64,000 nt of DNA from Hamadaea sp. GTDB taxonomy: Bacteria; Actinomycetota; Actinomycetes; Mycobacteriales; Micromonosporaceae. The position numbers and the translations under genes are program-made. Shown piece after piece: positions 1 to 64,000 of the stretch. The notes below the pieces were generated by a model. The model was given only the letters and a program-made list of their open reading frames with translations. It was not told where the DNA came from and ran no database searches. Where the stretch lies: positions 1 through 64,000 of the forward strand of contig NZ_JABFVK010000019.1 of assembly GCF_013362815.1 (NCBI RefSeq), read 5' to 3'. Each line of letters begins with the position of its first letter. Within the stretch, counting starts at the first letter, position 1.

Positions 1-246
1 ACTCATCGGGTGCCGTGGGCATTCTTCGTTTGGCGCAGAGCGGTGAAGTCGCCCAGTGAGATGACGCTGATAGACGTTCCCGTAGGTCAGCTCGTGTCGG
101 TCCGACCCGGCGTTTCCCTGGTGGCCACCGCCGAGCCGCTGGGCACCCGACTGACCCTTCGAGCTCAGTACACCGAGGCAAACGTCGTAGCTCTTAGCCA
201 GTTCAGTGATCATCTACGTCGTGCGATCGCCTCAGTACACCGGTAG
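1..246 (+). CDS. C-terminal end of a condensation-like protein (partial)
   Basis: The reading frame is open from the first base of the window and stops at 244-246, so this is the end of a gene that begins upstream. The visible 80 or so residues read as a beta-strand-rich tail. They close with a segment (LTLRAQYTEANVV, then FSDHLRRAI) that resembles the last strand and helix of condensation-domain or PapA-like acyltransferases. That resemblance is weak and by eye only. Its position just ahead of the PyrH-like gene, on the same strand, suggests it belongs to the same biosynthetic cluster. The protein could equally be an unrelated cluster enzyme. Confidence 0.4.
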   Translation, partial: THRVPWAFFVWRRAVKSPSEMTLIDVPVGQLVSVRPGVSLVATAEPLGTRLTLRAQYTEANVVALSQFSDHLRRAIASVHR

Positions 247-330
247 CGATCATGTGTAGACTGCGTTCGCGGTTTGTGAGCCCAACGCCACCCGCCTTCG
301 AATCCTGTGAACCCCGGTTTACCTGAATGA

Positions 331-1074
331 ATGGCGAAGGTCTTGAGAAGATTCATCCCGAAACGATTCGTCCTTAAGGTCAGCGGCGAGGCGCTGAGCG
401 GCAAGAAGGGGTTCGGCAGCGACCCTGAAGTGATCACCCATCTTGCATCTTGTCTGGCCGAAGCTCGTGGTGCCGGCTATCAGCTTGCCGTGGTTGTCGG
501 TGGCGGCAACTACTTCCGGGGCGGCGACGAAAGCGGCTGGACCATTCCGCGCACTGAGCGAGACAACGTCGGGATACTCGGCACCGTAATGAACGGGATC
601 TTCCTTCGTGGCGCGCTGCTCAATTGTGGCGTTGACGATGCTCGGCTTATGACGGCGATACCCATCCCGTCGATAGCCGAGCCGTATATCCGGCTTCGAG
701 CCGACCACCACCTCAATAAGGGAAAGGTGCTCATCCTCGCGGGCGGTAACGGTCAGCCGTTCGTCACAACCGATTACCCTTCGGTTCAGCGTGCGATTGA
801 ACTGGACGCAGAGGCCCTGCTGGTGGCCAAGAACGGTGTAAGCGGCATCATGACCGCCGACCCGAAAGTTGATGCATCCGCCCGCCTTCTGGACAAGCTT
901 TCGCACGAGGATGTCATCGACCGGCGTATCCGGGTGATGGACCAGGCGGCGTTCGTCTTGGCGATGGAGAACTCACTGACTCTTAAGGTCTTCGATGTTG
1001 CGGTGCTGAATCAGCTCACCGAGATCTGCGGTGGTGAGCACATCGGGACACTTGTGGAGTCGCCGGATCGGTAG
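331..1074 (+). CDS. UMP kinase (PyrH) paralogue in a biosynthetic cluster
   Basis: 247 residues, the usual PyrH length. The family phosphorylates UMP to UDP with ATP in the cytosol. The amino-acid-kinase fold signatures are present: KVSGEAL (16-22), VVVGGGN (54-60), an RTERDN segment replacing the usual R-x-TAD (74-79), TTDYPSVQRAIELDA (147-161) and MTADPK (174-179), with a RVMDQAAF helix near 201. The start chosen is the ATG at 331; no strong ribosome-binding site is visible. It is followed on the same strand by a dehydrogenase and an SAHH-like gene. A housekeeping pyrH normally sits beside tsf and frr, which are absent here, so I infer a dedicated copy that phosphorylates a pathway uridylate or an analogue. 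A resistance kinase is an alternative, because other amino-acid kinases such as FomA act that way. Confidence 0.85.
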   Translation: MAKVLRRFIPKRFVLKVSGEALSGKKGFGSDPEVITHLASCLAEARGAGYQLAVVVGGGNYFRGGDESGWTIPRTERDNVGILGTVMNGIFLRGALLNCGVDDARLMTAIPIPSIAEPYIRLRADHHLNKGKVLILAGGNGQPFVTTDYPSVQRAIELDAEALLVAKNGVSGIMTADPKVDASARLLDKLSHEDVIDRRIRVMDQAAFVLAMENSLTLKVFDVAVLNQLTEICGGEHIGTLVESPDR

Positions 1075-1148
1075 GCACAGGAAGCCGGCCGGACGTCACT
1101 TGTTGTTTGACACGTGAATGCGACCCGGGGTCGCAGCGGGGAGGATCT

Positions 1149-2000
1149 GTGAGATTCATCTGGTTCGGCCTGGGCAGGTTCGGTCTTCCTATGGCCAAGA
1201 ATCTCATCGACCGAGGCCACGATATCTTGGTGCCGACCAACGGGGCTCACGGTGCGGCGGCGGCGAGAGAAGCGTTGGCCTGGGGAGCCCGTCCGACAGA
1301 ACCGGCAACGGCGGTCGACGGATGGTTGACGTGCCTGCCGCGGCCGGAGGATGTTCGGGAGGTCCTCGCCAGCATCGACCGATCCCAAACGTCATTGGTT
1401 GTCGACTTCTCGACGGGGCATCCGACCGGAGCACGTGACATTGCGTCGTGGTTGCATGACAGAGATATTCGATATGTCGATTCACCAGTGTCCGGATCGC
1501 CGGCGCAAGCCGCGGAGGGAAGCCTGACCACTTGGGCCGGTGCACCTGAGCCCGAAAGAGGATCGGTTATTCGCGGGCTGCTGGAGGACGTCGCCGCGAA
1601 CATCTTCTACATGGGCACGGTCGGCACAGGCAGCGCGATGAAGCTTGTCAATCAGGTCGTGCACATCACCAACATCGCCGCGCTGGGCGACGGCCTGGCC
1701 CTCGCACGTGCCCTCGGCGTTGACGAACAGCTCGCCGTTGCCAGCATGCAGACCTCCTCCGCGGATTCAGCCATGCTCAGAAGGTTTGGGCCCGCGATCG
1801 TCGCTCACGACTTCAGTCCTCGCTTTGCCCTCAAACTGGCTTCGAAGGACGTGCGTTTCGCGACGGCCGAGGCCGCCCAACATGACGTACAGCTGGACCT
1901 TCTGCGACTTGTCGCCGACCGGTTGATGAAGCTGGAGGCGGAAGGCTACGGCGAAAGCGACTTCAGCGTCCTCGCCAGCTCGCTCGCTCAGGAGGCATAG
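1149..2000 (+). CDS. NAD(P)-dependent 3-hydroxyisobutyrate dehydrogenase-like oxidoreductase
   Basis: About 283 residues if started at the GTG at 1149, which has a good Shine-Dalgarno (GGGGAGGA) a few bases upstream. An in-frame start at 1107 lacks one. The protein belongs to the beta-hydroxyacid dehydrogenase / 6-phosphogluconate dehydrogenase-like family. It opens with the Rossmann signature GLGRFGLPMAKNL, has the substrate loop SPVSGSPAQAAEGSL, and keeps the catalytic-lysine region GSAMKLVNQ. These enzymes oxidise beta-hydroxy acids or reduce the matching semialdehydes or imines. The next gene begins 7 bp downstream and its ribosome-binding site (AGGAGG) lies inside the end of this one, so they are probably co-translated. 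The substrate is unknown. Confidence 0.8.
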   Translation: MRFIWFGLGRFGLPMAKNLIDRGHDILVPTNGAHGAAAAREALAWGARPTEPATAVDGWLTCLPRPEDVREVLASIDRSQTSLVVDFSTGHPTGARDIASWLHDRDIRYVDSPVSGSPAQAAEGSLTTWAGAPEPERGSVIRGLLEDVAANIFYMGTVGTGSAMKLVNQVVHITNIAALGDGLALARALGVDEQLAVASMQTSSADSAMLRRFGPAIVAHDFSPRFALKLASKDVRFATAEAAQHDVQLDLLRLVADRLMKLEAEGYGESDFSVLASSLAQEA

Positions 2001-2006
2001 TCCGTC

Positions 2007-3416
2007 ATGGAAGTGTCCACCGTCATTCCGTGTGGTGGGATCTCTGGCAGCGCCCTGGAGACAGACGCACGCTTCGAAAAGATCTGCCATCGTGCCGCGA
2101 TGCTGGCCCTCGACGAGAGCTACGGGCTTCACCGTGAGCACATGACACTGCGCCTTACATCGACGGCTGGAGAGGCTCGCGTAATCATGGAGCCAAGCCT
2201 CGCCGACGTGGGGCAGCTCTTCACGGAGCTGCCACACCAGGTCGTCAACCTTGCAGCGTTCGGGCCGCCCGCGTTCACCGCGAGGATGAGGGAGGTCGGT
2301 GCCACGCTTCGCGAAATCCTGCTTCCGTTCTCCGGCTCGGAACTCGCAGTGATCCGGCGGCTCAATCCAAGCCTTCGAGAGGCGGCAAGGCGGGCGCATC
2401 GTCCGCCGGACTCCGCGCTCATCATCATCCGCGAGCACGCTCTGCTTGAGAAGCTCAACATGATCCAGTCATTGATCGACGGCGGCTTGCGGGCCGATCA
2501 GATCATCTTCGTTCCCAAGCCCGATGCCACCCGCTATCGCGAGCGCGTGATTGCGCACCTGCGGTCGATTGATTGCACGGTGATCGACTCCGACTGGACC
2601 CGCTCGTTGACCGATGAGCTCGCCAGCCGGCCCACGCCCGACCTCGACATCGTTCTCGTCGACGACGGGGGACGACTGATTCAGCTGGTCATGCGGGCCC
2701 AGGGCATTCATGCGCGCAGCGTCGTCGCGATCGAGACGAACTCGTCGGGCATGAAGAGGCTGACCGAAGCCGGTCTCACTGACGAGGTGGTCAATCTCTC
2801 CGACAGTCCAGCGAAGGAACGTGCGAACGCCTGGATAGCCGTCAGCGGCGTGCACGGGTTCAAGTCGTATCTCGCACATCGCAGACAGGCGGGCCAGTAC
2901 TGCCATCTGATCGGGTACGGCAAAATCGGCTCGTTCGCTGCCGAGAGCCTTCGGGCGAGCGGTTTCCGTGTCACAGTGTCCGAGGTATCCGCCGATCGCC
3001 GCGCCCTGGCCGAGCGGCATGGCTTCGCTGTGTACGAGTCAGCCCAGAAGGCATTGAGGTCTGAGCAGCACCGCTATGTCTTCGGTTGTTCGGGAATGCC
3101 GGCACTCACCCTCTCCGACCTGGGCTTGCTTGCCCCGGACGCGGTCTTGGCCAGCCTGTCTTCGAACGACTTCGCCGCGGTCATCGCCGCCGCCGCTGAA
3201 GACAGCGGCTGGCGTTCGTGGAGTGATCCGAGCGGAACGCACCTCGAGCGCGAGGGCGCTCGCGTACTGCTACTTGCCGACGGTCATGCAATCAATCTTC
3301 ACGGTGCCGAGGGTGTTCCGGAGCCTGACTTTGACGAGTTCGTAGCGACCGTGATCGGCGCGATCGACGACGAACTGGCAAGAATCGCCTCGCAACCTAA
3401 GCGCCTTGTTTGTTGA
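2007..3416 (+). CDS. Divergent S-adenosylhomocysteine hydrolase-like NAD-binding protein
   Basis: 469 residues. The C-terminal half matches the AdoHcyase fold. VDDGGRL (218-224) corresponds to the substrate-binding DDGGDL. IETNSSG (242-248) corresponds to EETTTG. DSPAK (266-270) keeps the catalytic lysine, and HLIGYGKIGSF (300-310) is the NAD-binding glycine loop, altered from GYGDVGKG. By eye, two hydrolase residues are replaced: the Asp after the KSKFDN motif reads Asn274, and the His of NxGHF reads Asn387. The fold and NAD site look intact, so I infer a redox or epimerase role on a nucleoside-like or other substrate, or a decoy/resistance role, rather than ordinary SAH hydrolysis. The 3' end overlaps the convergent carbamoyltransferase gene by 20 bp. 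Confidence 0.75.
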   Translation: MEVSTVIPCGGISGSALETDARFEKICHRAAMLALDESYGLHREHMTLRLTSTAGEARVIMEPSLADVGQLFTELPHQVVNLAAFGPPAFTARMREVGATLREILLPFSGSELAVIRRLNPSLREAARRAHRPPDSALIIIREHALLEKLNMIQSLIDGGLRADQIIFVPKPDATRYRERVIAHLRSIDCTVIDSDWTRSLTDELASRPTPDLDIVLVDDGGRLIQLVMRAQGIHARSVVAIETNSSGMKRLTEAGLTDEVVNLSDSPAKERANAWIAVSGVHGFKSYLAHRRQAGQYCHLIGYGKIGSFAAESLRASGFRVTVSEVSADRRALAERHGFAVYESAQKALRSEQHRYVFGCSGMPALTLSDLGLLAPDAVLASLSSNDFAAVIAAAAEDSGWRSWSDPSGTHLEREGARVLLLADGHAINLHGAEGVPEPDFDEFVATVIGAIDDELARIASQPKRLVC

Positions 3417-5073
3417 CGTACAACATCCCGTCAGACCAGATGTGGCGGGTGCCGCCCCATGACGCGGCGCTCGCCACATCCGGGAAGAAGCCGTGCCCAT
3501 TGTGGTTGGCACTCGTGTTGCAGAGCAGCGGGATCCCGCTGATCTTCTCGTACTCCAGCAGTATTCGTGCGGCGGCGGTGTTGCTTGAAGGTTCAATCGT
3601 CTGAAGACGTGCGGTCCGGTCGAGGTGCACGATCGCAGGAACCCGCGCCAGCCATTCCGACCGCACCTGATGATCAAAGATCATGTATGGGTCATTCCCT
3701 CCCGGCTCAAAGATCTGGGCTGAGCTGGTAGCCAGGCAAATAGGGGCGACCGGCCGATAAGACGCACGTCCCTTGATCAGATTTAGGTGGTCCTTCATCG
3801 CCGGATCCGTGGCAGGGGCCAAGATGCTGCGATTACCGAGTGCGCGCGGGCCGAGTTCGGCGCGCCCGGACAAGACAGTCACCGGTACGCCCTCGTGATG
3901 CAGGATCCAGGCCAACTCGCGCTCGTCGCACTGCCGCGCCAACCATCCGGACGGGACTTCGCTGCTCCGCAGCCGCGGACCGCTGTAGACGCTCCAGTCA
4001 AGCGCCGTCTGACCGCGCTCGCGGAACATCTCGCAAGCCGCGGTTCCGATCGCGGCACCTGAGTCGTTCGGAAACGGGGGAATCCACACTTCGCGAAACG
4101 CGCCGGACTTTCGCAATGCGCTGTTCCACTTGATGTTGAGCGCACAGCCGCCGCCTATCGCGAGGTTTACCTGAATTCCGGGGAAGACCTTCTGCGCGAG
4201 CGCTGTCAGCCGAGTCACCAAGGTGTTGCCGAGGAACGCTTGGAAGGTGGCGATGATGTCCGCATCGGACAGACCCGGGAGCAGCGCTGAACGATGCTCG
4301 GTCACGTTGTTGCCCAGATCGAAGGCCGTCTCGCGCGAAATCTGCCGAGATCCACGAAGTAGATCGTCGAATACGGAGAAGGCCGCTTCCTCGACCGTAC
4401 CAAGGGCGGCGTAGGCCATCGCCTTGCCAGCAATCGAGAGATGGTAGTCCCGATACTCGGCCACCGTCATCTGCGTACGATCGCGATAGTAGGGCTCGAA
4501 GTTGGCGCAGAAGTCGGCAAAGATGTTGCCGACGAGGGGAAAGAGCGGCCCTAGCGAGCGGACTTGCCGCTCGGCTGCGGCCACGTGATAGGCCCGGGGC
4601 ACCATCGCTCCGTCCCACACGACGACAAGCGCGTCCTCGCCTCGGGCTGGAAAAGGACTCGAACTGTAGGCGCCGATCAAGTGATTGCTGGCGTGGTGAT
4701 AGCTGACGTAACCAGGCCGCCGGCCACCAAAATCGAAGGCGGTGAACTCATGGCGATGGAGCGGGTCCCGGGATCTCACACCCTCGACATAAGGAGCGAC
4801 CGGCAGCTGCATAGGCTGCCCGCCCGTTGCCGTCGGTATCTGCGAGCCGTCTCCATCGCCCTCTGCCCACCAGCCGTCCACGACAAATTGGTCGACGTCT
4901 GCAGGTTCGATGCCTTCGCTCCGAAGGATCTCGCCGATGCGATCAAGGTCGCCCAGTGCTGAGTAGCGTCGGCCGTTGGCGAGCTTTTCGACCTCGATAC
5001 TGAAGATAAGCTTGTTGCCGTCTATGACCGCGACACCGCCGTCGTGCGAGACCTTGACTCCGCAGATCAGCAA
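3397..5073 (-). CDS. O-carbamoyltransferase, NodU/CmcH/TobZ family (copy 1)
   Basis: 558 residues from a TTG at 5073, which has a strong GGAGGGG site upstream and sits 3 bp inside the end of the ATP-grasp gene. The family makes carbamoyl-adenylate from carbamoyl phosphate and ATP and transfers the carbamoyl group to a hydroxyl. The N-terminal Kae1-like half carries SHDGG (9-13), HASNH (127-131, the HxxxH metal pair) and VVWDGAM (the metal Asp). NDSGAAIG follows further on, and the YrdC-like C-terminal half has the conserved AELGPRALGNRSIL. It is only distantly like the second copy at 7439-9064, with different loops and C-terminus, so the two probably act on different acceptors. It is likely in an operon with the upstream ATP-grasp ligase. 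Confidence 0.9.
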   Translation of the reverse strand: MLICGVKVSHDGGVAVIDGNKLIFSIEVEKLANGRRYSALGDLDRIGEILRSEGIEPADVDQFVVDGWWAEGDGDGSQIPTATGGQPMQLPVAPYVEGVRSRDPLHRHEFTAFDFGGRRPGYVSYHHASNHLIGAYSSSPFPARGEDALVVVWDGAMVPRAYHVAAAERQVRSLGPLFPLVGNIFADFCANFEPYYRDRTQMTVAEYRDYHLSIAGKAMAYAALGTVEEAAFSVFDDLLRGSRQISRETAFDLGNNVTEHRSALLPGLSDADIIATFQAFLGNTLVTRLTALAQKVFPGIQVNLAIGGGCALNIKWNSALRKSGAFREVWIPPFPNDSGAAIGTAACEMFRERGQTALDWSVYSGPRLRSSEVPSGWLARQCDERELAWILHHEGVPVTVLSGRAELGPRALGNRSILAPATDPAMKDHLNLIKGRASYRPVAPICLATSSAQIFEPGGNDPYMIFDHQVRSEWLARVPAIVHLDRTARLQTIEPSSNTAAARILLEYEKISGIPLLCNTSANHNGHGFFPDVASAASWGGTRHIWSDGMLYVNKQGA

Positions 5074-6365
5074 AGCTCGTCCCCTCCTTCGTGGTTCCGG
5101 TCGCTTGCCGGCTTCCCGTCTTCGAATTCGATCTTCAAGAGGTCGCCCGATGCCTTCCACAACATGGCCAGATCGTCGTGGGACGGCACCTGTCCAGCGA
5201 CGACACCGAGGTAACTGAGGGTTCCGGTGTCCGAATCCACTACATCCCCTGCGCCGGCCTTGACCTCGATCCGTGTGATTCCCAGCGGCGTGCTCTCGGC
5301 TCGCCCGATACTGCGTATCCGCGAGGATCCCACCGGTGCGGGAATGAAGAATTGAAAGGTGACTCCCGCCAGGGTCACTGCTGGCAGCCTCGCGCGCCGG
5401 CCCAGGGCGGCCTCTAAGGCGATCCGGACTGGATCAAGCTGAGCGGATCGCCGGACGATGTCGGCGACGTAGCCCCCTAAGCGGCCGTTCACCTCGATGA
5501 TCCGCGGTCCCTGCGCGGTCAACTTGAGCTCTGTCTGCACCACGCCGTGCGCTACCCCCAAAGCACGAAGCGTCTCGTCAGTCAGAATCAAGATCCGCTG
5601 GCGAGTCTCCGGTTCGATCGTTGCGGGAACGAACATGCCTGACTCTCGAAACGGCGGCGCCAGCGGAAGTTTGCCCAGCAACGCGAAGTGGTCGACGGCG
5701 CCGTGGTTCACTACCGACTCCACCGAGACGTAGTCACCCCACGCCGGTCCGGCCACGGTCGGATCGCCTTCAAGGTACTCCTCGAGTACGAGTGCCTCCG
5801 GCTGCGCGCAGCGGGGAAGCAACTGTGCCACCTGGGCATGAACCGCCGCTCGATCGCCCACGTATACTGTGTCTCGGCTGCCCGCCCCCGACTCCGGCTT
5901 GAGCACGGCGGGGAGGCCGACATGCGCCACGGCTTCTTGCACGTCGGTCACCGCCCGGATGACGTGGTAACGCAGGACATCAACTCCTGCCTCCGCGAGC
6001 ACCCGACGCTGGCTGGGTTTGTGCGTAAGCCGATGAGCAGTTTCGGTCGAGTGAAAGGCCATCCCCATGCGCTGCGCGTAATCGGCCGTCTCGCGCACGT
6101 GTGGCTCGCTGAAGGTGGTGATGCCTGCTATTCCGCGTTGCTCCAGCACCGCCGCCACGTCGTACGATGACAGCCCATCGACATTGACGAATTCGCCGAG
6201 GCGGCGTAGAAGACGGTCGACCCCCTGTCGCTCGGCAGCTTTGCCGTCGGCAACGAAAACGAGATCGCAGACGCCCCTTGCCGCTCGCCAGATATCTGAT
6301 GGACTCGCCGCGCCGACGTCATAGACCACAGCCACACGCGGCAACTGGTCAGCCGACTCGTTCAT
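5067..6365 (-). CDS. ATP-grasp carboxylate-amine ligase
   Basis: 432 residues, the usual length for stand-alone ATP-grasp ligases of the carnosine-synthase / amino-acid-ligase type, which join an acyl phosphate to an amine. The nucleotide-binding strands are VLKPESGAGSRDTV and ALVLEEYLEGD. The metal-binding end reads VVQTELKLTAQGPRIIEVNG, which holds the Glu and Asn that bind Mg. The start is the ATG at 6365 with GGGAAGGA upstream. The gene overlaps the start of the carbamoyltransferase by 7 bp, so they are coupled. In peptidyl-nucleoside pathways such as polyoxin, an ATP-grasp ligase joins a carbamoylated amino acid to the nucleoside; a similar joining step is a reasonable inference here, not proven. 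Confidence 0.85.
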   Translation of the reverse strand: MNESADQLPRVAVVYDVGAASPSDIWRAARGVCDLVFVADGKAAERQGVDRLLRRLGEFVNVDGLSSYDVAAVLEQRGIAGITTFSEPHVRETADYAQRMGMAFHSTETAHRLTHKPSQRRVLAEAGVDVLRYHVIRAVTDVQEAVAHVGLPAVLKPESGAGSRDTVYVGDRAAVHAQVAQLLPRCAQPEALVLEEYLEGDPTVAGPAWGDYVSVESVVNHGAVDHFALLGKLPLAPPFRESGMFVPATIEPETRQRILILTDETLRALGVAHGVVQTELKLTAQGPRIIEVNGRLGGYVADIVRRSAQLDPVRIALEAALGRRARLPAVTLAGVTFQFFIPAPVGSSRIRSIGRAESTPLGITRIEVKAGAGDVVDSDTGTLSYLGVVAGQVPSHDDLAMLWKASGDLLKIEFEDGKPASDRNHEGGDELC

Positions 6366-6508
6366 CGTCGCTGAATCCTTCCCTTGGCGCTACCACGGAC
6401 TGCGGCATGATCCGAGCCTGGGGTGCACTCGCCGCAGATCCCATGAAGCGTACATAAGATCACCGACCCGCATTGTCCCGGAAGATCGACTGCCGTTATG
6501 GTGGCGCG
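6366..6508. promoter_or_regulatory. Divergent promoter region between ATP-grasp and kinase genes
   Basis: About 140 bp separate the leftward ATP-grasp gene from the rightward kinase. This must hold both promoters if the kinase starts at 6509. I see no convincing hexamers or operator palindrome. Confidence 0.35.
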
Positions 6509-7432
6509 ATGACCTGGCCATCATGGAACGACGGCTCCTTCATCATCGACGGTGTTGGATACATAAGAGACGTCGTCGAGCTACCTGGCGGCTGGTCCAG
6601 CGGTCGGGCCATGCTGCTTGACGGCGACCGTGGACGGGCTGTAGTAAAACGGTGGCCTCAGCCGATGATGGCACGGGGTGCGGCCGAATCCGCCGCGCTG
6701 CTGGCGCTGGTCGGGTCGAGGGTCGCACCACGCCCGCTGACAATCAACGGTTCGCTCGATCCGCTGCACTTCGCCAGCCAGACGATCACCGCACAGGAAT
6801 TCCTCGAAGGCCGTCCGCCCTTCATGCATCGGCCGATCGAGGAGACGACTCTTCGTGCCATCGGCGCACGGATCGCCGAGATGCACGCTACGTTCAGGCC
6901 GACCGAACGGGCACTGCCCGTCGCGAATCGGCTGTCTGATGCGTTTGAGCTGTTGCGGCTCCCGGCGATACGACGGGACGGGCTATTCGACCTGATCGCA
7001 CAGGGGCTCAAAATGTGCGAGACGTCCCTCCCGGCACTCACGGAGTGCTCGACCGGTCACATCCATGGCGACCTCAACTTCGATAACATCCTCTGCGACG
7101 ACGACGGCATCCGATTCATCGACTTTGAGTTCGCTCGTCATGACCTGCGGCTACTCGATCTTGCCATGATGCGCGCACCGTTACGCTCAGCTGAGGGCAC
7201 CCTCGTGGTCCTACCACCTAGAATCCAGGTGGCCGTCCTCGACGGATACCAGGCCGCCGCCCAGACCCCGTTCGACGACCACGAGTTGGCACTCTTGCCG
7301 ACCGTCTCTCTCATGTACTTTTTGATGATCTTGCGTGATCTGGTTGCGCTCGATTCACTACATTGGCGCAAGGTTTTGCCGGCGGTCGCTCAACTGATGA
7401 GGGAAAGCTCTGTCTCGCTGCGGATCGCTTGA
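6509..7432 (+). CDS. Aminoglycoside-phosphotransferase (APH)-family kinase
   Basis: 307 residues from the ATG at 6509; an in-frame TTG at 6473 would add 12 residues. The protein kinase-like fold is shown by the Brenner motif HGDLNFDNILC and the following metal-binding FIDFEFA. Upstream are a lysine in VVKRW and a glutamate-rich helix. APH-family enzymes phosphorylate hydroxyls of antibiotics, choline, homoserine or sugars. In nucleoside antibiotic clusters such kinases often confer self-resistance by phosphorylating the product, so self-resistance or a cryptic phosphorylation step is my inference. It lies alone between leftward units and ends 6 bp from the convergent carbamoyltransferase. Confidence 0.8.
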   Translation: MTWPSWNDGSFIIDGVGYIRDVVELPGGWSSGRAMLLDGDRGRAVVKRWPQPMMARGAAESAALLALVGSRVAPRPLTINGSLDPLHFASQTITAQEFLEGRPPFMHRPIEETTLRAIGARIAEMHATFRPTERALPVANRLSDAFELLRLPAIRRDGLFDLIAQGLKMCETSLPALTECSTGHIHGDLNFDNILCDDDGIRFIDFEFARHDLRLLDLAMMRAPLRSAEGTLVVLPPRIQVAVLDGYQAAAQTPFDDHELALLPTVSLMYFLMILRDLVALDSLHWRKVLPAVAQLMRESSVSLRIA

Positions 7433-7438
7433 GCCGGT

Positions 7439-9064
7439 TCACAACTCCAGAATCCAGTCGTCGCCGCACAGGGCGGTAAGTCCCAGCCGCTGAGCGGTGA
7501 GCAGCGCGTCGATAACGGAGTTCACGATCGGCTCACCCGCGCCGTTAAACGAGGTGCACAAGACGGCTGCGAGCCCGGATTCGGCTGCAACTGCGGACAT
7601 AAGAGCAGCCAGGCCCAGTTCGTGAGGCTGGACGATCTTTGCCCTGGTCGTACCGTCAACATGCCGGACAGCCTCCATCCGCGGATCGTCCACCAAGTCT
7701 GCGGTTCGCAGCATGTAGGCGTCCGTTGGTCCCGTCAGTACCTGCTGCGCCGACGCCGCCGTCAGAATCGGGGCGAGTGGCCGCCACGACTCACGCCCCT
7801 TGAGCAGATTGATCCGGTCGCGAATCCGCACGCCGGCAGGGGTGGAAAGGATGGCTCTGTTTCCCAGGGCGCGCGGCCCGATCTCGGCCCGGCCGGCGAT
7901 TCTGCCAATGATCGCGCCCTGAGCGAGACGATGGGCGATCTCATCCACGGTTGTACGTCGTGCAGCAAACCCGCGCCGCCGCAGCAGGTCGAGATCACTC
8001 ATAGCGTCAATACCGAGGAAGGCGTCCTCGGCCGGCGCAACATCACCTCCGGACGACAATGCCAGGAAGGCAGCGGCACCCAGGGCCAGACCGGTGTCGC
8101 TCGCGCACGGCGGGACGAACAGCTCAATCCCGGCGTCATCTAGAACTGCTTGAACCTTGGAGTTGGCCGTACAGTTCAAGGCCACGCCTCCGGACATGAC
8201 AACATTGCGAACGCCCGGATTTTCGCGCAGCAGACCTTGCAGGATCTCCAGAACCTCTTGCTCAAGCCACGCCTGCCCGGCCGCGGCCACAGCGGCCCGC
8301 CGGATGAAGGTGTCCCGGGGCGCGAACAGCTGGGCAGCTAGCTCTTGTTTGCGTCCTGCTCGCGTCGCGTTGAAAGCCGCTTTGATCGCGCCGCGATCGG
8401 CGCGGTGCTCAGTAAGCTCATCGGCGGTGAGCAACATCCCTGATGACTTCCGGCTGACTGCTTGGGCGAGGACGTCATCGAAGGCACCGTAGGATGCGAG
8501 GCCCATGGTCTTGCCCTCGTGTCCCCACGAAAATCCAATGGCCTGGGTGATCGCTTCGTACTGCAGGCCCATCGAGTCAAGAATAGGCAGATGCCAGATC
8601 GGGGCGATCTGGGAGCCGTGCGAACGATACGCGGCGCCAGAACAGATTTCACCGCGACCGTCAAGGACCAGGTGCAAGGTCGGCTCGTTACGACGTTGCT
8701 CGGGGAGGTAGACGAATCCTGAGTAGGCGTGCGCAAGGTGATGATCGACGAAGTGCAGGGGAGGGGCCTGCTCTAATCGCCCGAGAAGCCCTGATGCGCG
8801 CAGCGCCTGACTTACGAGACGGCGGTAGTCTTCTGGGTCCTCGTTCCAGTGAAGCGGATTACCTGCATAGCAGATTGCTTCTACCTTGGAGTCGCCAACG
8901 GTCGACGCCAGAGCTCGAAGGGCAGCGACGGGAAGGGACTTGCGCCCCTTCTTCTGCCGGCTGAATCGCTCCTCTTCGTATACAGCAGATACCTTGCCGT
9001 CGATGATCGCCGCCACGCCCGAGTCGTGGCCGAATTCAGGATGGCCATTGAACCCGATAATCAT
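7439..9064 (-). CDS. O-carbamoyltransferase, NodU/CmcH/TobZ family (copy 2)
   Basis: 541 residues. It transfers a carbamoyl group from carbamoyl phosphate through carbamoyl-AMP to an alcohol. Motifs are canonical: GHDSG (12-16), VDHHLAHA (106-113, with the HxxxH metal pair at 108 and 112), LVLDGRGE (132-139), MGLASYG, SGGVALNCTAN, ASDTGLALG and AEIGPRALGNRAIL. This copy is closer to the family consensus than the one at 3397-5073. The start is the ATG at 9064. It is transcribed alone, away from the long rightward operon that begins near 9317. Confidence 0.92.
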   Translation of the reverse strand: MIIGFNGHPEFGHDSGVAAIIDGKVSAVYEEERFSRQKKGRKSLPVAALRALASTVGDSKVEAICYAGNPLHWNEDPEDYRRLVSQALRASGLLGRLEQAPPLHFVDHHLAHAYSGFVYLPEQRRNEPTLHLVLDGRGEICSGAAYRSHGSQIAPIWHLPILDSMGLQYEAITQAIGFSWGHEGKTMGLASYGAFDDVLAQAVSRKSSGMLLTADELTEHRADRGAIKAAFNATRAGRKQELAAQLFAPRDTFIRRAAVAAAGQAWLEQEVLEILQGLLRENPGVRNVVMSGGVALNCTANSKVQAVLDDAGIELFVPPCASDTGLALGAAAFLALSSGGDVAPAEDAFLGIDAMSDLDLLRRRGFAARRTTVDEIAHRLAQGAIIGRIAGRAEIGPRALGNRAILSTPAGVRIRDRINLLKGRESWRPLAPILTAASAQQVLTGPTDAYMLRTADLVDDPRMEAVRHVDGTTRAKIVQPHELGLAALMSAVAAESGLAAVLCTSFNGAGEPIVNSVIDALLTAQRLGLTALCGDDWILEL

Positions 9065-9316
9065 TGGACACCTGTCTATCGCTTGACCTTACGCGGCAGC
9101 CCGAGCGGTCGCCCTGCCGCGTGGGTTGAAGGACCCGAAACTGGTGGACGCACGGCGATCTTGCCGTCTGGGCTCGGTCTTGGCAACCCTGCCGCTCTCT
9201 GAAGGTGGCTCTCACGAGGCGTTTGCGCCCTTGAAATTTCGGTCACGAAGGTGGATCATGCATCGAGCACTAGGGCGGCACCGCGCGTAGAGGGTAAGGC
9301 CAGGGGGAGGGCTCAC
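9065..9316. promoter_or_regulatory. Divergent intergenic region upstream of the rightward core operon
   Basis: About 250 bp between the start of carbamoyltransferase 2 (leftward) and the nucleotidyltransferase (rightward). It should hold both promoters. A strong ribosome-binding site, GGGGGAGG, at 9303-9310 sits 6 bp before the GTG at 9317. I see no clear operator repeat. Confidence 0.45.
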
Positions 9317-10459
9317 GTGCTTGATGAAGAATTGGACCTGCTAATCGCCCTATGCGATCCCGGGACCGACGACGCGGCAGCACGCGTCTCCATCATGGAA
9401 CGTATGACCGCACAGCAAATCGACTGGAATCGATTATTTATCCTGGGTCTCTGGCACAAGGTTGCATTCCTCGCTCTCCAGCGACTGATGGACCTTGATC
9501 TGCTCGATGCGGCACTGGAATCCTGCGGGCTTCCGTTGTTGTTGCTCAATCATTGGAAGCAGCTCCACCGCGTGAACCTACGCCGCAATGAACTGCTTCA
9601 GACCGAGCTGGGGCGGATCGTTATGGCGTTCCAGCGGCGGGCCGTGCCGTACGCCGTCGGCAAAGGTGGTCCACTGCTGATCGGACCATGCTACCGACCC
9701 TCCGAGCGTAAGATGTACGACCTGGATTTTCTTGCACCTCGTGATGCGTTCGAAGCCGCGACCGCCGCAATGGCAGAAGGCGGCTATGTCATGGGACGGT
9801 ATGGCCACTCGCAGTCGTCCATCATGGACTTACGTGAGGGCGAACTCCGTAAGTGGTTGCTCATCTCGCGAGGCCTGCCGAATTTCATACGGAAGATCGA
9901 CGATGTCGCGTTGGACATCTCCATAGCACAAATCCAATTCAGGATCGGCTCCACCGGCCAGGGCGGCAGGTCGATCCCGGCCGACCCGCTCATCGCGAAC
10001 GCCGCCGCGTGCGACGTCGGATGGTCGGGCACCAGCGACAATGTCATGGTCGCGCGTCCGTCCATGCCAGATACCTTCCTCCAGCTTGCGCTGCATATCG
10101 TGCGGGAAACCACCGATGCGGAGCATCGCGACTGGGGTATGAGCTGGAACTTGATCAAGTTGTGCGACCTGGATAGATTCGTGCGTACTCTCCAAGTTCC
10201 GACGCATGAGATCACAGACCGTGCCATCGAGTTGGGCTTCGCCACGCACTGCAGGTATGCGCTCGAGGCCACATTCGCGGTATTTCCGGGGTCAGCCCCT
10301 GTGGCGACCCTTCTGGCCCGATTCCGTGACCTCTTGCCAGCGGAGGACATTCCGACACCGACGATCGCAACGATCGGGCGGGAGATGGCGGCGCTGGCGC
10401 AGGTTTCGAAGCCCGCCGACAGCTCATGGACGGCATGGATGGGCGTGAAGACCACGTAA
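9317..10459 (+). CDS. Nucleotidyltransferase-fold protein (NTP_transf_5-like)
   Basis: 380 residues from the GTG at 9317, chosen for its ribosome-binding site; an upstream GTG at 9251 lacks one. The core motif pattern is KGGPLL followed about 20 residues later by KMYDLDFLAP. This matches the uncharacterised nucleotidyltransferase family PF14907, where the Asp pair binds Mg-NTP. The C-terminal half is alpha-helical. Such proteins occur in capsule, teichoic-acid and lasso-peptide loci and, here, in a small-molecule cluster. It overlaps the next gene by one base (TAATG), so it is coupled to the kinase fusion that could supply its NTP. Substrate and reaction are unknown. Confidence 0.7.
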   Translation: MLDEELDLLIALCDPGTDDAAARVSIMERMTAQQIDWNRLFILGLWHKVAFLALQRLMDLDLLDAALESCGLPLLLLNHWKQLHRVNLRRNELLQTELGRIVMAFQRRAVPYAVGKGGPLLIGPCYRPSERKMYDLDFLAPRDAFEAATAAMAEGGYVMGRYGHSQSSIMDLREGELRKWLLISRGLPNFIRKIDDVALDISIAQIQFRIGSTGQGGRSIPADPLIANAAACDVGWSGTSDNVMVARPSMPDTFLQLALHIVRETTDAEHRDWGMSWNLIKLCDLDRFVRTLQVPTHEITDRAIELGFATHCRYALEATFAVFPGSAPVATLLARFRDLLPAEDIPTPTIATIGREMAALAQVSKPADSSWTAWMGVKTT

Positions 10460-12012
10460 TGGAAGCACCCATCGTCGTTGTCGGTCAGCCATGCACCGGT
10501 AAGAGCACTCTTGGCTCCTCGCTGCAGAACATGCTGAGTGGCTACAAGCACATCAGCGTGGGTGATCTCATCCGAGCTGATCGCGACAGTCGAGGATCCG
10601 TCTGGCCCTTGGACCTGCGCAACGCTTTCGACGGCCGCCGCGGCTTTCCGGCTGATTTCATCAGCAAGCTGGTGACGGAATCGTGGCGGGACTGTCAAGA
10701 ACTGCAAGGCTGCATACTTGACGGTGGTCCGCCCCTGGGTGCGGCACTGCGCAAGATCGACGTGGCGCCTCTGCTCAGCATCGTGCTCGAGGCGTCCGAT
10801 GCTGTGCGTGAGGACCGCTTTCAGGAACGCCGCCGCCATAACCTGCGGACCGATGATTCGCTCGACCTATTTCGACGTCGGTCAGCGCAGTATCGGCTCA
10901 ATCTTGCCGAAACATTAGTCGAACTCGCAGACCTCGGGCCCCAACTGCACCTCGACGCGAACGCCGAGACCTCCGCCGTTCTGTATCAAGCGCTGTCCGC
11001 GACGCTCCTAAGCCGGGTGGTTCATCACCATCGGCGGCGACTCACCAACCCCAACAGCGCCACGGTCGCGTCCGCGGCAAAGCTGGCGCTGGACCGCCCC
11101 GGCCGCTCCGTGCGGGTTCCCGCAGTCGACGGGAGCACCCCAGTAAGTCCCATCATGATCATCAAGCCGGGCTTCGAGTACGGCCCCAACCTTGTGGCCG
11201 CAGTTGATGAGTGCCTGGCTCCCTTCGGCTATACCATCGGCGAGCTTGTGGTGTGGACCGACAGCGACCTCAAGCAGGCCGGCATGGTGGCGGCCCACTT
11301 CGACCGACAGTGGATCTATAGCCAATACGCCTCCGCACTTCTTGAGCCCGCCGTCCGAGGTGGCCAGGAGATTGCCGACGAATACACGCTCGACTCGCTG
11401 AACGCGTGGGAAGCGAGCCACCCGGCCAAAGTCGGCCCAGGTCGATGGCAGGCGGACCTGCGCCTGCCGGACGGCAGCTGGATTCGGGCTGTCAACGGCC
11501 ATATGCCCGGAGTTGTTCGGGGATATCTCCAACCGGGAGCGTTCGTCACGGCCCTACGTCTCGTGGCTCGGCCTGGTGCATCCTGCGCACGCTGGCGAGA
11601 GCTGCGCCGCGATCTTCTCGGTACAACCGACCCAAGGTTGGCGACGCCGAGTTCGCTGCGAGGAAAGGCATATGGTGGTGCCCTGCCCCTGAGCGGCGAG
11701 GTCTCTTTTCAGAACAACGCATTCCATCTTTCGGCCGGCCCCTTGGAAGCCATCCGCGAGCGGTTGATCTGGTTCGGGCCTCCCGCCTGTTCCTCACGTG
11801 AACTCAGCTTGCTGTTGAACCTGGCGACCGAGAAGCCGGATCCGGCCGGTGAGGGCTCTTTCGCCAGCACCGAATGCATGGACTGGTACGAGATTCTGCC
11901 ACGCCTCGCAGGGTGGACGTTGCTCCCGCCCGACCTGCTCCTCGGCGGTGAAGAGGACCCCGCACATCTCCTTGCCCGCCTTACCGGCTGGCACGCGACG
12001 AACGGTGAATGA
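10459..12012 (+). CDS. Adenylate kinase-like / nucleoside-diphosphate-kinase-like fusion
   Basis: 517 residues from the ATG at 10459, which overlaps the upstream stop. Residues 1-190 resemble adenylate kinase: P-loop GQPCTGKST (9-17), HISVGDLIRA (31-40), GFPADFISKLV (62-72), CILDGG (85-90) and RTDDSLDLFRRR (130-141). No zinc-LID insertion is seen. Residues 230-440 resemble NDP kinase: MIIKPG (233-238), GTTDP (388-392), LRG (400-402) and NNAFHLSA (419-426), whose His423 aligns with the phospho-histidine. The usual Asp of the IKPD motif is Gly238. I infer stepwise NMP to NDP to NTP phosphorylation by one polypeptide. The C-terminal 75 residues are unassigned. Confidence 0.75.
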   Translation: MEAPIVVVGQPCTGKSTLGSSLQNMLSGYKHISVGDLIRADRDSRGSVWPLDLRNAFDGRRGFPADFISKLVTESWRDCQELQGCILDGGPPLGAALRKIDVAPLLSIVLEASDAVREDRFQERRRHNLRTDDSLDLFRRRSAQYRLNLAETLVELADLGPQLHLDANAETSAVLYQALSATLLSRVVHHHRRRLTNPNSATVASAAKLALDRPGRSVRVPAVDGSTPVSPIMIIKPGFEYGPNLVAAVDECLAPFGYTIGELVVWTDSDLKQAGMVAAHFDRQWIYSQYASALLEPAVRGGQEIADEYTLDSLNAWEASHPAKVGPGRWQADLRLPDGSWIRAVNGHMPGVVRGYLQPGAFVTALRLVARPGASCARWRELRRDLLGTTDPRLATPSSLRGKAYGGALPLSGEVSFQNNAFHLSAGPLEAIRERLIWFGPPACSSRELSLLLNLATEKPDPAGEGSFASTECMDWYEILPRLAGWTLLPPDLLLGGEEDPAHLLARLTGWHATNGE

Positions 12013-12013
12013 C

Positions 12014-13633
12014 ATGAATACGAACCAGGGTGACGCGCCTCAACATCTCTACTTCGCCCGCCCCTGGCGTGATGCCCTGGTCCCGCAGACCAATATCTGC
12101 GATACCCTCCTGCACTGGGCGACAGTGATGCCTGATCGCCCGTACCTCACGGAACTCTTGGCTGATCAGGGCAATCCGCATACGACCACGTATGGTGAGC
12201 TGGCGCAACACGTAAGAGCCGCCGCGGCAGCACTACGCAACGTGCATGACGTCCGTCGGGGCGATCGCATCGCGGTAATGCCCAGGAACTCGATTGATTC
12301 AGTGATTCTGCTTCTTGCAACCGCCTACCTCGGTGCGGAAGCGGTCGTGCTCAACCCCCGTGATCCTGAGGCCCGCGTCACCGAGCAGATTCGGATGAGC
12401 GAGGCCGGCCTGGTGTTCGCCGAGGGTGGCGCGGGAAGGGAGAGCATCGAGATCGCCGAGTTCGCTAAGGCCGCCCGACAAACGGCGCCGCTGGCCGATC
12501 CGCCGAACCGGCATCCCTTCGACACCGCGTTCATCTTGTTCACCACAGGATCCACTGCAAGCTCGAAAGCCGTCCTGCTGACCCACTACAACCTCCTAGT
12601 CAACGGAACAGCACTTGCTCGGCATCACGGGCTCGTCGACGGTCGCCGCTTCTTAGGCGTTCTGCCGATCTCCTACGCCAACGGGCTCGGCTTGACGATC
12701 ATCGCGAACTTGATCGGCGGCTCGCAGGTATACCTCCTCGATCGCTTCGACCCTCTCACCTACCTGTCGACGCTCGAAGCCATCCAGGCCAACGTAGCCA
12801 GCCTGGTTCCCAGCATGCTGACCGCGGCGGTACTCGCCCGTAGGATTCCCCCGTTGCCCGCGCTTCAATATTTCATCTCGGCGGCCGCACCGCTACGCAC
12901 CAGCACTGCCCGTGAGGTGTACGACCGCCTCCGCATGCGAGTCGTTCAGGGCTACGGGTTGACGGAGACGACCAACTTCTCCACCACTATGCCGACCGAT
13001 CTGTCGCCCAGCGCCTACGAGGAATGGATGCTCGGCAAGGACATACCACCCGTCGGAATCGCCCTGTTCGGGAATGAGGTGGCCGTACTCGATATCGACG
13101 GACGGCCACTAGCGAATGGGGCGGAGGGCGAGGTCTGTATGCGCGGGCACAGCATCATGGCCGGATACGACCGCAATCCCGACGCGAACGACGAAGCGTT
13201 TCGCGACGGCTGGTTCCACTCAGGTGACATCGGCTACATGACGTCACTCGACGCTGGCGAGCCCGACCGGCGGATCCTTACCTTGACCGGCCGAGCCAAG
13301 AATATTGTGAAGATCGGCGGGGCGGCCGTCTCATTGGACGAGGTCGACCGCGCCCTCTTATCACTGCCCCGGATCGAGGATGCCGTCGCGCTGGGAGTTG
13401 AGGATACCCATCTTGGCGAGCGCATCGTGATCCAGGTTGTTTCACGGGAGGCGGACGCCTCGACCACGACAGCCACGATTCGCGAGGCGCTATCACGCGT
13501 GCTCGCCGCCGGACTACCCCCGACTCGCATCGAGCTTGTCGCCGAGGTGCATCGCACAGCAAACGGTAAGGCACTTCGGCGCCTGGCAAGACCGGAGACG
13601 CCTCCGGCGATCGACGAAGAGCTCGATGGCTGA
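12014..13633 (+). CDS. AMP-forming acyl-CoA synthetase / carboxylate ligase
   Basis: 539 residues from the ATG at 12014, one base after the previous stop. It is an ANL-superfamily enzyme that adenylates a carboxylic acid and passes it to CoA or to a carrier protein. Signatures in order: ILFTTGSTASSKAVLLTHYN (P-loop-like A3), a GYGLTETT motif, GWFHSGDIGYM (A7) and a C-terminal RTANGKALRR holding the catalytic lysine. With two free-standing carrier proteins in the same cluster, loading of an acid onto a carrier is a reasonable inference. It is part of the coupled five-gene rightward operon. Confidence 0.88.
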   Translation: MNTNQGDAPQHLYFARPWRDALVPQTNICDTLLHWATVMPDRPYLTELLADQGNPHTTTYGELAQHVRAAAAALRNVHDVRRGDRIAVMPRNSIDSVILLLATAYLGAEAVVLNPRDPEARVTEQIRMSEAGLVFAEGGAGRESIEIAEFAKAARQTAPLADPPNRHPFDTAFILFTTGSTASSKAVLLTHYNLLVNGTALARHHGLVDGRRFLGVLPISYANGLGLTIIANLIGGSQVYLLDRFDPLTYLSTLEAIQANVASLVPSMLTAAVLARRIPPLPALQYFISAAAPLRTSTAREVYDRLRMRVVQGYGLTETTNFSTTMPTDLSPSAYEEWMLGKDIPPVGIALFGNEVAVLDIDGRPLANGAEGEVCMRGHSIMAGYDRNPDANDEAFRDGWFHSGDIGYMTSLDAGEPDRRILTLTGRAKNIVKIGGAAVSLDEVDRALLSLPRIEDAVALGVEDTHLGERIVIQVVSREADASTTTATIREALSRVLAAGLPPTRIELVAEVHRTANGKALRRLARPETPPAIDEELDG

Positions 13634-14813
13634 GATGACACGCGTCCTGGTGGGAATCCCCACCTACAACGAGAGCCACAATATCGAGCGCGTCACGCGG
13701 CTCGTCGACGATGCGCTGGTCGCTAATCGGAGCGCTACCTCTTTCGCAATTGCCAACCTGGACAACAACTCCCCGGACGGAACCGCCAAGATATTCGCGA
13801 ACGTCACCACCCGCACGCCCAAAGTCGCACTGGCCACACAGCCGGGCGTTGTCGGGAAGGGCGCCAACATCCGGCTACTTATGACGCACGCTTTGGAACA
13901 CGGATTCGACGCCGCCATCACCCTGGACGCCGATCTCCAGCATGTCCCGCCACAGTGGATCAGCGCATTCACGGATGCGATCGATCGGCCCTCACCGGTC
14001 CTCGCACTCCCGCTGTACGCCCGTCCCGCCAACGACGGAAGCCTGACCAATCACGTAATCGTCCCGCTGTTGGCCGCCGTAACCGGCCACCCGATACGGC
14101 AGCCGATCGGAGGCGATATGGGATTCAGCCGACGCTTTATGCAAGACGTCACCGCTGTCGACTGGCCCGACACCGCGTACCGGTTCGGAGTCGATCTCTT
14201 CTTCGCACTCTTCGCGATGCGCCACGGGGAATATACGCAGACGCCACTGGCGGTCGGGAAGCATCACCCGTGGCGCAACGCAGCACCGAACCAGGTCGAA
14301 CCCGAATTCAGCGGCAAGTTCGACGACATCGTCTCCACACTTCTTGATCTCCTGACGCAGTCTCGGCCGCACAGCACCGGCGTGCCTGGTGTTGGCGCGT
14401 TCCCTGATTGTCCGCCGCTGGATGAAGCGACCGCTCGCAAGTGCGATCCGCGCTTCATGATCGCCGTTGCGCAATCGGAGCACGAACGGCAGAGCCGCGA
14501 ACCCTGCTATCAGTACCTGCTGGGCGGGATCGAGGGGGCTGAGGCTCGGCCGCTGCTGCCAGACCACGCATGGGCCGGCGTGCTGTCGAGGGCCCTGCAG
14601 GCGTGGCCGTCGGAAGAACCATCGGCATTCCTCAAGGCTTTACGCGCATTGCTCTACTGCCGAATAGCAACCGACCAGGCCGAGTTTGTCGGCCTTAGCC
14701 AGGCTGAGGTCGACGGGAGGGTGCTTCGCGTGGCCTCGCTTATCAACATCGACGCCCACTCCGACCAAGGGACGCCGATACCGGGCCCAACCCCGAAGGA
14801 GGCAATAGCATGA
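13626..14813 (+). CDS. Family-2-like (GT-A) glycosyltransferase
   Basis: 395 residues from an ATG at 13626 that overlaps the end of the ligase by 8 bp. The N-terminus is a GT-A nucleotide-sugar-binding fold: VLVGIPTYNESHNIERV, then NLDNNSPDGT, and the metal-binding DADLQHVP. A conserved GGDMGFSR loop follows. The pattern resembles GT2 and mannosylglycerate-synthase-like enzymes, which move sugars from NDP-sugars to small acceptors. The C-terminal 130 residues are helical and unassigned. No membrane segment is seen, so it probably works on a soluble acceptor. It shares its final ATGA with the following cupin gene. Confidence 0.8.
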   Translation: MAEMTRVLVGIPTYNESHNIERVTRLVDDALVANRSATSFAIANLDNNSPDGTAKIFANVTTRTPKVALATQPGVVGKGANIRLLMTHALEHGFDAAITLDADLQHVPPQWISAFTDAIDRPSPVLALPLYARPANDGSLTNHVIVPLLAAVTGHPIRQPIGGDMGFSRRFMQDVTAVDWPDTAYRFGVDLFFALFAMRHGEYTQTPLAVGKHHPWRNAAPNQVEPEFSGKFDDIVSTLLDLLTQSRPHSTGVPGVGAFPDCPPLDEATARKCDPRFMIAVAQSEHERQSREPCYQYLLGGIEGAEARPLLPDHAWAGVLSRALQAWPSEEPSAFLKALRALLYCRIATDQAEFVGLSQAEVDGRVLRVASLINIDAHSDQGTPIPGPTPKEAIA

Positions 14814-15535
14814 TCGATGCAATCAAGCACATACCCGACGCCGAGAACGAGATCCATGACCTGGCCGCGTTCAAAGACTTCGGCTACTGCGTCCTCACAC
14901 CGATCGTTCGGTTCGACGCCGCCGTCGCGCTGGGTCTGGTGACCACGCTCGCCGGGGTGGTACGTACGGGTCACGCCACGCAGGCCGCGCATGTGCGCGA
15001 CGGCGAAGGAATAGTACGCGCCCAAACCTTCGAGGAGGGCGCCGTCTACATGGTCGCCCCGCCGTTCGACGGTTTCGCCGCCGACCGATACCTCATGGAC
15101 TTCTACGATGTGACGGATCGTGATCTTTGTTCCCGAATGCACATGCACACCGGAATGCGTTTCGTCCGCATGATGACCGGTCCCGAGACCAGCATTCGTG
15201 TTTCGGGTCTGTCGGAGTTTCGCTTCGGCCGCGCAACGTCATCCTTCGAGCTGGAGACGTTCGAGGACCAGTTGACGGATCCCGCCAGCGGTCGCGCCTA
15301 TCGACGCTATAACGCTGTAGTACCCGAACGGTCGTGGGTGGACATGCAGATCCCGCGAGGAACGGCCCACCAGTTTAACGCCATCGGCCCGCACGCTGTG
15401 ATCGACACGGTTCACCCCGAGGAGTCGATCGAGATCTTCCGGGAACGGGCATCTCGCATCAACATGATGGCGCAGACAGTCTTCCTCGAAGCGGAACCGT
15501 CCACAAGTGAGGCATGCCGCGACCTCACCGCGTGA
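14810..15535 (+). CDS. Cupin-fold protein
   Basis: 241 residues, starting at 14810 in an ATGA overlap with AAGGAGG just upstream. Two cupin signatures are visible. The first is a metal-binding HMH at about 107-109 (SRMHMHTGMRF), where the usual acidic residue appears as Arg. The second is IPRGTAHQFNAIG, matching PxG-x2-H-x2-N. This suggests a metal-dependent cupin such as a dioxygenase, epimerase or isomerase, or a binding protein. It is the last gene of the rightward operon and faces the convergent carrier-protein gene with a 3 bp gap. Confidence 0.6.
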   Translation: MIDAIKHIPDAENEIHDLAAFKDFGYCVLTPIVRFDAAVALGLVTTLAGVVRTGHATQAAHVRDGEGIVRAQTFEEGAVYMVAPPFDGFAADRYLMDFYDVTDRDLCSRMHMHTGMRFVRMMTGPETSIRVSGLSEFRFGRATSSFELETFEDQLTDPASGRAYRRYNAVVPERSWVDMQIPRGTAHQFNAIGPHAVIDTVHPEESIEIFRERASRINMMAQTVFLEAEPSTSEACRDLTA

Positions 15536-15538
15536 ACC

Positions 15539-15802
15539 TCAGCGACGATCCAGCGGTGTCAAAATGTCACGAATCATGGCTGATACGGCCCCGATTGTCG
15601 TGAAGTGTTCGGGCCGCAGGTCGTCATCGGGGATCTTCATGGCGAATCGGCCCTCCAGGTCACTCACGAAGACGAACAGAAGGAGCGACGAAACGCCTAG
15701 GTGCGCCAAATGATCGGTGGCTGTAACCGTCCCCGGATGTTGCCCGGCCACTGCCGCAATAGAATCCGCGATTCCCGCCTCGATCGCCTGCTCCGACATC
15801 AT
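15539..15802 (-). CDS. Free-standing acyl carrier protein (1)
   Basis: 87 residues, a normal carrier length. The motif HLGVSSLLLFVFVSDLEGRF contains the phosphopantetheine serine in LGVSS, a variant of the usual DSL, with the following helix intact. It starts in an ATGA overlap with the SDR gene, so hydrolase, SDR and carrier form one leftward operon. This suggests a carrier-bound intermediate that is reduced and then released. Confidence 0.75.
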   Translation of the reverse strand: MMSEQAIEAGIADSIAAVAGQHPGTVTATDHLAHLGVSSLLLFVFVSDLEGRFAMKIPDDDLRPEHFTTIGAVSAMIRDILTPLDRR

Positions 15803-16542
15803 GTGACGCTCATCCCTCCATCGATCATGATCGCGGCCGCCGTAATGGATCTTGATTCGGTCAGAAGTTTAACCCACTGCGCCACTTCCGTGGGTTCGAC
15901 CGTGTGGCCCAATGGCGTGACCGGCAATGGCCGACCGTCCATCACCTCCGCAAGCATCGGAGTCCGGACCGCACCGGGGACGATGGCGTTCACCCGCACG
16001 CCGTAGGGCGCACACTCCGCCGCCAACGCCTGAGTCGCAAAGTGCAGCGCAGACTTGCTGGTCCCGTACCCAACCCGCCCCGGCCGAGCGCTGGTTCCCT
16101 GCTCAGAGCCGATGTTGACGATATCTGCGGGCGCCGCCCGGCGTAGTTGCGGAAGGAACAAAGCAGCAAGCTTTATCGCCGCAGTCGAATTGACAGCAAA
16201 CAGCTCGTCAATTCTCTCGCACGTGAGTTCATCCAAGCTGCCGAAGTCGGCATGCCCTGCGTTGTTGACCAGCAATTTGAGGCAGCAGAACCTACGCTCA
16301 ACCTCGACGGAGAGGGCCCGGAGCTGCTCGTTGTCCCGCAGGTCGGCCGCGATGACCGTGGTGTCAGTCGAAGAATGAGCCTCGGCAACCTCGCGCAACC
16401 TCAGGATGTTTCGTCCGGTCAACACGACATGCCAGCCCGCCTGTATCAGAGTGGCGCTAATCGACCGTCCGATGCCTCCACCAGCCCCCGTGACCACTGC
16501 AACGCGATCGGGTCGAGAGCACAGATGCACGCCAAGATTCAT
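15799..16542 (-). CDS. Short-chain dehydrogenase/reductase
   Basis: 247 residues from the ATG at 16542, which has AAGGAGT about 10 bp upstream and overlaps the previous stop (ATGA). Classical SDR features are present: the TGAGGGIG cofactor loop, LLVNNAG, and the catalytic Ser-Tyr-Lys in IGSEQG and YGTSKSA. It is likely an NAD(P)-dependent ketoreductase acting on a carrier-bound or free intermediate, as suggested by its place between a hydrolase and a carrier protein. Confidence 0.88.
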   Translation of the reverse strand: MNLGVHLCSRPDRVAVVTGAGGGIGRSISATLIQAGWHVVLTGRNILRLREVAEAHSSTDTTVIAADLRDNEQLRALSVEVERRFCCLKLLVNNAGHADFGSLDELTCERIDELFAVNSTAAIKLAALFLPQLRRAAPADIVNIGSEQGTSARPGRVGYGTSKSALHFATQALAAECAPYGVRVNAIVPGAVRTPMLAEVMDGRPLPVTPLGHTVEPTEVAQWVKLLTESRSITAAAIMIDGGMSVT

Positions 16543-17456
16543 CGCAGTACTACTCCTTCGATCCATTCAGCGATCTGATCCCACTGCGCATGAACCTCTG
16601 GATGGCTCACCACATCGATATGAGTCCAGTCCGCAGGGAGGGTATGCACCGTCCGGCTTGGACTTTCCACCATCGCCTGGATCGTGGCCGCGCAGCGGGT
16701 ACCGCTCGACGAATCTTTTGACCGCACACCCAGTACGGGAATCCGGATGCCGCCGAGGATCTCTCCGCAGGCTTCGCTCTCGGCAAGATTTGCGATCTCC
16801 TCAATCTGGCGAGACGGCCACCATTCGTCATTACCGAACATCAGATATCGGAGCTGATCGAAGTCGCGTGCCAGGGACGTGATCAGCGGCGAAGCCACGG
16901 ATTCCCAGCCATTTCGGGAATCGGCCAGACTCTCTTCTGCCTGCCGACGGAACCGCGGATTCCAACTCGGCGAACGCACCAGATCATGCCGACTGGCCAG
17001 TGGTTGCGCCGAACCGGACGGGGCGATGCCGCCGTCCAGCAGGATTAGCCCGTTAAGACCAGCATCCCGCGACGCGGCCAAACAAGCGAGTGACGCACCG
17101 AGGCTGTAGCCAGCCAGAATGACAGGTAGCTCGGGAAACGCGCGTCGTGTAACTAGCAAGGCCTGATCGATGTCATCCAACAGATCCGTCGTCCGGCAGT
17201 CGGCGAGATTGGCTAGGTCCATCTGCAAACGGCTTGTACGGAACGGCACCGCACCAACTGCGAATCCTCTTTGGGCAAGGCCGACACGGAAGTCACGACC
17301 GACGTCATCCCTCGTCCATGTCCGAACATTGTTCCATCGACCCGGTATGAAACAAATGACGGCGGCCGGGGGCCGGCCGGGACGAGGCACGACGACCACC
17401 GCTGGATCCCGCAGCTTACGAACTACCAGCGGATCAAGCCGTTCACTCTCCAGCAC
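16539..17456 (-). CDS. Alpha/beta hydrolase (thioesterase-like)
   Basis: 305 residues from a GTG at 17456. The fold is indicated by an oxyanion region near ICFIPGRWNN, the nucleophile elbow GYSLGAS, and a late catalytic His in DWTHIDVVSHPE. Being first in an operon with an SDR and a carrier protein, it may release or edit a carrier-bound acyl group. It starts only 27 bp from the divergent second carrier gene, so the promoter of each must lie inside the other coding region or the annotated starts are slightly off. Confidence 0.78.
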   Translation of the reverse strand: MLESERLDPLVVRKLRDPAVVVVPRPGRPPAAVICFIPGRWNNVRTWTRDDVGRDFRVGLAQRGFAVGAVPFRTSRLQMDLANLADCRTTDLLDDIDQALLVTRRAFPELPVILAGYSLGASLACLAASRDAGLNGLILLDGGIAPSGSAQPLASRHDLVRSPSWNPRFRRQAEESLADSRNGWESVASPLITSLARDFDQLRYLMFGNDEWWPSRQIEEIANLAESEACGEILGGIRIPVLGVRSKDSSSGTRCAATIQAMVESPSRTVHTLPADWTHIDVVSHPEVHAQWDQIAEWIEGVVLR

Positions 17457-17483
17457 CCGTCCTCCCCTCGCGCATCAGGAAGC

Positions 17484-17801
17484 ATGCCGCTCGAAATCTC
17501 GGAAGATCTTCTCACGAACGACCGGACGCCACAGGGTGCCAGTGCTGCTATCGTCCGAGCTGTGGAAGATCGCGATCGCCTGGCCGCAATCTGGTGCGCC
17601 CTCCTGGAGCTTGACTCTGTCTCAGATGACGACAACTTCTTTGCGTTCGGTGGAGACTCCCTCCTTGCGGTCGAACTTATCGAGGTCGTGGAGGCAGAGT
17701 TCGGTTGCGATCCGCCGGTTGATGCGCTCTTCGCCGATGGATCGTTCGGCGCCCTGGTAGAAGCCGTGACGCCGCGGCACAGTGACGCACGGACTCAGTA
17801 G
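17484..17801 (+). CDS. Free-standing carrier protein (2), PCP/ACP type
   Basis: 105 residues from the ATG at 17484; longer in-frame starts run antisense through the hydrolase gene. The motif FFAFGGDSLLAVELIEVVE holds the canonical GGDSL phosphopantetheine attachment serine of NRPS-type carriers. A GGxS carrier differs from the LGVSS carrier at 15539, so the two may carry different acyl groups. It is the last intact cluster gene before a decayed region. Confidence 0.85.
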   Translation: MPLEISEDLLTNDRTPQGASAAIVRAVEDRDRLAAIWCALLELDSVSDDDNFFAFGGDSLLAVELIEVVEAEFGCDPPVDALFADGSFGALVEAVTPRHSDARTQ

Positions 17802-17869
17802 CGCGAGCTGCCCCTCCGCGTCGGTGTCGCCCGGAGGCGGTGGGGTTCGCAGTCCCTACGGCCGGCGAC

Positions 17870-18176
17870 GCGACCAGGCGCGCGCCGCAGCAGAACGCGA
17901 GCGGCGCGAGAACGCGCCGCAGCCGCTCGCGAAGCCCGGCTGCTCGCGCTGGCCGGTAGGCGGGAAGGGGCCTGGCAACAGGTAGAGGTGCTGATCGAGA
18001 CGAAGCGGCCCAAGGAGTGCGACATCGCGGTCGAGTTGCTCGTCGACCTGCGTGCCGTGGCTGAGCGAGCCGGTGATCTGCTCGCGTTCCGCCAGCGGAT
18101 GCGCGCTCTGCGGGAGCGCCATGTCAGGAAGGTGAGCCTGGTGGACCGCCGCGACCGCCAGCGGCTCGCCTGAAAC
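17870..18176 (+). pseudogene. Remnant of a SWIM-zinc-finger-like protein C-terminus
   Basis: From about 17900 to the stop at 18171-18173 the sequence encodes an Ala/Arg-rich helix followed by GAWQQVEVLIETKRPKE and a helical end (LREHRVRK-like, then SLVDRRDRQRL). This pattern is typical of the C-termini of actinobacterial SWIM zinc-finger proteins. No start codon, no SWIM motif and no upstream two-thirds of the protein are present. An apparent frame change occurs near 17900, where the Ala/Arg tract continues in another frame. I call it a truncated, decayed gene at the edge of the cluster. Confidence 0.6.
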
Positions 18177-18625
18177 GTCGTTCGTGCCACTCTGCTGCCG
18201 GGCCGGTCGTTGGACATCCAGCGGCAGAGAAACGGGGCAGCATGCCGGCGAAGAAGCGCCGAACGACTTCGGTGATGGCGCGCCCGCCACGTACCGCAAC
18301 CTTGTCAGCTGAAGATCACCAGTAGGCTGTCACGGCGCTTGCGGCCATGATCCACGAATGGTGACAACGCCACCGGGGCGTGGCACTCGGAGAATCCTCA
18401 CCGTGCGACCCCGCCCCGGCGACCGAGGGCGAAGCCGTCACCCCCGCCGACGTACCGCCGAAACGGTGACAGCAGGCCCGTGAACAGTGTGAATGCGGTT
18501 CGGGTTGTGCCACATCGGGTCCACCCCATCATCCTGAGCGCCGTACGAAGGTGGCGTTTGTATCGCTATGCGAAGTCCGCCGGTTGGGACACTCGTTGCT
18601 TCGATCGATTTGCCCCGTATTTTTG
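18177..18625. other. Non-coding stretch with no recognisable gene
   Basis: About 450 bp. Open frames exist on both strands, but none has a family pattern, plausible start or conserved motif. It joins the decayed SWIM remnant to the AbiE operator and is probably relic DNA. Confidence 0.5.
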
Positions 18626-18658
18626 CGGCTAGCGTACCGTCAGGGGGTACGATAGCCG
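18626..18658 (+). promoter_or_regulatory. Inverted-repeat operator upstream of abiEi
   Basis: CGGCTAGCGTACC (18626-18638) and GGTACGATAGCCG (18646-18658) match as an inverted repeat at 12 of 13 positions around a 7 bp spacer. It lies 31 bp before the AbiEi start. AbiEi antitoxins are known to bind inverted repeats and repress their own operon, so this is a likely autoregulatory site. Confidence 0.75.
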
Positions 18659-18688
18659 TAAGAATGATGGGGATCGAAGGAGTATCCG

Positions 18689-19327
18689 ATGGTGGCGAGG
18701 CAGGCGGGGCTGCCGCGTGAGCTGACACGGGCACCGCTGGGGACGGTACGCCCGCGGGACGTCACGGTCTATGCCCATGCGCGCCCGCAGCTTGCCCGGC
18801 TAACTGAAAGCGGACTGCTCCACCGGCTCGCGCCTGGCTTCTATGCGATCGTTCCCCAAGACCGCGTCGGCGGCAATTGGCTTCCTTCGCTTGAAGGGGC
18901 TGCGGCCGGAATCGCCGCTGCGGAGTTCGGCGTCGGCCGCTACGCGTTGATGGGGATGACCGCAGCGCGGCTTCATCACGCCATCCCGCGTGCCCTCGCT
19001 GTCGCCCATGTGGCTGCTCCTCGGCGGAGGGAGTCGCTGAGGCTGACCGACCGTCCGGCGACGATCCGGTTCTACGTTCGCGACGTCGATGTGATGCAAG
19101 TGGAGAGGCTTCAGACGGACATGGGCGCGTGTCTGGTGACGACGCCGGAGCAGACGGTGCTCGATCTCGCGCATCTCGCCGTCGGCGAAGGGTCAGGGCA
19201 GGAGGCTGAGGCGGCGATCCAGATGCTGCTGCCGCGTTGTGATCGGGAGACGCTCGGTGAGATCGCTGCCGGTCAGCGGCTGAAGCGGGCGTTGGATCGC
19301 GTGCTGGCGCTGGAGGTGGCCGGATGA
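18689..19327 (+). CDS. abiEi: AbiEi-family antitoxin / transcriptional repressor
   Basis: 212 residues from the ATG at 18689, with GAAGGAG 6 bp upstream. The order fits AbiEi: an N-terminal winged-helix segment (ARLTESGLLHRLAPGFYAI), then the domain containing YALMGMTAARLHHAIPRA and the TPEQTVLDLA motif. AbiEi antitoxins neutralise AbiEii in type IV toxin-antitoxin systems, classically giving phage abortive infection, and repress the operon. The gene ends in ATGA shared with the toxin gene. Confidence 0.88.
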   Translation: MVARQAGLPRELTRAPLGTVRPRDVTVYAHARPQLARLTESGLLHRLAPGFYAIVPQDRVGGNWLPSLEGAAAGIAAAEFGVGRYALMGMTAARLHHAIPRALAVAHVAAPRRRESLRLTDRPATIRFYVRDVDVMQVERLQTDMGACLVTTPEQTVLDLAHLAVGEGSGQEAEAAIQMLLPRCDRETLGEIAAGQRLKRALDRVLALEVAG

Positions 19328-20160
19328 GGGATCAAACGGATCGAGCCGCCGCCTCGGACGGCGCCCGGCAGGGCGATGCCGCCTTGGGGCTGTCCATGGA
19401 GGACCTGGCGCGTGAGGCTGACCGGTTCGGTGTCTCGGATGAGCAGGTCCACCGCGACCACGCGATCTCTCACGTGCTGGCCGCACTCTCCGACGAGTTC
19501 GCGCGCGACGTGATCTTCTTCGGCGGGACGGCGCTGAGCCGCACCCACCTGCTTCATGCCCGTCTGAGCGAGGATATCGACCTTCTCGCCTTGACTTCGC
19601 GGGCCGACCTTGCCGACCGACTGACCAAGACGGTCAGCCGCCGAGTTCTGCGGACGCTTGGCCGAGTTTCCTGGGAGCCCGGCTTCAATGCTCGCGACGA
19701 CGTGCAGCCGGCCGTCCTCATGACCGCCGAGGGCATTGCGATCAAGGTTCAGTTGCTGAGCGCCAGGGGCTACACGAGCTGGCCAGTCGAGATGAGACAG
19801 ATAGAGCAGCGATACCTGGATGCGCGGCCGGCCACGCTGCAGGTGCCGACAATAAGCTCCTTTGCGGGCTGGAAGACTGACGCCTGGTTTGCCAGAAGAG
19901 CCTCCCGAGATCTTTACGATCTCTGGGCTCTCGCCGAGCGAGGAGCAATCGACGCGGATGCCGTCGCGGCTTACGTGAAGTTCGGATCTACCGGCGGTCC
20001 ACCGCGCCCGTTCATGTTCAGCAAGGCGCCGACGGGTCGCGACTGGGAGGAATCCCTCGCAGGGCAGACCCGGCTGGAGATCGGACCTGAGGATGCACTG
20101 CTCGTGGTGCGGAACGCTTGGGCGAGTGCGCAAGGTGAGGTCTGGGACAAATCCGTCTGA
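19324..20160 (+). CDS. abiEii: AbiEii-family nucleotidyltransferase toxin
   Basis: 278 residues. It carries the AbiEii/AbiGii toxin signatures: FFGGTALSRTHLLHARLSED followed by IDLLA, which form the nucleotidyltransferase active site, then a lysine strand (IAIKVQLLSA) and the C-terminal KTDAWFARRASRDLYDLW. AbiEii toxins are NTP-dependent and related enzymes modify tRNA acceptor ends. All key residues seen in the family look present, so the pair should be functional. It is translationally coupled to the antitoxin by ATGA. Confidence 0.9.
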   Translation: MRDQTDRAAASDGARQGDAALGLSMEDLAREADRFGVSDEQVHRDHAISHVLAALSDEFARDVIFFGGTALSRTHLLHARLSEDIDLLALTSRADLADRLTKTVSRRVLRTLGRVSWEPGFNARDDVQPAVLMTAEGIAIKVQLLSARGYTSWPVEMRQIEQRYLDARPATLQVPTISSFAGWKTDAWFARRASRDLYDLWALAERGAIDADAVAAYVKFGSTGGPPRPFMFSKAPTGRDWEESLAGQTRLEIGPEDALLVVRNAWASAQGEVWDKSV

Positions 20161-20189
20161 CGCCATCGTGATGAGGTCTGCTCCGGTCC

Positions 20190-20585
20190 TCAACGCCGGC
20201 CGTACAGCGCGAGCAGCCGCGCCTCGATTTGACTCACCTCCGTGAGCTCGCCCTTCGCCACTGACATCATGAAGTCCTCGGCCGCGTCAACGTCGACTTC
20301 GGGCACAGGTGTGCCATTGAGGGCGAGGAACGTCACCGCGGCGGCCCACGCCAGCCGCTTGTTTCCATCCAGCAGCGCTTGGTTCTGGCTGATCGACAAC
20401 AGCAATGCGGCAGCCTTGCCGAAGAGAGTCGGATAGGCCGTCTGCCCGAACACGACGGCGCTCGGCCGGGCCGCCGCCGATGCCAGCAGCCCAGGATCAC
20501 GAATCACGGGAGCCCGCTGCAGGACGGTCTCAGCCAAGACGACCAGATCCTCGACGGTTAGGTAATCCAGTGGTTCAGCCGTCAC
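20190..20585 (-). CDS. Doc-like Fic-fold toxin with altered active-site motif
   Basis: 131 residues, the usual Doc length. Doc phosphorylates EF-Tu using a Fic fold whose motif is H-x-F-x-D-x-N-K-R. Here the motif reads NQALLDGNKRLAW, so the motif histidine is Gln69 while the Asp, Gly, Asn, Lys and Arg that bind nucleotide are kept. The codon is CAA. Without the His, the enzyme may be inactive or very slow, or may have become a binding protein. It starts in an ATGA overlap with the antitoxin gene. Confidence 0.82.
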   Translation of the reverse strand: MTAEPLDYLTVEDLVVLAETVLQRAPVIRDPGLLASAAARPSAVVFGQTAYPTLFGKAAALLLSISQNQALLDGNKRLAWAAAVTFLALNGTPVPEVDVDAAEDFMMSVAKGELTEVSQIEARLLALYGRR

Positions 20586-20800
20586 TGCGCAAGCCGTCGG
20601 AGCAATTCGCCATGGCGCTCGACGATCTCAGTGCCGATTTCGGTGACGCGCCGCGCTCGTTGGCGAGCGCGGACATGATCGCTGAGGGCGACGACGATGG
20701 CCGCGTTGATCGAGCGATGGTCGCTGGCCGCCTCCTCCTTGATCGCCTGGTAGATGTCGGCGGGAAGCTTGAGCGAGGTGGTGACCATGTCGGCCGTCAT
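20582..20800 (-). CDS. Ribbon-helix-helix-type antitoxin partner of the Doc-like toxin
   Basis: 72 residues from the ATG at 20800. A longer start at 20824 would lie inside the repeats that look like the operator. The N-terminus TTSLKLPADIYQAIKEEA followed by RSINAAIVVAL is a ribbon-helix-helix DNA-binding pattern. The C-terminal helix probably binds the toxin. Such antitoxins repress their own operon. Confidence 0.75.
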   Translation of the reverse strand: MTADMVTTSLKLPADIYQAIKEEAASDHRSINAAIVVALSDHVRARQRARRVTEIGTEIVERHGELLRRLAQ

Positions 20801-20836
20801 ACCAAAACAGTACCAGATATGCACCTGAACGGTACC
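20801..20836 (-). promoter_or_regulatory. Direct-repeat operator upstream of the RHH/Doc pair
   Basis: ACCAAAACAGTACC (20801-20814) and ACCTGAACGGTACC (20823-20836) match at 11 of 14 positions with a 22 bp period. They abut the antitoxin start codon. Ribbon-helix-helix repressors bind short repeats of this kind, so this is a likely autoregulatory site. Confidence 0.55.
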
Positions 20837-20962
20837 TGACGCGGGCCGCGCACCATCCGCATCCCCGGGGACGCGGACGGTGCGGACTCTGATCAGCGAT
20901 AGCCGGCCGCGATCGGAGCATTAAAGCTATTCAGGTCAATATGAAGCGTTGTGGCGCGCCTG

Positions 20963-20997
20963 CCTGCACCCGGGCCGACTCCGGCTCCGGGTGCAGG
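20963..20997 (-). terminator. Hairpin terminator downstream of the NmrA-like gene
   Basis: CCTGCACCCGG (20963-20973) pairs perfectly with CCGGGTGCAGG (20987-20997) around a 13 nt loop. It lies about 100 bp past the leftward NmrA-like stop, with no other gene between 20840 and 21096. Confidence 0.6.
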
Positions 20998-21096
20998 GTA
21001 GACGTATCGGCGGTCGATTTAGGACGATGGAAAATCGAGTACGCCGCAGAGTCGGTGCTTGACCTGCTCTACCGTGCTGTCGAAGCGGTTCTCCGA

Positions 21097-21939
21097 TCAG
21101 CCCTCGAAGTCCGCCCGGTGATCCGCGGCCCACTGGGCGTACGTGCGCGCGGGGTGCCCGGTGATCTGTTCGACGACGCCGTTGACCGGGGCCGGCTTGC
21201 CGACGGTCTGCGCCATGAGGCCGAACAGCGCCGCCACGAACTCCGGGTCCATGAACTGGCTCATCTGCTCCAGCACCGGCTGCGGGTCGAGGTCCTCGAT
21301 CGTGAGCGGGCGCTCCAGGGCCGAACCGAGGATGCTGACCTGCTGGGTCTGAGTCAGCGACTCCGGGCCGGTCAGGTCGTAGGTCCGCCCGGCGTGTCCG
21401 CCTTCGGTCAGGATGCGTACGGCCACCTCGGCGACGTCTCGTTCGTGGACTGCGCTGAAGGCGGCGTCGGCGTACGGGGCGCGAATGACGTCACCGCCCT
21501 GGAGCTGCATGGCGAACGCCAACGAGTTGATGGCGGGGAAGAGCAGTCGCAGGAACGTCCACTCGATCCCGGACGCTTCGATGGCCCGCTCGACGTCGCG
21601 GTGATACTGCGCGATCACGTCGGGCTGTTGCTCGGCGTCCGGCACGACTGCGCCCGACGTCAGGAACACCAGCCGCTGCACGCCGGCCCGGATCGCGGCG
21701 TCCAGCAGCGGTGCGACATCCATGCCGTACTGCAGAACGAGAATGGCCGCCTCGACGTCGGTCAGCGCTGCGGGCAACGTCTCGGGCTTCGTGAGATCGG
21801 CGCGGACCACCTCTGCTTCCGCGGGGAGTCCGGCGCGTTCCGGCGTACGCGTGAGCGCCCGAACCGGCGCCCCGGTGGCGACGAGCTCCTCGACCGCCTG
21901 ACGTCCGAAGTGAGCCGTGGCGCCGATGACGAGATACAT
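21097..21939 (-). CDS. NmrA-like NAD(P)-binding protein
   Basis: 280 residues. It is an atypical SDR of the NmrA/HSCARG type. The N-terminus YLVIGATAHFGRQAVEEL is a Rossmann strand with the glycine loop, followed by VRALTR, the NADP-preferring arginine region. TSGAVV and the C-terminal GRTYDLTGPESLT are typical of the family. No catalytic Tyr-x3-Lys is seen, as in most NmrA-like proteins. These act as redox sensors or quinone/imine reductases; the substrate is unknown. It is transcribed alone. Confidence 0.85.
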   Translation of the reverse strand: MYLVIGATAHFGRQAVEELVATGAPVRALTRTPERAGLPAEAEVVRADLTKPETLPAALTDVEAAILVLQYGMDVAPLLDAAIRAGVQRLVFLTSGAVVPDAEQQPDVIAQYHRDVERAIEASGIEWTFLRLLFPAINSLAFAMQLQGGDVIRAPYADAAFSAVHERDVAEVAVRILTEGGHAGRTYDLTGPESLTQTQQVSILGSALERPLTIEDLDPQPVLEQMSQFMDPEFVAALFGLMAQTVGKPAPVNGVVEQITGHPARTYAQWAADHRADFEG

Positions 21940-22023
21940 GACAATTCCCCTTCACAGAACGACTGGCCGCCTTGCTCACGACCACTGCCATCAGCTTAGG
22001 AGCCTATTAGGCAAGGTTCGTTC

Positions 22024-22521
22024 CTAATGCACCCGGAAGTACTCGGACATCAGGCGACCGACCCAGTCTGGCTGCTTGACGTCGTCCGGAAGGAACTCCG
22101 CCATCACCGGCTTCAGGTCGATGACGGGCGTGCCGGCGACGGCGTCGAGGCCGACGACCGTCAGTTCGCGACCGCTGACGGACTCGATCGCGCACATCGT
22201 GACTCCGATGCGGTTCGGCCGGCGCGGGCCGCGGCCGGCGAACACGCCGACCGGTGGGAGATCGGCGCGGCCGCGATTCGGCTTGGGCTCGCGGAAATCG
22301 TCGTGAGCCGGGAACTGGTCGAAGACGAAGAGGACCTCGACATGGGAGAAGTCTTCCAGGCCCTGGAGACTGGCGTCGCCGAAGCGCTCGTCGACGACGA
22401 TCGTGCTGCGTACGCCGCCCCAGTCGTCCGACTGCTGCACATCGGTCCGCTCGTTCCGGACGGTGCCGATCGGGGTGATCTCAAAGCTGAGCATGGTTTC
22501 TTCCACTTCTTCCGTAGTCAT
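22024..22521 (-). CDS. TrmO-like (TsaA/UPF0066) protein
   Basis: 165 residues. The family uses S-adenosylmethionine to methylate t6A37 of tRNA in the known members. The diagnostic stretch is GRGPRRPNRIGVTMCAI, equivalent to the SPHRPNPIGLS motif, with ITPIGTVRN at the N-terminus. The start shares ATGA with the upstream membrane-protein gene; an alternative ATG at 22494 would shorten it by nine residues. The loop after DLKP, which reads VMAEFLPD, differs from the usual YIPYCD. Many short actinobacterial copies of this family are of unknown function, so a tRNA role is only likely. Confidence 0.75.
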   Translation of the reverse strand: MTTEEVEETMLSFEITPIGTVRNERTDVQQSDDWGGVRSTIVVDERFGDASLQGLEDFSHVEVLFVFDQFPAHDDFREPKPNRGRADLPPVGVFAGRGPRRPNRIGVTMCAIESVSGRELTVVGLDAVAGTPVIDLKPVMAEFLPDDVKQPDWVGRLMSEYFRVH

Positions 22522-22895
22522 CCGAGGAACAGGAGCACACTGATCAGCAGCATCACCGCGGCGGTCGCCGCGTGGACGCCGTAGGCGATCGCCTTGGGTC
22601 CGTTGCTACGCAACACGATCAGTGCGTCGGCGACGGGCATTACGGTGGCCACCAGCATCAGCCAGCCGAGCAAGAGCGGGGTCGCACCCACGAGTGCAAC
22701 CAGGATCATGAGGCCTGCGCCGATGTCACGCCCGGCCTTGACGCGGAGCCAGGAGCGGAAGGCCGGGTCGTCGGTCGGCGTGCCGGGGATGCCGAAGCCG
22801 GCTGCCGCTCGGGGCGCGCGTAAGCCGTTCAGCCCGATGAAGATGATGCCCATCCCGATCAGGCCCGTGAGGATGTTGGCGATGTTGATGAGCAT
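22518..22895 (-). CDS. Small integral membrane protein (DUF4267-like)
   Basis: 125 residues from the ATG at 22895, with GGGGGAAG immediately upstream. Four hydrophobic segments are visible. The loop between the first two contains RAPRAAAGFGIP followed by RVKAGRDIGAG, typical of the DUF4267 family. Function is unknown. It lies downstream of twin palindromes shared with the divergent TetR gene, so it is probably controlled by that regulator. Confidence 0.75.
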   Translation of the reverse strand: MLINIANILTGLIGMGIIFIGLNGLRAPRAAAGFGIPGTPTDDPAFRSWLRVKAGRDIGAGLMILVALVGATPLLLGWLMLVATVMPVADALIVLRSNGPKAIAYGVHAATAAVMLLISVLLFLG

Positions 22896-22918
22896 GACTT
22901 CCCCCAGCGACGATGAAT

Positions 22919-22981
22919 CTAGCAACGCTAGAACTTGTAGCCACGTTAGGCTAACAACGAAAACTTGTCTAGCGTTGCTAG
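22919..22981. promoter_or_regulatory. Twin palindromic operators between DUF4267 and TetR genes
   Basis: CTAGCAACGCTAG (22919-22931) and CTAGCGTTGCTAG (22969-22981) are each CTAGC-N3-GCTAG palindromes, are reverse complements of one another, and are centred 50 bp apart. They flank the divergent promoters and the second ends 10 bp before the TetR start. This layout fits autoregulation and control of the membrane protein-TrmO operon. Confidence 0.8.
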
Positions 22982-22990
22982 AATCCGGTC

Positions 22991-23566
22991 ATGTCCGCCG
23001 TCAGCGAGCGCCGCGAGCGTGAACGCGCCCAGCGTCACCAGATGATCATCACGGCCGCCCGTGAACTTGCGGAGGCCGAAGGCTGGGAGGCGGTGACGAC
23101 TCGGCGCCTGGCCGACCGGGTCGAGTACAGCCAGCCCGTGCTGTACAGCCATTTCAACGGCAAGGACGCCATCGTGAGCGCCGTTGCGCTGGAGGGATTC
23201 GCCGAACTCGCCGACCACCTACGTCGTGCACGAGAGGCGGCCGATGATCTAGGGCAGGCCCTGCGGGCGGTCTGCGGCGCGTACCTGGATTTCGCTAGCG
23301 AGCGCCCTGCGCTCTACCAGGCCATGTTCGTCCTGCCCACCGAGCTGCGGTTTGCCAGCGACGAGACGCCGGCTCCGATGCGAGCTTGCTTCGAGGAGTT
23401 CGTCAGCTGCTTCCGGCCGGAGAACAAGCGGCGTGGATTGTTCGCCGAGGTTTTCTGGAGCGCCCTGCACGGCATCACCGTCCTGTCGGAAAGCGGCCGC
23501 ATTCCCGCCGCATACCAGGACGAACGCGTGGACTTCCTCGTCAGCCAGTTCGCAGACGCTCGGTAG
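22991..23566 (+). CDS. TetR/AcrR-family transcriptional regulator
   Basis: 191 residues. The N-terminal helix-turn-helix reads IITAARELAEAEGWEAVTTR followed by VEYSQPVLYSHFNGKDAIV, a clear TetR pattern; the C-terminal ligand domain follows. The ATG at 22991 is kept because the second CTAGC-N3-GCTAG palindrome ends just upstream. It probably represses itself and the divergent DUF4267-TrmO operon. The ligand is unknown. Confidence 0.92.
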   Translation: MSAVSERRERERAQRHQMIITAARELAEAEGWEAVTTRRLADRVEYSQPVLYSHFNGKDAIVSAVALEGFAELADHLRRAREAADDLGQALRAVCGAYLDFASERPALYQAMFVLPTELRFASDETPAPMRACFEEFVSCFRPENKRRGLFAEVFWSALHGITVLSESGRIPAAYQDERVDFLVSQFADAR

Positions 23567-23584
23567 GTAGTCGGTCGAGCCGAG

Positions 23585-24061
23585 TCAGGCCGTGATGCGA
23601 GTGTCCGTGGCCACCCAGGTGAGTTCCCAGCTCGCGCCGCTGTCGGCGGAGTAGGACTGCTCGAAGCGCGCGGTGTCGTCGCTGAGCTTCAGGATGACGA
23701 AGCGGACGAGAATGGTCCGCCCGCGCAGGGTGTCGATGCCGAAGAACTCGCCTCGATCATCGGTGAACTCGCCGTAGGTCGGCGAGGTGAGCAGACCGTC
23801 GCCCATGTTGGCGAAATTCAGGCTCCACTGCTGCGCCTCGGGGTTGTAGAGCCGTAGCGAGACGCCCTGAATCCGGCCCGCCGCACCCGAGACGTCGAGC
23901 TCGACGAGATTGGAGGCGCCCTCGCAGAACGAGTGGACGACTGACGTTCCGTCGAACTCGATCCACGTGGCGTCCGGCGTGAACGCGCCCCGCAGCACCT
24001 TGACATGGGTGGCCCAAGTGCCGATCTCCCAGTCGAAATCCTTGCTTCCGTCGCGACTCAT
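23585..24061 (-). CDS. Conserved hypothetical protein (DUF1579-like)
   Basis: 158 residues. The pattern FDWEIGTWATHVKVL near the start and regularly spaced tryptophans and aromatic strands (WIEFDGTSVV, QWSLNFANMGDGLL) match the small lipocalin-like DUF1579 group of cytosolic proteins. No signal peptide is seen. Function is unknown. It is transcribed alone and faces the TetR gene. Confidence 0.65.
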   Translation of the reverse strand: MSRDGSKDFDWEIGTWATHVKVLRGAFTPDATWIEFDGTSVVHSFCEGASNLVELDVSGAAGRIQGVSLRLYNPEAQQWSLNFANMGDGLLTSPTYGEFTDDRGEFFGIDTLRGRTILVRFVILKLSDDTARFEQSYSADSGASWELTWVATDTRITA

Positions 24062-24123
24062 CGTCTACACCCATCAACATCGATCTCAGTAGGCCTACGC
24101 GGTCACCCTAGCGGACCGGACCG

Positions 24124-24693
24124 TTATTGGTGGACCTGCGCGGGCGTCGGGCGCCACTCTCGCCGGAGCAGCCCGTAGATCCAGGAGTCCGACACGTCGC
24201 CGTTCACGATGCAGTCCTCCCGCAGCGTCCCCTCGCGTACGAACCCGAGTTTCTCCAGCACCCGGGCCGATCCGAGGTTGCGGGTATCGGCCTCGGCCTG
24301 GACGCGGTTCAGGTCCAGGGTGTCGAACGCCCACCGCAGTAAGGCGTGGGCGGCTTCGGTCGCGTAGCCGTGGCCCCACGACGCCTCGGTGAAGCAGTAG
24401 CCCAGCGACGCGCTGCGGTACTCCGGATTCCATCTGGTCAGGCCGCACCAACCCAGGAACCTTCCGTCGGAGTCATGCTCGACGGCTAGCCGTGCTCCCG
24501 TGCCGTCCTCCGCCATCTGCCGGCACGCCGCGATGAACCGCCCAGCGCGCTCCGGCTCGCTCCACGGAGGCGAATCCCAGTAACGCAGCACGAAAGCGTT
24601 GCTGTGCATGGCGTACAGGTCGTCCGCGTCGGTGTCCTCGAAGGGACGAAGCTTCAGACGCGCGGTACGCAGAGTGGGAGCGGGCAGCGACAT
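24124..24693 (-). CDS. GNAT-family N-acetyltransferase, RimJ/RimL type
   Basis: 189 residues from the ATG at 24693, which has GGAGGA 4 bp upstream. The N-terminus LRTARLKLRPFEDTDADDLY is the usual RimJ/RimL opening. The acetyl-CoA loop reads SWGHGYATEA, followed by NLGSARVLEKLGF. Such enzymes acetylate N-terminal alpha-amino groups or small amines. The target is unknown. Confidence 0.88.
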   Translation of the reverse strand: MSLPAPTLRTARLKLRPFEDTDADDLYAMHSNAFVLRYWDSPPWSEPERAGRFIAACRQMAEDGTGARLAVEHDSDGRFLGWCGLTRWNPEYRSASLGYCFTEASWGHGYATEAAHALLRWAFDTLDLNRVQAEADTRNLGSARVLEKLGFVREGTLREDCIVNGDVSDSWIYGLLRREWRPTPAQVHQ

Positions 24694-24771
24694 GTTTCCT
24701 CCGGTGCTCAGTGGCCGATCAACCACACATCCCGCGTCGCCCGTACGCAACGGGTTTTCCCGTGAAGAGCG

Positions 24772-24806
24772 CTAGGGCCGGTCTTCATTCCGAAGACCGG
24801 CCCTAG
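24772..24806 (-). terminator. Perfect hairpin terminator after the C39-like gene
   Basis: A 15 bp perfect stem, CTAGGGCCGGTCTTC (24772-24786) with GAAGACCGGCCCTAG (24792-24806), around a 5 nt loop. It lies 12 bp beyond the leftward stop at 24819. Confidence 0.8.
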
Positions 24807-24818
24807 TGTGTTCATCGA

Positions 24819-25628
24819 TCAGTGGCTGTAGCCACGGGTGGCGATCCAGTGAGCGAGATCGCTCGTCTTGATCCAGTAGTGCGCGGCGTTGGGGTCGGCC
24901 GAGTCGGCGATCTCGGCCTGACGGCCGTCGTCGCGGTAGCCGTGGACTGCGATGTAGTGGCCGCCTTCGTAGCTGTGGCTCGCTCCGGCGGTGTCGGTGC
25001 CGGTGCCGGCCACGTTGGCGACTACGGCGCGGTTGTCGTCGATGGTGGCGACGATGTCCCGCTTGAGGGTGTCGATCTGCTTGGTGGTGACCGCGTGCGT
25101 GGGGATCTCGGTCGTGCGGTACTTGTTGGTACCGGTCACCTTGTTCAGGGCTGCGGTGATTTCGTTGGCGCTGTTGGTGCCGGCTTCGGTGGTGCCCATC
25201 TTCTTCGCGAGGCTGGCCATGGTGACGTTGTGACCAGTTGCGCTCAGCGCGTTACGGGTGGCAGCGGGACCGCACCAGTAGTAATTGGGCTGAGCCTGGT
25301 ACTTGATCCGAAGTTCCTTGCTGGTACTGCGGTGCTTGCTGGAGGTTACGGTGCTCTTACTCTTCGTGGCCGTCGGCTTGGTGGCCGTCGACTTCGCGGC
25401 CGGCTTGTCGGCCGACTTGACGGCGAGGGCGACCGCTGCGGCGGGGGTGGTGTTCTGCGCGGTCGCGGCGGTCGTGGGACCGGCGGCCAGCGCGAGGGTT
25501 CCGGCGCTGACGGCGGCAAGCAGGCCGTAGGTCATCACGCGCCGGGGGTTCGACAGGTGGGCACGGACGAGGTTGGCTGCCTTGGCACGGATGGTGGTCA
25601 CGGCTTTGACGTCGTTGTCGTGTCGCAT
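24819..25628 (-). CDS. Secreted C39-like cysteine peptidase
   Basis: 269 residues. A basic N-terminus and one hydrophobic stretch (MTYGLLAAVSAGTLALAAG) form a signal peptide, followed by an Ala/Thr/Lys/Ser-rich low-complexity linker to about residue 105. The catalytic domain matches the C39-like papain fold (PF13529): NYYWCGPAA holds the cysteine, GGHYIAVHGY the histidine and ADSAD the aspartate. It is probably exported and bound to, or active on, the cell envelope or external peptides. A perfect terminator follows it. Confidence 0.82.
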   Translation of the reverse strand: MRHDNDVKAVTTIRAKAANLVRAHLSNPRRVMTYGLLAAVSAGTLALAAGPTTAATAQNTTPAAAVALAVKSADKPAAKSTATKPTATKSKSTVTSSKHRSTSKELRIKYQAQPNYYWCGPAATRNALSATGHNVTMASLAKKMGTTEAGTNSANEITAALNKVTGTNKYRTTEIPTHAVTTKQIDTLKRDIVATIDDNRAVVANVAGTGTDTAGASHSYEGGHYIAVHGYRDDGRQAEIADSADPNAAHYWIKTSDLAHWIATRGYSH

Positions 25629-26058
25629 GACGACAACAGTAGGGAGCGATTCGGCCGTGCCAAGCAGGAAATATAGTCATGCATCGCTGTGACGTGGATC
25701 GGTTCCGGAATCCATGGGTCGCATAGGTGCGGGTGGCCGAGTACGCCGCAGACCTCGTGAACCTCTCGATCGCCGATAAGCCGCCAAAACGCCGCAAACG
25801 ATCCGAACATTCGGGACGAAAAGGGGTATACAACATATCCATGATCATCACGGTTTGGCGGCTGTTCCCGGGGTGACCTGGGTAACATCCACCATGGACC
25901 GACGAGGGGCCGTTGAGCCGGCGATGAGGTTGCCTCACTGACCGTAGTTTGGTGCGTACTGAGCGTCGATTCCGTGGCCGCACAAGGAATCCGGACCGTT
26001 GACATTGGAATGACATTCTCGCTACGCAGAGTGACTCATCCGCCACGCTAAGACACAG
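25629..26058. other. Intergenic region upstream of the C39-like gene
   Basis: About 430 bp with somewhat lower GC than its neighbours and no believable coding frame. It should contain the promoter of the leftward C39-like gene. I looked for c-di-AMP (ydaO) riboswitch landmarks, which often precede cell-wall hydrolases, and did not find them. Confidence 0.5.
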
Positions 26059-26635
26059 GTGTGGCCGTGTCGATCCGGGCCGGCCCGTTCGACATCGACC
26101 CTGGGCGTGGTCGGCGGGTTGTCCAGCGAAGAAATCGCCAAGAAGACGATCGCGGCTGCCAAGGTTCCCTTCGAGCTGCCGCCCGCCGACGAGCGCCGGG
26201 AACGGCTCAGTGGCGTACTCAATGTCCTATATGTGATCTTCACCGAGGGGTCGACCCGCAACGTCGGGTAACCGCCTGGTCCGCCCCGAAGTCGCGTATG
26301 AGTCGATCCGAATGGCCCGCGCGCTGGCCGCCTTGCAGCCCGACGAGCCCGAGGCCCACGGCCTGGTCGCGCTGTTCGGACTCACGGCCGCGCGGTTCGC
26401 GGCCCGGACGGCCGACGACGGTTCGCCGATCCTCTTGGCGGATCAGTCTCCGCGATCGCCGCCACGCACGCCTCGGCGCGCTCGGTGGAGGCGACCGACT
26501 GGGACCGGACTCGGGCCCCGGCCCAGCTCTGTCCATCGTGGACGAGCTAGTCGCTTCGGATCGGCTCCGCGGTTCCCATTCACTTCCAACGGTACGCGGA
26601 GAGCTGCTGGCGAGGCGGCCGAGCTGGGCTGATTC
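26059..26635 (+). pseudogene. Decayed ECF42-type RNA polymerase sigma factor
   Basis: Fragments of one gene appear in order but in different frames. VGGLSSEEIAKK joins directly to TIAAAKVPFELPPADERRER and then VLNVLYVIFTEG, ending at a stop near 26269. EVAYESIRMARALAALQPDE and EAHGLVALFGLTAARFAART follow in a second frame. IAATHASARSVEATDWDRTR follows in a third, and VDELVASDRL then VRGELLARRPSW in a fourth. These match successive segments of the intact ECF42 gene at 40553. The sigma-2 region is missing, the sigma-4 helix is shortened and several deletions and frameshifts are present, so it cannot make a working protein. Confidence 0.85.
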
Positions 26636-27953
26636 AGGACGTCGCCGAGGCGACTTCCACCTTGTCGGTGGCGGATCCGTCGGCGATCCCCTCGCGCGCC
26701 AGGAAACGTTCGGCCATGCGTACCGACGGGTGGAAGCCCGCCACAGCCAGCAGCGAGATGCCCGCGATCACGAGCCAACCGGCACTGGGCAGGAAGGCGG
26801 GATGCCAGGACATCGCCAGGAACGTGTACAGCGCCGGGGCCCAGCGACCACCCAGCGTGCCGAAGATCTCGGAGACTCCGCCGTATTCGCCGCGCCGATC
26901 GGGGTCCATGAGCTTGGCTTGAAAAGCCCAGTTGGCTCCCGAGAAGTACAACTCCGCGCCCGTCACCGTGACGTGCCCCAGCCAGACCAGGAAGATCGTC
27001 AGCAGGCCGGCGGTGTTGTGCGTGGCCATGGTGATCAGACAGGAGGCGACGAAGAACGCCCCGGCGATACGCACCGAGCGCAGCGCGTCCGAGGTCGTCC
27101 TGACCCCCCGGGACGTGTACGCGGGCAGGAAGATGCACAGCACCGTGTTGGTGCCGAACAACCAGGCGAGCAGCCAGTGCGGCGCGTCCGTCGCCTGCAC
27201 CAGCCAGAGCGGGATCACGACGTTCAGCAGGACCTGATTCGTCCACATGGTGCCGCTGAAGAAGCTGCTCAGCATCCAGCCGATGTTGCGCAGCGGCCCC
27301 CGGCCCGCCCGCTTGACGCCGGCGGCCTTCCGCTCGGCCGCCGACCGGGCGATGTCGTGCGGCGCTCGCGGCAGACGTGCGATGAACACGGCGTTCAGCA
27401 GCCCGATGGCCAGCGTGAACAGCGGCATGAAGCGGATCAACGTCAAGTTGTCGATGGCCAGCGCGACCCCGCCGATGATCGCGCCGAGCGTGAACCCGAC
27501 GTTGAGCGCCGAATACATGTACGCCTGAGTGGCCACCCGCTCCTCTTCGGGCATCACGTCGAGGATGTACGCGTTCCGCCCGGCTCCGGCGGCGTTCTCG
27601 ATGATCTCGAACAGCACCACCATCGCGAGGTAGCCGGCGAAGCTGGAGATGAACGGCCAAGCGCCGAACAGCATCGCGGCCAGGAGAGCGCCGACGGCCC
27701 ACATCCGCTTCGGCCCGATCCGGTCGGTGAGCTTGCCGGCGGGGTACGCCAGCAGGAACGACACGACACCGGCGGCAGTGAGACCGAGACCGACCTGTGC
27801 CGCCTTCAGGCCGACCACCTGAGTGAAGAAGACCGCCGATCCGGTGAGGAAGGTGCCTTCGGCTGTCGCGAAAAGCAACGACTGCGTCGCCAGCCGCCGG
27901 GACAACGGCGTCGGGGGGATCAGCCTGCGGAGGGATGCGCGGAGGGGGGCCAC
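26634..27953 (-). CDS. Major facilitator superfamily transporter
   Basis: 439 residues from a GTG at 27953. About twelve hydrophobic segments are visible in two halves. The cytoplasmic loop between the second and third contains GKLTDRIGPKRMW, the MFS motif A (DRxGRR-like). An acidic-aromatic segment EIIENAAGAGRNAYILD follows. Such proteins are usually proton-driven drug or metabolite exporters. It faces the decayed sigma-factor gene and diverges from a PIG-L deacetylase. The substrate is unknown. Confidence 0.88.
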   Translation of the reverse strand: MAPLRASLRRLIPPTPLSRRLATQSLLFATAEGTFLTGSAVFFTQVVGLKAAQVGLGLTAAGVVSFLLAYPAGKLTDRIGPKRMWAVGALLAAMLFGAWPFISSFAGYLAMVVLFEIIENAAGAGRNAYILDVMPEEERVATQAYMYSALNVGFTLGAIIGGVALAIDNLTLIRFMPLFTLAIGLLNAVFIARLPRAPHDIARSAAERKAAGVKRAGRGPLRNIGWMLSSFFSGTMWTNQVLLNVVIPLWLVQATDAPHWLLAWLFGTNTVLCIFLPAYTSRGVRTTSDALRSVRIAGAFFVASCLITMATHNTAGLLTIFLVWLGHVTVTGAELYFSGANWAFQAKLMDPDRRGEYGGVSEIFGTLGGRWAPALYTFLAMSWHPAFLPSAGWLVIAGISLLAVAGFHPSVRMAERFLAREGIADGSATDKVEVASATS

Positions 27954-28061
27954 GGGTCCATCTGACCAGGAATGGCCGCGGTCTTCATCCCATTATTCGC
28001 GCTGACGGGCGAACGCCGGCTTCGGGGATTTACGTCGGACCGCCGACGTAGGGTGGGAATC

Positions 28062-28889
28062 GTGCTCACCTTGATGGCGGTTCACGCCCATCCCGACGAC
28101 GAAGCAAGCTCCACCGGCGGCGTACTCGCCCGCTATGCCGCGGAAGGCGTCCGCACGGTGGTCGTCACCTGCACCGACGGCAGGTGCGGCGACGGACCCG
28201 GCGGAGTGAAACCCGGTGACCCGGGACATGACCCGGACGCGGTGGCCGCCGTCCGGCGGGCCGAACTCGACGCCGCGACGAAGGTGCTCGGCGTCGACCA
28301 CGTGGAACTGCTCGGCTATCACGACTCGGGAATGATGGGCTGGGCGACCAACGAAGCGCCGGGCTCGTTCTGGACCACGCCGGTTGACGAAGCGGCGGCT
28401 CGCCTGGCCGAGCTGATCCGGCAATATGAGCCGGACGTCATCGTGACCTACGACGAGCAGGGCGGCTACGGCCACCCCGATCACATTCAGGCGCACCGGA
28501 TCACCATGGCCGCGGTCGAGAAAGCGCCGGTCGCCAAGGTCTACTGGTCGGCGATGCCCCGATCCTGGATGGCCGGGTTCGAGGCGCGGATGAAGGAACT
28601 CGGCGTCGAGTGGGAAGAGCAGCCGACGCGCGAGGACGAGCCGGAGATCGACTGGTCCCAGATGGGCACTCCGGACGAGGAGATCACTTCGTGGGTCGAC
28701 ACCTCGGCCTACGGGGGACAGAAGTTCGACGCGCTCGCCGCGCACGGCAGCCAAGGTGACAGCGCGTTCTTCCTCCAGATGGGCAAGGAGAAGTTCACCG
28801 AACTGATGGGGACGGAAGCGTTCGTCCGCGTAGGCGACACGACCGGCGCGCCGACTCCGGAGGACGATTTGTTCGCCGGTCTCCGATGA
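28062..28889 (+). CDS. PIG-L/LmbE-family zinc deacetylase (MshB/Mca-like)
   Basis: 275 residues from the GTG at 28062; an ATG at 28074 is also possible. The zinc motif AVHAHPDDE lies at the start and the second histidine site GYGHPDHIQAH about 130 residues later, as in MshB (mycothiol biosynthesis) and Mca (mycothiol conjugate amidase). The family hydrolyses N-acyl groups from GlcNAc-containing thiols. I cannot separate a mycothiol role from a general PIG-L role from sequence alone. Confidence 0.82.
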   Translation: MLTLMAVHAHPDDEASSTGGVLARYAAEGVRTVVVTCTDGRCGDGPGGVKPGDPGHDPDAVAAVRRAELDAATKVLGVDHVELLGYHDSGMMGWATNEAPGSFWTTPVDEAAARLAELIRQYEPDVIVTYDEQGGYGHPDHIQAHRITMAAVEKAPVAKVYWSAMPRSWMAGFEARMKELGVEWEEQPTREDEPEIDWSQMGTPDEEITSWVDTSAYGGQKFDALAAHGSQGDSAFFLQMGKEKFTELMGTEAFVRVGDTTGAPTPEDDLFAGLR

Positions 28890-28952
28890 GTTTCGAGGTC
28901 GCCTCCGGTCTTACCTGACAGATTCGGAAAAGCTGCGACGAAGGAGAACATC

Positions 28953-29534
28953 ATGACCGCGACCTACACGTTCGACGTCTTTTCCAGCCTCGACGGCTAC
29001 GGCACCGTCAGCGGCGGCGATTGGGGCGGCTATTGGGGTAAGCAGGGCCCGGAGCTGCTCGAACATCGCCTCGGTCTGTACACCGACGAGCAGCGCATGG
29101 TCTTCGGCGCCAACACCTACCGCGCCTTCGTGCAACTGCTGGCGGCCAGCACCGAGGAGTCCGACGTACGCGACCCGTGGGTGACGCGGATGGTCGGGTT
29201 GCCCGCGACGATCGTGTCCACCACGCTGGACGACGCGAAGGATTGGCCGGACGCGACGGTCGTCAGCGGAGACGCGGTGGACGTCGTCGCCCGGCTCAAG
29301 AAGGAATCCGACGTGCCGTTGCGGTCGCACGGCAGCCTGGCGATGAATCGAGCGTTGATGGCGGCCGGCCTGGTCGACCGGGTCCAAGTGACGATCTTCC
29401 CGGTGATCACCGGTCAGACCGGAGCCGACCCGATCTTCCGCGGCGCGGCCGACTTCGACCTGGAGCTGATCGAAAGCCGGACGCTGGACCGCAACATCCA
29501 GGAGCTCGTCTACCGTCCCAGCCTGCACGGCTGA
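28953..29534 (+). CDS. Dihydrofolate-reductase-fold protein (RibD C-terminal family)
   Basis: 193 residues from the ATG at 28953, with GAAGGAG upstream. The opening YTFDVFSSLDGYGTV and later VTIFPVITGQTG match the RibD_C / DHFR-like reductases common in actinobacteria. A middle VFGANTY segment and VVSGDAVDVVARLKKE fit the NADPH-binding region. The substrate is unknown. Confidence 0.85.
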   Translation: MTATYTFDVFSSLDGYGTVSGGDWGGYWGKQGPELLEHRLGLYTDEQRMVFGANTYRAFVQLLAASTEESDVRDPWVTRMVGLPATIVSTTLDDAKDWPDATVVSGDAVDVVARLKKESDVPLRSHGSLAMNRALMAAGLVDRVQVTIFPVITGQTGADPIFRGAADFDLELIESRTLDRNIQELVYRPSLHG

Positions 29535-29567
29535 GCTCGCCGTCGCGAGGACGGCGATGCCGGGGGC

Positions 29568-29909
29568 TCACCGCGTATCGCCGTCACCGTGGAGGACACC
29601 GCGTGCGGCCCGGTCGGCGAGCTTCGCGACATTGCGCGCGGCGACGTCTTCCAGCCGGATGTCGAGCCGGGTGCACAGCTCGGACAAGTACCAGAGGACG
29701 TCACCGAGTTCCATGGTCAGAGCTTCCCGGTCGGAATCGGTGAGGATTCCCTGCCGGTCCCGGAAGATCTTCTTGACCTTCCCGGCGACTTCGCCGGCCT
29801 CGTTGACCAGGCCCAGAGTGGGATAGACGATCGGATGGTCGGTCGTTATCACGGCACCGGTACGCGCGGCTGCTTCTTGGTAGGCGCTGAAGTCGAATGC
29901 GGCTGTCAC
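29568..29909 (-). CDS. MazG-like nucleotide pyrophosphohydrolase
   Basis: 113 residues from a GTG at 29909. The all-alpha NTP-PPase pattern is present: LGLVNEAGEVAGKVKK gives the metal-binding E-x2-E helix and MELGDVLWYLSEL the E-x2-D helix. These enzymes hydrolyse non-canonical NTPs to NMP and pyrophosphate, or act on dCTP. The gene is followed by a rightward reductase end-on and preceded by a methyltransferase on the same strand. Confidence 0.85.
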   Translation of the reverse strand: MTAAFDFSAYQEAAARTGAVITTDHPIVYPTLGLVNEAGEVAGKVKKIFRDRQGILTDSDREALTMELGDVLWYLSELCTRLDIRLEDVAARNVAKLADRAARGVLHGDGDTR

Positions 29910-29934
29910 GATCTTCAGTCTGATCCATGGGCCG

Positions 29935-30720
29935 TCAGGGTTTGCGACCGGACCAGATACCCGTCACCCGGCGCAGGATTCGGTCGTCGTCCGGAAGCTC
30001 CAGCACGCGCTGGTGGAACTCGCGGCGGTATGCGTCGGGCAGATCCTCGATGAACGCGCGGTATCCGTGAGTCATGGCCCACCGCCAAAGGGTTTCGTTG
30101 TCGGGGAACTCGATCGCGACGGACGCGTACTCCCCGCGGAGGTCGACGAAGCCCGCCTCTTCCAGCAGGTCGGCGGCGTCGACCGGGTTGCCGATGCTGC
30201 CGCCCGGCGGGAGATGAACGGTGTACTCCGCGAACAGGCCGTCGAGGCGGCTGCCCAACGTCGGACCCGCGGGTTGTTCCGGACGAGGCGAGGTGCTCGG
30301 ACGGTCGCTGCCGCCGGTGAACCCGAATCGGCCGCCCGGAGCGAGAACCCGGTACGCCTCGGCCACTCCAGCCGCGGGTTCGTCCAGTAGATGAATGACG
30401 AAGGCGGACGCGACGAAGTCGAAGCTGCCGGACGGAAACTCCAGGGCCTGCGCGTTCATCACCGAGACCGCGGCCTCCGGATAGGCCTTGGCCAGCCGGT
30501 CGCACATCGCGGGCGACGCGTCGATCGACGTGACCGAGCAACCCCGGGCCAAGGCCGGTCCGGTGAGCGCGCCGCGTCCCGCGCCCAGGTCGAGGAACCG
30601 GCAGCCCGCGGGCGGGTCCAGCGTCGCGACGATCTCCGCCCCGAATTCGGCGAAGAACGGAACGACTTCGTCATAGTCGGGCGCGAGCCGATCGAACAGC
30701 TTCCACGTGGCCACATTCAC
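29935..30720 (-). CDS. Class I SAM-dependent methyltransferase
   Basis: 261 residues from a GTG at 30720. The SAM-binding motif I is FLDLGAGRGALTG, motif II includes SIDASPAMC, and the post-motif SFDFVASAFVIHLLDEPA is typical of UbiE/Coq5-like methyltransferases. The substrate is unknown. The MazG-like gene lies 26 bp downstream on the same strand. Confidence 0.85.
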   Translation of the reverse strand: MNVATWKLFDRLAPDYDEVVPFFAEFGAEIVATLDPPAGCRFLDLGAGRGALTGPALARGCSVTSIDASPAMCDRLAKAYPEAAVSVMNAQALEFPSGSFDFVASAFVIHLLDEPAAGVAEAYRVLAPGGRFGFTGGSDRPSTSPRPEQPAGPTLGSRLDGLFAEYTVHLPPGGSIGNPVDAADLLEEAGFVDLRGEYASVAIEFPDNETLWRWAMTHGYRAFIEDLPDAYRREFHQRVLELPDDDRILRRVTGIWSGRKP

Positions 30721-30781
30721 GAGGCAGATGGTGATCGCGTATGCACCGATGCGGCAAGCCGATTTCCGTACAGCAGAAAGC

Positions 30782-30810
30782 GCTCCCGGGTCCGTGGTGG
30801 ACCCGGGAGC
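30782..30810 (-). terminator. Hairpin terminator after the ABC exporter
   Basis: GCTCCCGGGTCC (30782-30793) pairs perfectly with GGACCCGGGAGC (30799-30810) around a 5 nt loop, 19 bp past the leftward permease stop. Confidence 0.78.
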
Positions 30811-30828
30811 TCCTGCCGATCATGTCGG

Positions 30829-31578
30829 TCACGCGCGCTTCGTGAAGGTCGACCGCGCCCACAGGTAGCCGATGAGGGCGATGACGACGCACCAGGCCAG
30901 GGCCGGGATGACATCGCCGGTGGCCGGAGTGCCGTTGATGAGACCGCGCAGAGTCTCGATGATCGGGGTGAAGGGCTGGTACTCCGCGAACTGCCGGAGG
31001 CCGGGGCCCATCTTCTCGGCCGGGACGATCGCGCTGCTGAAGAACGGCAGCATGACCAGCGGCACGGCGGCCAGCCCGGCGGTTTCAGGGGACTTCGCCG
31101 ACAGGCCCAGTGCGACGGTGAACCAGCCCGCCGCGAACGCCAGCAGGACGACGACGCCGACCACGCCGAACCACTGAGCAGCGCTCGCGTGAGGATCGAA
31201 GCCCAGCAGGAAGGCCACCCCGACCAGGGCCGCGATGGCGACCAGGTTGGTCAGTACGCTCGCCACGACGTGTCCGGTGAGCACGGCTCCCCGGGAGACG
31301 TCCATGACCTTGAACCGGTTGATGATGCCCTTGGTCATGTCGGCGTTCACCGCGGTGGCGGTGGAGCCGAGTCCATAGCAGATGGCCAGCAGCATCAGGC
31401 CGGGCGTCGCGTAATCGATGTAGTCGACGCCGACGTCGAACGCGTCACCGAACATGTAGACGAACATCAACATGATCACGATCGGCATGAGGACGGCGTT
31501 GAAGACGGACGTCGGATTGCGGGTGATGTGCTTGGTGTTGCGTCGCAGCATGACCAGCGAGTGGGACTTGGCGCTCAT
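30829..31578 (-). CDS. ABC-2 type permease (DrrB-like)
   Basis: 249 residues from the ATG at 31578, which overlaps the ATPase stop (ATGA). Six hydrophobic segments are visible. The first cytoplasmic stretch NTKHITRNPTSVFNAVLMPI and the later GTPATGDVIPALAW are typical of DrrB-like ABC-2 permeases. With the upstream ATPase it should form a two-component exporter for a drug, lipid or other hydrophobic compound. Confidence 0.88.
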   Translation of the reverse strand: MSAKSHSLVMLRRNTKHITRNPTSVFNAVLMPIVIMLMFVYMFGDAFDVGVDYIDYATPGLMLLAICYGLGSTATAVNADMTKGIINRFKVMDVSRGAVLTGHVVASVLTNLVAIAALVGVAFLLGFDPHASAAQWFGVVGVVVLLAFAAGWFTVALGLSAKSPETAGLAAVPLVMLPFFSSAIVPAEKMGPGLRQFAEYQPFTPIIETLRGLINGTPATGDVIPALAWCVVIALIGYLWARSTFTKRA

Positions 31579-32513
31579 TTGGCGGCCTCCGTAGTGTGGC
31601 CCGTCAGGGCGAGGAAAACGTCGTCGAGGTCGGGGGTGTGCACCGAGCACTCCTCGGCGCTGAGGGAGTACTCGTCGAGCCGGTCGAGCAGCGCGCGCAG
31701 GGACTTCGTACCGCCGTCGCTGGGCACCCGCAGGGCCAGTGCCTCCGGCTCCCGGGTGGCGTCGGGGAGAACCCGGGCGGCTGCGTCCAGCTCGGCGGCG
31801 GAGGTGAACCGCAGGCGGATGTGCGTACCGGGGATCTGGCGCTTGAGGTCGTCGGGGGTTCCGTTGGCCACCAGACGGCCGCCGTCGAGCACCGCCACCT
31901 GATCGGCGAGCTGATCGGCTTCTTCGAGGTATTGAGTGGTGAGGAAGATGGTGACGCCGTCGGCGACCAGGTCACGGATGATCGCCCACATCGTGTGCCG
32001 GCTACGGGGGTCCAGCCCGGTCGTCGGCTCGTCCAGGAAGATGATCTTCGGGTTGCCCACGAGGGTCATCGCCAGGTCGAGCTTGCGGCGCATGCCGCCG
32101 GAGTAGGTGGACGCCGGCTTCTGTGCGGCCTCGGTCAGCTCGAACCGCTCCAGCAGCCCGCCGACGATCTGCTTACCGTCCTTGGCGCGTACGCGGCTGA
32201 GATCCACCATCAGCTGGAGGTTCTCCTGCCCGGTCAGCAGCTCGTCCACCGCCGCGAACTGCCCGGTCACGCCGATCGCCGCGCGTACCGCCTTGGCCTC
32301 GGTGGCGAGGTCGTGCCCGGCGACCCGGACCGTCCCGCCGTCGGCCTTCATGAGGGTGGTCAGCACGTTCACCGTCGTCGTCTTGCCGGCACCGTTCGGG
32401 CCGAGCATCGAGAACACCGATCCCGCACGGACCTCGAAGTCGATGCCGTCGAGCACGACCTTGTCCTTGTACGCCTTTCGCAGTCCCGAGACCACGATCG
32501 CTGAATTCGTCAT
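31575..32513 (-). CDS. ABC transporter ATP-binding protein (DrrA-like)
   Basis: 312 residues from the ATG at 32513. Walker A is LGPNGAGKTT, the Q-loop follows in VTGQFAAVDELLTG, the signature is YSGGMRRKLDLA and Walker B is IIFLDEPTTGLDP. The C-terminal 80 residues form the extra domain found in DrrA-type daunorubicin-resistance ATPases. The region just upstream holds two TGTCA...TGACA palindromes, suggesting control by a repressor. Confidence 0.92.
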   Translation of the reverse strand: MTNSAIVVSGLRKAYKDKVVLDGIDFEVRAGSVFSMLGPNGAGKTTTVNVLTTLMKADGGTVRVAGHDLATEAKAVRAAIGVTGQFAAVDELLTGQENLQLMVDLSRVRAKDGKQIVGGLLERFELTEAAQKPASTYSGGMRRKLDLAMTLVGNPKIIFLDEPTTGLDPRSRHTMWAIIRDLVADGVTIFLTTQYLEEADQLADQVAVLDGGRLVANGTPDDLKRQIPGTHIRLRFTSAAELDAAARVLPDATREPEALALRVPSDGGTKSLRALLDRLDEYSLSAEECSVHTPDLDDVFLALTGHTTEAAK

Positions 32514-32536
32514 GCGGCAACTATCGGGAGCCGCCC

Positions 32537-32575
32537 TGTCACCGCACTGACACGCCTCTGTCACGGCGGCTGACA
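32537..32575 (-). promoter_or_regulatory. Tandem TGTCA palindromes upstream of the DrrAB-like exporter
   Basis: TGTCA-N6-TGACA at 32537-32552 and TGTCA-N7-TGACA at 32559-32575 lie 24-62 bp before the ATPase start. Paired palindromes of this type are typical TetR-family operators. No TetR gene is adjacent, so the regulator is encoded elsewhere. Confidence 0.6.
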
Positions 32576-32581
32576 CGCGCG

Positions 32582-32612
32582 CCAGGGGCCACCGCGACGC
32601 GGTGACCCCTGG
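32582..32612. other. Stem-loop upstream of the exporter
   Basis: CCAGGGGCCACCGC (32582-32595) pairs with GCGGTGACCCCTGG (32599-32612) at 13 of 14 positions with a 3 nt loop. It separates the SHOCT operon terminator from the exporter promoter and may act as a second terminator. Confidence 0.5.
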
Positions 32613-32680
32613 TCAGGACGTTCGATTCGGTTAGAATTCGGTTCGGCAGTTCCATCGTGCTCTGCTAGTGCGGGCGCGAA

Positions 32681-32712
32681 CCTCGGGAAGGTGTTCGAGC
32701 ACCTTCTCGGGG
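32681..32712 (-). terminator. Hairpin terminator of the DUF2089-SHOCT operon
   Basis: CCTCGGGAAGGTG (32681-32693) pairs with CACCTTCTCGGGG (32700-32712), one mismatch, 6 nt loop, 37 bp past the leftward stop at 32749. Confidence 0.65.
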
Positions 32713-32748
32713 GCCCGTCCGATCATCGGGACGGCTACCGCTCGCCGG

Positions 32749-33174
32749 CTACTCGCAGAAGATGCGGACCTTGGCGTCCGGCTGGTCGACGTCCACGGTC
32801 AGCTCGTCGAGATGCTCGATGAGCGTTTCGAGCTGGTCGGGCTTGAGCTGGGTCAGGTCGAACGGGACACCCGACTTCGAGAGCTCCCGGTTCGCCTCGC
32901 CGAGCGCCTGCGGGGGGATCAGCGCCGCGAGGCGTACGCCCGCCCGCAGCAGTTGCAGCGGAACCCGGATGTTGACGCGGCTGGGTGTGCCGTCGTCGGT
33001 CCCGTCCACGACCACCCGCAGATACTTCGGCTTGGCCTTCGGCCGCCCGTCTGAGCTGGGGGCCGCCGCGGCCGGCTCGTCGCGGTCGAGGGCGGCCAGG
33101 AGCTGGTCGGCCTCCTCCGCCGTGAGCTTGCCCTCGGCGAGCATCTGCAGGATGTCCCTGCGCTGTTCGTTCAC
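32749..33174 (-). CDS. SHOCT-like domain protein
   Basis: 141 residues from a GTG at 33174. The first 32 residues (QRRDILQMLAEGKLTAEEAD) are the SHOCT-like helical segment found at the N-terminus of YvlB/DUF4097-type proteins. The remainder (YLRVVVDGTDD, VNIRVPLQLLRAGVRLAALI) is the associated beta-strand domain. Such proteins sit beside DUF2089 regulators and membrane partners and are linked to envelope-stress regulation. No enzymatic motif is seen. Confidence 0.75.
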   Translation of the reverse strand: MNEQRRDILQMLAEGKLTAEEADQLLAALDRDEPAAAAPSSDGRPKAKPKYLRVVVDGTDDGTPSRVNIRVPLQLLRAGVRLAALIPPQALGEANRELSKSGVPFDLTQLKPDQLETLIEHLDELTVDVDQPDAKVRIFCE

Positions 33175-33207
33175 TGTGCTTCTCCTTTCACTTTCAACCG
33201 ATGGCCG

Positions 33208-33468
33208 TCAGGTGACGACCACGAGGACTGCGGTACGCCCGTGCTCCACGTCGACCCGGGTGCCGGGCAGAGCGGACATGATCCGCCAGCCGGTGCCGAA
33301 CGCCCGCAGCAGACTGACGCGGTACACCACGCAGGCGACCGCCGCGATGCCGGCCGCCAGAATCAGCAACGGCGACAGGACGAGCAGGACGGGGAGCACC
33401 GGAATCCAGATCCGGATGGGGCGGCCGTTCGGGCGCGTGGCTCGAACGGTCAGGGACTGCGGCATCAT
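33208..33468 (-). CDS. Small membrane protein in the DUF2089 operon
   Basis: 86 residues starting at 33468 in an ATGA overlap with the DUF2089 gene. One long hydrophobic stretch (WIPVLPVLLVLSPLLILAAG and on) makes one or two membrane spans. Function is unknown; its place suggests a membrane partner of the SHOCT protein. Confidence 0.7.
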   Translation of the reverse strand: MMPQSLTVRATRPNGRPIRIWIPVLPVLLVLSPLLILAAGIAAVACVVYRVSLLRAFGTGWRIMSALPGTRVDVEHGRTAVLVVVT

Positions 33469-33839
33469 GAGCGACCCTCCAACTCGCGTAATGCCTGCTG
33501 GGCATCGATCTCGCCGCGGCGCAGCCGGTCGATGACGTCCGCCCGGGACGGCGCCGGATCGGTCTCGACGAAGGCGAGCGTCTCGGTGATCCGGTTGAGC
33601 CGGGATTTGATCGTCGGGTAGCTCACCCCGAAGATCCGCTCCATCTCCTTGATGGAACCGTGGCACCGGACGAACGCGGTGACGAACACCTGATCTTCCA
33701 GGCTGAGCTGGCCCAGTTGCGGTGGCTCGAACTCCCCTTCGATCGCCACGCCGTTGCCGAGGCGTACCCGCTCGACGACGAAGGAGTGACCCCGGGTGAG
33801 GTTGGTGAGCTCTTGCCAGTCCATCGGCCGCGCTGTCAT
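33465..33839 (-). CDS. DUF2089-family DNA-binding regulator
   Basis: 124 residues. The central helix-turn-helix reads QVFVTAFVRCHGSIKEMERI followed by FGVSYPTIKSRLNRI, diagnostic of DUF2089. The C-terminal helix (RADVIDRLRRGEIDAQQALR) is SHOCT-like, as often seen. It is first in a three-gene operon, and a CCTTGAT-N11-ATCAAGG repeat just upstream is a probable autoregulatory operator. Confidence 0.85.
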   Translation of the reverse strand: MTARPMDWQELTNLTRGHSFVVERVRLGNGVAIEGEFEPPQLGQLSLEDQVFVTAFVRCHGSIKEMERIFGVSYPTIKSRLNRITETLAFVETDPAPSRADVIDRLRRGEIDAQQALRELEGRS

Positions 33840-33852
33840 AACTCAAGTTGTA

Positions 33853-33877
33853 CCTTGATGATTTTGAACTATCAAGG
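33853..33877 (-). promoter_or_regulatory. Inverted repeat in the AT-rich promoter of the DUF2089 operon
   Basis: CCTTGAT (33853-33859) and ATCAAGG (33871-33877) form a perfect inverted repeat with an 11 bp spacer, 14 bp before the leftward start, in an unusually AT-rich stretch (33840-33900). It probably overlaps the promoter. Confidence 0.6.
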
Positions 33878-33989
33878 CTGAGGCCTTAATTTTCTTAAAC
33901 CTGACGTGCATCCGACGGCGCGGGCGCGCGGCCCGGCCTCCGGCGGACGCCGGCCGCATCGGTGCGCGAGTGTGTGGTAGCCATTGCGC

Positions 33990-34454
33990 ATGGAGATCAT
34001 CGAGGTACGCCCCGCCGCCCCGGCCGACCTCCCGGCGGCGGCTCGATTGCGCTGGCAGTGGTTGCTGGAGTACGACGAGACGCCGGAGGGCACCGAGGCC
34101 GAGTTCGTCGAGTACTTCACGACTTGGGCGCAGACCGCGACCCAGCACACCTGTCATGTCGCCGTACGCGGAGACACGATCGTCGGCATGGCCTGGCTCG
34201 CCGTGACCGACCGGGTTCCGTCCGCCCAGTCGTTCGTCCGGCGCTCCGGAGACCTGCAGAGCGTGTACGTCGTAGCCGCCGAACGGAACCGGGGCATCGC
34301 CGGGCGGCTGGTCGACGCCGTCCTCGATCAGGCCCGCAGCCTCGGATTACGCCACGTCACCGTGCACTCCAGCAGCAAGGCGATCTCGGTGTACGAGGGG
34401 CGGGGATTCGAGATGGTACGCAAGCTGATGCTCCACGAGGGCGTACGGTCCTAG
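33990..34454 (+). CDS. GNAT-family N-acetyltransferase
   Basis: 154 residues from the ATG at 33990. The acetyl-CoA-binding motif is LQSVYVVAAERNRGIAGRLV, followed by a C-terminal VYEGRGFEMV. The substrate is unknown. Its stop codon overlaps the convergent signal-peptidase stop in a shared CTAG. Confidence 0.85.
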   Translation: MEIIEVRPAAPADLPAAARLRWQWLLEYDETPEGTEAEFVEYFTTWAQTATQHTCHVAVRGDTIVGMAWLAVTDRVPSAQSFVRRSGDLQSVYVVAAERNRGIAGRLVDAVLDQARSLGLRHVTVHSSSKAISVYEGRGFEMVRKLMLHEGVRS

Positions 34455-35047
34455 AACTTCACGACCGCAGTGACAGCGGACAGCGGAATCGTCGCGAGCT
34501 CGATGTCGCGCGTGATGGCGTACATCGATCGCGAGTCGTTGGACGCGCCGCGGTTGTCGCCCATGACCCAGAGGCGACCGGCGGGAACGACGATCACATC
34601 GGTCGGCGTATGCCCGCCGGGCTTCTGCACGTAGGGCTCGGCCAGCGGCTTGTCGTCGATGAGCCACTGTCCCTTGGCATCGCAGCAGGACACTCGCTCG
34701 CCGGGCAATCCGATCACCCGTTTCACCAGGGACCGGTCGCCGCCTGCGGCCACCCAGGCCTTCGGCGTCGAGAAGACCACCACGTCGCTGCGATTCGGCT
34801 GGTAATCGCCGGCGTCGACCTTCGTGGCCGAGAACGTCTGCCCCGCCCGGATCGTGGGCTCCATGCCGGCGCCGGTCGCCTTGAGCCGGACCGTGTCGGT
34901 GTCGAGCACGGTGACCGCGACCAGGATTCCCGCCGCCAGCAGGAAAAGCGTGACGGCACCGGCGACGATCCCGACGATCGCACCGGTCGACAGGCCGCGC
35001 TTGGGCGGACGTGGAGTCGCAGTCGTCGGAGTGTAGGTCACGGCCAT
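34451..35047 (-). CDS. Signal peptidase I homologue lacking the catalytic serine
   Basis: 198 residues from the ATG at 35047, with GGGAG upstream. One N-terminal transmembrane segment (residues 23-50) is followed by the S26 domain. The region normally reading S-G-x-S-M-x-P-T reads TGAGMEPT, so the nucleophilic serine is Gly61 (codon GGC). The general-base lysine is kept in SLVKRVIGLPGE (Lys109), as is VMGDNRGASNDSR, the substrate-pocket signature. The fold therefore looks complete but the protease should be inactive, unless the sequence contains an error. It may be a pseudoenzyme; the genome must encode another signal peptidase. Confidence 0.85.
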   Translation of the reverse strand: MAVTYTPTTATPRPPKRGLSTGAIVGIVAGAVTLFLLAAGILVAVTVLDTDTVRLKATGAGMEPTIRAGQTFSATKVDAGDYQPNRSDVVVFSTPKAWVAAGGDRSLVKRVIGLPGERVSCCDAKGQWLIDDKPLAEPYVQKPGGHTPTDVIVVPAGRLWVMGDNRGASNDSRSMYAITRDIELATIPLSAVTAVVKF

Positions 35048-35518
35048 CTCCCGTCCCACGGGTCGATATCCGGGGCACCGTACCGCAGGTGGCCGCGAGG
35101 CCGCAGACCGCCATTGACAGCGAACTCACCACCGGCATCGCGACTTGCGGCGATCATGCCGGCTGTCTGTCGTTCACCGACCAGTTCTGCACGGACCACC
35201 AGTCCGTCTACTTCGGACTGCTGCTCGTCGGGGCGAGTTTCCAAGGGGTACGCCGTCTCGCCTGACGGCACTCCCCGCCACGCTGGGAAATCGGACCGCG
35301 GTGGCGGGACTTCGCCGGTAGGGTGCCGCAGATGCGGATGCCAACCTTGCCGAAGTCGTCGCCCGGGTTCACCGAGGAGTGGCTGCGTGAACGCAATGTA
35401 GGCGCCCTCGGCCGATCCGTGCTGACGATCGAGCAGGTCGTCTCGACGTCGAATCCGGCGTCGTGATCGACATCTTGCGGCGGGCCGGGCTCCGCCCAGC
35501 GAACGAGGGGAACGGTAA
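35048..35518. other. Intergenic region with one small open frame
   Basis: About 470 bp. One rightward frame from the ATG at 35332 to 35466 would encode 44 residues (it includes GFTEEWLRERNVGALGRSVL). It runs into a second frame reading VVIDILRRAGLRPANEG up to the methyltransferase start. This may be a frameshifted remnant of a small gene. I recognise no family and see nothing else. Confidence 0.4.
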
Positions 35519-36253
35519 GTGACCAGCAGCGACCTGTGGGACCGGGAGACGGCGGAGCGCTACGAGGAGACCTCGGCCGAGATGTACGCCCCCGACGTTC
35601 TCGACCCAGCCGTGGAGTTCCTGGCGCGCCTCGCCGGATCGGGGCCGGCGCTGGAGTTCGCGATCGGCACCGGCCGCGTCGCTGTGCCGCTCGCTGCTCG
35701 CGGCGTACGCGTGGCGGGGATCGAGCTGTCCGAGCCGATGGTGGACCAACTCCGGCGTCAAGCGTCGGCCGAGGAGATCCCGGTGGTCGTCGGCGACATG
35801 GCGACTGCGACCGTCCCCGGTGAGTTCTCGCTGGTCTACATCGTGTGGAACAGCATCGGCAATCTGCGTACGCAGGACGAACAGGTCGACTGCTTCCGCA
35901 ACGCGTCCCGGCATCTCGCCCCGGGCGGGCATTTCGTCATCGAGCTGTGGGTGCCGGGCATCCGCCGGTTCCCGCCGGGGCAGACGGCGGTGCCGTTCGA
36001 CGTGTCGGACGAGCATGTCGGGTTCGACACCTACGACATGGTCACCCAACAGGGGACCTCGCACCACTTCCACCGGTATGCCGATGGCAGCGCCCGTTAT
36101 GGGGCCAGCAACTTCCGCTACATCTGGCCGGCGGAGTGCGACCTCATGGCGCGGATCGCCGGCCTGGAACGAGTCCAGCGGGTGGCTGACTGGCACGGTG
36201 CGCCGTTCACCTCAGACAGCGAGAGTCACGTCTCCGTCTGGCGAAAGCCCTGA
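35519..36253 (+). CDS. Class I SAM-dependent methyltransferase
   Basis: 244 residues from a GTG at 35519 with GAGGGGAA upstream. SAM motif I reads ALEFAIGTGRVAVPLAARG, motif II GIELSEPMVDQL, and post-motif LVYIVWNSIGNLRTQDEQ. The glycine motif EFAIGTGR is a common actinobacterial variant of DLGCGTG. The substrate is unknown. Confidence 0.85.
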   Translation: MTSSDLWDRETAERYEETSAEMYAPDVLDPAVEFLARLAGSGPALEFAIGTGRVAVPLAARGVRVAGIELSEPMVDQLRRQASAEEIPVVVGDMATATVPGEFSLVYIVWNSIGNLRTQDEQVDCFRNASRHLAPGGHFVIELWVPGIRRFPPGQTAVPFDVSDEHVGFDTYDMVTQQGTSHHFHRYADGSARYGASNFRYIWPAECDLMARIAGLERVQRVADWHGAPFTSDSESHVSVWRKP

Positions 36254-36282
36254 TTGTCGGGGTGGGCGAGTACCGTCCCGGC

Positions 36283-36639
36283 ATGGCCATCGCAAGTTAC
36301 CCCAGCCTCGTGATCGACTGTCCGGACGCGGCCGCGCTCGCGGCGTTCTACGGGAAGATGCTCGACTGGAAGATCGAGTCTCGCGAGGACTGGTACGAGA
36401 TCCGTGCCGATTACGGTCAATGCATCTGCTTCCAGCAGGTCGAGGACTATGTCGCGCCGACGTGGCCCACTCAGGGCGTGCCGCAGCAGATGCATCTCGA
36501 CGTCGTGGTGGCGGACCTCGATGCGGCTGAGGCGGCGGTGATCGAGCTGGGCGCCACCAAGCCCGAGCACCAGCCGGGGACGACCTTCCGGGTGATGCTC
36601 GATCCGGCCGGGCACCCGTTCTGCCTCTGCCTCAGCTGA
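36283..36639 (+). CDS. VOC/glyoxalase-like superfamily protein
   Basis: 118 residues from the ATG at 36283. A single vicinal-oxygen-chelate repeat pair is seen: SLVIDCPDAAALAAFYGKML and MHLDVVVADLDAAEAAVIEL, with a closing DPAGHPFCLC. These proteins bind metals or small hydrophobic ligands and may act as antibiotic-binding or dioxygenase-like proteins. Function is unassigned. Confidence 0.85.
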   Translation: MAIASYPSLVIDCPDAAALAAFYGKMLDWKIESREDWYEIRADYGQCICFQQVEDYVAPTWPTQGVPQQMHLDVVVADLDAAEAAVIELGATKPEHQPGTTFRVMLDPAGHPFCLCLS

Positions 36640-36665
36640 TGCCGACGCTGATGCCGACGCGGGCG

Positions 36666-36724
36666 CCATGATCATGGTCATGTCCGGGCTGTGATAGCGA
36701 CCCCGGAAATGACCATGATCATGG
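36666..36724. repeat. Long palindromic hairpin with a TGATCA core (copy 1)
   Basis: Two 23 bp arms (36666-36688 and 36702-36724) match at 22 of 23 positions around a 13 nt loop. The outer end is CCATGATCATGG. It lies between the VOC gene and the histidine-kinase gene, 27 bp after the VOC stop, and may serve as its terminator. Confidence 0.75.
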
Positions 36725-36804
36725 GAGCCGGACAAAACGCAAGCCCAAGCCCGGTCGTACTTTGGGCGGATACGCCACCCGCCTGCCGCTCGTAGCATCG
36801 AGCC

Positions 36805-37902
36805 GTGATCTGGCACGAGCCGAGGCCCGCCGACGTTCCACTGAGGAATCGGCGTGATTGGGTGCTCGTCGGCGTCATCGTGGTGCTGGCGATCGTCGAG
36901 TACGCCCTGCGCCCCGTGCTTCACGCGTACCCGTTGGCTTTGGCGGTGACGATCGGCCTGGCGCCGACGCTGCTGTGGCGGAGGCAGCGGCCGCTGGTCG
37001 CGCTGGCTGTCGCGTTCGTCGTGTCCGGCCTGGTGGCGGGCCTGGCCGCGGACGTGCCGGACACGTACGTGATGGTCTACGTGCTGATGTTGCCGTATGC
37101 CCTGTTTCGCTGGGGTTCCGGCCGGGAGATGGTCGCGGGCATCCTGCTGGTGGCCGCGAATCTGGCGGTCTCGGTCGCCGTCGACCGGCTGACTCTGACC
37201 GACGCGGTCGGCGGCGCTGCGATCTTGTGCGCGACGATCACGTTAGGCGCGGCGCAACGCTTCCGGATTCGTGCCCGTTCGCGGGAGTTTGAGCAGGTCA
37301 GGCTGATGGAACGGGAACGGCTCGCGCGCGATCTGCATGACACGGTCGCCCACCATTTCTCCGCGATCGCCGTGCGCGCGCAGGCTGGGATCGCCGTCGC
37401 GGAGGTGCGGCCGGACGCTCCGCTGGAAGCGTTGCGAATCATCGAAACCGAGGCGACTCGGGCATTGGCCGAGATGCGTACCATAGTGCGCGTGCTGCGC
37501 CGGGACGAAGCGGCGGAGTTATCGCCGAACCCTGGCATCGCGGACATTCCCGGGCTCGCGGATCATCCCGGGCCGCGGGTCGCGATCACAATGCGGGGTG
37601 ATCTGCGCGAAGTGCCCACGCCCGTGGGCACGGCGCTCTATCGGCTGGCTCAGGAATCGGTGACCAACGCCCGCCGGCACGCGCGGCATGCCAGCCTCAT
37701 CGAGGTCGAGGTCCACGCCGACGACCAGGCGGTACGCCTGAAGGTGCGAGACGACGGGGAGATAGCCGGCACGGTGTCACCGGGATTCGGCGTACTGGGC
37801 ATGATCGAACGGGCCGAACTGCTGGGCGGCGAATGTCAGGCGGGACCGGACGAGCACCGGGGGTGGCTGGTGACGGCGGTTCTGCCGTGGCGGGCGCGAT
37901 GA
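36805..37902 (+). CDS. Two-component sensor histidine kinase (NarX/DesK type)
   Basis: 365 residues from a GTG at 36805. Four or five hydrophobic segments occupy residues 20-150, followed by the HisKA_3 dimerisation helix RERLARDLHDTVAHHFSAIA with the phospho-acceptor His. The ATPase domain has YRLAQESVTNARRHA (N-box) and GFGVLGMIERAELLGG (G-box). It ends in an ATGA overlap with its response regulator. Confidence 0.92.
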   Translation: MIWHEPRPADVPLRNRRDWVLVGVIVVLAIVEYALRPVLHAYPLALAVTIGLAPTLLWRRQRPLVALAVAFVVSGLVAGLAADVPDTYVMVYVLMLPYALFRWGSGREMVAGILLVAANLAVSVAVDRLTLTDAVGGAAILCATITLGAAQRFRIRARSREFEQVRLMERERLARDLHDTVAHHFSAIAVRAQAGIAVAEVRPDAPLEALRIIETEATRALAEMRTIVRVLRRDEAAELSPNPGIADIPGLADHPGPRVAITMRGDLREVPTPVGTALYRLAQESVTNARRHARHASLIEVEVHADDQAVRLKVRDDGEIAGTVSPGFGVLGMIERAELLGGECQAGPDEHRGWLVTAVLPWRAR

Positions 37903-38564
37903 GCGTACGCGTCATCGTGGCCGACGATCAGGAGATCGTCCGCACCGGACTCGTGATGATCCTCAACGCGCAGCCCGATATCGAGGTCGTCGGTGAGGCG
38001 GCCGACGGCGTCTCCGCGGTACGCCTGGCCCGCCACTTGCGTCCGGACGTGTGCCTGTTCGACATCCGGATGCCGGAGCTGGACGGCATCTCCGCCACCC
38101 GGGCGCTGGCCGGTCCGGAGGTCGCCGATCCGCTCGCCGTCGTCGTGATCACGACGTTCGACCTGGACGAGTACGTCTACTCGGCGCTGCGCGCGGGAGC
38201 GAAGGGCTTCCTGCTCAAGGACGCCGGAGCGGTGCTGCTGGCGCAAGCCGTGCACGCGGCGGCCAACGGGGACGCGCTGATCGCTCCGGCCGTCACCGCA
38301 CGGCTGTTGAAGGCGTTCGCTGACACCGGCCCCAACGGCCCGCCCGCTCAGCCGATCGATCCGCTGACCGACCGGGAGGAACAGGTGCTCGCTTCTGTCG
38401 CCAGTGGACGGACGAACGCCGAAATCGCCGCCGAGCTGCGGATCACCCTCAGCACGGTGAAGAGCCACATCGCGAGCCTGATGACCAAGCTCGGCGTACG
38501 CAATCGAGTGGAGATCGCGATGTGGGCGTATGAGACGAGACGAAACCGTCGTTCGCCGCGTTGA
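37899..38564 (+). CDS. LuxR/NarL-family response regulator
   Basis: 221 residues from the ATG at 37899, overlapping the kinase stop. The receiver domain begins VRVIVADDQEIVRTG, has the phospho-acceptor Asp in CLFDIRMPELDG, and the switch Lys in GFLLKDAG. The output domain is a LuxR helix-turn-helix (LTDREEQVLASVASGRTNAE, then LRITLSTVKSHIASLMTKLG). It forms a two-component pair with the preceding kinase. Its stop codon lies inside the large palindrome at 38557. Confidence 0.93.
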   Translation: MSVRVIVADDQEIVRTGLVMILNAQPDIEVVGEAADGVSAVRLARHLRPDVCLFDIRMPELDGISATRALAGPEVADPLAVVVITTFDLDEYVYSALRAGAKGFLLKDAGAVLLAQAVHAAANGDALIAPAVTARLLKAFADTGPNGPPAQPIDPLTDREEQVLASVASGRTNAEIAAELRITLSTVKSHIASLMTKLGVRNRVEIAMWAYETRRNRRSPR

Positions 38565-38623
38565 TCATGAACCTAGGGTTCCGCTCTGGCGTTCCGCGCA
38601 ACCCTAGGTTCATGATCAACGCG
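38557..38623. repeat. Long palindromic hairpin with a TGATCA core (copy 2)
   Basis: Two perfect 24 bp arms (38557-38580 and 38600-38623) surround a 19 nt loop. Each arm contains TTGATCATGAACCTAGGGTT or its complement. The response-regulator stop codon is within the left arm, so it probably serves as its terminator. It shares about 17 bp of arm sequence with the element at 42481. Confidence 0.85.
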
Positions 38624-38725
38624 AGGCGGTAGCCGGAAGTACTACGCCCGACCCCTTCCCCGGTACGCCGATCCCGCGACCCGATTGCCGATGAGTCACC
38701 GGCACTCCCACCCGACCATCGATAC

Positions 38726-39478
38726 GTGACTACATCGCGGAAACGTCAGTGGCCGGTGCCGGCCGGGTTGATCCTGCTCAGTCTCGTGCCCGTGATCGCC
38801 GCGTTCGTGCGGGGAGCCGAGTTGGCGTCCCGGCCGGACGTGACGCCGGACAACGCGCGGTTCGTGACCGCGCCGGTGCCGATCGTGCTGCACATCGTCG
38901 GCAGCGTTCTGTTCGCTCTCCTGGGGGCGCTGCAGTTCGTGCCGAGTCTGCGTCGCCGTCGTTGGCACCGGTACGCCGGCCGGCTCGTCCTGCCGAGCGG
39001 CATCGCGGTTGCCGGATCGGGACTGTGGATGACGCTCACGTACGCCCTGCCACCGATCGAGGACTCCGGCCTGAGTGTGATCCGAGTCTTCGTGTCCACC
39101 GGGATGCTGCTCTGCCTCGTGCTCGGCTTCGTAGCCGTCCGTCGGCGGCACTACGCGACCCATCGCGCCTGGATGATGCGCGCGTACGCGCTCGGCCTGG
39201 GTGCTGGAACGCAGGCGTTCACCTTCGCCTTCTGGACGGTGGCCGTCGGTGAGCCCGGAGTTCTCGCGTACGCCCTCCTGATGCTGGCCGCTTGGCTGAT
39301 CAACCTCGGCGTGGCCGAATACTTCATCCGCCGGAACGACCGAAAGCCCCGCCCTGGGGCGGGGCTTTCCGAAGGCTCAGTGCCCCGCCCGAAGGCGGGG
39401 CTTTCCGAGTCGCGGGATTTCAGCGGCGACGCAGGTTCCGAGCCGCAATTGCCGAGATCCACAGCATGGACGGGATGA
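38726..39478 (+). CDS. DUF2306-like integral membrane protein with read-through tail
   Basis: 250 residues from a GTG at 38726. Six or so hydrophobic segments are visible. HRYAGRLVLPSG and HRAWMMRAYALGLGAGTQ hold the conserved histidines of DUF2306, resembling a haem-binding cytochrome-b561-like pattern. The membrane domain ends near EYFIRRNDR. The last 40 residues are encoded by two terminator hairpins (GLSEG and GLSES repeats) and then run antisense into the next gene, which suggests that the original stop codon was lost. Confidence 0.7.
   Translation: MTTSRKRQWPVPAGLILLSLVPVIAAFVRGAELASRPDVTPDNARFVTAPVPIVLHIVGSVLFALLGALQFVPSLRRRRWHRYAGRLVLPSGIAVAGSGLWMTLTYALPPIEDSGLSVIRVFVSTGMLLCLVLGFVAVRRRHYATHRAWMMRAYALGLGAGTQAFTFAFWTVAVGEPGVLAYALLMLAAWLINLGVAEYFIRRNDRKPRPGAGLSEGSVPRPKAGLSESRDFSGDAGSEPQLPRSTAWTG
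39342..39404. terminator. Tandem hairpins inside the end of the DUF2306 reading frame
   Basis: GAAAGCCCCGCCC (39342-39354) pairs with GGGCGGGGCTTTC (39357-39369). GCCCCGCC (39382-39389) pairs with GGCGGGGC (39394-39401), followed by TTT. They sit between convergent genes and can terminate both. Confidence 0.75.
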
Positions 39479-40070
39479 CCCCGGCGGCCAGCGTCAGCGA
39501 ACCGGCCTTGCCGCCGGTCATCGCCCAGAGGTTGCCGACGAGCGTGGCGGTTCCCGTGATCCGGGAGATGACCGCCAGGGTCCAGCGGCCGTCGCGGCTG
39601 AACTCCCGGCCGAGGACATAGCAGGCGGCGATCAACGCGGCGAACGCGATCGTGCCGGACAGGAAGTGCCCGTACGCGTGCCAGCTGAGCGCGGCGGGCG
39701 CGCCGGCCGGCGTACCGACCGGGAAGCCGTCGGCGGGGTCCATCACGAAGACGCCGGCGGCCATCATCCCGAGTCCGTTGATCCGCACCAGGCGGGGCGC
39801 CCATTTGCTCCGGACGACCCGGCCCAGCCCGGCCGCGCCGACGACGGTCAGCAGGCCCGCCACCAGGAAGTTGGTGATCTGCAGCCAGCCGAGCGAGCCG
39901 GTGCTCAGCTCGCTGAGCGGGTGGCGGGTCAGGTCGAAGCCCTCCCGGGTGGCGGCCTGGATCAGGCTCACCGCCGCCCACAGCGGTGCGCTGACAGCGG
40001 CACAGGTCAGCAGCGCCCGAGTGCTGATCGAAACGGTGGGCGAGACAGTGGCGGTCGCGGTGGTGGTCAT
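39420..40070 (-). CDS. DUF998-like integral membrane protein
   Basis: 216 residues. Six hydrophobic segments are visible, with the conserved loops RHPLSELSTGSLGWLQITNF and MDPADGFPVGTP typical of DUF998. The function of the family is unknown. Its 3' end overlaps the DUF2306 gene by 59 bp, which is better explained by the run-on of that gene. Confidence 0.8.
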   Translation of the reverse strand: MTTTATATVSPTVSISTRALLTCAAVSAPLWAAVSLIQAATREGFDLTRHPLSELSTGSLGWLQITNFLVAGLLTVVGAAGLGRVVRSKWAPRLVRINGLGMMAAGVFVMDPADGFPVGTPAGAPAALSWHAYGHFLSGTIAFAALIAACYVLGREFSRDGRWTLAVISRITGTATLVGNLWAMTGGKAGSLTLAAGVIPSMLWISAIAARNLRRR

Positions 40071-40212
40071 GTCGGTTCTCCTAAGTTTGAGGACTTGTGT
40101 TCGCTGACGCGTCGAACCGAAGATGTGACAGGGAACGCGCTCGGGTTCCCTGTCACATACGCCGGTTCGACGTCTCGGCGAACACCCCCTTCACCTGGAT
40201 GGAGACCACGTC

Positions 40213-40542
40213 ATGCGGTTCCTGATGACGGCATTGGCCGACGACGCCAAGCCCGACGAGAAGCTGTTCACCGAGATGGCGAAGTTCATCGACGAGATGA
40301 CGGCAGCCGGCATCCTGCTGGCGACCGGCGGACTCGAACCGGGCGGCGTACGGCTGACCTCGGCCGGCGACGAGATCACGGTCACCGACGGCCCGTTCGC
40401 CGAGGCGCGGGAGGCCGTGGCCGGCTTCGCCCTGATCGAAGTGCGGTCTAGGGAGGAGGCGATCGAGCTCGGTCGCCGGTTCCGGGCGATCGTCGGCGAC
40501 GGGGTCAGCGTGATCCAGCAGGTCTACGGACCGCAGGGCTGA
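40213..40542 (+). CDS. YCII/DGPF-domain protein
   Basis: 109 residues. The hallmark VTDGPFAEAREAVAGFALIE (DGPF) and the opening MRFLMTALADDAKPDE identify the DGPF subgroup of the YCII family. These are genetically linked to ECF42 sigma factors in actinobacteria, and the next gene is one. Their role is not settled; they may affect the sigma-factor response. Confidence 0.9.
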   Translation: MRFLMTALADDAKPDEKLFTEMAKFIDEMTAAGILLATGGLEPGGVRLTSAGDEITVTDGPFAEAREAVAGFALIEVRSREEAIELGRRFRAIVGDGVSVIQQVYGPQG

Positions 40543-40552
40543 TCGCCGACCA

Positions 40553-42463
40553 GTGACCGCCGTGCGCCGGACGGTCGACGCCGTCTGGAAACTCGAGTCG
40601 GCCCGGATCATCGCCGGGCTGACCCGGCTCGTCCGGGACGTCGGCCTCGCCGAGGAGTTCGCCCAAGACGCCCTGGTCGCGGCGTTGGAGCAGTGGCCGA
40701 GTGCCGGGGTGCCCGACAACCCCGGCGCTTGGCTCATGACGATCGCCAAGCGCCGGGCGATCGACCACATTCGACGGTCGCAGTTGCTCGACCGCAAGCG
40801 CGAGGAACTGGCCCGCGACCTTGATGAACAACCGGACCGGGAGCCCGACGACGTCCTGCGGCTGATGTTCGTCAGCTGCCACCCGGTGCTGCCCACCGCC
40901 GCCCGGGTGGCGTTGACGCTGCGGCTCATCGGCGGCCTGACGGCGGCCGAGATCGGCCGGGCCTTCCTCACCACCGAGGCGCGGATCACCCAGCGGATCG
41001 CGGCGGCCAAACAGACCCTGGCCGAGCAGCGCGTCCCGTTCGAGCTGCCGGCCGGTCCGGAGCTGGCCGCGCGGCTGTCGTCCGTCCTCGAAGTGATCTA
41101 CCTCGTCTTCAACGAGGGATACGCCGCCAGCGCCGGTGCCGACCTGATCCGGGCCGACCTGTGTCTGGAAGCCCTACGCCTGGGGCGTCAGCTCGCCGAG
41201 CTGGCCCCGGACGAGCCGGAGGTCCACGGGCTCGTGGCGTTGATGGAGATCCAGGCGTCGCGCAGCGCTGCTCGTACCGGTCCGTCGGGCGAGCCCGTCC
41301 AACTGCACGAGCAGAATCGCGCGCGCTGGGATCAGCTGCTCATCCGGCGCGGCTTCACCGCGATGCTGCGGGCTCGCGATCTCGGCCGCCCGCCCGGCCC
41401 GTACGTCCTGCAAGCAGCGATCGCCGTCTGCCACGCGCAGGCCCGGACGGCGGCGGAGACCGACTGGACGCAGATCGCGGCGCTCTATGGGGCGTTGGCG
41501 AGGCAGCTGCCGACCCCGGTCGTCCAGCTCAATCGGGCGGTGGCGGTGGGCCTGGCGGCCGGTCCGCAGGCCGGACTGGACCTCGTCGACTCGCTCCTGA
41601 GCGATCCGGTGCTGCAGAACTACCACCTGCTGCCCGGCGTACGCGGAGACCTGCTGGCCAAGCTCGATCGGCCGGCCGAGGCGCGCCGGGAGTTCGAGCG
41701 CGCCGCCGAGTTGGCTGCAAACTCCGCCGAACGCGACTTCCTGCGTCGCCGCGCCGCACAGCTTCCCGCTGAGCCGATCGGGCGGACGCTCGGCCAGGTC
41801 GCCGGGGAGTTCTTGCGCCGCGACGACTTGGATGCGCAAACCCTCCGGTCGTACGCCCAAACGCTGAAACGGCTGCGCCTGACGCTCGGTGAGAACCTGC
41901 CACTGGCAGAGGTGACCCCGGATCGGATCGCGCAGACCTTCGCGACGGCTTGGGGCAGTGCGGCTGCGCGTACGTGGAACCGGCATCGGTCGGCCGTCCG
42001 GTCTTTCGGCGCGTTCGCCGACCTTCCGGATCTCGCCGGTACGCTCGACCGCCGAACCGAGCCGTCGACCACCCGCCCAACGGTCGACCTGGCCGAGCTC
42101 TGGGCTCGCGACCTGCCCCTCCGGGAACGCGTCCTCTGGCGGCTGCTGGCCGACTCGGCGGCCGGGCCAGGCAGCGTACTGGGTTTGAACGTCGAGGATC
42201 TCGATCTCGCCGAGCGCCGGGCGTGGACCGGCACGACCTGGATCACCTGGCGATCGGAGACCGCCCCGCTGCTGACCGAGTTGGTCGCAGGCCGGGAGCG
42301 GGGACCGGTGTTCCTCGCCGACCGGCGGCGCGGCCCGGGCCGGCCTCCGATGGCGGCCGACGTCTGCCCGCATACCGGTCGGACGAGGTTGTCCTACGAA
42401 CGGGCCGAGTACCTGTTCAAGCAGGCCACCGGCCACACCCTGAGCGCACTCCGCCCCCGCTGA
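40553..42463 (+). CDS. ECF42 sigma factor with extra C-terminal recombinase-like domain
   Basis: 636 residues from a GTG at 40553, much longer than the roughly 400-420 expected for ECF42. Sigma region 2 (DVGLAEEFAQDALVAALEQW, WLMTIAKRRAIDHIRR) and region 4 (GGLTAAEIGRAFLTTEARIT) are intact. They are followed by the helical ECF42 extension to about residue 410, ending LRRRAAQLPAEP. Residues 411-636 resemble a tyrosine recombinase: a SAM-like core-binding part (VAGEFLRRDDLDAQTLRSYA) and a catalytic-like part (LLADSAAGPGSVLGLNVEDL). The first catalytic Arg and the HxLR His appear replaced, and no C-terminal Tyr nucleophile is evident, so DNA binding without cleavage is likely. Confidence 0.85.
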   Translation: MTAVRRTVDAVWKLESARIIAGLTRLVRDVGLAEEFAQDALVAALEQWPSAGVPDNPGAWLMTIAKRRAIDHIRRSQLLDRKREELARDLDEQPDREPDDVLRLMFVSCHPVLPTAARVALTLRLIGGLTAAEIGRAFLTTEARITQRIAAAKQTLAEQRVPFELPAGPELAARLSSVLEVIYLVFNEGYAASAGADLIRADLCLEALRLGRQLAELAPDEPEVHGLVALMEIQASRSAARTGPSGEPVQLHEQNRARWDQLLIRRGFTAMLRARDLGRPPGPYVLQAAIAVCHAQARTAAETDWTQIAALYGALARQLPTPVVQLNRAVAVGLAAGPQAGLDLVDSLLSDPVLQNYHLLPGVRGDLLAKLDRPAEARREFERAAELAANSAERDFLRRRAAQLPAEPIGRTLGQVAGEFLRRDDLDAQTLRSYAQTLKRLRLTLGENLPLAEVTPDRIAQTFATAWGSAAARTWNRHRSAVRSFGAFADLPDLAGTLDRRTEPSTTRPTVDLAELWARDLPLRERVLWRLLADSAAGPGSVLGLNVEDLDLAERRAWTGTTWITWRSETAPLLTELVAGRERGPVFLADRRRGPGRPPMAADVCPHTGRTRLSYERAEYLFKQATGHTLSALRPR

Positions 42464-42480
42464 ACGCGCGCCGACCCCCC

Positions 42481-42541
42481 GTTGATCATGAACCTAAGGT
42501 CCGGCTCCGGGTCGGAGTGGAACCTTAGGTTCATGATCAAC
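42481..42541. repeat. Long palindromic hairpin with a TGATCA core (copy 3)
   Basis: GTTGATCATGAACCTAAGGT (42481-42500) pairs perfectly with its complement at 42522-42541 around a 21 nt GC-rich loop. It lies between convergent genes, 18 bp after the ECF42 fusion stop, and probably terminates one or both. Confidence 0.85.
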
Positions 42542-42572
42542 GGAACGGGGGCAACGGGGGCAACGGGGGGGG

Positions 42573-43682
42573 TTAGGTGGCGGAGCAGGTGAGCACGGGG
42601 GGTGCGTTGGTGGCCCCGGAGTTCGCGAGGAACCCGAAGGTCGTGCCGGCACCGGCGCCCAGCGCCCCGTTCCAGCTGGTGTTGGTAACCGTCGTCACCG
42701 CGCCGGCGGTAGTCGCAGTGCCGTTCCACGCACTGGTCACGACTTGGCCGTTGGGCCAGGTCATGGTCACCTTCCAGGAGCTGATGGCCGAACCGCCCGC
42801 GGTGACGGCCACCTGACCTTGGAAGCCCCCGGACCACTGGTTCACCACGGAGTACGCCGTCGAGCAGGACTTGGTCCCGTTCGAAGCGGACGAGGACGGC
42901 GACGATGACGGCGACGATGACGGCGACGAAGAGGGTGACGAAGACGGCGAGGACGACGCCGACGTGGACGGTGACGGCGAAGAACCGCCGAAGTTCACAT
43001 CAGCGCAGAAGTAGTAGGACTGGTCGAGGTGGCTGGCCTGCCAAATCGTGTAGACGATGTGCCGCCCCGAACGCCCGGGGGCGCTCGCGCCGATCAGGGT
43101 CGACCAGCCACCGGCCGACTCCGTGGTCCACTGCCCGACCGGCCGGTTGCCGATCTGGCCGACGAGTTCGAGATCGGACCACTTCAAGGCTTGCGTGATC
43201 GGGTTGAAGCCCTGCTTGGTCACGTACACGTAGACGTAGTCGGCACCGTGGCCGGCCTGGTCGTAGAGCTTGACGTTGAACGTGTTGGCGATGGACTGGG
43301 CTTTCCAATCACCGACCGTGTCCATTGCGTTGTACCGGCCGCTCGACGTGTGCCCGGCGCTGCACAGCTGGCCGTCCGGGATGGCGGCTTGATGGTTGCC
43401 CGCGACGCCCTCACGGAACAGGCCGTTCCAGTTCCACATGGCGTTCGGGTCGTACTGCCATGCCTGCCAGCACATCGGGTCCTCGGTGGCCATCACCGGG
43501 TCCTGGAACCGCGAGCCCCAGCGGGACCAGCAGCTGTAGTTGCGGGAGGCGGGGTCGACGGTGGTGCCATGGGCGTCAGCGACCTTGGCGAGGTTGGTGG
43601 TCAGGAGCACGACTGCGACGGCGGCGACGATCGCCAGGGATAAGGCGATGGACAGCCACCGCCGGTAGGTAGGGGCGGTCAT
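42573..43682 (-). CDS. AA10 lytic polysaccharide monooxygenase with CBM2
   Basis: 369 residues from the ATG at 43682. A signal peptide (WLSIALSLAIVAAVAVVLL) ends before ADA-HGTTVDPASR, leaving the copper-binding His as the mature N-terminus. The second brace His is in GNHQAAIPDGQLCSAGH. The AA10 domain runs to YYFCADVNFG, then a Ser/Pro repeat linker of about 40 residues, then a family-2 carbohydrate-binding module with conserved tryptophans (VVNQWSGGFQGQVAV, TWPNGQVV, NTSWNGAL) and a terminal disulfide pair. It oxidatively cleaves chitin or cellulose outside the cell. Confidence 0.93.
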   Translation of the reverse strand: MTAPTYRRWLSIALSLAIVAAVAVVLLTTNLAKVADAHGTTVDPASRNYSCWSRWGSRFQDPVMATEDPMCWQAWQYDPNAMWNWNGLFREGVAGNHQAAIPDGQLCSAGHTSSGRYNAMDTVGDWKAQSIANTFNVKLYDQAGHGADYVYVYVTKQGFNPITQALKWSDLELVGQIGNRPVGQWTTESAGGWSTLIGASAPGRSGRHIVYTIWQASHLDQSYYFCADVNFGGSSPSPSTSASSSPSSSPSSSPSSSPSSSPSSSASNGTKSCSTAYSVVNQWSGGFQGQVAVTAGGSAISSWKVTMTWPNGQVVTSAWNGTATTAGAVTTVTNTSWNGALGAGAGTTFGFLANSGATNAPPVLTCSAT

Positions 43683-43847
43683 GCGATGACTCCTTGTCCG
43701 TGGAGTGCCCGGCGCGACACTTGGGCGAGTGGGAGCTGCGACCACTTCGGTCGCGCCCGACGCCGGGCGTATTCATCTATGGGAAACGATTCAACCGTCC
43801 GCCGCCCGTTTTGGGAAGAGGTGGCGGGACTGAGGCACACTACGAGG

Positions 43848-44471
43848 GTGAACGACCTGGATGCGGTGGCTGCGCTGCACGACCCGGTGCGCCGGGCGCT
43901 CTACGAGTTCGTCGCCGCCTCGGGTCGCGACGTCGGGCGCAACGAGGCAGCCGAAGGGGTCGGCGTCTCGCGTACTCTGGCCGCGTTTCACCTGGACAAA
44001 CTCGCCGAGGTCGGGCTTCTGGAGACCGGCTTCGCGCGCCTTTCCGCCACCCGGCCCGGTCCGGGCGCAGGGCGACCGGCCAAGGTCTACCGCCGTGGGC
44101 GTACAAGTCGATATGTCGCGGTGCCGGAGCGCGACTTCCGAGAGCTGGCGTCGCTGCTCGCGGAGGTGGTCGGGGACCTGGACGCCGCCGACGGCGCGAT
44201 CGCCGCGGCGGCTCGCGCGGGCAAGAAGCTGCACGAGCCTGGTGGGTGGCTGGCCACGCTGCGTGACCGCGGCTACGAGCCCTATCGCCAAGATGATGTG
44301 GTACGCCTTAGGAACTGCCCGTTTCAGCAGGTCGCCGACGAGCAGCCGCTGCTGGTCTGTTCGATGAATCTGGCGCTGTGTCAAGGCATCGCGGGCGACG
44401 ACGCGACCGCGGAACTGGACCCGAAGCCAGGGGAGTGCTGCGTCTCGTTCTCTAAAAATAAGAATCGTTGA
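43848..44471 (+). CDS. ArsR/SufR-like regulator with a cysteine-rich C-terminus
   Basis: 207 residues from the GTG at 43848; an ATG at 43779 would add 23 residues. A winged helix-turn-helix covers ALHDPVRRALYEFVAASG and NEAAEGVGVSRTLAAFHLDK. The C-terminus has the spaced cysteines NCPFQQ, LLVCSMNLALCQG and GECCVSF, resembling SufR-type [Fe-S] regulators and related actinobacterial proteins. It may sense redox state, iron or nitric oxide. It precedes a DUF3291 gene on the same strand. Confidence 0.8.
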   Translation: MNDLDAVAALHDPVRRALYEFVAASGRDVGRNEAAEGVGVSRTLAAFHLDKLAEVGLLETGFARLSATRPGPGAGRPAKVYRRGRTSRYVAVPERDFRELASLLAEVVGDLDAADGAIAAAARAGKKLHEPGGWLATLRDRGYEPYRQDDVVRLRNCPFQQVADEQPLLVCSMNLALCQGIAGDDATAELDPKPGECCVSFSKNKNR

Positions 44472-44503
44472 CATAGAAGCGCCCGGTCGGCCATGCTCAT
44501 GCC

Positions 44504-44950
44504 ATGCATCTCGCCCAACTGAACGTCGCGCGTCTCCTCGCCCCGATCGACGCGCCTGAGCTGGCCGAGTTCGTCGCTTTGCTGGAGCCGATCAACGCGG
44601 TGGCCGACGCCGCGCCCGGATTCGTGTGGCGGCTCAAGGAATCGGAGACCGATCCGACCCTCACCTACCAGCACGATTTCGGCGACGAACTGCTGATCAA
44701 CATGTCGGTGTGGCAGACGCGCGACGATCTCTGGAACTACGTCTATCGGACTCGGCACCTTGGTGTGCTGCAACGGCGGCGGGAATGGTTCCAGCGGACG
44801 CTGGAAATCGCCAGCGTGATGTGGTGGATTCCGGAAGGGCACCTCCCGACGGCTGCGGAGGGGATGGCCCGGCTCGCGGCTCTCCGTGACCGGGGAGCCG
44901 GGCCGGAAGCCTTCACCTTCAAGGAGTTCCACGAGCCGGTGTCTATTTAG
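44504..44950 (+). CDS. DUF3291 protein
   Basis: 148 residues. HLAQLNVARLLAPIDAPELA at the start, NMSVWQTRDDLWNYVYRTRH in the middle and MWWIPEGHLPTAAEGMARL near the end match DUF3291, a dimeric alpha/beta-barrel-like family of unknown function. It follows the cysteine-rich regulator by 32 bp and is probably co-transcribed. Confidence 0.88.
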   Translation: MHLAQLNVARLLAPIDAPELAEFVALLEPINAVADAAPGFVWRLKESETDPTLTYQHDFGDELLINMSVWQTRDDLWNYVYRTRHLGVLQRRREWFQRTLEIASVMWWIPEGHLPTAAEGMARLAALRDRGAGPEAFTFKEFHEPVSI

Positions 44951-45513
44951 GAGACTGGCCGCCAGTCGTGCGGCGGGTCCTCGCCGACCCGCCCGTCGAC
45001 GGCCTCGCGCAACAGGTCGGCGTGGCCGGTGTGGCGGCCGTACTCCTCGACCAGGTCGCACAGCAGACGGCGGAGGCTCATCTTGCGCCCGTCCGGCCAG
45101 CCGGTGTGCACGAGCTGGTCGAGACCCCCGTCCTTCAGCGCCTCGGCCAACTTCACCCGCGCGCGTTCGACCGCCCCGTCCCAGTACGCGTAAAGCACTT
45201 CGGGGGCGTCGTCAGCGGCCGACGAGAACTCCCAGTCGTTGCTGCCGTCCCAGCCCAATGCGGTCCACGGCCCGCTGATCGGCTCGCCGGTGAGCTTGAC
45301 GGTGAACGTGTAGTCCTCCTGGGCGGCGAGGTGCTTCAGCAGCCCGCCCAGGGTCAGGTCGGACTTGCCGATCTTGGCGGTCAGCCCGGCGGAGTCGAGG
45401 CCGTCGGCCTTGAACCGGAAGGTCCATCGCATCCGGTCCAGTGCGCCGACCAGGTGTTCGGCCTCGGTCCCGGCCACCGGCGGCTCCCACGGAGGATCAG
45501 TTCTCTCAGTCAT
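44947..45513 (-). CDS. DinB-superfamily (DUF664-like) protein
   Basis: 188 residues from the ATG at 45513. The four-helix DinB/mini-circle pattern includes LTLGGLLKHLAAQEDYTFTV, where the metal-binding His lies, and LLCDLVEEYGRHTGHADLLR, which holds the second histidine pair. Some relatives are mycothiol- or bacillithiol-dependent transferases. The substrate is unknown. Confidence 0.85.
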   Translation of the reverse strand: MTERTDPPWEPPVAGTEAEHLVGALDRMRWTFRFKADGLDSAGLTAKIGKSDLTLGGLLKHLAAQEDYTFTVKLTGEPISGPWTALGWDGSNDWEFSSAADDAPEVLYAYWDGAVERARVKLAEALKDGGLDQLVHTGWPDGRKMSLRRLLCDLVEEYGRHTGHADLLREAVDGRVGEDPPHDWRPVS

Positions 45514-45575
45514 GCGACCCAAGGTAGCGGCTATTCCCGACATCCTTTGTCGGGTACGTCTTCTATTGTTGCCGG

Positions 45576-45866
45576 ATGGAATTGGAGTTCAGCGGCGAGA
45601 TCTTCCACTGGCGTGGGCCGGCCCCGCACCACTTCGTCACCGTGCCGGACGAGGAGTGCCAGGAGATCCAGGACGTGGCCGCCCGGCTCACCTACGGCTG
45701 GGGCGTCATCCCGGTTGGCGTACGCGTCGGCCGGACCGAGTGGACGACGTCGTTGTTTCCGAAGAACGGCCGGTACCTGGTGCCGTTGCGGGCCGACGTC
45801 CGGCGGGCCGAAAAGCTGGAGCTCGGTGACACCGTGACGATTAAGCTGACCCTCGATGCCGACTGA
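45576..45866 (+). CDS. DUF1905 protein
   Basis: 96 residues. FSGEIFHWRGPAPHHFVTVP, then GWGVIPVGVRVG, and KLELGDTVTIKLTLD near the end match DUF1905, a small beta-barrel family of unknown function. It overlaps the following acetyltransferase gene by 11 bp. Confidence 0.88.
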   Translation: MELEFSGEIFHWRGPAPHHFVTVPDEECQEIQDVAARLTYGWGVIPVGVRVGRTEWTTSLFPKNGRYLVPLRADVRRAEKLELGDTVTIKLTLDAD

Positions 45867-46326
45867 ATCCCCCGTACGCCGGGCCGCTGTCTCGGACGCG
45901 GCCGTCGTCGCCGTCCTGCTCGACGACTTCAACCGCGAGTTCGACAGCCCGACGCCTGGCCCGGACTGGCTGACTGCCCGCCTGACCGTGTTGCTCGCCG
46001 GGGACGACCTCGTCGTGTTGCTCGCCGGAGAACCCGCGGCCGGACTCGCCGCGATCTCGTTCCGGCCCGGCATCTGGTGGGACGGCCCGGCGGCCTTGCT
46101 CGACGAGCTCTATGTACGCCCGGAGCTGCGCAATCAGCGGCTCGGCCACGCGCTGTTGGAGGCCGCGTGCGACCTGGCCGCCCAGCGGGGCGCGGAGTAT
46201 CTGGAGGTCAATGTGGACGGCGTGGACACCGACGCCCGGCGGTTCTACGAGGCACACGGGTTCAGCCACACCGAACCGGGCCAGTCCGAACCGATGTACT
46301 TCTACTACCGGGAACTGGCTCCGTAG
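45856..46326 (+). CDS. GNAT-family N-acetyltransferase
   Basis: 156 residues. The acetyl-CoA motif is LDELYVRPELRNQRLGHALL and the C-terminal ARRFYEAHGF is typical. It begins inside the end of the DUF1905 gene and overlaps the convergent WYL-regulator stop by 22 bp. Confidence 0.9.
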   Translation: MPTESPVRRAAVSDAAVVAVLLDDFNREFDSPTPGPDWLTARLTVLLAGDDLVVLLAGEPAAGLAAISFRPGIWWDGPAALLDELYVRPELRNQRLGHALLEAACDLAAQRGAEYLEVNVDGVDTDARRFYEAHGFSHTEPGQSEPMYFYYRELAP

Positions 46327-47267
46327 TAGGCCGCTGCTGCCTTGATCTCGGCGGCGATCCTATCCCGGACGGACGGCGGGGCGAGCACCTCGACCGCCGA
46401 ACCGAAGCTGAGCAGCCCCTCGACAGCCCACCACTCTTCGTCGAAGGGCACCGTCAGCTCGACCGGCTCGGTGGTCGCCACCGGGACCTTGTGCTGGCCG
46501 CGTACGGGAATCATGCGGCGCAGGCGCGGCAGCGCCCGCGGCGCGGCGCGCAGCGTCACCTCGACCTCGACGTGTTCGGCCTCCAACTCGGCTCGGGCTT
46601 CGGCCCACGCCTTGGCCAGGTCGAAGTCGGCGGGCCGGCTTGCCGCATCGGCGAGGATCTCGACCGAACGCACCCGCGAAACCCGATAAGTGCGGCGTAC
46701 GCCGTCGCGCAGCGCCACGAGATACCAGTCACCCGCCGCCAAGACCAGGCCCAACGGGTCGACGACGCGATGCGACGGCTTGCCGTCCCGGACGTACTCC
46801 AGGCGTACCTTGCGATCGCGCCAGGCCGCCTCGGCGAGCTGAGTCAAGCAGGGAACCGGCTCCGGAGTGCCGAAGAACCGCACCGGGTCGAGATGGAACC
46901 GTTCCGCCGTATGCCCCGCCCGTTGCCGGGCGTCACCGGTCAGACTCGCCCACACCTTGATCCGCGCGCCTTCGAGCAGTTCACCGAGGCCCAACTGCTC
47001 GGCCGGACCGGCGAGCCCGAGGAAGGCCAGCGCGCCCGCCTCGTCCAGGCCCATCCCGGTGAGCCTCGTCCGATAGCCGCCGTCCAGGCGGTAGCCCCCG
47101 GCCGGACCGCGCGTCGAGCGTACGGGGACGCCGGCGGCGGCCAGCGCCTCCACGTCCCGCTGGACCGTACGCTCACTGACCTCCAGCAGGCCGGCCAGGT
47201 CCTGACCGGTGGCCTGTCCGCGTACCTGGAGGTGCAGGAGCAGGGTCATCATCCGGGAGGCGCGCAT
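46305..47267 (-). CDS. DeoR-like HTH / WYL-domain transcriptional regulator
   Basis: 320 residues from the ATG at 47267. The N-terminal helix-turn-helix reads QATGQDLAGLLEVSERTVQR, with RGPAGGYRL completing the wing. The WYL domain contains DWYLVALRDGVRRTYRVSRV, and the WCX extension follows. These regulators sense nucleic acids or small ligands. It diverges by 52 bp from the cyclase-like gene, which may be its target. Confidence 0.9.
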   Translation of the reverse strand: MRASRMMTLLLHLQVRGQATGQDLAGLLEVSERTVQRDVEALAAAGVPVRSTRGPAGGYRLDGGYRTRLTGMGLDEAGALAFLGLAGPAEQLGLGELLEGARIKVWASLTGDARQRAGHTAERFHLDPVRFFGTPEPVPCLTQLAEAAWRDRKVRLEYVRDGKPSHRVVDPLGLVLAAGDWYLVALRDGVRRTYRVSRVRSVEILADAASRPADFDLAKAWAEARAELEAEHVEVEVTLRAAPRALPRLRRMIPVRGQHKVPVATTEPVELTVPFDEEWWAVEGLLSFGSAVEVLAPPSVRDRIAAEIKAAAAYYGASSR

Positions 47268-47319
47268 GCTCCCATCATCTCGCGGGCTTCTGTCGGTGGG
47301 TGCTGCGAGACTCCGGGGT

Positions 47320-48177
47320 ATGACTGTCCTTGAATCCGCCCGTGCGTTCCTCGACCGGGAAGGGCGGCTGGTCGAACGCCGTCTCGCCGCCGTCCTGCTC
47401 GACGGCGAGGACCCGGCCGGAGTCGTGGCCGCCGTCGAGGCGTACCGCAACGCGGACGGCGGCTTCGGACACGGCTTCGAACCCGACAAACGCTGCCCGG
47501 CCAGCCTGCCGATCGATGTCGAGTGCGCCCTCGACGTCCTGGTCGTCGCGGGAGCGCCCGCGCCCGGCTGGGTGGGCTCGGCCGGTGACTGGCTCGCCTC
47601 GGTCGCGACCCCCGAAGGCGCGGTGCCGCTGGCCTTCCCGGTCATCGAGCGCTATCCCCGCGCCGACCACTGGTCCCACTGGACCTACGCACCCGGCCTC
47701 AACCCGACCGCGGGTCTGACCGGACGGCTGCACCACCTCGGCGTGGTCCATCCGTGGCTCGACCGGGCCACCGAGTGGACGTTCAGCCGGCTCGAATCCG
47801 AGTTCACCGAAGACGCGCACGCGCTGAGCGAAGTGCTCGTCTTCCTCGCCGCCGCACCGGATCGAGCCCGCGCCGATGCCCTTGCTACGCAGGTCGAGGG
47901 CTGGCTGGCCAGGCTGCAATGGTTCCGGGCCGACCCGGACGACGCCGGCTACGGGTTGACGCCGTTGCACTTCGCGCCGACGCCGGACAGCCCGTGGCGG
48001 GCGTTGTTCACCGACGCCGCCATCGACGGGCACCTCGACCGCCTCGCCCGGGACCAGCAGACCGACGGCGGCTGGCCGATCACCTGGGAGCCGCCGAGTC
48101 AGGCCTCCACTTTGGAGTGGCGCGGCATCGAGACGCTCCGCGCTCTGCGCGTGCTTCGGGCGTACGACCGCCTCTGA
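47320..48177 (+). CDS. Alpha-alpha toroid (terpenoid cyclase/prenyltransferase-like) protein
   Basis: 285 residues from the ATG at 47320. Repeated helical hairpins with YRNADGGFGHGFEPD and QQTDGGWPITWEP (the QxxDGGW pattern of squalene-cyclase-like repeats) indicate an alpha-alpha toroid. It is far shorter than a true cyclase and lacks the DxDD acid motif, so it is probably a non-cyclase protein of unknown role. Confidence 0.75.
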   Translation: MTVLESARAFLDREGRLVERRLAAVLLDGEDPAGVVAAVEAYRNADGGFGHGFEPDKRCPASLPIDVECALDVLVVAGAPAPGWVGSAGDWLASVATPEGAVPLAFPVIERYPRADHWSHWTYAPGLNPTAGLTGRLHHLGVVHPWLDRATEWTFSRLESEFTEDAHALSEVLVFLAAAPDRARADALATQVEGWLARLQWFRADPDDAGYGLTPLHFAPTPDSPWRALFTDAAIDGHLDRLARDQQTDGGWPITWEPPSQASTLEWRGIETLRALRVLRAYDRL

Positions 48178-48193
48178 CCAGTTCCGTAAACGC

Positions 48194-48225
48194 AGCGGCG
48201 CCGCCCACCTGTGGACGGCGCCGCT
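48194..48225. terminator. Hairpin between convergent genes
   Basis: AGCGGCGCCGCCCAC (48194-48208) pairs with GTGGACGGCGCCGCT (48211-48225), one mismatch, 2 nt loop. It can terminate both the toroid gene and the small leftward gene. Confidence 0.7.
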
Positions 48226-48237
48226 ATTCGGTAATGC

Positions 48238-48432
48238 TCAGATGTTGTTGTCCCACCCTCGCTTGATCGCACCGGCCGGCTGCGGGGAGCCGACGCGCAG
48301 CACGTCCCACCGGCGCGCGGGCTCCTCCGAAGACTTCAGAGTCACCTGGTCGCCGACGCGGACGCGCGGCTCCACCCAGCAGGTGAGGTAGCGAGAGTCC
48401 GACCGAAGATCGACTTGAACCAGCATCGTCAT
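48238..48432 (-). CDS. Small conserved hypothetical protein
   Basis: 64 residues from the ATG at 48432 (or 62 from 48426). The sequence reads as a small beta-barrel: VQVDLRSDSRYLTCWVEPRV, then VGDQVTLKSSEEPARRWDVL. No enzymatic motif is seen. I do not recognise a named family. Coding character is supported by regular codon use and a terminator right after it. Confidence 0.65.
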   Translation of the reverse strand: MTMLVQVDLRSDSRYLTCWVEPRVRVGDQVTLKSSEEPARRWDVLRVGSPQPAGAIKRGWDNNI

Positions 48433-48525
48433 GCCGATCAAGGTAGGCGATGGCCGCTGCCTCGTCATCCGACTTTCGCGCGACCCCGCTTTCGCGCATG
48501 CGGTGGCAGCGCGCGCACGACGCAA

Positions 48526-48627
48526 GATCGTCGGCTTCCGACGATCAGTGCACGAAAAGGCCCACGAATGTCGGCTTCCGACGATCAAGGAAGCGCGAAC
48601 CGCCAAGAATGTCGGAAGCCGACGATC
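48526..48627. repeat. Three copies of the GTCGGCTTCCGAC palindrome
   Basis: GATCGTCGGCTTCCGACGATC at 48526-48546 is a perfect 9+3+9 palindrome and is the fullest copy (21 bp, core quoted in part). Shorter copies lie at 48570-48586 and, inverted, at 48611-48627. They fill the gap between the small leftward gene and the methyltransferase. Confidence 0.85.
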
Positions 48628-48731
48628 TTGCGTACGGGGCGGGGCAGCGCGCCCGGTGGGAAGCGGGGCGGAGTGCGTCGGCGGAGTCCTTTCGCGCCGC
48701 GGGGGTGGCACTGGGCTGGGAAGATCGAGGG

Positions 48732-49439
48732 GTGGGGGATTCCTACGCCGTCACGGCCGAGTTCTACGACCTGTTGCAGGCCGACGAGTTCCGCCGGCTC
48801 GCGGAGCGGCTGATCCGGCGCTGGCTGGGGACGCCGGAGGTCGGCGTACTGGATGTCGGCGCGGGAACCGGGCTGGCCACTGCGTTGCTGGCGGAGCAGG
48901 CCGGGGTCGTCGTGCACGCCGTCGAGCCCGCCGGGGCCATGCGGGCCGTTCTGCTCAGCCGGTTGGCCGGGCAGCCCCACTTGCTCAACAGAGTCCGGGT
49001 CCATGCTGTCGGCGTACAACATGTCGGCTTGAAGGCGGTGGCTGATTTCGCGTGGTGCGTTAACACGATGGCGTGCCTGGACCCGCTGGAGCGGGCCGAG
49101 GGGCTGGCGGCGATGCGTGCGGCGCTGGTGCTCGGCGGGCGGCTGGTCGTGCAGCGGCCGCCGCACCGGCTGGAGCCGCCCTGGGAGCTGCCGTCGCGAC
49201 GACTCGGCGATGATCTTTACACCGGGCAGGTGACCTGCGCGGACGCTGGACCGGGCAAGGCGCTGTGGCGGTTCGTCTATCGGGTGACCCGCGACGATCA
49301 TGTCGTACGCGAGGCGCGTGAGAGCTTTGAGGTGCACCTCGCCGAGCCGTGGGCGTTCGCCGATGAGTTGCGCGCGGCCGGATTCGACCCCATCGCGCAG
49401 GACGAGAAGGAGATCGTGGTCGCGCTCGCCCGGCGCTAG
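48732..49439 (+). CDS. Class I SAM-dependent methyltransferase
   Basis: 235 residues from the GTG at 48732, where the family begins (DSYAVTAEFYDLLQ). Longer in-frame starts would translate the palindromic repeats. SAM motif I is VGVLDVGAGTGLATALLAEQ and motif II HAVEPAGAMRAVLLSRL. The substrate is unknown. Its stop overlaps the convergent acetyltransferase stop in CTAG. Confidence 0.82.
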   Translation: MGDSYAVTAEFYDLLQADEFRRLAERLIRRWLGTPEVGVLDVGAGTGLATALLAEQAGVVVHAVEPAGAMRAVLLSRLAGQPHLLNRVRVHAVGVQHVGLKAVADFAWCVNTMACLDPLERAEGLAAMRAALVLGGRLVVQRPPHRLEPPWELPSRRLGDDLYTGQVTCADAGPGKALWRFVYRVTRDDHVVREARESFEVHLAEPWAFADELRAAGFDPIAQDEKEIVVALARR

Positions 49440-49942
49440 ATACCCGCTACTCGGCTACGACGTTCGAGGAGCAGCACGTCGCGCCAGCCGTGGTCGCCGT
49501 GCCGCCCGACTCGCTCGCGCGTGCCGATCACCCGGAAGCCGGTGCGTTCGTGCAACCGCAGGCTGGCGGTGTTCTCGGGGAAGACGCCGGACTGGATGGT
49601 CCAGATCCCGGCCGCCTCGGTGGACACGAACAGCGCCCTGAGCAGCGCCACCCCGACGCCTTTGCCCCGTACGCCGGGATCGACGTAGACGGAGTGCTCT
49701 ACGACCCCGGCGTACACCGGGCGGGGAGACACGGCGGAGACGGCGACCCAGCCGACCACGCGGCCGTCCAGCTCAGCCACGTGCCGGTGTCCGGGCAGCC
49801 GCCCGGTGTTGAACTTCTCCCAGGACGGCGCGTCGATCTCGAAACTGGCCTGCCCAGTGTCCAGCCCCGCCTGGTAGATGCGCAGGACGTCGTCGGCGTC
49901 GGCCTCCGTCATGGCCCGGATGCTCACCTCACCCATGATCAT
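49436..49942 (-). CDS. Phosphinothricin-acetyltransferase-like GNAT protein
   Basis: 168 residues (or 166 from the ATG at 49936). The order IRAMTEADADDVLRIYQAGL, RPVYAGVVEHSVYVDPGVRG, then GVGVALLRAL and FPENTASLRLHERTGFRV matches the PAT/Bar subfamily, which acetylates phosphinothricin, methionine sulfone and similar amino acids. Confidence 0.87.
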   Translation of the reverse strand: MIMGEVSIRAMTEADADDVLRIYQAGLDTGQASFEIDAPSWEKFNTGRLPGHRHVAELDGRVVGWVAVSAVSPRPVYAGVVEHSVYVDPGVRGKGVGVALLRALFVSTEAAGIWTIQSGVFPENTASLRLHERTGFRVIGTRERVGRHGDHGWRDVLLLERRSRVAGI

Positions 49943-50010
49943 TAACTTGCCGTGTGCGCGGTCGCGCTGTCAACGCGTTTGGCGGAAGGATCACCGGGTA
50001 GTCTCGAAAC

Positions 50011-51603
50011 GTGCCGTCTGCTCAGCGGAAGTTGGCGCCGTATCGCCGGAAGCGGGACTTCGCGAAGACTCCGGAACCGTCGGGTTCGTCGCGCAGGCGT
50101 GACCGCTCGGCCGGCCTACGGTTCGTCGTGCAGCGGCATCGCGCTCGCAATCTGCACTACGACTTCCGGCTGGAGATCGACGGCGTCGGCGTGAGCTGGG
50201 CCGTCCCCAAGGGACCGACGCAGGACCCGGGCGTACGCCGGGCGGCCTTCCACGTCGAGGATCACCCGTTGGAGTACTTCGACTTCGAGGGCGTCATCCC
50301 GCGTGGGGAGTACGGCGGCGGTGACGTCATCGTCTGGGACGCCGGCATCTGGGAGCCCGCCAAGGAGGAGGACCCGGGGCGCGCTGTGGCCGACGGAGAG
50401 CTGCACGTCGACCTCCACGGCGAGAAGCTGCACGGCCTGTTCGTCCTGGTACGCACGAAGACCGACGCCTCCGGCAAGGAGCAGTGGCTGCTCCTGAAGA
50501 AGCGGGACGACGACGCAGTCGAGGGCTGGAATCCCGAAGACCACCCGGAGTCCGTCCGCTCTGGACGGACGAACGATCAGGTCAAGGCCGATCCGGATCG
50601 AGTGTGGCGATCCGGTGAACCGGCCGCCCGGGCGGCGGTGTCGTTGAAGGCTTCGCCCGTGTCCTCCGACGAACTGGCCGCGCTGGATGCGCTGGGCAGC
50701 GGCGGCCAGTGGGACGTCTTCGGGCGTACGCTCAAAGTCACGAACTTGGACAAGGTCCTGTTCCCCGCGTTGGGCCGGCAGAAGCCGGTGACGAAGCGGG
50801 ATCTGCTGCGCTACGCCGCCGAGATCGCCCCGACCGTGTTGCCCTACCTGACCCGGCGGGCGATGAACCTGCATCGCTATCCCAACGGCGCGGACAGCAA
50901 AGGCTTCTGGCACAAGCAATTGCCCGACCACGCGCCGGAATGGCTGCCGCGCTGGGACAATCCCGACGCCGATCCGGGCGAGACCACCACCTACTTGGTG
51001 GTGGACGAAGCGGCCGCACTGGTCTGGGCGGCCAACTACGGCGGGCTCGAATGGCACCCCTGGACCTCCCGCGTCGACAAGCCCGATCGCCCCACGTACG
51101 CCCTCATCGACCTCGACCCCGGTGAGAAGACGAAGTGGGCCGACCTCGTCATGCTGGCCAAGCTCCACCGCGACGCGCTCGAGCATCTCGGCGTGAGCGC
51201 CCGCCCGAAGCTCAGCGGACGCCGGGGCATCCAGATCTGGGTGCCGATCCGGACCGGCCCGACCTTCGACGACACCCGGGCCTGGGTGGAGAAGCTCTCG
51301 AAGACCGTCGGCGCGCTCGTGCCCGACCTGGTCAGCTTCAAATGGCAGAAGGACGAGCGGGCCGGGTTCGCCCGGCTCGACTACACCCAGAACGCGATCA
51401 ACAAGACGCTCGTCGCGCCGTACAGCCCACGCCCGGCGGCGGGAGCGCCCGTGTCTACCCCGATCGACTGGGACGAACTGGACGACAAGCAGCTGCGGCC
51501 GGACAAATTCACCATTCGTACGCTTCCGAAGCGGCTGGCCGAGCGGGGTGACCTGTTCGCCGAGGTGCTCGACGTCAAGCAGAAGCTGCCTGTGTTCCGC
51601 TGA
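50011..51603 (+). CDS. ligD: LigD-type protein: 3'-phosphoesterase plus polymerase, no ligase
   Basis: 530 residues from a GTG at 50011. Residues 1-190 form the 3'-phosphoesterase domain: VVQRHRARNLHYDFRLEIDG, VSWAVPKGP, FHVEDHPLEYFDFEGVIPRG and YGGGDVIVWD. Residues 235-525 form the archaeo-eukaryotic primase-like polymerase domain: KVTNLDKVLFP, WHPWTSRVDKPD and LIDLDP, which holds the metal Asp pair, then SGRRGIQIWVP. No ATP-dependent ligase domain is present. It would process and fill DNA ends in non-homologous end joining with Ku and a ligase encoded elsewhere. Confidence 0.92.
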   Translation: MPSAQRKLAPYRRKRDFAKTPEPSGSSRRRDRSAGLRFVVQRHRARNLHYDFRLEIDGVGVSWAVPKGPTQDPGVRRAAFHVEDHPLEYFDFEGVIPRGEYGGGDVIVWDAGIWEPAKEEDPGRAVADGELHVDLHGEKLHGLFVLVRTKTDASGKEQWLLLKKRDDDAVEGWNPEDHPESVRSGRTNDQVKADPDRVWRSGEPAARAAVSLKASPVSSDELAALDALGSGGQWDVFGRTLKVTNLDKVLFPALGRQKPVTKRDLLRYAAEIAPTVLPYLTRRAMNLHRYPNGADSKGFWHKQLPDHAPEWLPRWDNPDADPGETTTYLVVDEAAALVWAANYGGLEWHPWTSRVDKPDRPTYALIDLDPGEKTKWADLVMLAKLHRDALEHLGVSARPKLSGRRGIQIWVPIRTGPTFDDTRAWVEKLSKTVGALVPDLVSFKWQKDERAGFARLDYTQNAINKTLVAPYSPRPAAGAPVSTPIDWDELDDKQLRPDKFTIRTLPKRLAERGDLFAEVLDVKQKLPVFR

Positions 51604-52081
51604 CCGGCTTGACGTACCGGTGGCAGGGGACCGACAGCGTGCCGCTCGCGGCCTCCGCCTGATAGGTGAACATGCCGTCGTCGGTCCAGCCGCAGCGCTC
51701 GTAGAAACGGCGCGCCCGGTGATTGCCGTCCACCACGGCGAGCCAGGCCTGGCCGTGGCCGCCCGCGGCCACCTGCCGCTCGGCTTCGGCCAGCAGGTTC
51801 GCCGCGACTCCGCCGCCGCGGTGGTCCGAGGCGACGTAGACCTGTTCGACCTCGTCGCCGACGACCATCACGAACCCGGCGATCTGCTCGGATTCACTCA
51901 CCGCCACCGTCGTCTGCAGCACTCGTTCGGCCGCGCGCTGCCGGAACGATTCTGGAGTGCGTACGGCGACGAGGTCGTCGGGGACGTTGCCCAGGTGGCC
52001 GTCGGCCCACCCCTTGGTCCAGATCTCCGCCACCGCGGCGGCGTCCTCGGCTCGGGCGGGTCGGATCGCGTACGCCGGCAT
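51575..52081 (-). CDS. GNAT-family N-acetyltransferase
   Basis: 168 residues. The opening IRPARAEDAAAVAEIWTKGW, acetyl-CoA motif VYVASDHRGGGVAANLL and RRFYERCGWTDDG are typical. Its 3' end overlaps ligD by 29 bp convergently. The substrate is unknown. Confidence 0.88.
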   Translation of the reverse strand: MPAYAIRPARAEDAAAVAEIWTKGWADGHLGNVPDDLVAVRTPESFRQRAAERVLQTTVAVSESEQIAGFVMVVGDEVEQVYVASDHRGGGVAANLLAEAERQVAAGGHGQAWLAVVDGNHRARRFYERCGWTDDGMFTYQAEAASGTLSVPCHRYVKPVSGTQAASA

Positions 52082-52130
52082 CGGCCGACCATAACAAGGA
52101 ATGTCAGGGGTGGCCGGTAGCTTCGGCCGG

Positions 52131-52508
52131 GTGAGCGCGCCTGGTGACGTCCCGGAGGAGATCCTGGTCCGGCTGCGAGCCGTCTGCCTCGCCTTGCCCG
52201 AGGCCTACGAGGAGCCCGCCTGGATCGGCGTCCGATGGCGGATCCGGCAGCGGACCGTCGCGCACGCGTACATCCGGGATCCGGGGGACGAGTGCGTCAT
52301 GACCTTCCGGGCACCGGGCGAGGAGATCATCGCTTTGGTCCAGAGTGGACACGTCTTCGAGCGCGCCGATTGGGGCGACAACGTCGTACGCATGACGTTC
52401 ACCGACGACGTCGACTGGGCCGAGGTCGCCGAGCTGCTCACCGAGAGTTACCTGATCCAGGCGCCGAAGCGGCTCGCCGCCCTGGTCGACCGGCCCCCGC
52501 TGCCCTGA
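52131..52508 (+). CDS. MmcQ/YjbR-family protein
   Basis: 125 residues from the GTG at 52131; a start at 52101 would add 10 residues. CLALPEAYEEPAWIGVRWRI and WAEVAELLTESYLIQAPKRL match the MmcQ/YjbR double-wing fold. Function is unknown; some members bind DNA. Confidence 0.85.
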   Translation: MSAPGDVPEEILVRLRAVCLALPEAYEEPAWIGVRWRIRQRTVAHAYIRDPGDECVMTFRAPGEEIIALVQSGHVFERADWGDNVVRMTFTDDVDWAEVAELLTESYLIQAPKRLAALVDRPPLP

Positions 52509-52543
52509 CGATTACGCCGGGCGAGCCTGGGAAAGGGTGGCGC

Positions 52544-52729
52544 ATGGACACCATCGCCACCCTCGCCCATGACCTCGACGTCACCACTGAAGACGTTCAG
52601 GCGTACGTGCAGGAACTGATCCGCCGCGACGGCGAGCAGGCCGTCATCGCGGCGAAACGCGATCTGGCCACCGAGACCGCGTTGACCGACGCCGCCGCCC
52701 ACCAGGTACGCGTCCAGCTCACCCACTGA
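52544..52729 (+). CDS. Small conserved hypothetical protein
   Basis: 61 residues from the ATG at 52544, with GAAAGGG upstream. The sequence is helical (TLAHDLDVTTEDVQAYVQEL, then IAAKRDLATETALTDAA). It resembles the short helix-turn-helix-like stretch of other actinobacterial small proteins, but I cannot name a family. Confidence 0.6.
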   Translation: MDTIATLAHDLDVTTEDVQAYVQELIRRDGEQAVIAAKRDLATETALTDAAAHQVRVQLTH

Positions 52730-52760
52730 CGGCTCGGCGCTCCAGCGCTCTTGCAAGCTC

Positions 52761-52858
52761 GTCGGGTTCCGACGATCTGTGCACGATTCGGCCCACGATT
52801 GTCGGCTTCCGACGATCATGGGGGCCAGGAGCGCCACGATTGTCGGCTTCCGACGATC
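52761..52858. repeat. Three more copies of the GTCGGCTTCCGAC palindrome
   Basis: GTCGGGTTCCGACGATC (one change) at 52761-52777, and GTCGGCTTCCGACGATC at 52801-52817 and 52842-52858. The flanks (GATCTGTGCACGA, GCCCACGA) also resemble those of the cluster at 48526-48627. Confidence 0.85.
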
Positions 52859-53207
52859 ATGGAGGGCTCGGCGCGAGGGCCGCACGGCGCGGACCTTGAT
52901 CGTGTGCCCCTGGTCAGCGTTGAGAGCCCGTTTTCGTTGATCAAGTGCCCGCTATCAGCGCTGAGAACTCGTTTTCCGCTGACCACGGGCACTCGATCTA
53001 CGAAACGGGCCGCAGATCGCAGATGCAGGGCACTTGATCACGATGACGGCCGTTTCCGGTCGCCGAGGATCGCTCGATCTCCACCGTTCCGCGCTCCTGC
53101 AAGATCGTCGTTGGGCAAGAGTGTCGCGTTATCCGGCATAAGGCGGCTATTCGAGCGCGGTATACCGCGTTATCCGGCGTACTGTGATGATCTTGCCAAC
53201 TGAGCGG
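52859..53207. other. Repeat-rich non-coding region
   Basis: No gene is visible. It holds a degenerate 30 bp direct repeat (about 52914-52943 and 52953-52984, sharing TCAGCGYTGAGA and CGTTTTC). An inverted pair is TTGATCAAGTGCCC (52937-52950) with GGGCACTTGATCA (53028-53040). CGCGTTATCCGGC is repeated exactly at 53125-53137 and 53166-53178. GCAAGATC/GATCTTGC arms lie at 53099-53106 and 53190-53197. The last could act as terminator for the leftward SDR. Confidence 0.7.
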
Positions 53208-54038
53208 CTAGAGGTCGGTGGACAGCGCGACGTGCTTCCACTGCTCCAGTTCGCGCCGAACCAGGTCGAGTTTCGCCTCGATCCGGGCGATCGAGTCCTG
53301 GCCGAGCTGAAGGCGCAGCGGCGGCGTTTCCACCTCGGTGATGTCGAGGATGGCGTTCGCCGCCTTGACCGGGTCGCCTGCCTGCTTCCCGTCGTTGGTG
53401 CCCATGCTCTGCCGGACCGCTCCCGCGCCCGCTTCGTAGTCGGGGATCGTCGCAGGCTCGGTGCGCAGGCTCGCCGGGTTCAGGAAGTCGGTGCGGAAGC
53501 CGCCCGGTTCCACGATCGTCACGCGTACGCCGAGCGGGGCGAGCTCGCCGTGCAGCGCCTCGGAGAGCCCTTCGACAGCGAACTTCGTCGCACCGTAGAG
53601 CCCGACGCCGGGGGCGGTGGCGAAGCCGCCGACCGAGCTGAGGTTCAGGACGTGCCCCGAGCGCTGCGCCCGCAACACCGGCAGGGTGGCCTTGAGAGTG
53701 TTGATCACACCGAACACGTTGACGTCGAACAGGTCGCGGGCGGCCGCGTCGGAGACCTCTTCGACCGCGCCGACCAGGCCGTACCCGGCGTTGTTGACGA
53801 CGACGTCGATCCGCCCGAAGCGCTCGACGGTGGCGTCGGCGGCGGCCTGCAACTGAACCGGGTCGGTGACATCGGCCGTCAGCGCGAGCAGATTCGCCGG
53901 CTCCTCGGGATAGGCCTTGCTGACGGCGGCGGCGTCGCGCGCCGTCGCGGCGACCTGGTGACCCCGCTCGAGGGCGGCCCGGACGATCTCGGCGCCCAGC
54001 CCACGGGAGGCGCCGGTGACGAAGAAGACTTTGCTCAT
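53208..54038 (-). CDS. Short-chain dehydrogenase/reductase
   Basis: 276 residues. Classical SDR motifs: TGASRGLGAE, VVNNAGYGLVGAVEE, the catalytic serine in LNLSSVGG and the YGATKFAVEG Tyr-Lys pair. This subfamily is commonly paired with a MerR regulator, as here; the MerR gene is divergent across a CTAGAG-N4-CTCTAG palindrome. The substrate is unknown. Confidence 0.92.
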   Translation of the reverse strand: MSKVFFVTGASRGLGAEIVRAALERGHQVAATARDAAAVSKAYPEEPANLLALTADVTDPVQLQAAADATVERFGRIDVVVNNAGYGLVGAVEEVSDAAARDLFDVNVFGVINTLKATLPVLRAQRSGHVLNLSSVGGFATAPGVGLYGATKFAVEGLSEALHGELAPLGVRVTIVEPGGFRTDFLNPASLRTEPATIPDYEAGAGAVRQSMGTNDGKQAGDPVKAANAILDITEVETPPLRLQLGQDSIARIEAKLDLVRRELEQWKHVALSTDL

Positions 54039-54054
54039 GTCCCGAAGGTAGAAG

Positions 54055-54070
54055 CTAGAGTCGGCTCTAG
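54055..54070. promoter_or_regulatory. MerR-type palindromic operator
   Basis: CTAGAGTCGGCTCTAG is an inverted repeat (6 bp arms, 4 bp spacer) 16 bp upstream of the leftward SDR start. MerR regulators bind such palindromes between promoter elements and activate the adjacent gene. Confidence 0.7.
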
Positions 54071-54107
54071 ATCAAGCCGGGAAACCACCGATGTGACAGG
54101 GGTCGCC

Positions 54108-54560
54108 ATGGATCTGACCATCGGCGAGGTCGCCGAGCGCAGCGGGCTCAGCGTCCACGCGCTGCGCTTCTACGAGAAGGAGGGGTTGTTCGCCAACCCC
54201 GTACGCCGTACGGCAACGGGTCGCCGGCTCTACCACGAAGAAGACGTGGAATGGCTCGCCGTATGCACGAAGCTGCGTTCGTCGGGGATGTCGCTGGCGG
54301 TGATCCGGCAGTACGTCGAGCTGGCCCGGCAGGGTTCGGGCAACGAGAAGGAGCGGTTGAGTCTTCTGCGCGCGCATGAGGAGCACGTGCTGGACCAGAT
54401 TCGGGAGCTGAACGAGTGCCTGGCCGTCATCCGGTACAAGGTCGGCATCTACGAGGGCGCCCTCGAACGCGGTGAAGCGAACGAACTGTGGAATCCGTCC
54501 CACGCCGAACCGGCCGAGCTGGCCGGCACGGACGAGGACTGCCACCGCGCCGCGGCGTGA
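54108..54560 (+). CDS. MerR-family transcriptional regulator
   Basis: 150 residues from the ATG at 54108. The N-terminal winged helix reads LTIGEVAERSGLSVHALRFY, continuing EKEGLF and RRLYHEEDVEWL, followed by a coiled-coil dimerisation helix. No metal-binding cysteine cluster is evident, so it probably senses an organic ligand or redox change. It diverges from the SDR gene and likely controls it. Confidence 0.92.
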   Translation: MDLTIGEVAERSGLSVHALRFYEKEGLFANPVRRTATGRRLYHEEDVEWLAVCTKLRSSGMSLAVIRQYVELARQGSGNEKERLSLLRAHEEHVLDQIRELNECLAVIRYKVGIYEGALERGEANELWNPSHAEPAELAGTDEDCHRAAA

Positions 54561-54573
54561 TTCCGGCCTCGTT

Positions 54574-54594
54574 GATCGTCGGCTTCCGACGTTC
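54574..54594. repeat. GTCGGCTTCCGAC palindrome (single copy)
   Basis: A near-complete copy (GATCGTCGGCTTCCGACGTTC) 13 bp past the MerR stop. It is flanked by GTTGATC and GATCAAC at a distance, so it may fold as a MerR terminator. Confidence 0.8.
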
Positions 54595-54778
54595 TTGGCG
54601 GAGATCAACGGAGAAAATGTGGGGCTATGGCACCGCGAATCTTCCGCTGATCATGGAACTCGGATGATTTCGGCAACGGCGAACCCCCGCCTCCACCCTC
54701 TTCCAGAAGGCTGATTTCCGCAGGCTGGGGGCGGGGTCGGGGGCAACGATGAGGGGGGCGGGCGGCGGCAAGAGCCGG
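54595..54778. other. Non-coding region after MerR
   Basis: About 180 bp, G-rich near 54720-54760. No gene or strong hairpin is seen beyond the preceding palindrome. Confidence 0.5.
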
Positions 54779-55708
54779 CTAGAACCAGCCGCGCCAGAAC
54801 TGGAAGAGCTGGTAGCCGTAGTAGATGCCGTTGACCGGCGTACCGGAGCTCTCGGTGATCCAGAAGGTCAGGTCGCCGAAGCTGTCGCGTACCCAGGGCA
54901 GGTAGAGCAGCAGGAACACGATGACCAGCCCGAACGGGCGGATCTTGCGGCCGATCTCCTGTACGCGTTCGGGTAGGTAATGCTCGATCATCCCGTAGCC
55001 GTCGAGGCCCGGGATCGGCAGCAGGTTCAGCGCAGCGCTCGCGACCTGCAAGTACGCCAGGAGCGTCAGCCCGGCCCAGAAGGCGGCATGCGGCTCGCCG
55101 AGGTCGTAGATGCCGGTGGGGCCGAACTGCGCGGTGACGAAGAGGAGGACGGCCGCGAAGACGATGTTCACCGCCGGTCCGGCCATGGAGACCAGGGCGT
55201 CGCGATGGCGGCTGCGCAGCCGTTCCGACTCCACCAGTACTGCACCGCCCGGCAACGGCAGGCCACCGGTTAGCAGGGCGAACAGCGGCAACACGAAGGT
55301 CAGCAGGGGATGGCCGTATTTCAGCGGGTTCAGCCGCAGGTAGCCCTTCTCGGCGATGGTGTCGTCGCCGCCCCGGTGCGCCACCAGGGCGTGGGCGTAC
55401 TCGTGCAGGCAGAGGCTGACGAGCCAGCCCGCCAGGATGAAGACGAAGACGGCTGCCTGACTCGGGACGACGCCCGACCACATCGCCCAGCCGCTGGCCC
55501 CGGCGAGCGCCACCAGCAGCAGGAACAGCCAGGAGATCCCGGCACGCCGCCGCCGGGGCGGGCGGGGCAGCCGCCGGAGCGCCTTGCGCCGGTCCCGGGC
55601 CACCTCCGCCTCGATCGCACGGGCGCGTTCGTTCCAGCCTCCCTCGGCGGCCAGCCGCTGGAGCGGATCGTCGAGTGGGTCGAGGTAGTCCTCCCCGGCG
55701 TCGGTCAC
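54779..55708 (-). CDS. M50-family (site-2-protease-like) membrane metalloprotease
   Basis: 309 residues. A basic cytoplasmic N-terminus of about 55 residues precedes six hydrophobic segments. The zinc site is LHEYAHALVAH (HExxH) and the second metal motif ALNLLPIPGLDGYG (NxxPxPxLDG). These proteases cut within membranes, for example releasing anti-sigma factors or processing signals. The gene stands alone and diverges from the LigD-like polymerase. Confidence 0.9.
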   Translation of the reverse strand: MTDAGEDYLDPLDDPLQRLAAEGGWNERARAIEAEVARDRRKALRRLPRPPRRRRAGISWLFLLLVALAGASGWAMWSGVVPSQAAVFVFILAGWLVSLCLHEYAHALVAHRGGDDTIAEKGYLRLNPLKYGHPLLTFVLPLFALLTGGLPLPGGAVLVESERLRSRHRDALVSMAGPAVNIVFAAVLLFVTAQFGPTGIYDLGEPHAAFWAGLTLLAYLQVASAALNLLPIPGLDGYGMIEHYLPERVQEIGRKIRPFGLVIVFLLLYLPWVRDSFGDLTFWITESSGTPVNGIYYGYQLFQFWRGWF

Positions 55709-55757
55709 GAGGCGTGAGGCTACCGCAAATGTCTGTGGTTCTGGTTACTCTCAGGGC

Positions 55758-56708
55758 ATGGGCGAGGAGCGGGCCGGCGTCGCGTTGACCAACCTGGATC
55801 AATCCCTGTTCGAGGGCGCGGAGGCGACGAAACGCGATCTCGTCGCATACCTCGACGCCGTCAGCCAGCGGATTCTGCCGGTGCTGCGCGATCGGCCGCT
55901 CTCGGTGATCCGCGTCCTGCGCGGGCAGAACCCGTTCATGCAGAAGAACGTCCCCAAATACACGCCCGATTGGGTGAAGACGGTGACGCTCTGGGCGGAG
56001 TCGTCGCACCGCGAGGTGTCCTACGCGCTCTGCGACGATCTTCCGACCTTGATGTGGTTCGCCAATCAACGCGCGGTGGAATATCACCCGGCGCTGACCA
56101 GGGCACAGCGTTGGGCGTACCCGACGCATCTGATCATGGACCTGGACCCGCCCGAAGAAGGCGGTTTCGCGCAGGCGGTGACCGCCGCGCACCTGGTCCG
56201 GGAGGCGCTCGCGCAGGCCGGGATGGCGGGCGCGGTGAAGACGAGCGGCGCAAAAGGTGTGCACGTGTTCGTGCCACTGGCCGGTGAGCCCGACGCTGAG
56301 GAGGTCGCGGCGGCCACGCGCGCGGTCGCGGCCCGCGCGGAGCGGCTGGACCCGCAGGTGGCGACGACCGCGTTCATTCGCGAGGACCGTGCGGGGAAGG
56401 TCTTCCTCGACTCGACCCGCGCGGGCGGCGCGACGGTGGTCGCGGCCTATTCGCCGCGACTTCGGCCAGGCACGCCGGTGTCCTTCCCCGTCGCGTGGGA
56501 TCAGCTTGATCGGGTGTCGCCCCGAGATTTCACGATACGCACAGCGGTGTCCCTGCTTGGGGACAGTGATCCGTGGGCTGAGTCGATGCCCCCGCCGCAG
56601 CAGTTGGACCCGGGGCTGGTCGAGGAGGGGCACACCATCCCGATCGCCCGTGTGCAGGCGATGCACGAGGGCAAACGGCGCGCGCGGGCTCGTCGCGCCG
56701 AATCTTGA
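55758..56708 (+). CDS. LigD polymerase-domain protein (stand-alone)
   Basis: 316 residues, consisting only of the archaeo-eukaryotic primase-like polymerase domain: VALTNLDQSLFEG, VEYHPALTRAQRWAYPTHLI and IMDLDPPEEGG with the metal Asp pair, then TSGAKGVHVFVPL and EDRAGKVFLDSTR. It would add nucleotides at DNA ends during non-homologous end joining. The window has a second, different polymerase-bearing protein at 50011. No Ku or ATP-dependent ligase gene is present here. Confidence 0.92.
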   Translation: MGEERAGVALTNLDQSLFEGAEATKRDLVAYLDAVSQRILPVLRDRPLSVIRVLRGQNPFMQKNVPKYTPDWVKTVTLWAESSHREVSYALCDDLPTLMWFANQRAVEYHPALTRAQRWAYPTHLIMDLDPPEEGGFAQAVTAAHLVREALAQAGMAGAVKTSGAKGVHVFVPLAGEPDAEEVAAATRAVAARAERLDPQVATTAFIREDRAGKVFLDSTRAGGATVVAAYSPRLRPGTPVSFPVAWDQLDRVSPRDFTIRTAVSLLGDSDPWAESMPPPQQLDPGLVEEGHTIPIARVQAMHEGKRRARARRAES

Positions 56709-56731
56709 GGTTGATGGACTACAGTCCGGTT

Positions 56732-57328
56732 ATGCCTCAGGAAGCCGAGCTTCTCGCCGCGCGTACGCCGGCTCGGACCGAGCGTGCCGATGCCGCCCGC
56801 AACCGCCGGGCGGTGCTGGACGCGGCGGCGACCCTGTTCCGCGAACGCGGGGCGGAGTCGGTGACGATGGACGAGGTCGCCGCGAAGGCGGGGGTCGGCA
56901 AGGGCACCCTGTTCCGCCGGTTCGGTGACAAGTCCGGGCTGGCCATGGCGGTGCTGGACGAGGCCGAACGGGAGTTGCAGGAGCGCATCCTGTCCGGTCC
57001 GCCACCGTTGGGCCCCGGAGCCGCGCCCGGTCCCCGCCTCGTCGCGTTCGCCGGGGCGTACCTGGAGTTCTTGCTGGCCAACCTCGACGTCGTCCGCATG
57101 TCGGAGACCGCGTCACCGAGCGCGCGTTACCGGATCGGGGCGTACCGGTTCTGGCATCTGCACGCCCGCATCCTGCTCGAAGGCACCCCCGATCCCGATT
57201 TCGCGGCGCACGCGCTGCTCGCTTCGTTGTCGGCGGTTCATGTGTCCGCGCTGCTGACCGACCTCGATGAGGAACGCGTACGCGAAGGAGTGGCGAGACT
57301 CGCCCGCTCGTTGTTCCTCCGCTCGTAA
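56732..57328 (+). CDS. TetR/AcrR-family transcriptional regulator
   Basis: 198 residues from the ATG at 56732; in-frame TTG and ATG codons lie upstream in the polymerase gene end. The helix-turn-helix reads VLDAAATLFRERGAESVTMD, then VAAKAGVGKGTLFRRFGDKS. The C-terminal ligand-binding domain follows. The target is unknown; no clear palindrome is visible upstream. Confidence 0.9.
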   Translation: MPQEAELLAARTPARTERADAARNRRAVLDAAATLFRERGAESVTMDEVAAKAGVGKGTLFRRFGDKSGLAMAVLDEAERELQERILSGPPPLGPGAAPGPRLVAFAGAYLEFLLANLDVVRMSETASPSARYRIGAYRFWHLHARILLEGTPDPDFAAHALLASLSAVHVSALLTDLDEERVREGVARLARSLFLRS

Positions 57329-57335
57329 GCTTCGG

Positions 57336-57396
57336 CTGTGGCGCTGAGCATATGCTTCGCCTGTGGCGCTGAGCATATGCTTCGCCTGTGGCGAAG
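57336..57396 (+). repeat. 25 bp tandem direct repeat at the YciO-like start
   Basis: The unit from CTGTGGCG through GCATATGC to TTCGC occurs exactly at 57336-57360 and 57361-57385, and a third partial unit (CTGTGGCGAAG) begins at 57386. The GTG of the next gene is inside the partial unit, so each repeat carries a start-like TGTGGCG. GCATATGC within each unit is itself palindromic. Confidence 0.85.
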
Positions 57397-58008
57397 TACT
57401 TCGACGTGCATCCGGACAACCCGCAATCGCGGTCCATCCGGCAAGTGGTGGATCTGCTGCGGGAGGACGCGCTGATCGCGTACCCGACCGACTCCTGTTA
57501 CGCACTGGGCATCCAGCTCGGCAACCGGCCCGGCCTGGAGCGGATCAAGGAGATCCGGCGGCTTGACGACCGGCACCACTTCACCCTCGTGTGCCGGGAC
57601 TTCGCCCAGCTCGGCCAGTTCGTGAAGATCAGCAACTCAGTGTTCCGGCTGGTCAAGGCGGCCACTCCGGGCAGCTACACGTTCATCCTCCCGGCGACCA
57701 AAGAGGTGCCGCGTCGGCTCATGCACCCGAAGAAGCAGACCGTCGGCGTACGCATCCCGGACCACCGGGTCGCCCAGGCGCTGCTCGAGGAGCTCGGTGA
57801 GCCGATCCTGTCCAGCACCCTGCTGCTGCCGGGGGAGGAGGAGCCGATGACGCAGGGTTGGGAGATCAAGGACCTCCTCGACCATCAGATCGACGCGATC
57901 ATCGACTCCGGGGAGTGCGGGACGGAGCCGACGACCGTGGTGGACCTGTCCGAGGACGAACCCGAGATCCTCCGCTACGGCGCCGGGGACCCGTCGCGCT
58001 TCGAGTGA
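57388..58008 (+). CDS. Sua5/YciO/YrdC-family protein
   Basis: 206 residues from a GTG at 57388. The YrdC fold is clear: LREDALIAYPTDSCYALGIQ, KEIRRLDDRHHFTLVCRDF, then TPGSYTFILPATKEVPRRLM and TVGVRIPDH. Sua5/TsaC make threonylcarbamoyl-AMP for tRNA t6A. This one lacks the Sua5 domain and resembles YciO, so its role may differ. It is preceded by a tandem repeat. Confidence 0.88.
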   Translation: MAKYFDVHPDNPQSRSIRQVVDLLREDALIAYPTDSCYALGIQLGNRPGLERIKEIRRLDDRHHFTLVCRDFAQLGQFVKISNSVFRLVKAATPGSYTFILPATKEVPRRLMHPKKQTVGVRIPDHRVAQALLEELGEPILSSTLLLPGEEEPMTQGWEIKDLLDHQIDAIIDSGECGTEPTTVVDLSEDEPEILRYGAGDPSRFE

Positions 58009-58064
58009 CCGCTGAGGGTTCTCCCCGATGGCGAGGGCGGGCCGGGCGGGGAAGACTGGTCGGC

Positions 58065-58784
58065 GTGGCTGGTGCTGTCGACGACTACGTCCACGCCCTC
58101 GGTCAGCGGTTGCGCGGTCCTCGTCGCCTACGGATCGGCATGCTCACCGAGGTACGCGAGGCGCTGACCGACGCAGTGGACGCCTGTCGCGACGCCGGAC
58201 TGTCCACACCGGAGGCCGAGGAGCGTGCGGTCGCGGAGTTCGGCCCGATCCCGCCGCTCGCCGAGGAGTTCCAGGAGCTGCTGGCGGCCGCCCGGGGACG
58301 GCGTACGGCGTGGCTGCTGCTCGTCGTGATCGGCATCCACCATGGACTGTCGGAGGTGCTGGGCCGGGTCAGTGCGTGGCACCAGGACTGGGGTACGGCC
58401 GCGCCGGGTCCGGCGTACCTCGTGTTCGCCCGGTTCACCGACCTCTTCGTCGAGGTCGCCCTGGTCACAGCCGTTGCCGCCGTCGTCGCGATGGGCTGGG
58501 GCACTCGCCGACTCGGGCTGCGCCTGCCGCTCGTACGCGCGACCGCCGTGCTCTCGACCGTCGTCGTGGCGGCCACCTTCGCCGCCGGTACGCTGCTCAC
58601 CCTGCTCGCTCCGGCCGGTTCCGCCGTCGGGCAGCTCATCTGGATCGCGCCGTTCTCCGCCGTGCTCGTGTCCGCTCGGCGTACCTGGACCGCGGCGCGC
58701 TCGCCCGCTCCGCCGCTTGGCCTCCTCGCGCCGGATCAGGGTTCACTGTCGAATCTTGGGCCAAGATTCGACCCAGAACCCTGA
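58065..58784 (+). CDS. Membrane protein with an N-terminal permease-prefix-like (HAAS) domain
   Basis: 239 residues from the GTG at 58065. Residues 1-75 are a helical prefix (VREALTDAVDACRDAGLSTP, then EEFQELLA) typical of HAAS/permease-prefix domains that partner PadR regulators. Four hydrophobic segments follow. The stop codon lies inside a long hairpin shared with the convergent PadR gene, so the last 20 residues are probably not conserved. Confidence 0.75.
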   Translation: MAGAVDDYVHALGQRLRGPRRLRIGMLTEVREALTDAVDACRDAGLSTPEAEERAVAEFGPIPPLAEEFQELLAAARGRRTAWLLLVVIGIHHGLSEVLGRVSAWHQDWGTAAPGPAYLVFARFTDLFVEVALVTAVAAVVAMGWGTRRLGLRLPLVRATAVLSTVVVAATFAAGTLLTLLAPAGSAVGQLIWIAPFSAVLVSARRTWTAARSPAPPLGLLAPDQGSLSNLGPRFDPEP

Positions 58785-58787
58785 TCC
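58733..58787. terminator. Nested long hairpin between convergent genes
   Basis: GGATCAGGGTTC (58733-58744) pairs perfectly with GAACCCTGATCC (58776-58787), and inside it TCGAATCTTGG (58749-58759) pairs with CCAAGATTCGA (58761-58771). It can terminate both the membrane-protein gene and PadR. Its design (long stem overlapping a stop codon) recalls the TGATCA palindromes. Confidence 0.8.
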
Positions 58788-58811
58788 AGCCCCGAAACGG
58801 GGCTCGCCGGA

Positions 58812-59132
58812 TCAGGCGAGGCGGAGGACGGACTCCACCGCCGTCGTGAACTGCTGCCAGTCCTGCTTGTCGGCGGCGAGCGTACGCCGACCGGCCGCGG
58901 TCAGCTCGTAAGTGCGCCGCTGCCGCCCGGAGTCGCCGGCCCAGTCGCCCTGAATCAGCCCGGCCGTCTCGAGCCGGCGCAGTGCCGGATACAGCGAGCC
59001 GGTCGGATAACTCAGTACGCCGCCGCTGCGTACGGCGAGTTCCTGGCTGATGGCATAGCCGTGGCGCGGGCCGTCTTCGAGCACGGCCAGCAGCAACGTT
59101 TCCAGGTGCCCGCGAAAGAGGTCCTGACGCAC
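58812..59132 (-). CDS. PadR-family transcriptional regulator
   Basis: 106 residues. The winged helix reads ETLLLAVLEDGPRHGYAISQ, then SYPTGSLYPALRRLETAGLI and the wing GRQRRTYELTAAG. It diverges from the secreted peptidase-like gene across a perfect GTCTACATGTAGAC palindrome and a partial copy beside its own start, and faces a HAAS-type membrane protein, a frequent PadR partner. Confidence 0.92.
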   Translation of the reverse strand: MRQDLFRGHLETLLLAVLEDGPRHGYAISQELAVRSGGVLSYPTGSLYPALRRLETAGLIQGDWAGDSGRQRRTYELTAAGRRTLAADKQDWQQFTTAVESVLRLA

Positions 59133-59138
59133 GCAGAC

Positions 59139-59183
59139 AGTCTACATGCGTAGGGTGTATGGTCATACCGTCTACATGTAGAC
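59139..59183. promoter_or_regulatory. PadR-type operators
   Basis: GTCTACATGTAGAC (59170-59183) is a perfect 14 bp palindrome, and a related half, GTCTACATGCGTAGG, lies near 59140-59154. A third partial site, GCCTACATAAGG, precedes the peptidase start. PadR proteins bind palindromes containing ATGT/ACAT, so both divergent promoters are likely controlled. Confidence 0.7.
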
Positions 59184-59203
59184 CGCCTACATAAGGAGAC
59201 GTC

Positions 59204-60685
59204 ATGAAACCCCTCCGAATCCTGCTGGCAGTCGTGCTGCTGGCGACGACGTCTGCGGCCGCGGCCGGCGAACGACAAGGACTCAGCTGGTCCAGTTGCG
59301 GCCCCAAGACCGACCCGACGTCGCAGTGCACCACTTTGCGCGTACCACTGGATTGGTCGCGCCCGAATGGGCGCAAGATCGACCTGGCGGTGGCCCGGCA
59401 TCCGGCCGCGGACCAGGCGCACAAGATCGGCACGTTGTTCTTCCGTCCGGGCGCGGGAGTCCTGATCGTCAACCAGGTGGCGACGCCGGCGCACGGCGGG
59501 CTGGGCCTCATGCCGGGCGTGGTCGACCGGTTCGACCTGGTGGGCATCGATTCCCGGGGCGGTGGCCTGGACTTGTCCTACGGCACCGCCGACGCGACCG
59601 TCCACAGTGCTTCGCTGGGCTGTCAGCGCGCCTTCGACGACCCGGCGGTGAGCCGATTCCCGGCGGACTTCGCCCACTATGTCCAGCTCGTCCAGCACAA
59701 CCGGACCGTCGCGGCGGGCTGCGACCAGGGCCTGATCCGGAACTTCGACGCCGAGACGCAGGCGCGCGACGCCGAGGCCCTGCGCGTCGCCCTCGGTGCG
59801 GAGCAGATGACCTGGTTCGCCTGGACCTACGCGAGTCTCATCGCGCAGACCTACGCGCAGCTGTTCCCGGGCCGGATGCGGGCGCTGGTGCTCGACAGCC
59901 CACTCGATCACAGCGTGCCGACCGCGACCTACGTACGCACCCAGGTACGCACGACGGAGGAGGCGTTCAACCGGTTCGTCGCCTGGTGCGGCAGCGATCC
60001 GAGCTGTGCCCTGCATGGCGAGGACATCCCGGCGATCTACGACGAGATCATCGCCCGGGCGAATCGGGAGCCGTTCCCGGTCGCCGGGCTGGATCACGGG
60101 CTCACCGGCGAAGAAATCGGCTACCTCGTGATGTACGTGCTGGAGAACGGCACCGTCCCGGCCGGCTACGGTGGGTGGTCCGATCTGGCTTGGGCGCTGG
60201 GGAATCTGCGTACCGGTGACACGACCGGGTGGGCCGGGGCGTACGCGGGCACGCTCGCTCCCGCGTACTACCACCCTTATCGGGCGACCGGCTGTGTCGA
60301 CTTCCCGCGCGACATCACCGGGTACGCCGAGTTCAAAGCGCTTCGGCGGGAGCTCGCGCAGCTCGCTCCGCACACCGGAGGAGTGTCCGACTCGTGGGAC
60401 TACGTCAGCGGATGCCTAGGCTGGCCGGTTGCCTCGACGGCACCTCGACGGCCCGTGATCGTCCACAATGCACCGCCGACGTTGCTGGTGATCACTCGGC
60501 ACAATCCGCTCGCTCCGTACGAGCTTGCCGTCCCGGTGGCCGGCCAGATCGAGGGAAGTTCGACGTTGGTCTATGAGGGTGATGCTCACATCGCCTACTT
60601 CAACTCTTCCTGCGTACGCGACGCTGAGCTCGCTTTCCTGACGACTGCTGCGCCGGGTACGACCAGCTGCGCCGACGGCTCCTGA
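59204..60685 (+). CDS. Secreted S33-type aminopeptidase homologue with replaced catalytic residues
   Basis: 493 residues with a signal peptide (RILLAVVLLATTSAAAA). The fold and order match actinobacterial tripeptidyl aminopeptidases: TLRVPLDWSRPNGRKIDLAV, FDLVGIDSRGGG, then ATYAQLFPGRM-like after the elbow. The elbow, normally GxSYG, reads FAWTYAS, so the serine is Thr208 and both glycines are lost. The late catalytic Asp (G-x-x-D-P-V-T-P) reads Asn434 in HNPLAPYE. The His is kept in GDAHIAY (462). It should be inactive as a serine peptidase and may bind peptides instead. Confidence 0.8.
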   Translation: MKPLRILLAVVLLATTSAAAAGERQGLSWSSCGPKTDPTSQCTTLRVPLDWSRPNGRKIDLAVARHPAADQAHKIGTLFFRPGAGVLIVNQVATPAHGGLGLMPGVVDRFDLVGIDSRGGGLDLSYGTADATVHSASLGCQRAFDDPAVSRFPADFAHYVQLVQHNRTVAAGCDQGLIRNFDAETQARDAEALRVALGAEQMTWFAWTYASLIAQTYAQLFPGRMRALVLDSPLDHSVPTATYVRTQVRTTEEAFNRFVAWCGSDPSCALHGEDIPAIYDEIIARANREPFPVAGLDHGLTGEEIGYLVMYVLENGTVPAGYGGWSDLAWALGNLRTGDTTGWAGAYAGTLAPAYYHPYRATGCVDFPRDITGYAEFKALRRELAQLAPHTGGVSDSWDYVSGCLGWPVASTAPRRPVIVHNAPPTLLVITRHNPLAPYELAVPVAGQIEGSSTLVYEGDAHIAYFNSSCVRDAELAFLTTAAPGTTSCADGS

Positions 60686-60706
60686 CCGCTTGCTCCCGAC
60701 CCGGGC

Positions 60707-60746
60707 GAGTTGATCAGGCTTTTACGGAGTTGATCAGGGACTTACG
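60707..60746. repeat. 20 bp tandem repeat
   Basis: GAGTTGATCAGGCTTTTACG (60707-60726) is followed directly by GAGTTGATCAGGGACTTACG (60727-60746), three differences, shortly after the peptidase-like stop. It lies in the 134 bp gap before the GntR stop; nothing else is recognisable there. Confidence 0.75.
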
Positions 60747-60819
60747 GACACGACACGCCGATCGAGCACGCCCGAAAGTTCATGATCGCGCAGAAAGACG
60801 CAGCGAAGGCGGGCGGGGG

Positions 60820-61551
60820 TTAGATGGCTCCCCAGTGGAGGGACAGGCCGGTGGCGGCCCGGTCGGCGGTGATCTGCATCATGCTGCCGAGGATCGTCGC
60901 GCGGTCCGCCACTAGGGCCGTCCCGTCCGGCGCGTACGTGATCCGGTCGCTGACCAGCACCGGTGCGCCCTCGTCCTCGTCGAGGTGCCGGGCCCCGTCG
61001 GCGTCGAGCACGTCCGGCCGGATCGTCTCGGCGGCCCGGGCCACCACCACGCCCAGGTCGGCCAGGGCACCGTAGAGACTCACGGTGGTGAAATCCGTGT
61101 CGCGTAACCGTTCTGCGTGCGGCTCGCGTACCCAGGAGATTTGATGAATGGCGCGGCGACCGGCGAACGCGCGGACCCGTTCCAGCCGCAAGCCGGTCTC
61201 GGTCTCGCGAACCCGCAGCCGCGCCGCGATGCGAGCGGGCACGCGGCGCTGCGCGCGAGAGATCACCGTGGTGCGGACCTCGTGGCCCTGCTCGCGCAGA
61301 TCGTCGGCGAAGCTCCGCAAAGATCCCAGCTGGTACGCCAAATGGGGCGGTGCGACAAAGGTGCCTTTGCCCGGCTGCTGGACGATCAGCCCTTCGGCGC
61401 TCAGCTCGCGCAGGGCCTGCCGCAGCGTCATGAGAGTGACGCCGTACGCCTGGCTCAACTCGCGTTGGGCGGGCAGCGCCTCGCCGGGGGTGTAGTGGCC
61501 GTCGCGGATCTTCGCCGACAAGTCTTCCGCGATCTCCCGATACCGCGCCAC
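60820..61551 (-). CDS. GntR-family (HutC-type) transcriptional regulator
   Basis: 243 residues from the GTG at 61551, which has GGAGGA 6 bp upstream. The winged helix reads IRDGHYTPGEALPAQRELSQ, then VTLMTLRQALRELSAEGLIV and QPGKGTFVA. The C-terminal UTRA domain (LRSFADDLREQGHE, HQISWVREPHAERL, LVSDRITYAPDG) binds a small effector. A 20 bp inverted repeat lies between it and trpA. Confidence 0.9.
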   Translation of the reverse strand: MARYREIAEDLSAKIRDGHYTPGEALPAQRELSQAYGVTLMTLRQALRELSAEGLIVQQPGKGTFVAPPHLAYQLGSLRSFADDLREQGHEVRTTVISRAQRRVPARIAARLRVRETETGLRLERVRAFAGRRAIHQISWVREPHAERLRDTDFTTVSLYGALADLGVVVARAAETIRPDVLDADGARHLDEDEGAPVLVSDRITYAPDGTALVADRATILGSMMQITADRAATGLSLHWGAI

Positions 61552-61572
61552 TTTCCTCCTCCCAGGTTGGCT

Positions 61573-61631
61573 GCAGATCACGGTTATGCATGTCTCAACC
61601 GGCTGGTTTGGCATGCGTAACCGTGATCTGC
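61573..61631. promoter_or_regulatory. 20 bp inverted repeat between trpA and gntR
   Basis: GCAGATCACGGTTATGCATG (61573-61592) matches the complement of 61612-61631 at 19 of 20 positions around a 19 nt loop that itself contains AACC-GGCT-GGTT. It lies 15 bp past the trpA stop and 22 bp before the gntR start. It could be the trp terminator, a GntR operator, or both. Confidence 0.65.
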
Positions 61632-61645
61632 TGCTTGCCCGAGGA

Positions 61646-62359
61646 TCATCGCACGTCGAGCGCGGCGCGCAGCGACCCCACGAACGCGCCGACCTCGGTG
61701 GGACCGGCGCCGTCGAGGACGCGCCGCATCACCGCCGCGCCGACGATGACCCCGTCGGCCACCGATGCCGCCTCGGCGGCCTGAGCCGGGCTGGAGATGC
61801 CGAAGCCGATCAGCACGGGCAGGTCGGTGACCTGCTTGAGCCGGGCGGCGAGGGTGGCGGCGGAGGGTGCGAGGCGGTCGCGTTCGCCGGTGGTGCCCAT
61901 GATCGAGACGGCGTAGACGAAGCCCTGGCTGCGCCGCCCGATCTCGGCCAGCCGGTCGTCCGGGGTGGCGGGGGAGGCGAGCAGGCTGACCGCGATGCCC
62001 GGGACCTGGAGCTGATCCACCTCGTCCAGGGGCAGGTCGGGCACGATCAGCCCGGTGACCCCGGCGGCGGTGAGAGCTTCGCCGAATCCCTTCCGCAGCG
62101 CGAGGTTGGCGTACGTGCTCGCGATGATCGGCACGCTGGTCCGCGCTTGAGCCAGGTCGTCGAGGATCGAGGCGGGCGTCGCTCCCCGGGTGAGCGCGGC
62201 GTCCGAAGCCTCCTGAATGGTCGGACCGTCCACAGTGGGGTCGGAGAACGGCAGTCCCAGCTCGATCTGGTCGGCTCCGGCGTCCTCGAACGCCCGCAGG
62301 TACGCCGTCCACCCAGGCGCGACTCCGCCGGTGAGGTACGGCATGAGCAGCTTCGTCAC
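61646..62359 (-). CDS. trpA: Tryptophan synthase alpha subunit
   Basis: 237 residues from a GTG at 62359 that overlaps the trpB stop (GTGA). It cleaves indole-3-glycerol phosphate to indole and glyceraldehyde 3-phosphate. The catalytic Glu is in ADQIELGLPFSDPTVDGPTI, the second acid in GVTGLIVPDLPLDE, and the phosphate loop includes IGFGISSPAQA and DGVIVGAAVM. At 237 residues it is slightly shorter than the usual 260-270, missing the N-terminal helix. Confidence 0.95.
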   Translation of the reverse strand: MTKLLMPYLTGGVAPGWTAYLRAFEDAGADQIELGLPFSDPTVDGPTIQEASDAALTRGATPASILDDLAQARTSVPIIASTYANLALRKGFGEALTAAGVTGLIVPDLPLDEVDQLQVPGIAVSLLASPATPDDRLAEIGRRSQGFVYAVSIMGTTGERDRLAPSAATLAARLKQVTDLPVLIGFGISSPAQAAEAASVADGVIVGAAVMRRVLDGAGPTEVGAFVGSLRAALDVR

Positions 62360-63540
62360 AGCTGCGCCTCCTCGATCAGGGTGGTGATGTCCTTGTCGCC
62401 CCGGCCCGAGAGCGTCACGAGAACGGTCGAGCCTGCGGGAAGCTCCGAGGTTCCGGCGGCACGGAGGACCCAGGCCAGCGCGTGCGCCGATTCGATGGCG
62501 GGCAGGATGCCCTCGGCCCGGGCGAGCCGCACGGCCGCCGCGATCGCCTCGTCGTCGGCGACCGTCACATAGCGGGCGCGTCCGAGATCGCGCAGGTACG
62601 CGTGTTCCGGCCCGACGCCGGGGTAGTCCAGTCCGGCCGCGATCGAGTGCGCTTCCTGAATCTGACCGTGCTCGTCTTGAAGGAACAGCGACCGGAAGCC
62701 GTGCAGTACGCCGATCGCCCCGTGCGAAGCGCCGGAACCGCCCGCCGCCTCGACCCCGATCAGCTGGGCGGAGGTGTCGACGAACCCGGCGAACGTGCCC
62801 GCCGCGTTGCTGCCGCCGCCGACGCAGGCGACGACGTAGTCCGGAACGGCGCTGGGCAGGTCCGCCGCGCACTGCCGGCGTGCCTCGTCACCGATGACGC
62901 GCTGGAACTCCCGCACCATCGTCGGATAGGGATGTGGGCCGATGACTGAACCGACGCAGTAGTACGCCTCGTCGGCGTCGGTGACCCAGTGGCGCATCGC
63001 TTCACTGGTCGCGTCTTTGAGCGTACGGCTGCCGGCGGTGACGCTCACGACCTCCGCGCCGAGCAGTCGCATCCGGAAGACGTTGTGCGCCTGCCGTTCG
63101 ATGTCCCGCTCGCCCATGAAGACCTTCACCGGCAGGCCGAGCAACGCCCCGGCGGTGGCGGTCGCGACGCCGTGCATGCCCGCGCCCGTCTCCGCGATCA
63201 GCCGCGTACGCCCCATGCGGCGGGCCAGCAACGCCTGCCCGAGCACATTGTTGATCTTGTGTGAGCCCGTGTGCGTCAAGTCCTCCCGTTTGAGCAGCAC
63301 GGTCACGCCGAGTTCGGCCGACAGCCGCAGAGCCGGCGTCAGCGGGGTGGGGCGTCCGGCGTACGCCGACAGCAGCGCGGCGAGGTTGCCGCGGAACCCG
63401 GGATCGGCCCACGCCTCCGCGAACGCTTCGGCGACCGCCTGGCAGGCGGGGATCAGCGACTCGGGGACGTAGCGCCCGCCGTATCCTCGCTCGCCGAAGC
63501 GGCCGGGGGCGGACGTGGCCGCAGCTGTTATAGAACTCAT
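62356..63540 (-). CDS. trpB: Tryptophan synthase beta subunit
   Basis: 394 residues from the ATG at 63540. It joins indole to serine using PLP. GRFGERGYGGRYVPESLIPA opens the protein, the PLP lysine is in THTGSHKINN, the phosphate-binding loop is VGGGSNAAGTF, and SGRGDKD is near the end. It is coupled to trpA. No trpC or trpE is adjacent: the next gene upstream is the divergent uppS. A TATAAC box 6 bp before the ATG suggests leaderless transcription. Confidence 0.96.
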   Translation of the reverse strand: MSSITAAATSAPGRFGERGYGGRYVPESLIPACQAVAEAFAEAWADPGFRGNLAALLSAYAGRPTPLTPALRLSAELGVTVLLKREDLTHTGSHKINNVLGQALLARRMGRTRLIAETGAGMHGVATATAGALLGLPVKVFMGERDIERQAHNVFRMRLLGAEVVSVTAGSRTLKDATSEAMRHWVTDADEAYYCVGSVIGPHPYPTMVREFQRVIGDEARRQCAADLPSAVPDYVVACVGGGSNAAGTFAGFVDTSAQLIGVEAAGGSGASHGAIGVLHGFRSLFLQDEHGQIQEAHSIAAGLDYPGVGPEHAYLRDLGRARYVTVADDEAIAAAVRLARAEGILPAIESAHALAWVLRAAGTSELPAGSTVLVTLSGRGDKDITTLIEEAQL

Positions 63541-63546
63541 GAAACA

Positions 63547-63552
63547 GTTATA
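63547..63552 (-). promoter_or_regulatory. Putative -10 box for leaderless trpBA
   Basis: On the minus strand TATAAC occupies 63552-63547, followed by 6 bp and the trpB ATG. This spacing fits leaderless actinobacterial mRNAs starting at the A of the ATG. The same GTTATAGAAC decamer (plus strand) occurs at 63547-63556 and again just inside the coding region at 63527-63536. Confidence 0.5.
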
Positions 63553-63593
63553 GAACAGTTGAGCGCGTGCCCGCAAGCCGGTAGGTTCTGCGC

Positions 63594-64000
63594 GTGATCT
63601 ATCGGCTGTACGCCCAGCGCCTGCGCGCCCGCCTGCGACCCGAGCAGCTGCCCCGACACGTCGCGGTCGTGATGGACGGCAACCGCCGCTGGGCCAAGCA
63701 GCAGGGGTTCGACAACCCGAACATCGGCCACCGCTACGGCGCCGAGCATCTGGACGAGCTGCTGGACTGGTGTGCCGGGCTCGGCATCCCGAACGTGACG
63801 GTGTACGTCTGCTCGGGCGACAACCTGCGTAAACGCGACTCCGACCAGGTGACCCACCTGATGCGGATGATCGAGGAGGTCGTCGCCGAGCGGCTGCGCC
63901 ACCCCGACGGTCAATGGCGGCTGCACGTCGCCGGTCGCCTCGACGACGTGCCTGCCTCGACGCGTGCCGCGCTCAAGCGGGCGGTCGACGAGACCCGGGA
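63594..64000 (+). CDS. uppS: Cis-prenyltransferase (undecaprenyl/decaprenyl diphosphate synthase), 5' part
   Basis: The gene begins at the GTG at 63594 and runs out of the window, so only about 135 residues are seen. RHVAVVMDGNRRWAKQQGFD contains the conserved Asp-Gly-Asn-Arg-Arg-Trp of the UppS family, and GHRYGAEHLDELLDWCAGLG and TVYVCSGDNLRKR follow. The enzyme makes long-chain cis-polyprenyl diphosphate for cell-wall lipid carriers. The divergent trpB start is 53 bp away. Confidence 0.93.
   Translation, partial: MIYRLYAQRLRARLRPEQLPRHVAVVMDGNRRWAKQQGFDNPNIGHRYGAEHLDELLDWCAGLGIPNVTVYVCSGDNLRKRDSDQVTHLMRMIEEVVAERLRHPDGQWRLHVAGRLDDVPASTRAALKRAVDETR

Follow-up and report, generated by a model that had tools for sequence, protein, structure and literature searches.

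Most described nucleoside antibiotics leave the producer as nucleosides and are phosphorylated by enzymes of the target. Polyoxin-type peptidyl nucleoside clusters combine a carbamoyltransferase with an ATP-grasp-type ligase, as does the locus described here, and we know of no AK-NDPK fusion or SAHH-like gene in clusters of this type. In the angustmycin cluster, the SAH-hydrolase homologue AgmF is a nucleoside dehydratase (PMC8599513), and a nucleoside antibiotic has been described that is activated by guanosine kinase, guanylate kinase and NDP kinase in turn (PMC9239236). The prodrugs 3'-amino-3'-deoxyguanosine (PMC9239236) and 4'-thiothymidine (PMC12691670) both pass from nucleoside to NTP via three successive kinases of the target cell, whereas at the present locus such kinases sit in a gene cassette.

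The window analyzed here, 64,000 nucleotides of DNA from Hamadaea sp., starts at base 1 of contig C124 (162,999 b), and the left side of the cluster is therefore missing, its left end lying outside the sequence. The 16 genes at 331-17801 (Table 1) are a real gene set: the labels assigned by an earlier sequence-only reading scored above Pfam or NCBIfam cut-offs, with the exception of the NDPK half of the fusion, which has no Pfam match at E<=0.001, and a 'cupin' that lacked profile support, with no Pfam match at E<=1 and no PDB match at E<=5. Overlapping start and stop codons and abutting convergent genes exclude a chance arrangement, and GC content is 0.608-0.634 in the cluster region compared to 0.645-0.715 in the remaining window. 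Likely starts, picked from gene overlap and Shine-Dalgarno sequences, include TTG 5073 for the NodU-like gene (AAGGAGG, 7 b overlap with the end of the ATP-grasp gene), 10426 or ATG 10459 for the fusion (the latter forming TAATG with the PF14907 stop), 12005 or 12014 for the AMP-ligase and 17484 for carrier 2; the HIBADH-like gene may start at GTG 1149, and the SDR reading frame, open to 16566, has an ATGA overlap start at 16542. The truncated gene at the contig start gave no Pfam match at E<=1 and two plasmid matches, both at E 0.9 and taken as chance, and the idea that it encodes the end of an NRPS condensation domain was rejected for want of Pfam or plasmid support. Profile scores for the SAHH, ATP-grasp and AK assignments barely exceed their cut-offs.

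Table 1. Features of the cluster region, with positions in the window
Feature	Position	Strand	Support or remark
Gene 3' end, truncated by contig start	1..246	+	
PyrH paralogue, UMP kinase, Bacillus-like type	331..1074	+	outside conserved cassette
HIBADH/tartronate-semialdehyde-reductase-like NAD(P) enzyme	1107..2000	+	PF14833, PF03446 over cut-off
Core: SAHH-like NAD enzyme	2007..3416	+	PF00670
NodU-like O-carbamoyltransferase	3397..5073	-	PF02543 and PF16861 over cut-off
ATP-grasp amino-acid ligase, BacD-like	5067..6365	-	PF13535 28.9 bits, cut-off 27
Core: APH-family small-molecule kinase, HGD..DN and D-x-E	6473..7432	+	PF01636 73.5 bits
Second O-carbamoyltransferase, TobZ-like	7439..9064	-	PF02543 and PF16861 over cut-off
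Core: PF14907 nucleotidyltransferase, KGG...YDxDFL	9251..10459	+	PF14907 85.3 bits, cut-off 31.2
Core: AK-NDPK fusion, NMP-kinase-like half and inserted NDPK-like half	10426..12012	+	
AMP-dependent acyl/aminoacyl ligase, GTG 12005 or ATG 12014	12014..13633	+	PF00501, PF13193
GT2 glycosyltransferase, dolichol-P-mannose-synthase-like	13626..14813	+	PF00535 43 bits; 5mlz E 2.6e-6
Protein first labelled 'cupin'	14810..15535	+	57% to WP_007297341.1
Free carrier protein 1	15539..15802	-	PF00550 34.3 bits
SDR oxidoreductase	15799..16542	-	PF00106 163 bits
Alpha/beta hydrolase, possible thioesterase	16539..17456	-	PF12697 28.7 bits
Free carrier protein 2 (..FGGDSL..)	17484..17801	+	PF00550 58 bits

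Four of these genes, encoding the SAHH-like protein, the APH kinase, the AK-NDPK fusion and the PF14907 protein, recur together in two genomes, G281 and G1306, of one genus in the same order as the window's bacterium, and no other window gene had a match beside the cassette in the stretch read there. In both genomes, the cassette is an insert of about 5.7 kb, and some congeners have the insertion site closed: matches to lrp and ecfT lie 5-28 b apart in 4 of the 29 other lrp loci, and the four cassette proteins had no match in any of the 29 (1.5 kb flanks). All four genes are intact and stop-free, with dN/dS between the two genomes of 0.12 for PF14907, 0.21 for the SAHH-like gene, 0.30 for APH and 0.28 for the fusion; dS is 0.55-0.63 across the cassette, and two genes flanking it have values of 0.54 and 0.745. 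In G281 and G1306 the cassette stands alone as a maintained unit, which points to a small biochemical system not yet described; given that no other window gene lies beside it, it may serve another role there. Within the window, minus-strand carbamoyltransferase and ATP-grasp genes interrupt the set of four, which is coupled to the AMP-ligase/GT2 operon, with the genes for PF14907, AK-NDPK, AMP-ligase, GT2 and the former 'cupin' forming one plus-strand chain of overlapping or adjacent stop and start codons. We cautiously read the core of the locus as a four-gene nucleotide-tailoring and activation cassette embedded in a specialized-metabolite cluster, a reading to which we give nearly even weight.

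The AK half of the fusion matched PF00406 (28.5 bits, cut-off 26.8) and has Walker A, GD-x-(I/L)R and LDG motifs. Adenylate and NMP kinases feature a DGFPR arginine motif; this arginine is absent from the AK half (DGGPP in the window, DGSVG in G281), leaving its substrate uncertain. NDPKs are recognized by a catalytic N-x-x-H-x-S, together with an Arg and an S/T-x-R phosphate site. The NDPK half of the window protein gave no Pfam match at E<=0.001, but it has one supporting PDB match to an NDPK, 4di6 (residues 392-451, E 2.7e-4), a second, 1xqi, reaching only E 0.12; that of the G281 fusion matched PF00334 at E 2.7e-4 and 21.3 bits, under the cut-off of 27. The residues N, R, S-x-R and N-x-x-H-x-S are present in all 9 aligned rows, window included, and the K-P lysine in 8 of the 9. 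The window and G281 fusions do not differ in Walker A, GD-x-IR, LDG, N..H.S or S-x-RG.

This fusion was found in the window, G281 and G1306 alone among the genome samples searched, which overlap, so that counts from different searches are not additive. Matches to the fusion protein at E<=0.001 occurred in 19 of 200 family genomes, covering both halves in the window's genome only and one half in each other case. A fusion profile recovered the window's own protein and that of G281, plus two weak AK matches, from 396 genomes of the phylum. Among 118 genomes of the G281 genus, the fusion was seen in G281 and G1306, and 13 more matched the AK half weakly. With an NDPK profile, 144 of 394 class genomes matched at E<=0.001; the window's genome, G575 and G281 exceeded 60 bits, and the remaining matches, at 33 bits or less, were taken for ordinary NDPKs. 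A sample of 204 genomes of G575's genus gave no fusion and one NDPK-only match, at nearly the same position as a match on the plasmid of Streptomyces sp. HUAS 15-9 described below. Scans of genome contigs with six and two short patterns found no relative. In G575, an archaeal-type SAM synthetase adjoins the NDPK-like gene, which gave rise to the idea that a modified ATP is converted to a modified SAM; this idea was dropped for the present locus because a search of the window's genome gave no match to PF01941.

The SAHH-like protein matched the NAD domain PF00670 (30.0 bits, cut-off 27) and gave no PF05221 match at E<=0.001, a domain to which the genome's true SAHH scores 507.9 bits. It is 36% identical to the G281 protein and 39% to the G1306 protein, and these three separate, with support of 99/100, from eight other SAHH-like proteins and two SAHHs. 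Sampling of 200 family genomes at E<=1e-15 recovered the window's protein and eight others of up to 84 bits. SAHH-like proteins of about 30% identity, some adjoining an APH gene, are also found in gene sets of other kinds that lack the fusion, and the pair by itself is therefore not specific. Alignment to the genome's own SAHH (hhalign, global mode) indicates that H144, D219/D220, E243 and K270 are kept, with E and K also aligned in local mode; the ribose-oxidation site thus keeps its His, Asp, Glu and Lys, residue roles following the AgmF paper and general background. Like AgmF in the angustmycin cluster, the protein is an SAHH-type NAD enzyme, here in a putative nucleoside-type cluster, and counterparts of AgmF H56, D129 and K184 can be recognized, whereas D188 and H299 have no clear counterpart, AgmF was annotated as SAHH while the window protein is only a remote relative, and none of the 16 window genes is annotated like AgmA-E. 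Two SAHH active-site histidines are missing, GHFD aligning to SSND and GHPS to GVPE. Given their absence and that of a clear D188 equivalent, the protein may not act on a nucleoside.

The APH kinase is 28-31% identical to its G281 counterpart, with HGD and D-x-E invariant between the two, and the PF14907 protein is 40-41% identical, with invariant K138, G139, G140, D157 and D159 (KGG, D-x-D). Sampling with the PF14907 profile in 397 genomes of the order recovered the window's genome and G281, along with a single weaker hit of 62.9 bits; the protein had no plasmid match at E<=1e-8, and a literature search found no paper on PF14907. A resistance cassette, with the APH kinase and the nucleotidyltransferase as drug-modifying enzymes, was set aside because the AK-NDPK fusion and the SAHH-like protein play no part in one.

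Judging from folds and residues, the SAHH-like enzyme would use NAD+ to oxidize the sugar of a nucleoside, thereby driving an elimination or exchange on the adjacent carbon, after which the APH-like kinase would form the monophosphate, the AK-like half the diphosphate and the NDPK-like half, via its catalytic His, the triphosphate, whose nucleotidyl group the PF14907 protein would transfer to an acceptor. In the window, the two O-carbamoyltransferases and the BacD-like ligase would decorate the molecule, and the AMP-ligase with the carriers, GT2, SDR and hydrolase could make and attach an acyl or glycosyl part. NTP formation, which the sequence-only reading had suggested, accounts most economically for the presence of APH, AK and NDPK genes, and the product may, as proposed there, be a carbamoylated nucleoside; the observations of that reading were confirmed, and its interpretation is partly supported. 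Going further, and more tentatively, the cassette might be self-contained and previously undescribed, building a non-canonical nucleoside triphosphate for use as a nucleotidyl donor, standing alone in two bacteria and recruited here into a carbamoylated natural-product pathway. If this is true, the modified NTP would itself be the biosynthetic donor, made by a selected producer-side chain of nucleoside, NMP and NDP kinases with a nucleotidyltransferase; four well-defined proteins would be available for study, the AK-NDPK fusion would be a marker for further clusters, and the uncharacterized family PF14907 would gain a possible function.

A sugar or acyl phosphate may instead be what is activated, in which case the APH kinase would form a sugar phosphate, the PF14907 protein an NDP-sugar and GT2 would transfer it, while the carbamoyltransferases acted on a sugar hydroxyl and AK-NDPK merely recycled nucleotides. 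NodU and TobZ carbamoyltransferases act on the sugar 6-OH, and the presence in the window of NodU-like and TobZ-like enzymes, as well as a GT2 gene, is in keeping with this alternative. The TobZ-like enzyme matched TobZ structures at E 6.3e-63 over residues 2-535 of 541, with HHLAH and two Asp kept. The NodU-like enzyme scored 618.9 bits against NF041651, below the cut-off of 1000, and is 57% identical to a stretch of Streptomyces NBC_01237 and 44.6-47.3% to NodU-annotated rows. H, H, D and D form the metal site of NodU/TobZ O-carbamoyltransferases, and all are kept, by alignment in the TobZ-like and by eye in the NodU-like enzyme; both thus resemble rhizobial NodU, TobZ and CmcH in domain family and metal site, but stand in an actinobacterial context. 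However, sugar activation needs no dedicated, selected AK-NDPK fusion kept with an SAHH-like gene, and the flanks of the stand-alone cassettes have no GT2, carbamoyltransferase or ligase match, and we consider it unlikely.

The PyrH paralogue calls for separate treatment, being of a different, Bacillus-like type and no member of the four-gene cassette. It scored 89.5 bits to PF00696 (cut-off 24.9) and fell narrowly below TIGR02075 (243.4 bits, cut-off 243.9), and it matched PDB UMP kinases down to E 2.8e-69, the best being 2jjx (236.6 bits), which we take to be the Bacillus anthracis UMP kinase. Because 2jjx shares the motif GGNGQPFVTTDYPSVQRAIE, the idea that substitutions in PyrH reflect altered base specificity was rejected. 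The sequence-only reading had PyrH belonging with AK-NDPK; this was not supported, in that no PyrH match lies near the fusion in the stretch read around the G281 and G1306 cassettes, and the 40.7 kb around the nearest relative among the matches listed, from Nonomuraea, contain none of the other window genes. A self-resistance copy, insensitive to a product that inhibits UMP kinase, is a doubtful explanation that concerns this gene alone and is compatible with the cassette reading. It would account for an extra PyrH of distinct type, 40-45% identical to PyrH of relatives and 44% to the genome's own housekeeping copy at C63, when 18 of 20 relatives have one match and two, with less complete genomes, none; the similar extra PyrH in Nonomuraea argues against it, as does a literature search that found nothing joining UMP kinase, self-resistance and a biosynthetic gene cluster.

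A role of the cassette in anti-phage defense or conflict, through a chain-terminating or alarm nucleotide that it makes, would fit its kinase and nucleotidyltransferase content and its rarity (an insert at one site in 2 of 118 congeners), but is very improbable given that 7 of 8 proteins tested had no PADLOC match, that the G281 fusion had only two weak P-loop matches there (23.8 and 21.3 bits) and none in a phage collection, that IMG/VR scans with two short patterns each, one for the fusion and one for the SAHH-like protein, found no relative, and that the G281 and G1306 neighbors, read by eye, are metabolic, regulator and transport genes.

The sequence-only reading knew of no described cluster with this exact gene set, and none was found here: literature titles contained no relevant cluster, and in genome and plasmid searches, each made with a single gene or alignment, none of the loci whose surroundings were read contained all of the genes. 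A cluster on the Streptomyces sp. HUAS 15-9 plasmid (NZ_CP106799.1) encodes a guanylate kinase, SAHH, cupin, aminotransferase, NDPK-domain protein, nucleotidyltransferase and ABC transporter, and its NDPK-like domain belongs to the same family and likewise has an SAHH and a nucleotidyltransferase type of protein as neighbors; in contrast to the window, tblastn over 30 kb gave a convincing match for AK-NDPK only, in its NDPK half, and none for APH or the carbamoyltransferases. Among the remaining window genes, the ATP-grasp ligase matched BacD and BL00235 structures at E about 1e-13, and the HIBADH-like enzyme scored 142.5 bits against NF008592, below the cut-off of 397. While the four-gene subset is conserved together, other parts of the set have relatives in different contexts: the NodU-like relative in Streptomyces adjoins an NRPS-like gene, and the former 'cupin' and the AMP-ligase are also paired in Rhodococcus opacus, where a ligase 41% identical to that of the window adjoins the relative of the 14810-15535 protein.

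A rare, conserved four-gene nucleotide cassette, encoding an SAHH-like protein, an APH protein, a PF14907 nucleotidyltransferase and an AK-NDPK fusion, is built into a carbamoylation and acyl-activation cluster. The sequence-only reading had described this cluster, an observation that was borne out, and had proposed a carbamoylated nucleoside- or nucleotide-linked product; this interpretation was half right, in that the set is as listed, but beyond it stands the cassette. The cluster comprises 16 genes with a lower GC content than the DNA after it, and its left end is lost because the contig (C124, 162,999 b, of which the window holds bases 1-64000; genome 7.45 Mb) begins at base 1. Just outside the cluster lies an AbiEi/AbiEii-like toxin-antitoxin pair (PF09407, PF08843). 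The earlier gene labels generally held, except for the 'cupin', which lacks profile support and is here termed unassigned. The NDPK half of the window fusion is too divergent for Pfam, but its catalytic residues (N-x-x-H-x-S and S-x-R) are kept and it has one good PDB NDPK match.

Coordinates of the cluster, the cassette genes and related loci
Feature	Source	Position	Strand
Cluster	window	331-17801	
SAHH-like	window	2007..3416	+
APH	window	6473..7432	+
PF14907	window	9251..10459	+
AK-NDPK	window	10426..12012	+
Overlapping gene series	window	9251-15535	+
Toxin-antitoxin pair	window	18689-20160	
IleRS-containing cluster	L125, R. opacus plasmid	20010-32549	
Second PyrH	L126, Nonomuraea gerenzanensis	20001-20717	
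Guanylate kinase/SAHH locus	L031, NZ_CP106799.1	205868-236191	
SAM synthetase locus	L071, G575:C1:1186000-1205999	5137-19923	
NDPK-like locus	L026	9685-14703	
SAHH-Gfo/Idh/MocA locus	L075	10128-18629	

On the plus strand, pyrH and the HIBADH-like and SAHH-like genes are followed by APH and then by the PF14907, AK-NDPK, AMP-ligase, GT2 and unassigned genes, a series broken up by minus-strand genes (ATP-grasp followed by NodU-like, and TobZ-like). Within the overlapping series, every gene starts within or directly at the end of the preceding one, suggesting that a single operon joins the nucleotide genes with those for acyl activation. The ATP-grasp and NodU-like genes on the opposite strand are coupled likewise, as are the hydrolase, SDR and carrier 1 genes.

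Motifs retained in the cassette are HGD and D-x-E in the APH protein, Walker A with GD-x-IR in the AK half, and KGG with D-x-D in the PF14907 protein. The SAHH-like protein aligned with the genome's own SAHH in hhalign global mode (residues 68-469, Prob 98.7, E 1.8e-15) and local mode (residues 236-453, Prob 97.6, E 2.6e-12), with H, DD, E and K retained at their positions and two later histidines lost. AgmF, an SAHH homologue from angustmycin biosynthesis, is a nucleoside dehydratase that requires H56, D129, K184, D188 and H299 (PMC8599513); the first three have counterparts in the SAHH-like protein, whereas D188 and H299 have no clear ones. Given the motifs kept in the four proteins, the simplest reading is a chain in which the kinases would convert a nucleoside, a putative substrate, to an NTP, and nucleotidyl transfer would be the final step.

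The cassette also stands alone in two genomes of one genus, possibly Mycobacterium in the wide sense: G281, reached with an NDPK-domain profile across 394 genomes of the class, and G1306, reached with a fusion profile across 118 genomes of that genus. In both, PF14907 (minus) precedes SAHH-like, APH and AK-NDPK (plus); the latter order is the same in the window, where PF14907 directly precedes AK-NDPK. Beyond the cassette, none of the 17 window proteins, including the cut one, had a tblastn match in 20 kb of G281 (E<=1e-3) or 32 kb of G1306 (E<=1e-4). Identity between window and G281 over aligned parts was 41% for PF14907, 36% for SAHH-like, 31% for APH and 26% for the fusion, and the G281 and G1306 proteins shared 70-86%. 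Between these two genomes, Nei-Gojobori dN/dS was 0.12, 0.21, 0.30 and 0.28, respectively (two flanking genes, 0.11 and 0.17), and cassette dS was 0.55-0.63 (flanking genes, 0.54 and 0.745), values consistent with vertical inheritance and purifying selection from the time when the two species diverged.

The cassette is flanked by genes that we named lrp, ecfT and DDAH by eye. Among 60 genomes searched, 43 had an lrp match, and 30 loci were fetched, including that of G281. The lrp and ecfT matches were 5-28 b apart in four of the other 29 and 0.27 and 0.80 kb apart in two; ecfT was absent from the 1.5 kb flank in 23, and no cassette protein matched within 1.5 kb flanks in any. With the lrp-ecfT site closed in some congeners and no cassette match there, the cassette thus forms a discrete unit of ~5.7 kb.

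No cluster with this gene set and no paper on PF14907 was found by title or abstract start in the open literature, a weak negative because most subscription papers fall outside that scope. The cassette is placed within nucleoside-type specialised metabolism, unless biochemistry shows a stand-alone system, which would be new in kind.

Regarding the other cluster genes, the NodU-like protein matches a Streptomyces NBC_01237 stretch, adjoining a gene that resembles an NRPS by eye, at 57% identity, and those entries that carry a NodU annotation among 30 listed out of 217 at 44.6-47.3%; the second carbamoyltransferase is TobZ-like along its length. The unassigned protein (57%) and AMP-ligase (41%; there a carrier-AMP-ligase) are also adjacent in Rhodococcus opacus, in a plasmid cluster with TauD, aminotransferase and IleRS genes, the last of which is a candidate resistance copy. 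The PyrH copy shares 51.7% identity with a Nonomuraea protein, 49.1% with a Paenibacillus protein and 44% with the genome's own PyrH, with 2jjx the top-scoring solved structure; its role may be biosynthetic or in resistance. The Nonomuraea protein is a second PyrH, with no other gene from the window within 40.7 kb.

Members of the NDPK-like domain family are also encoded in Streptomyces HUAS 15-9 and five further genomes (G575, G151, G197, G038 and G109). The HUAS 15-9 plasmid locus encodes guanylate kinase, SAHH, aminotransferase, M16 peptidase and a protein with an NDPK domain and a C-terminal part that appears nucleotidyltransferase-like by eye. In G575, which we take for a Streptomyces, an NDPK-like gene accompanies genes for archaeal-type SAM synthetase, inositol-phosphate-synthase-like protein, PHP phosphatase, APH, a weak P-loop kinase match, along with a protein that looks nucleotidyltransferase-like by eye; the product could be a carbocyclic nucleotide or SAM analogue. 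At L026, an NDPK-like gene lies near genes that by eye resemble those for a YjjX-type NTP phosphatase, a SIR2-like protein and a thymidylate-synthase-like protein. SAHH-like proteins of ~30% identity occur in other actinobacterial gene sets, some adjoining an APH gene. One recurrent set (L075, L074, L081, L086) combines an SAHH-like protein fused to Gfo/Idh/MocA, APH, an AP-endonuclease-type TIM barrel and uncharacterised proteins, one weakly HPr-kinase-like. Unrooted trees set the proteins of the window, G281 and G1306 apart from the rest for both SAHH-like (13 sequences, support 99/100) and NDPK (9 sequences, support 86/77).
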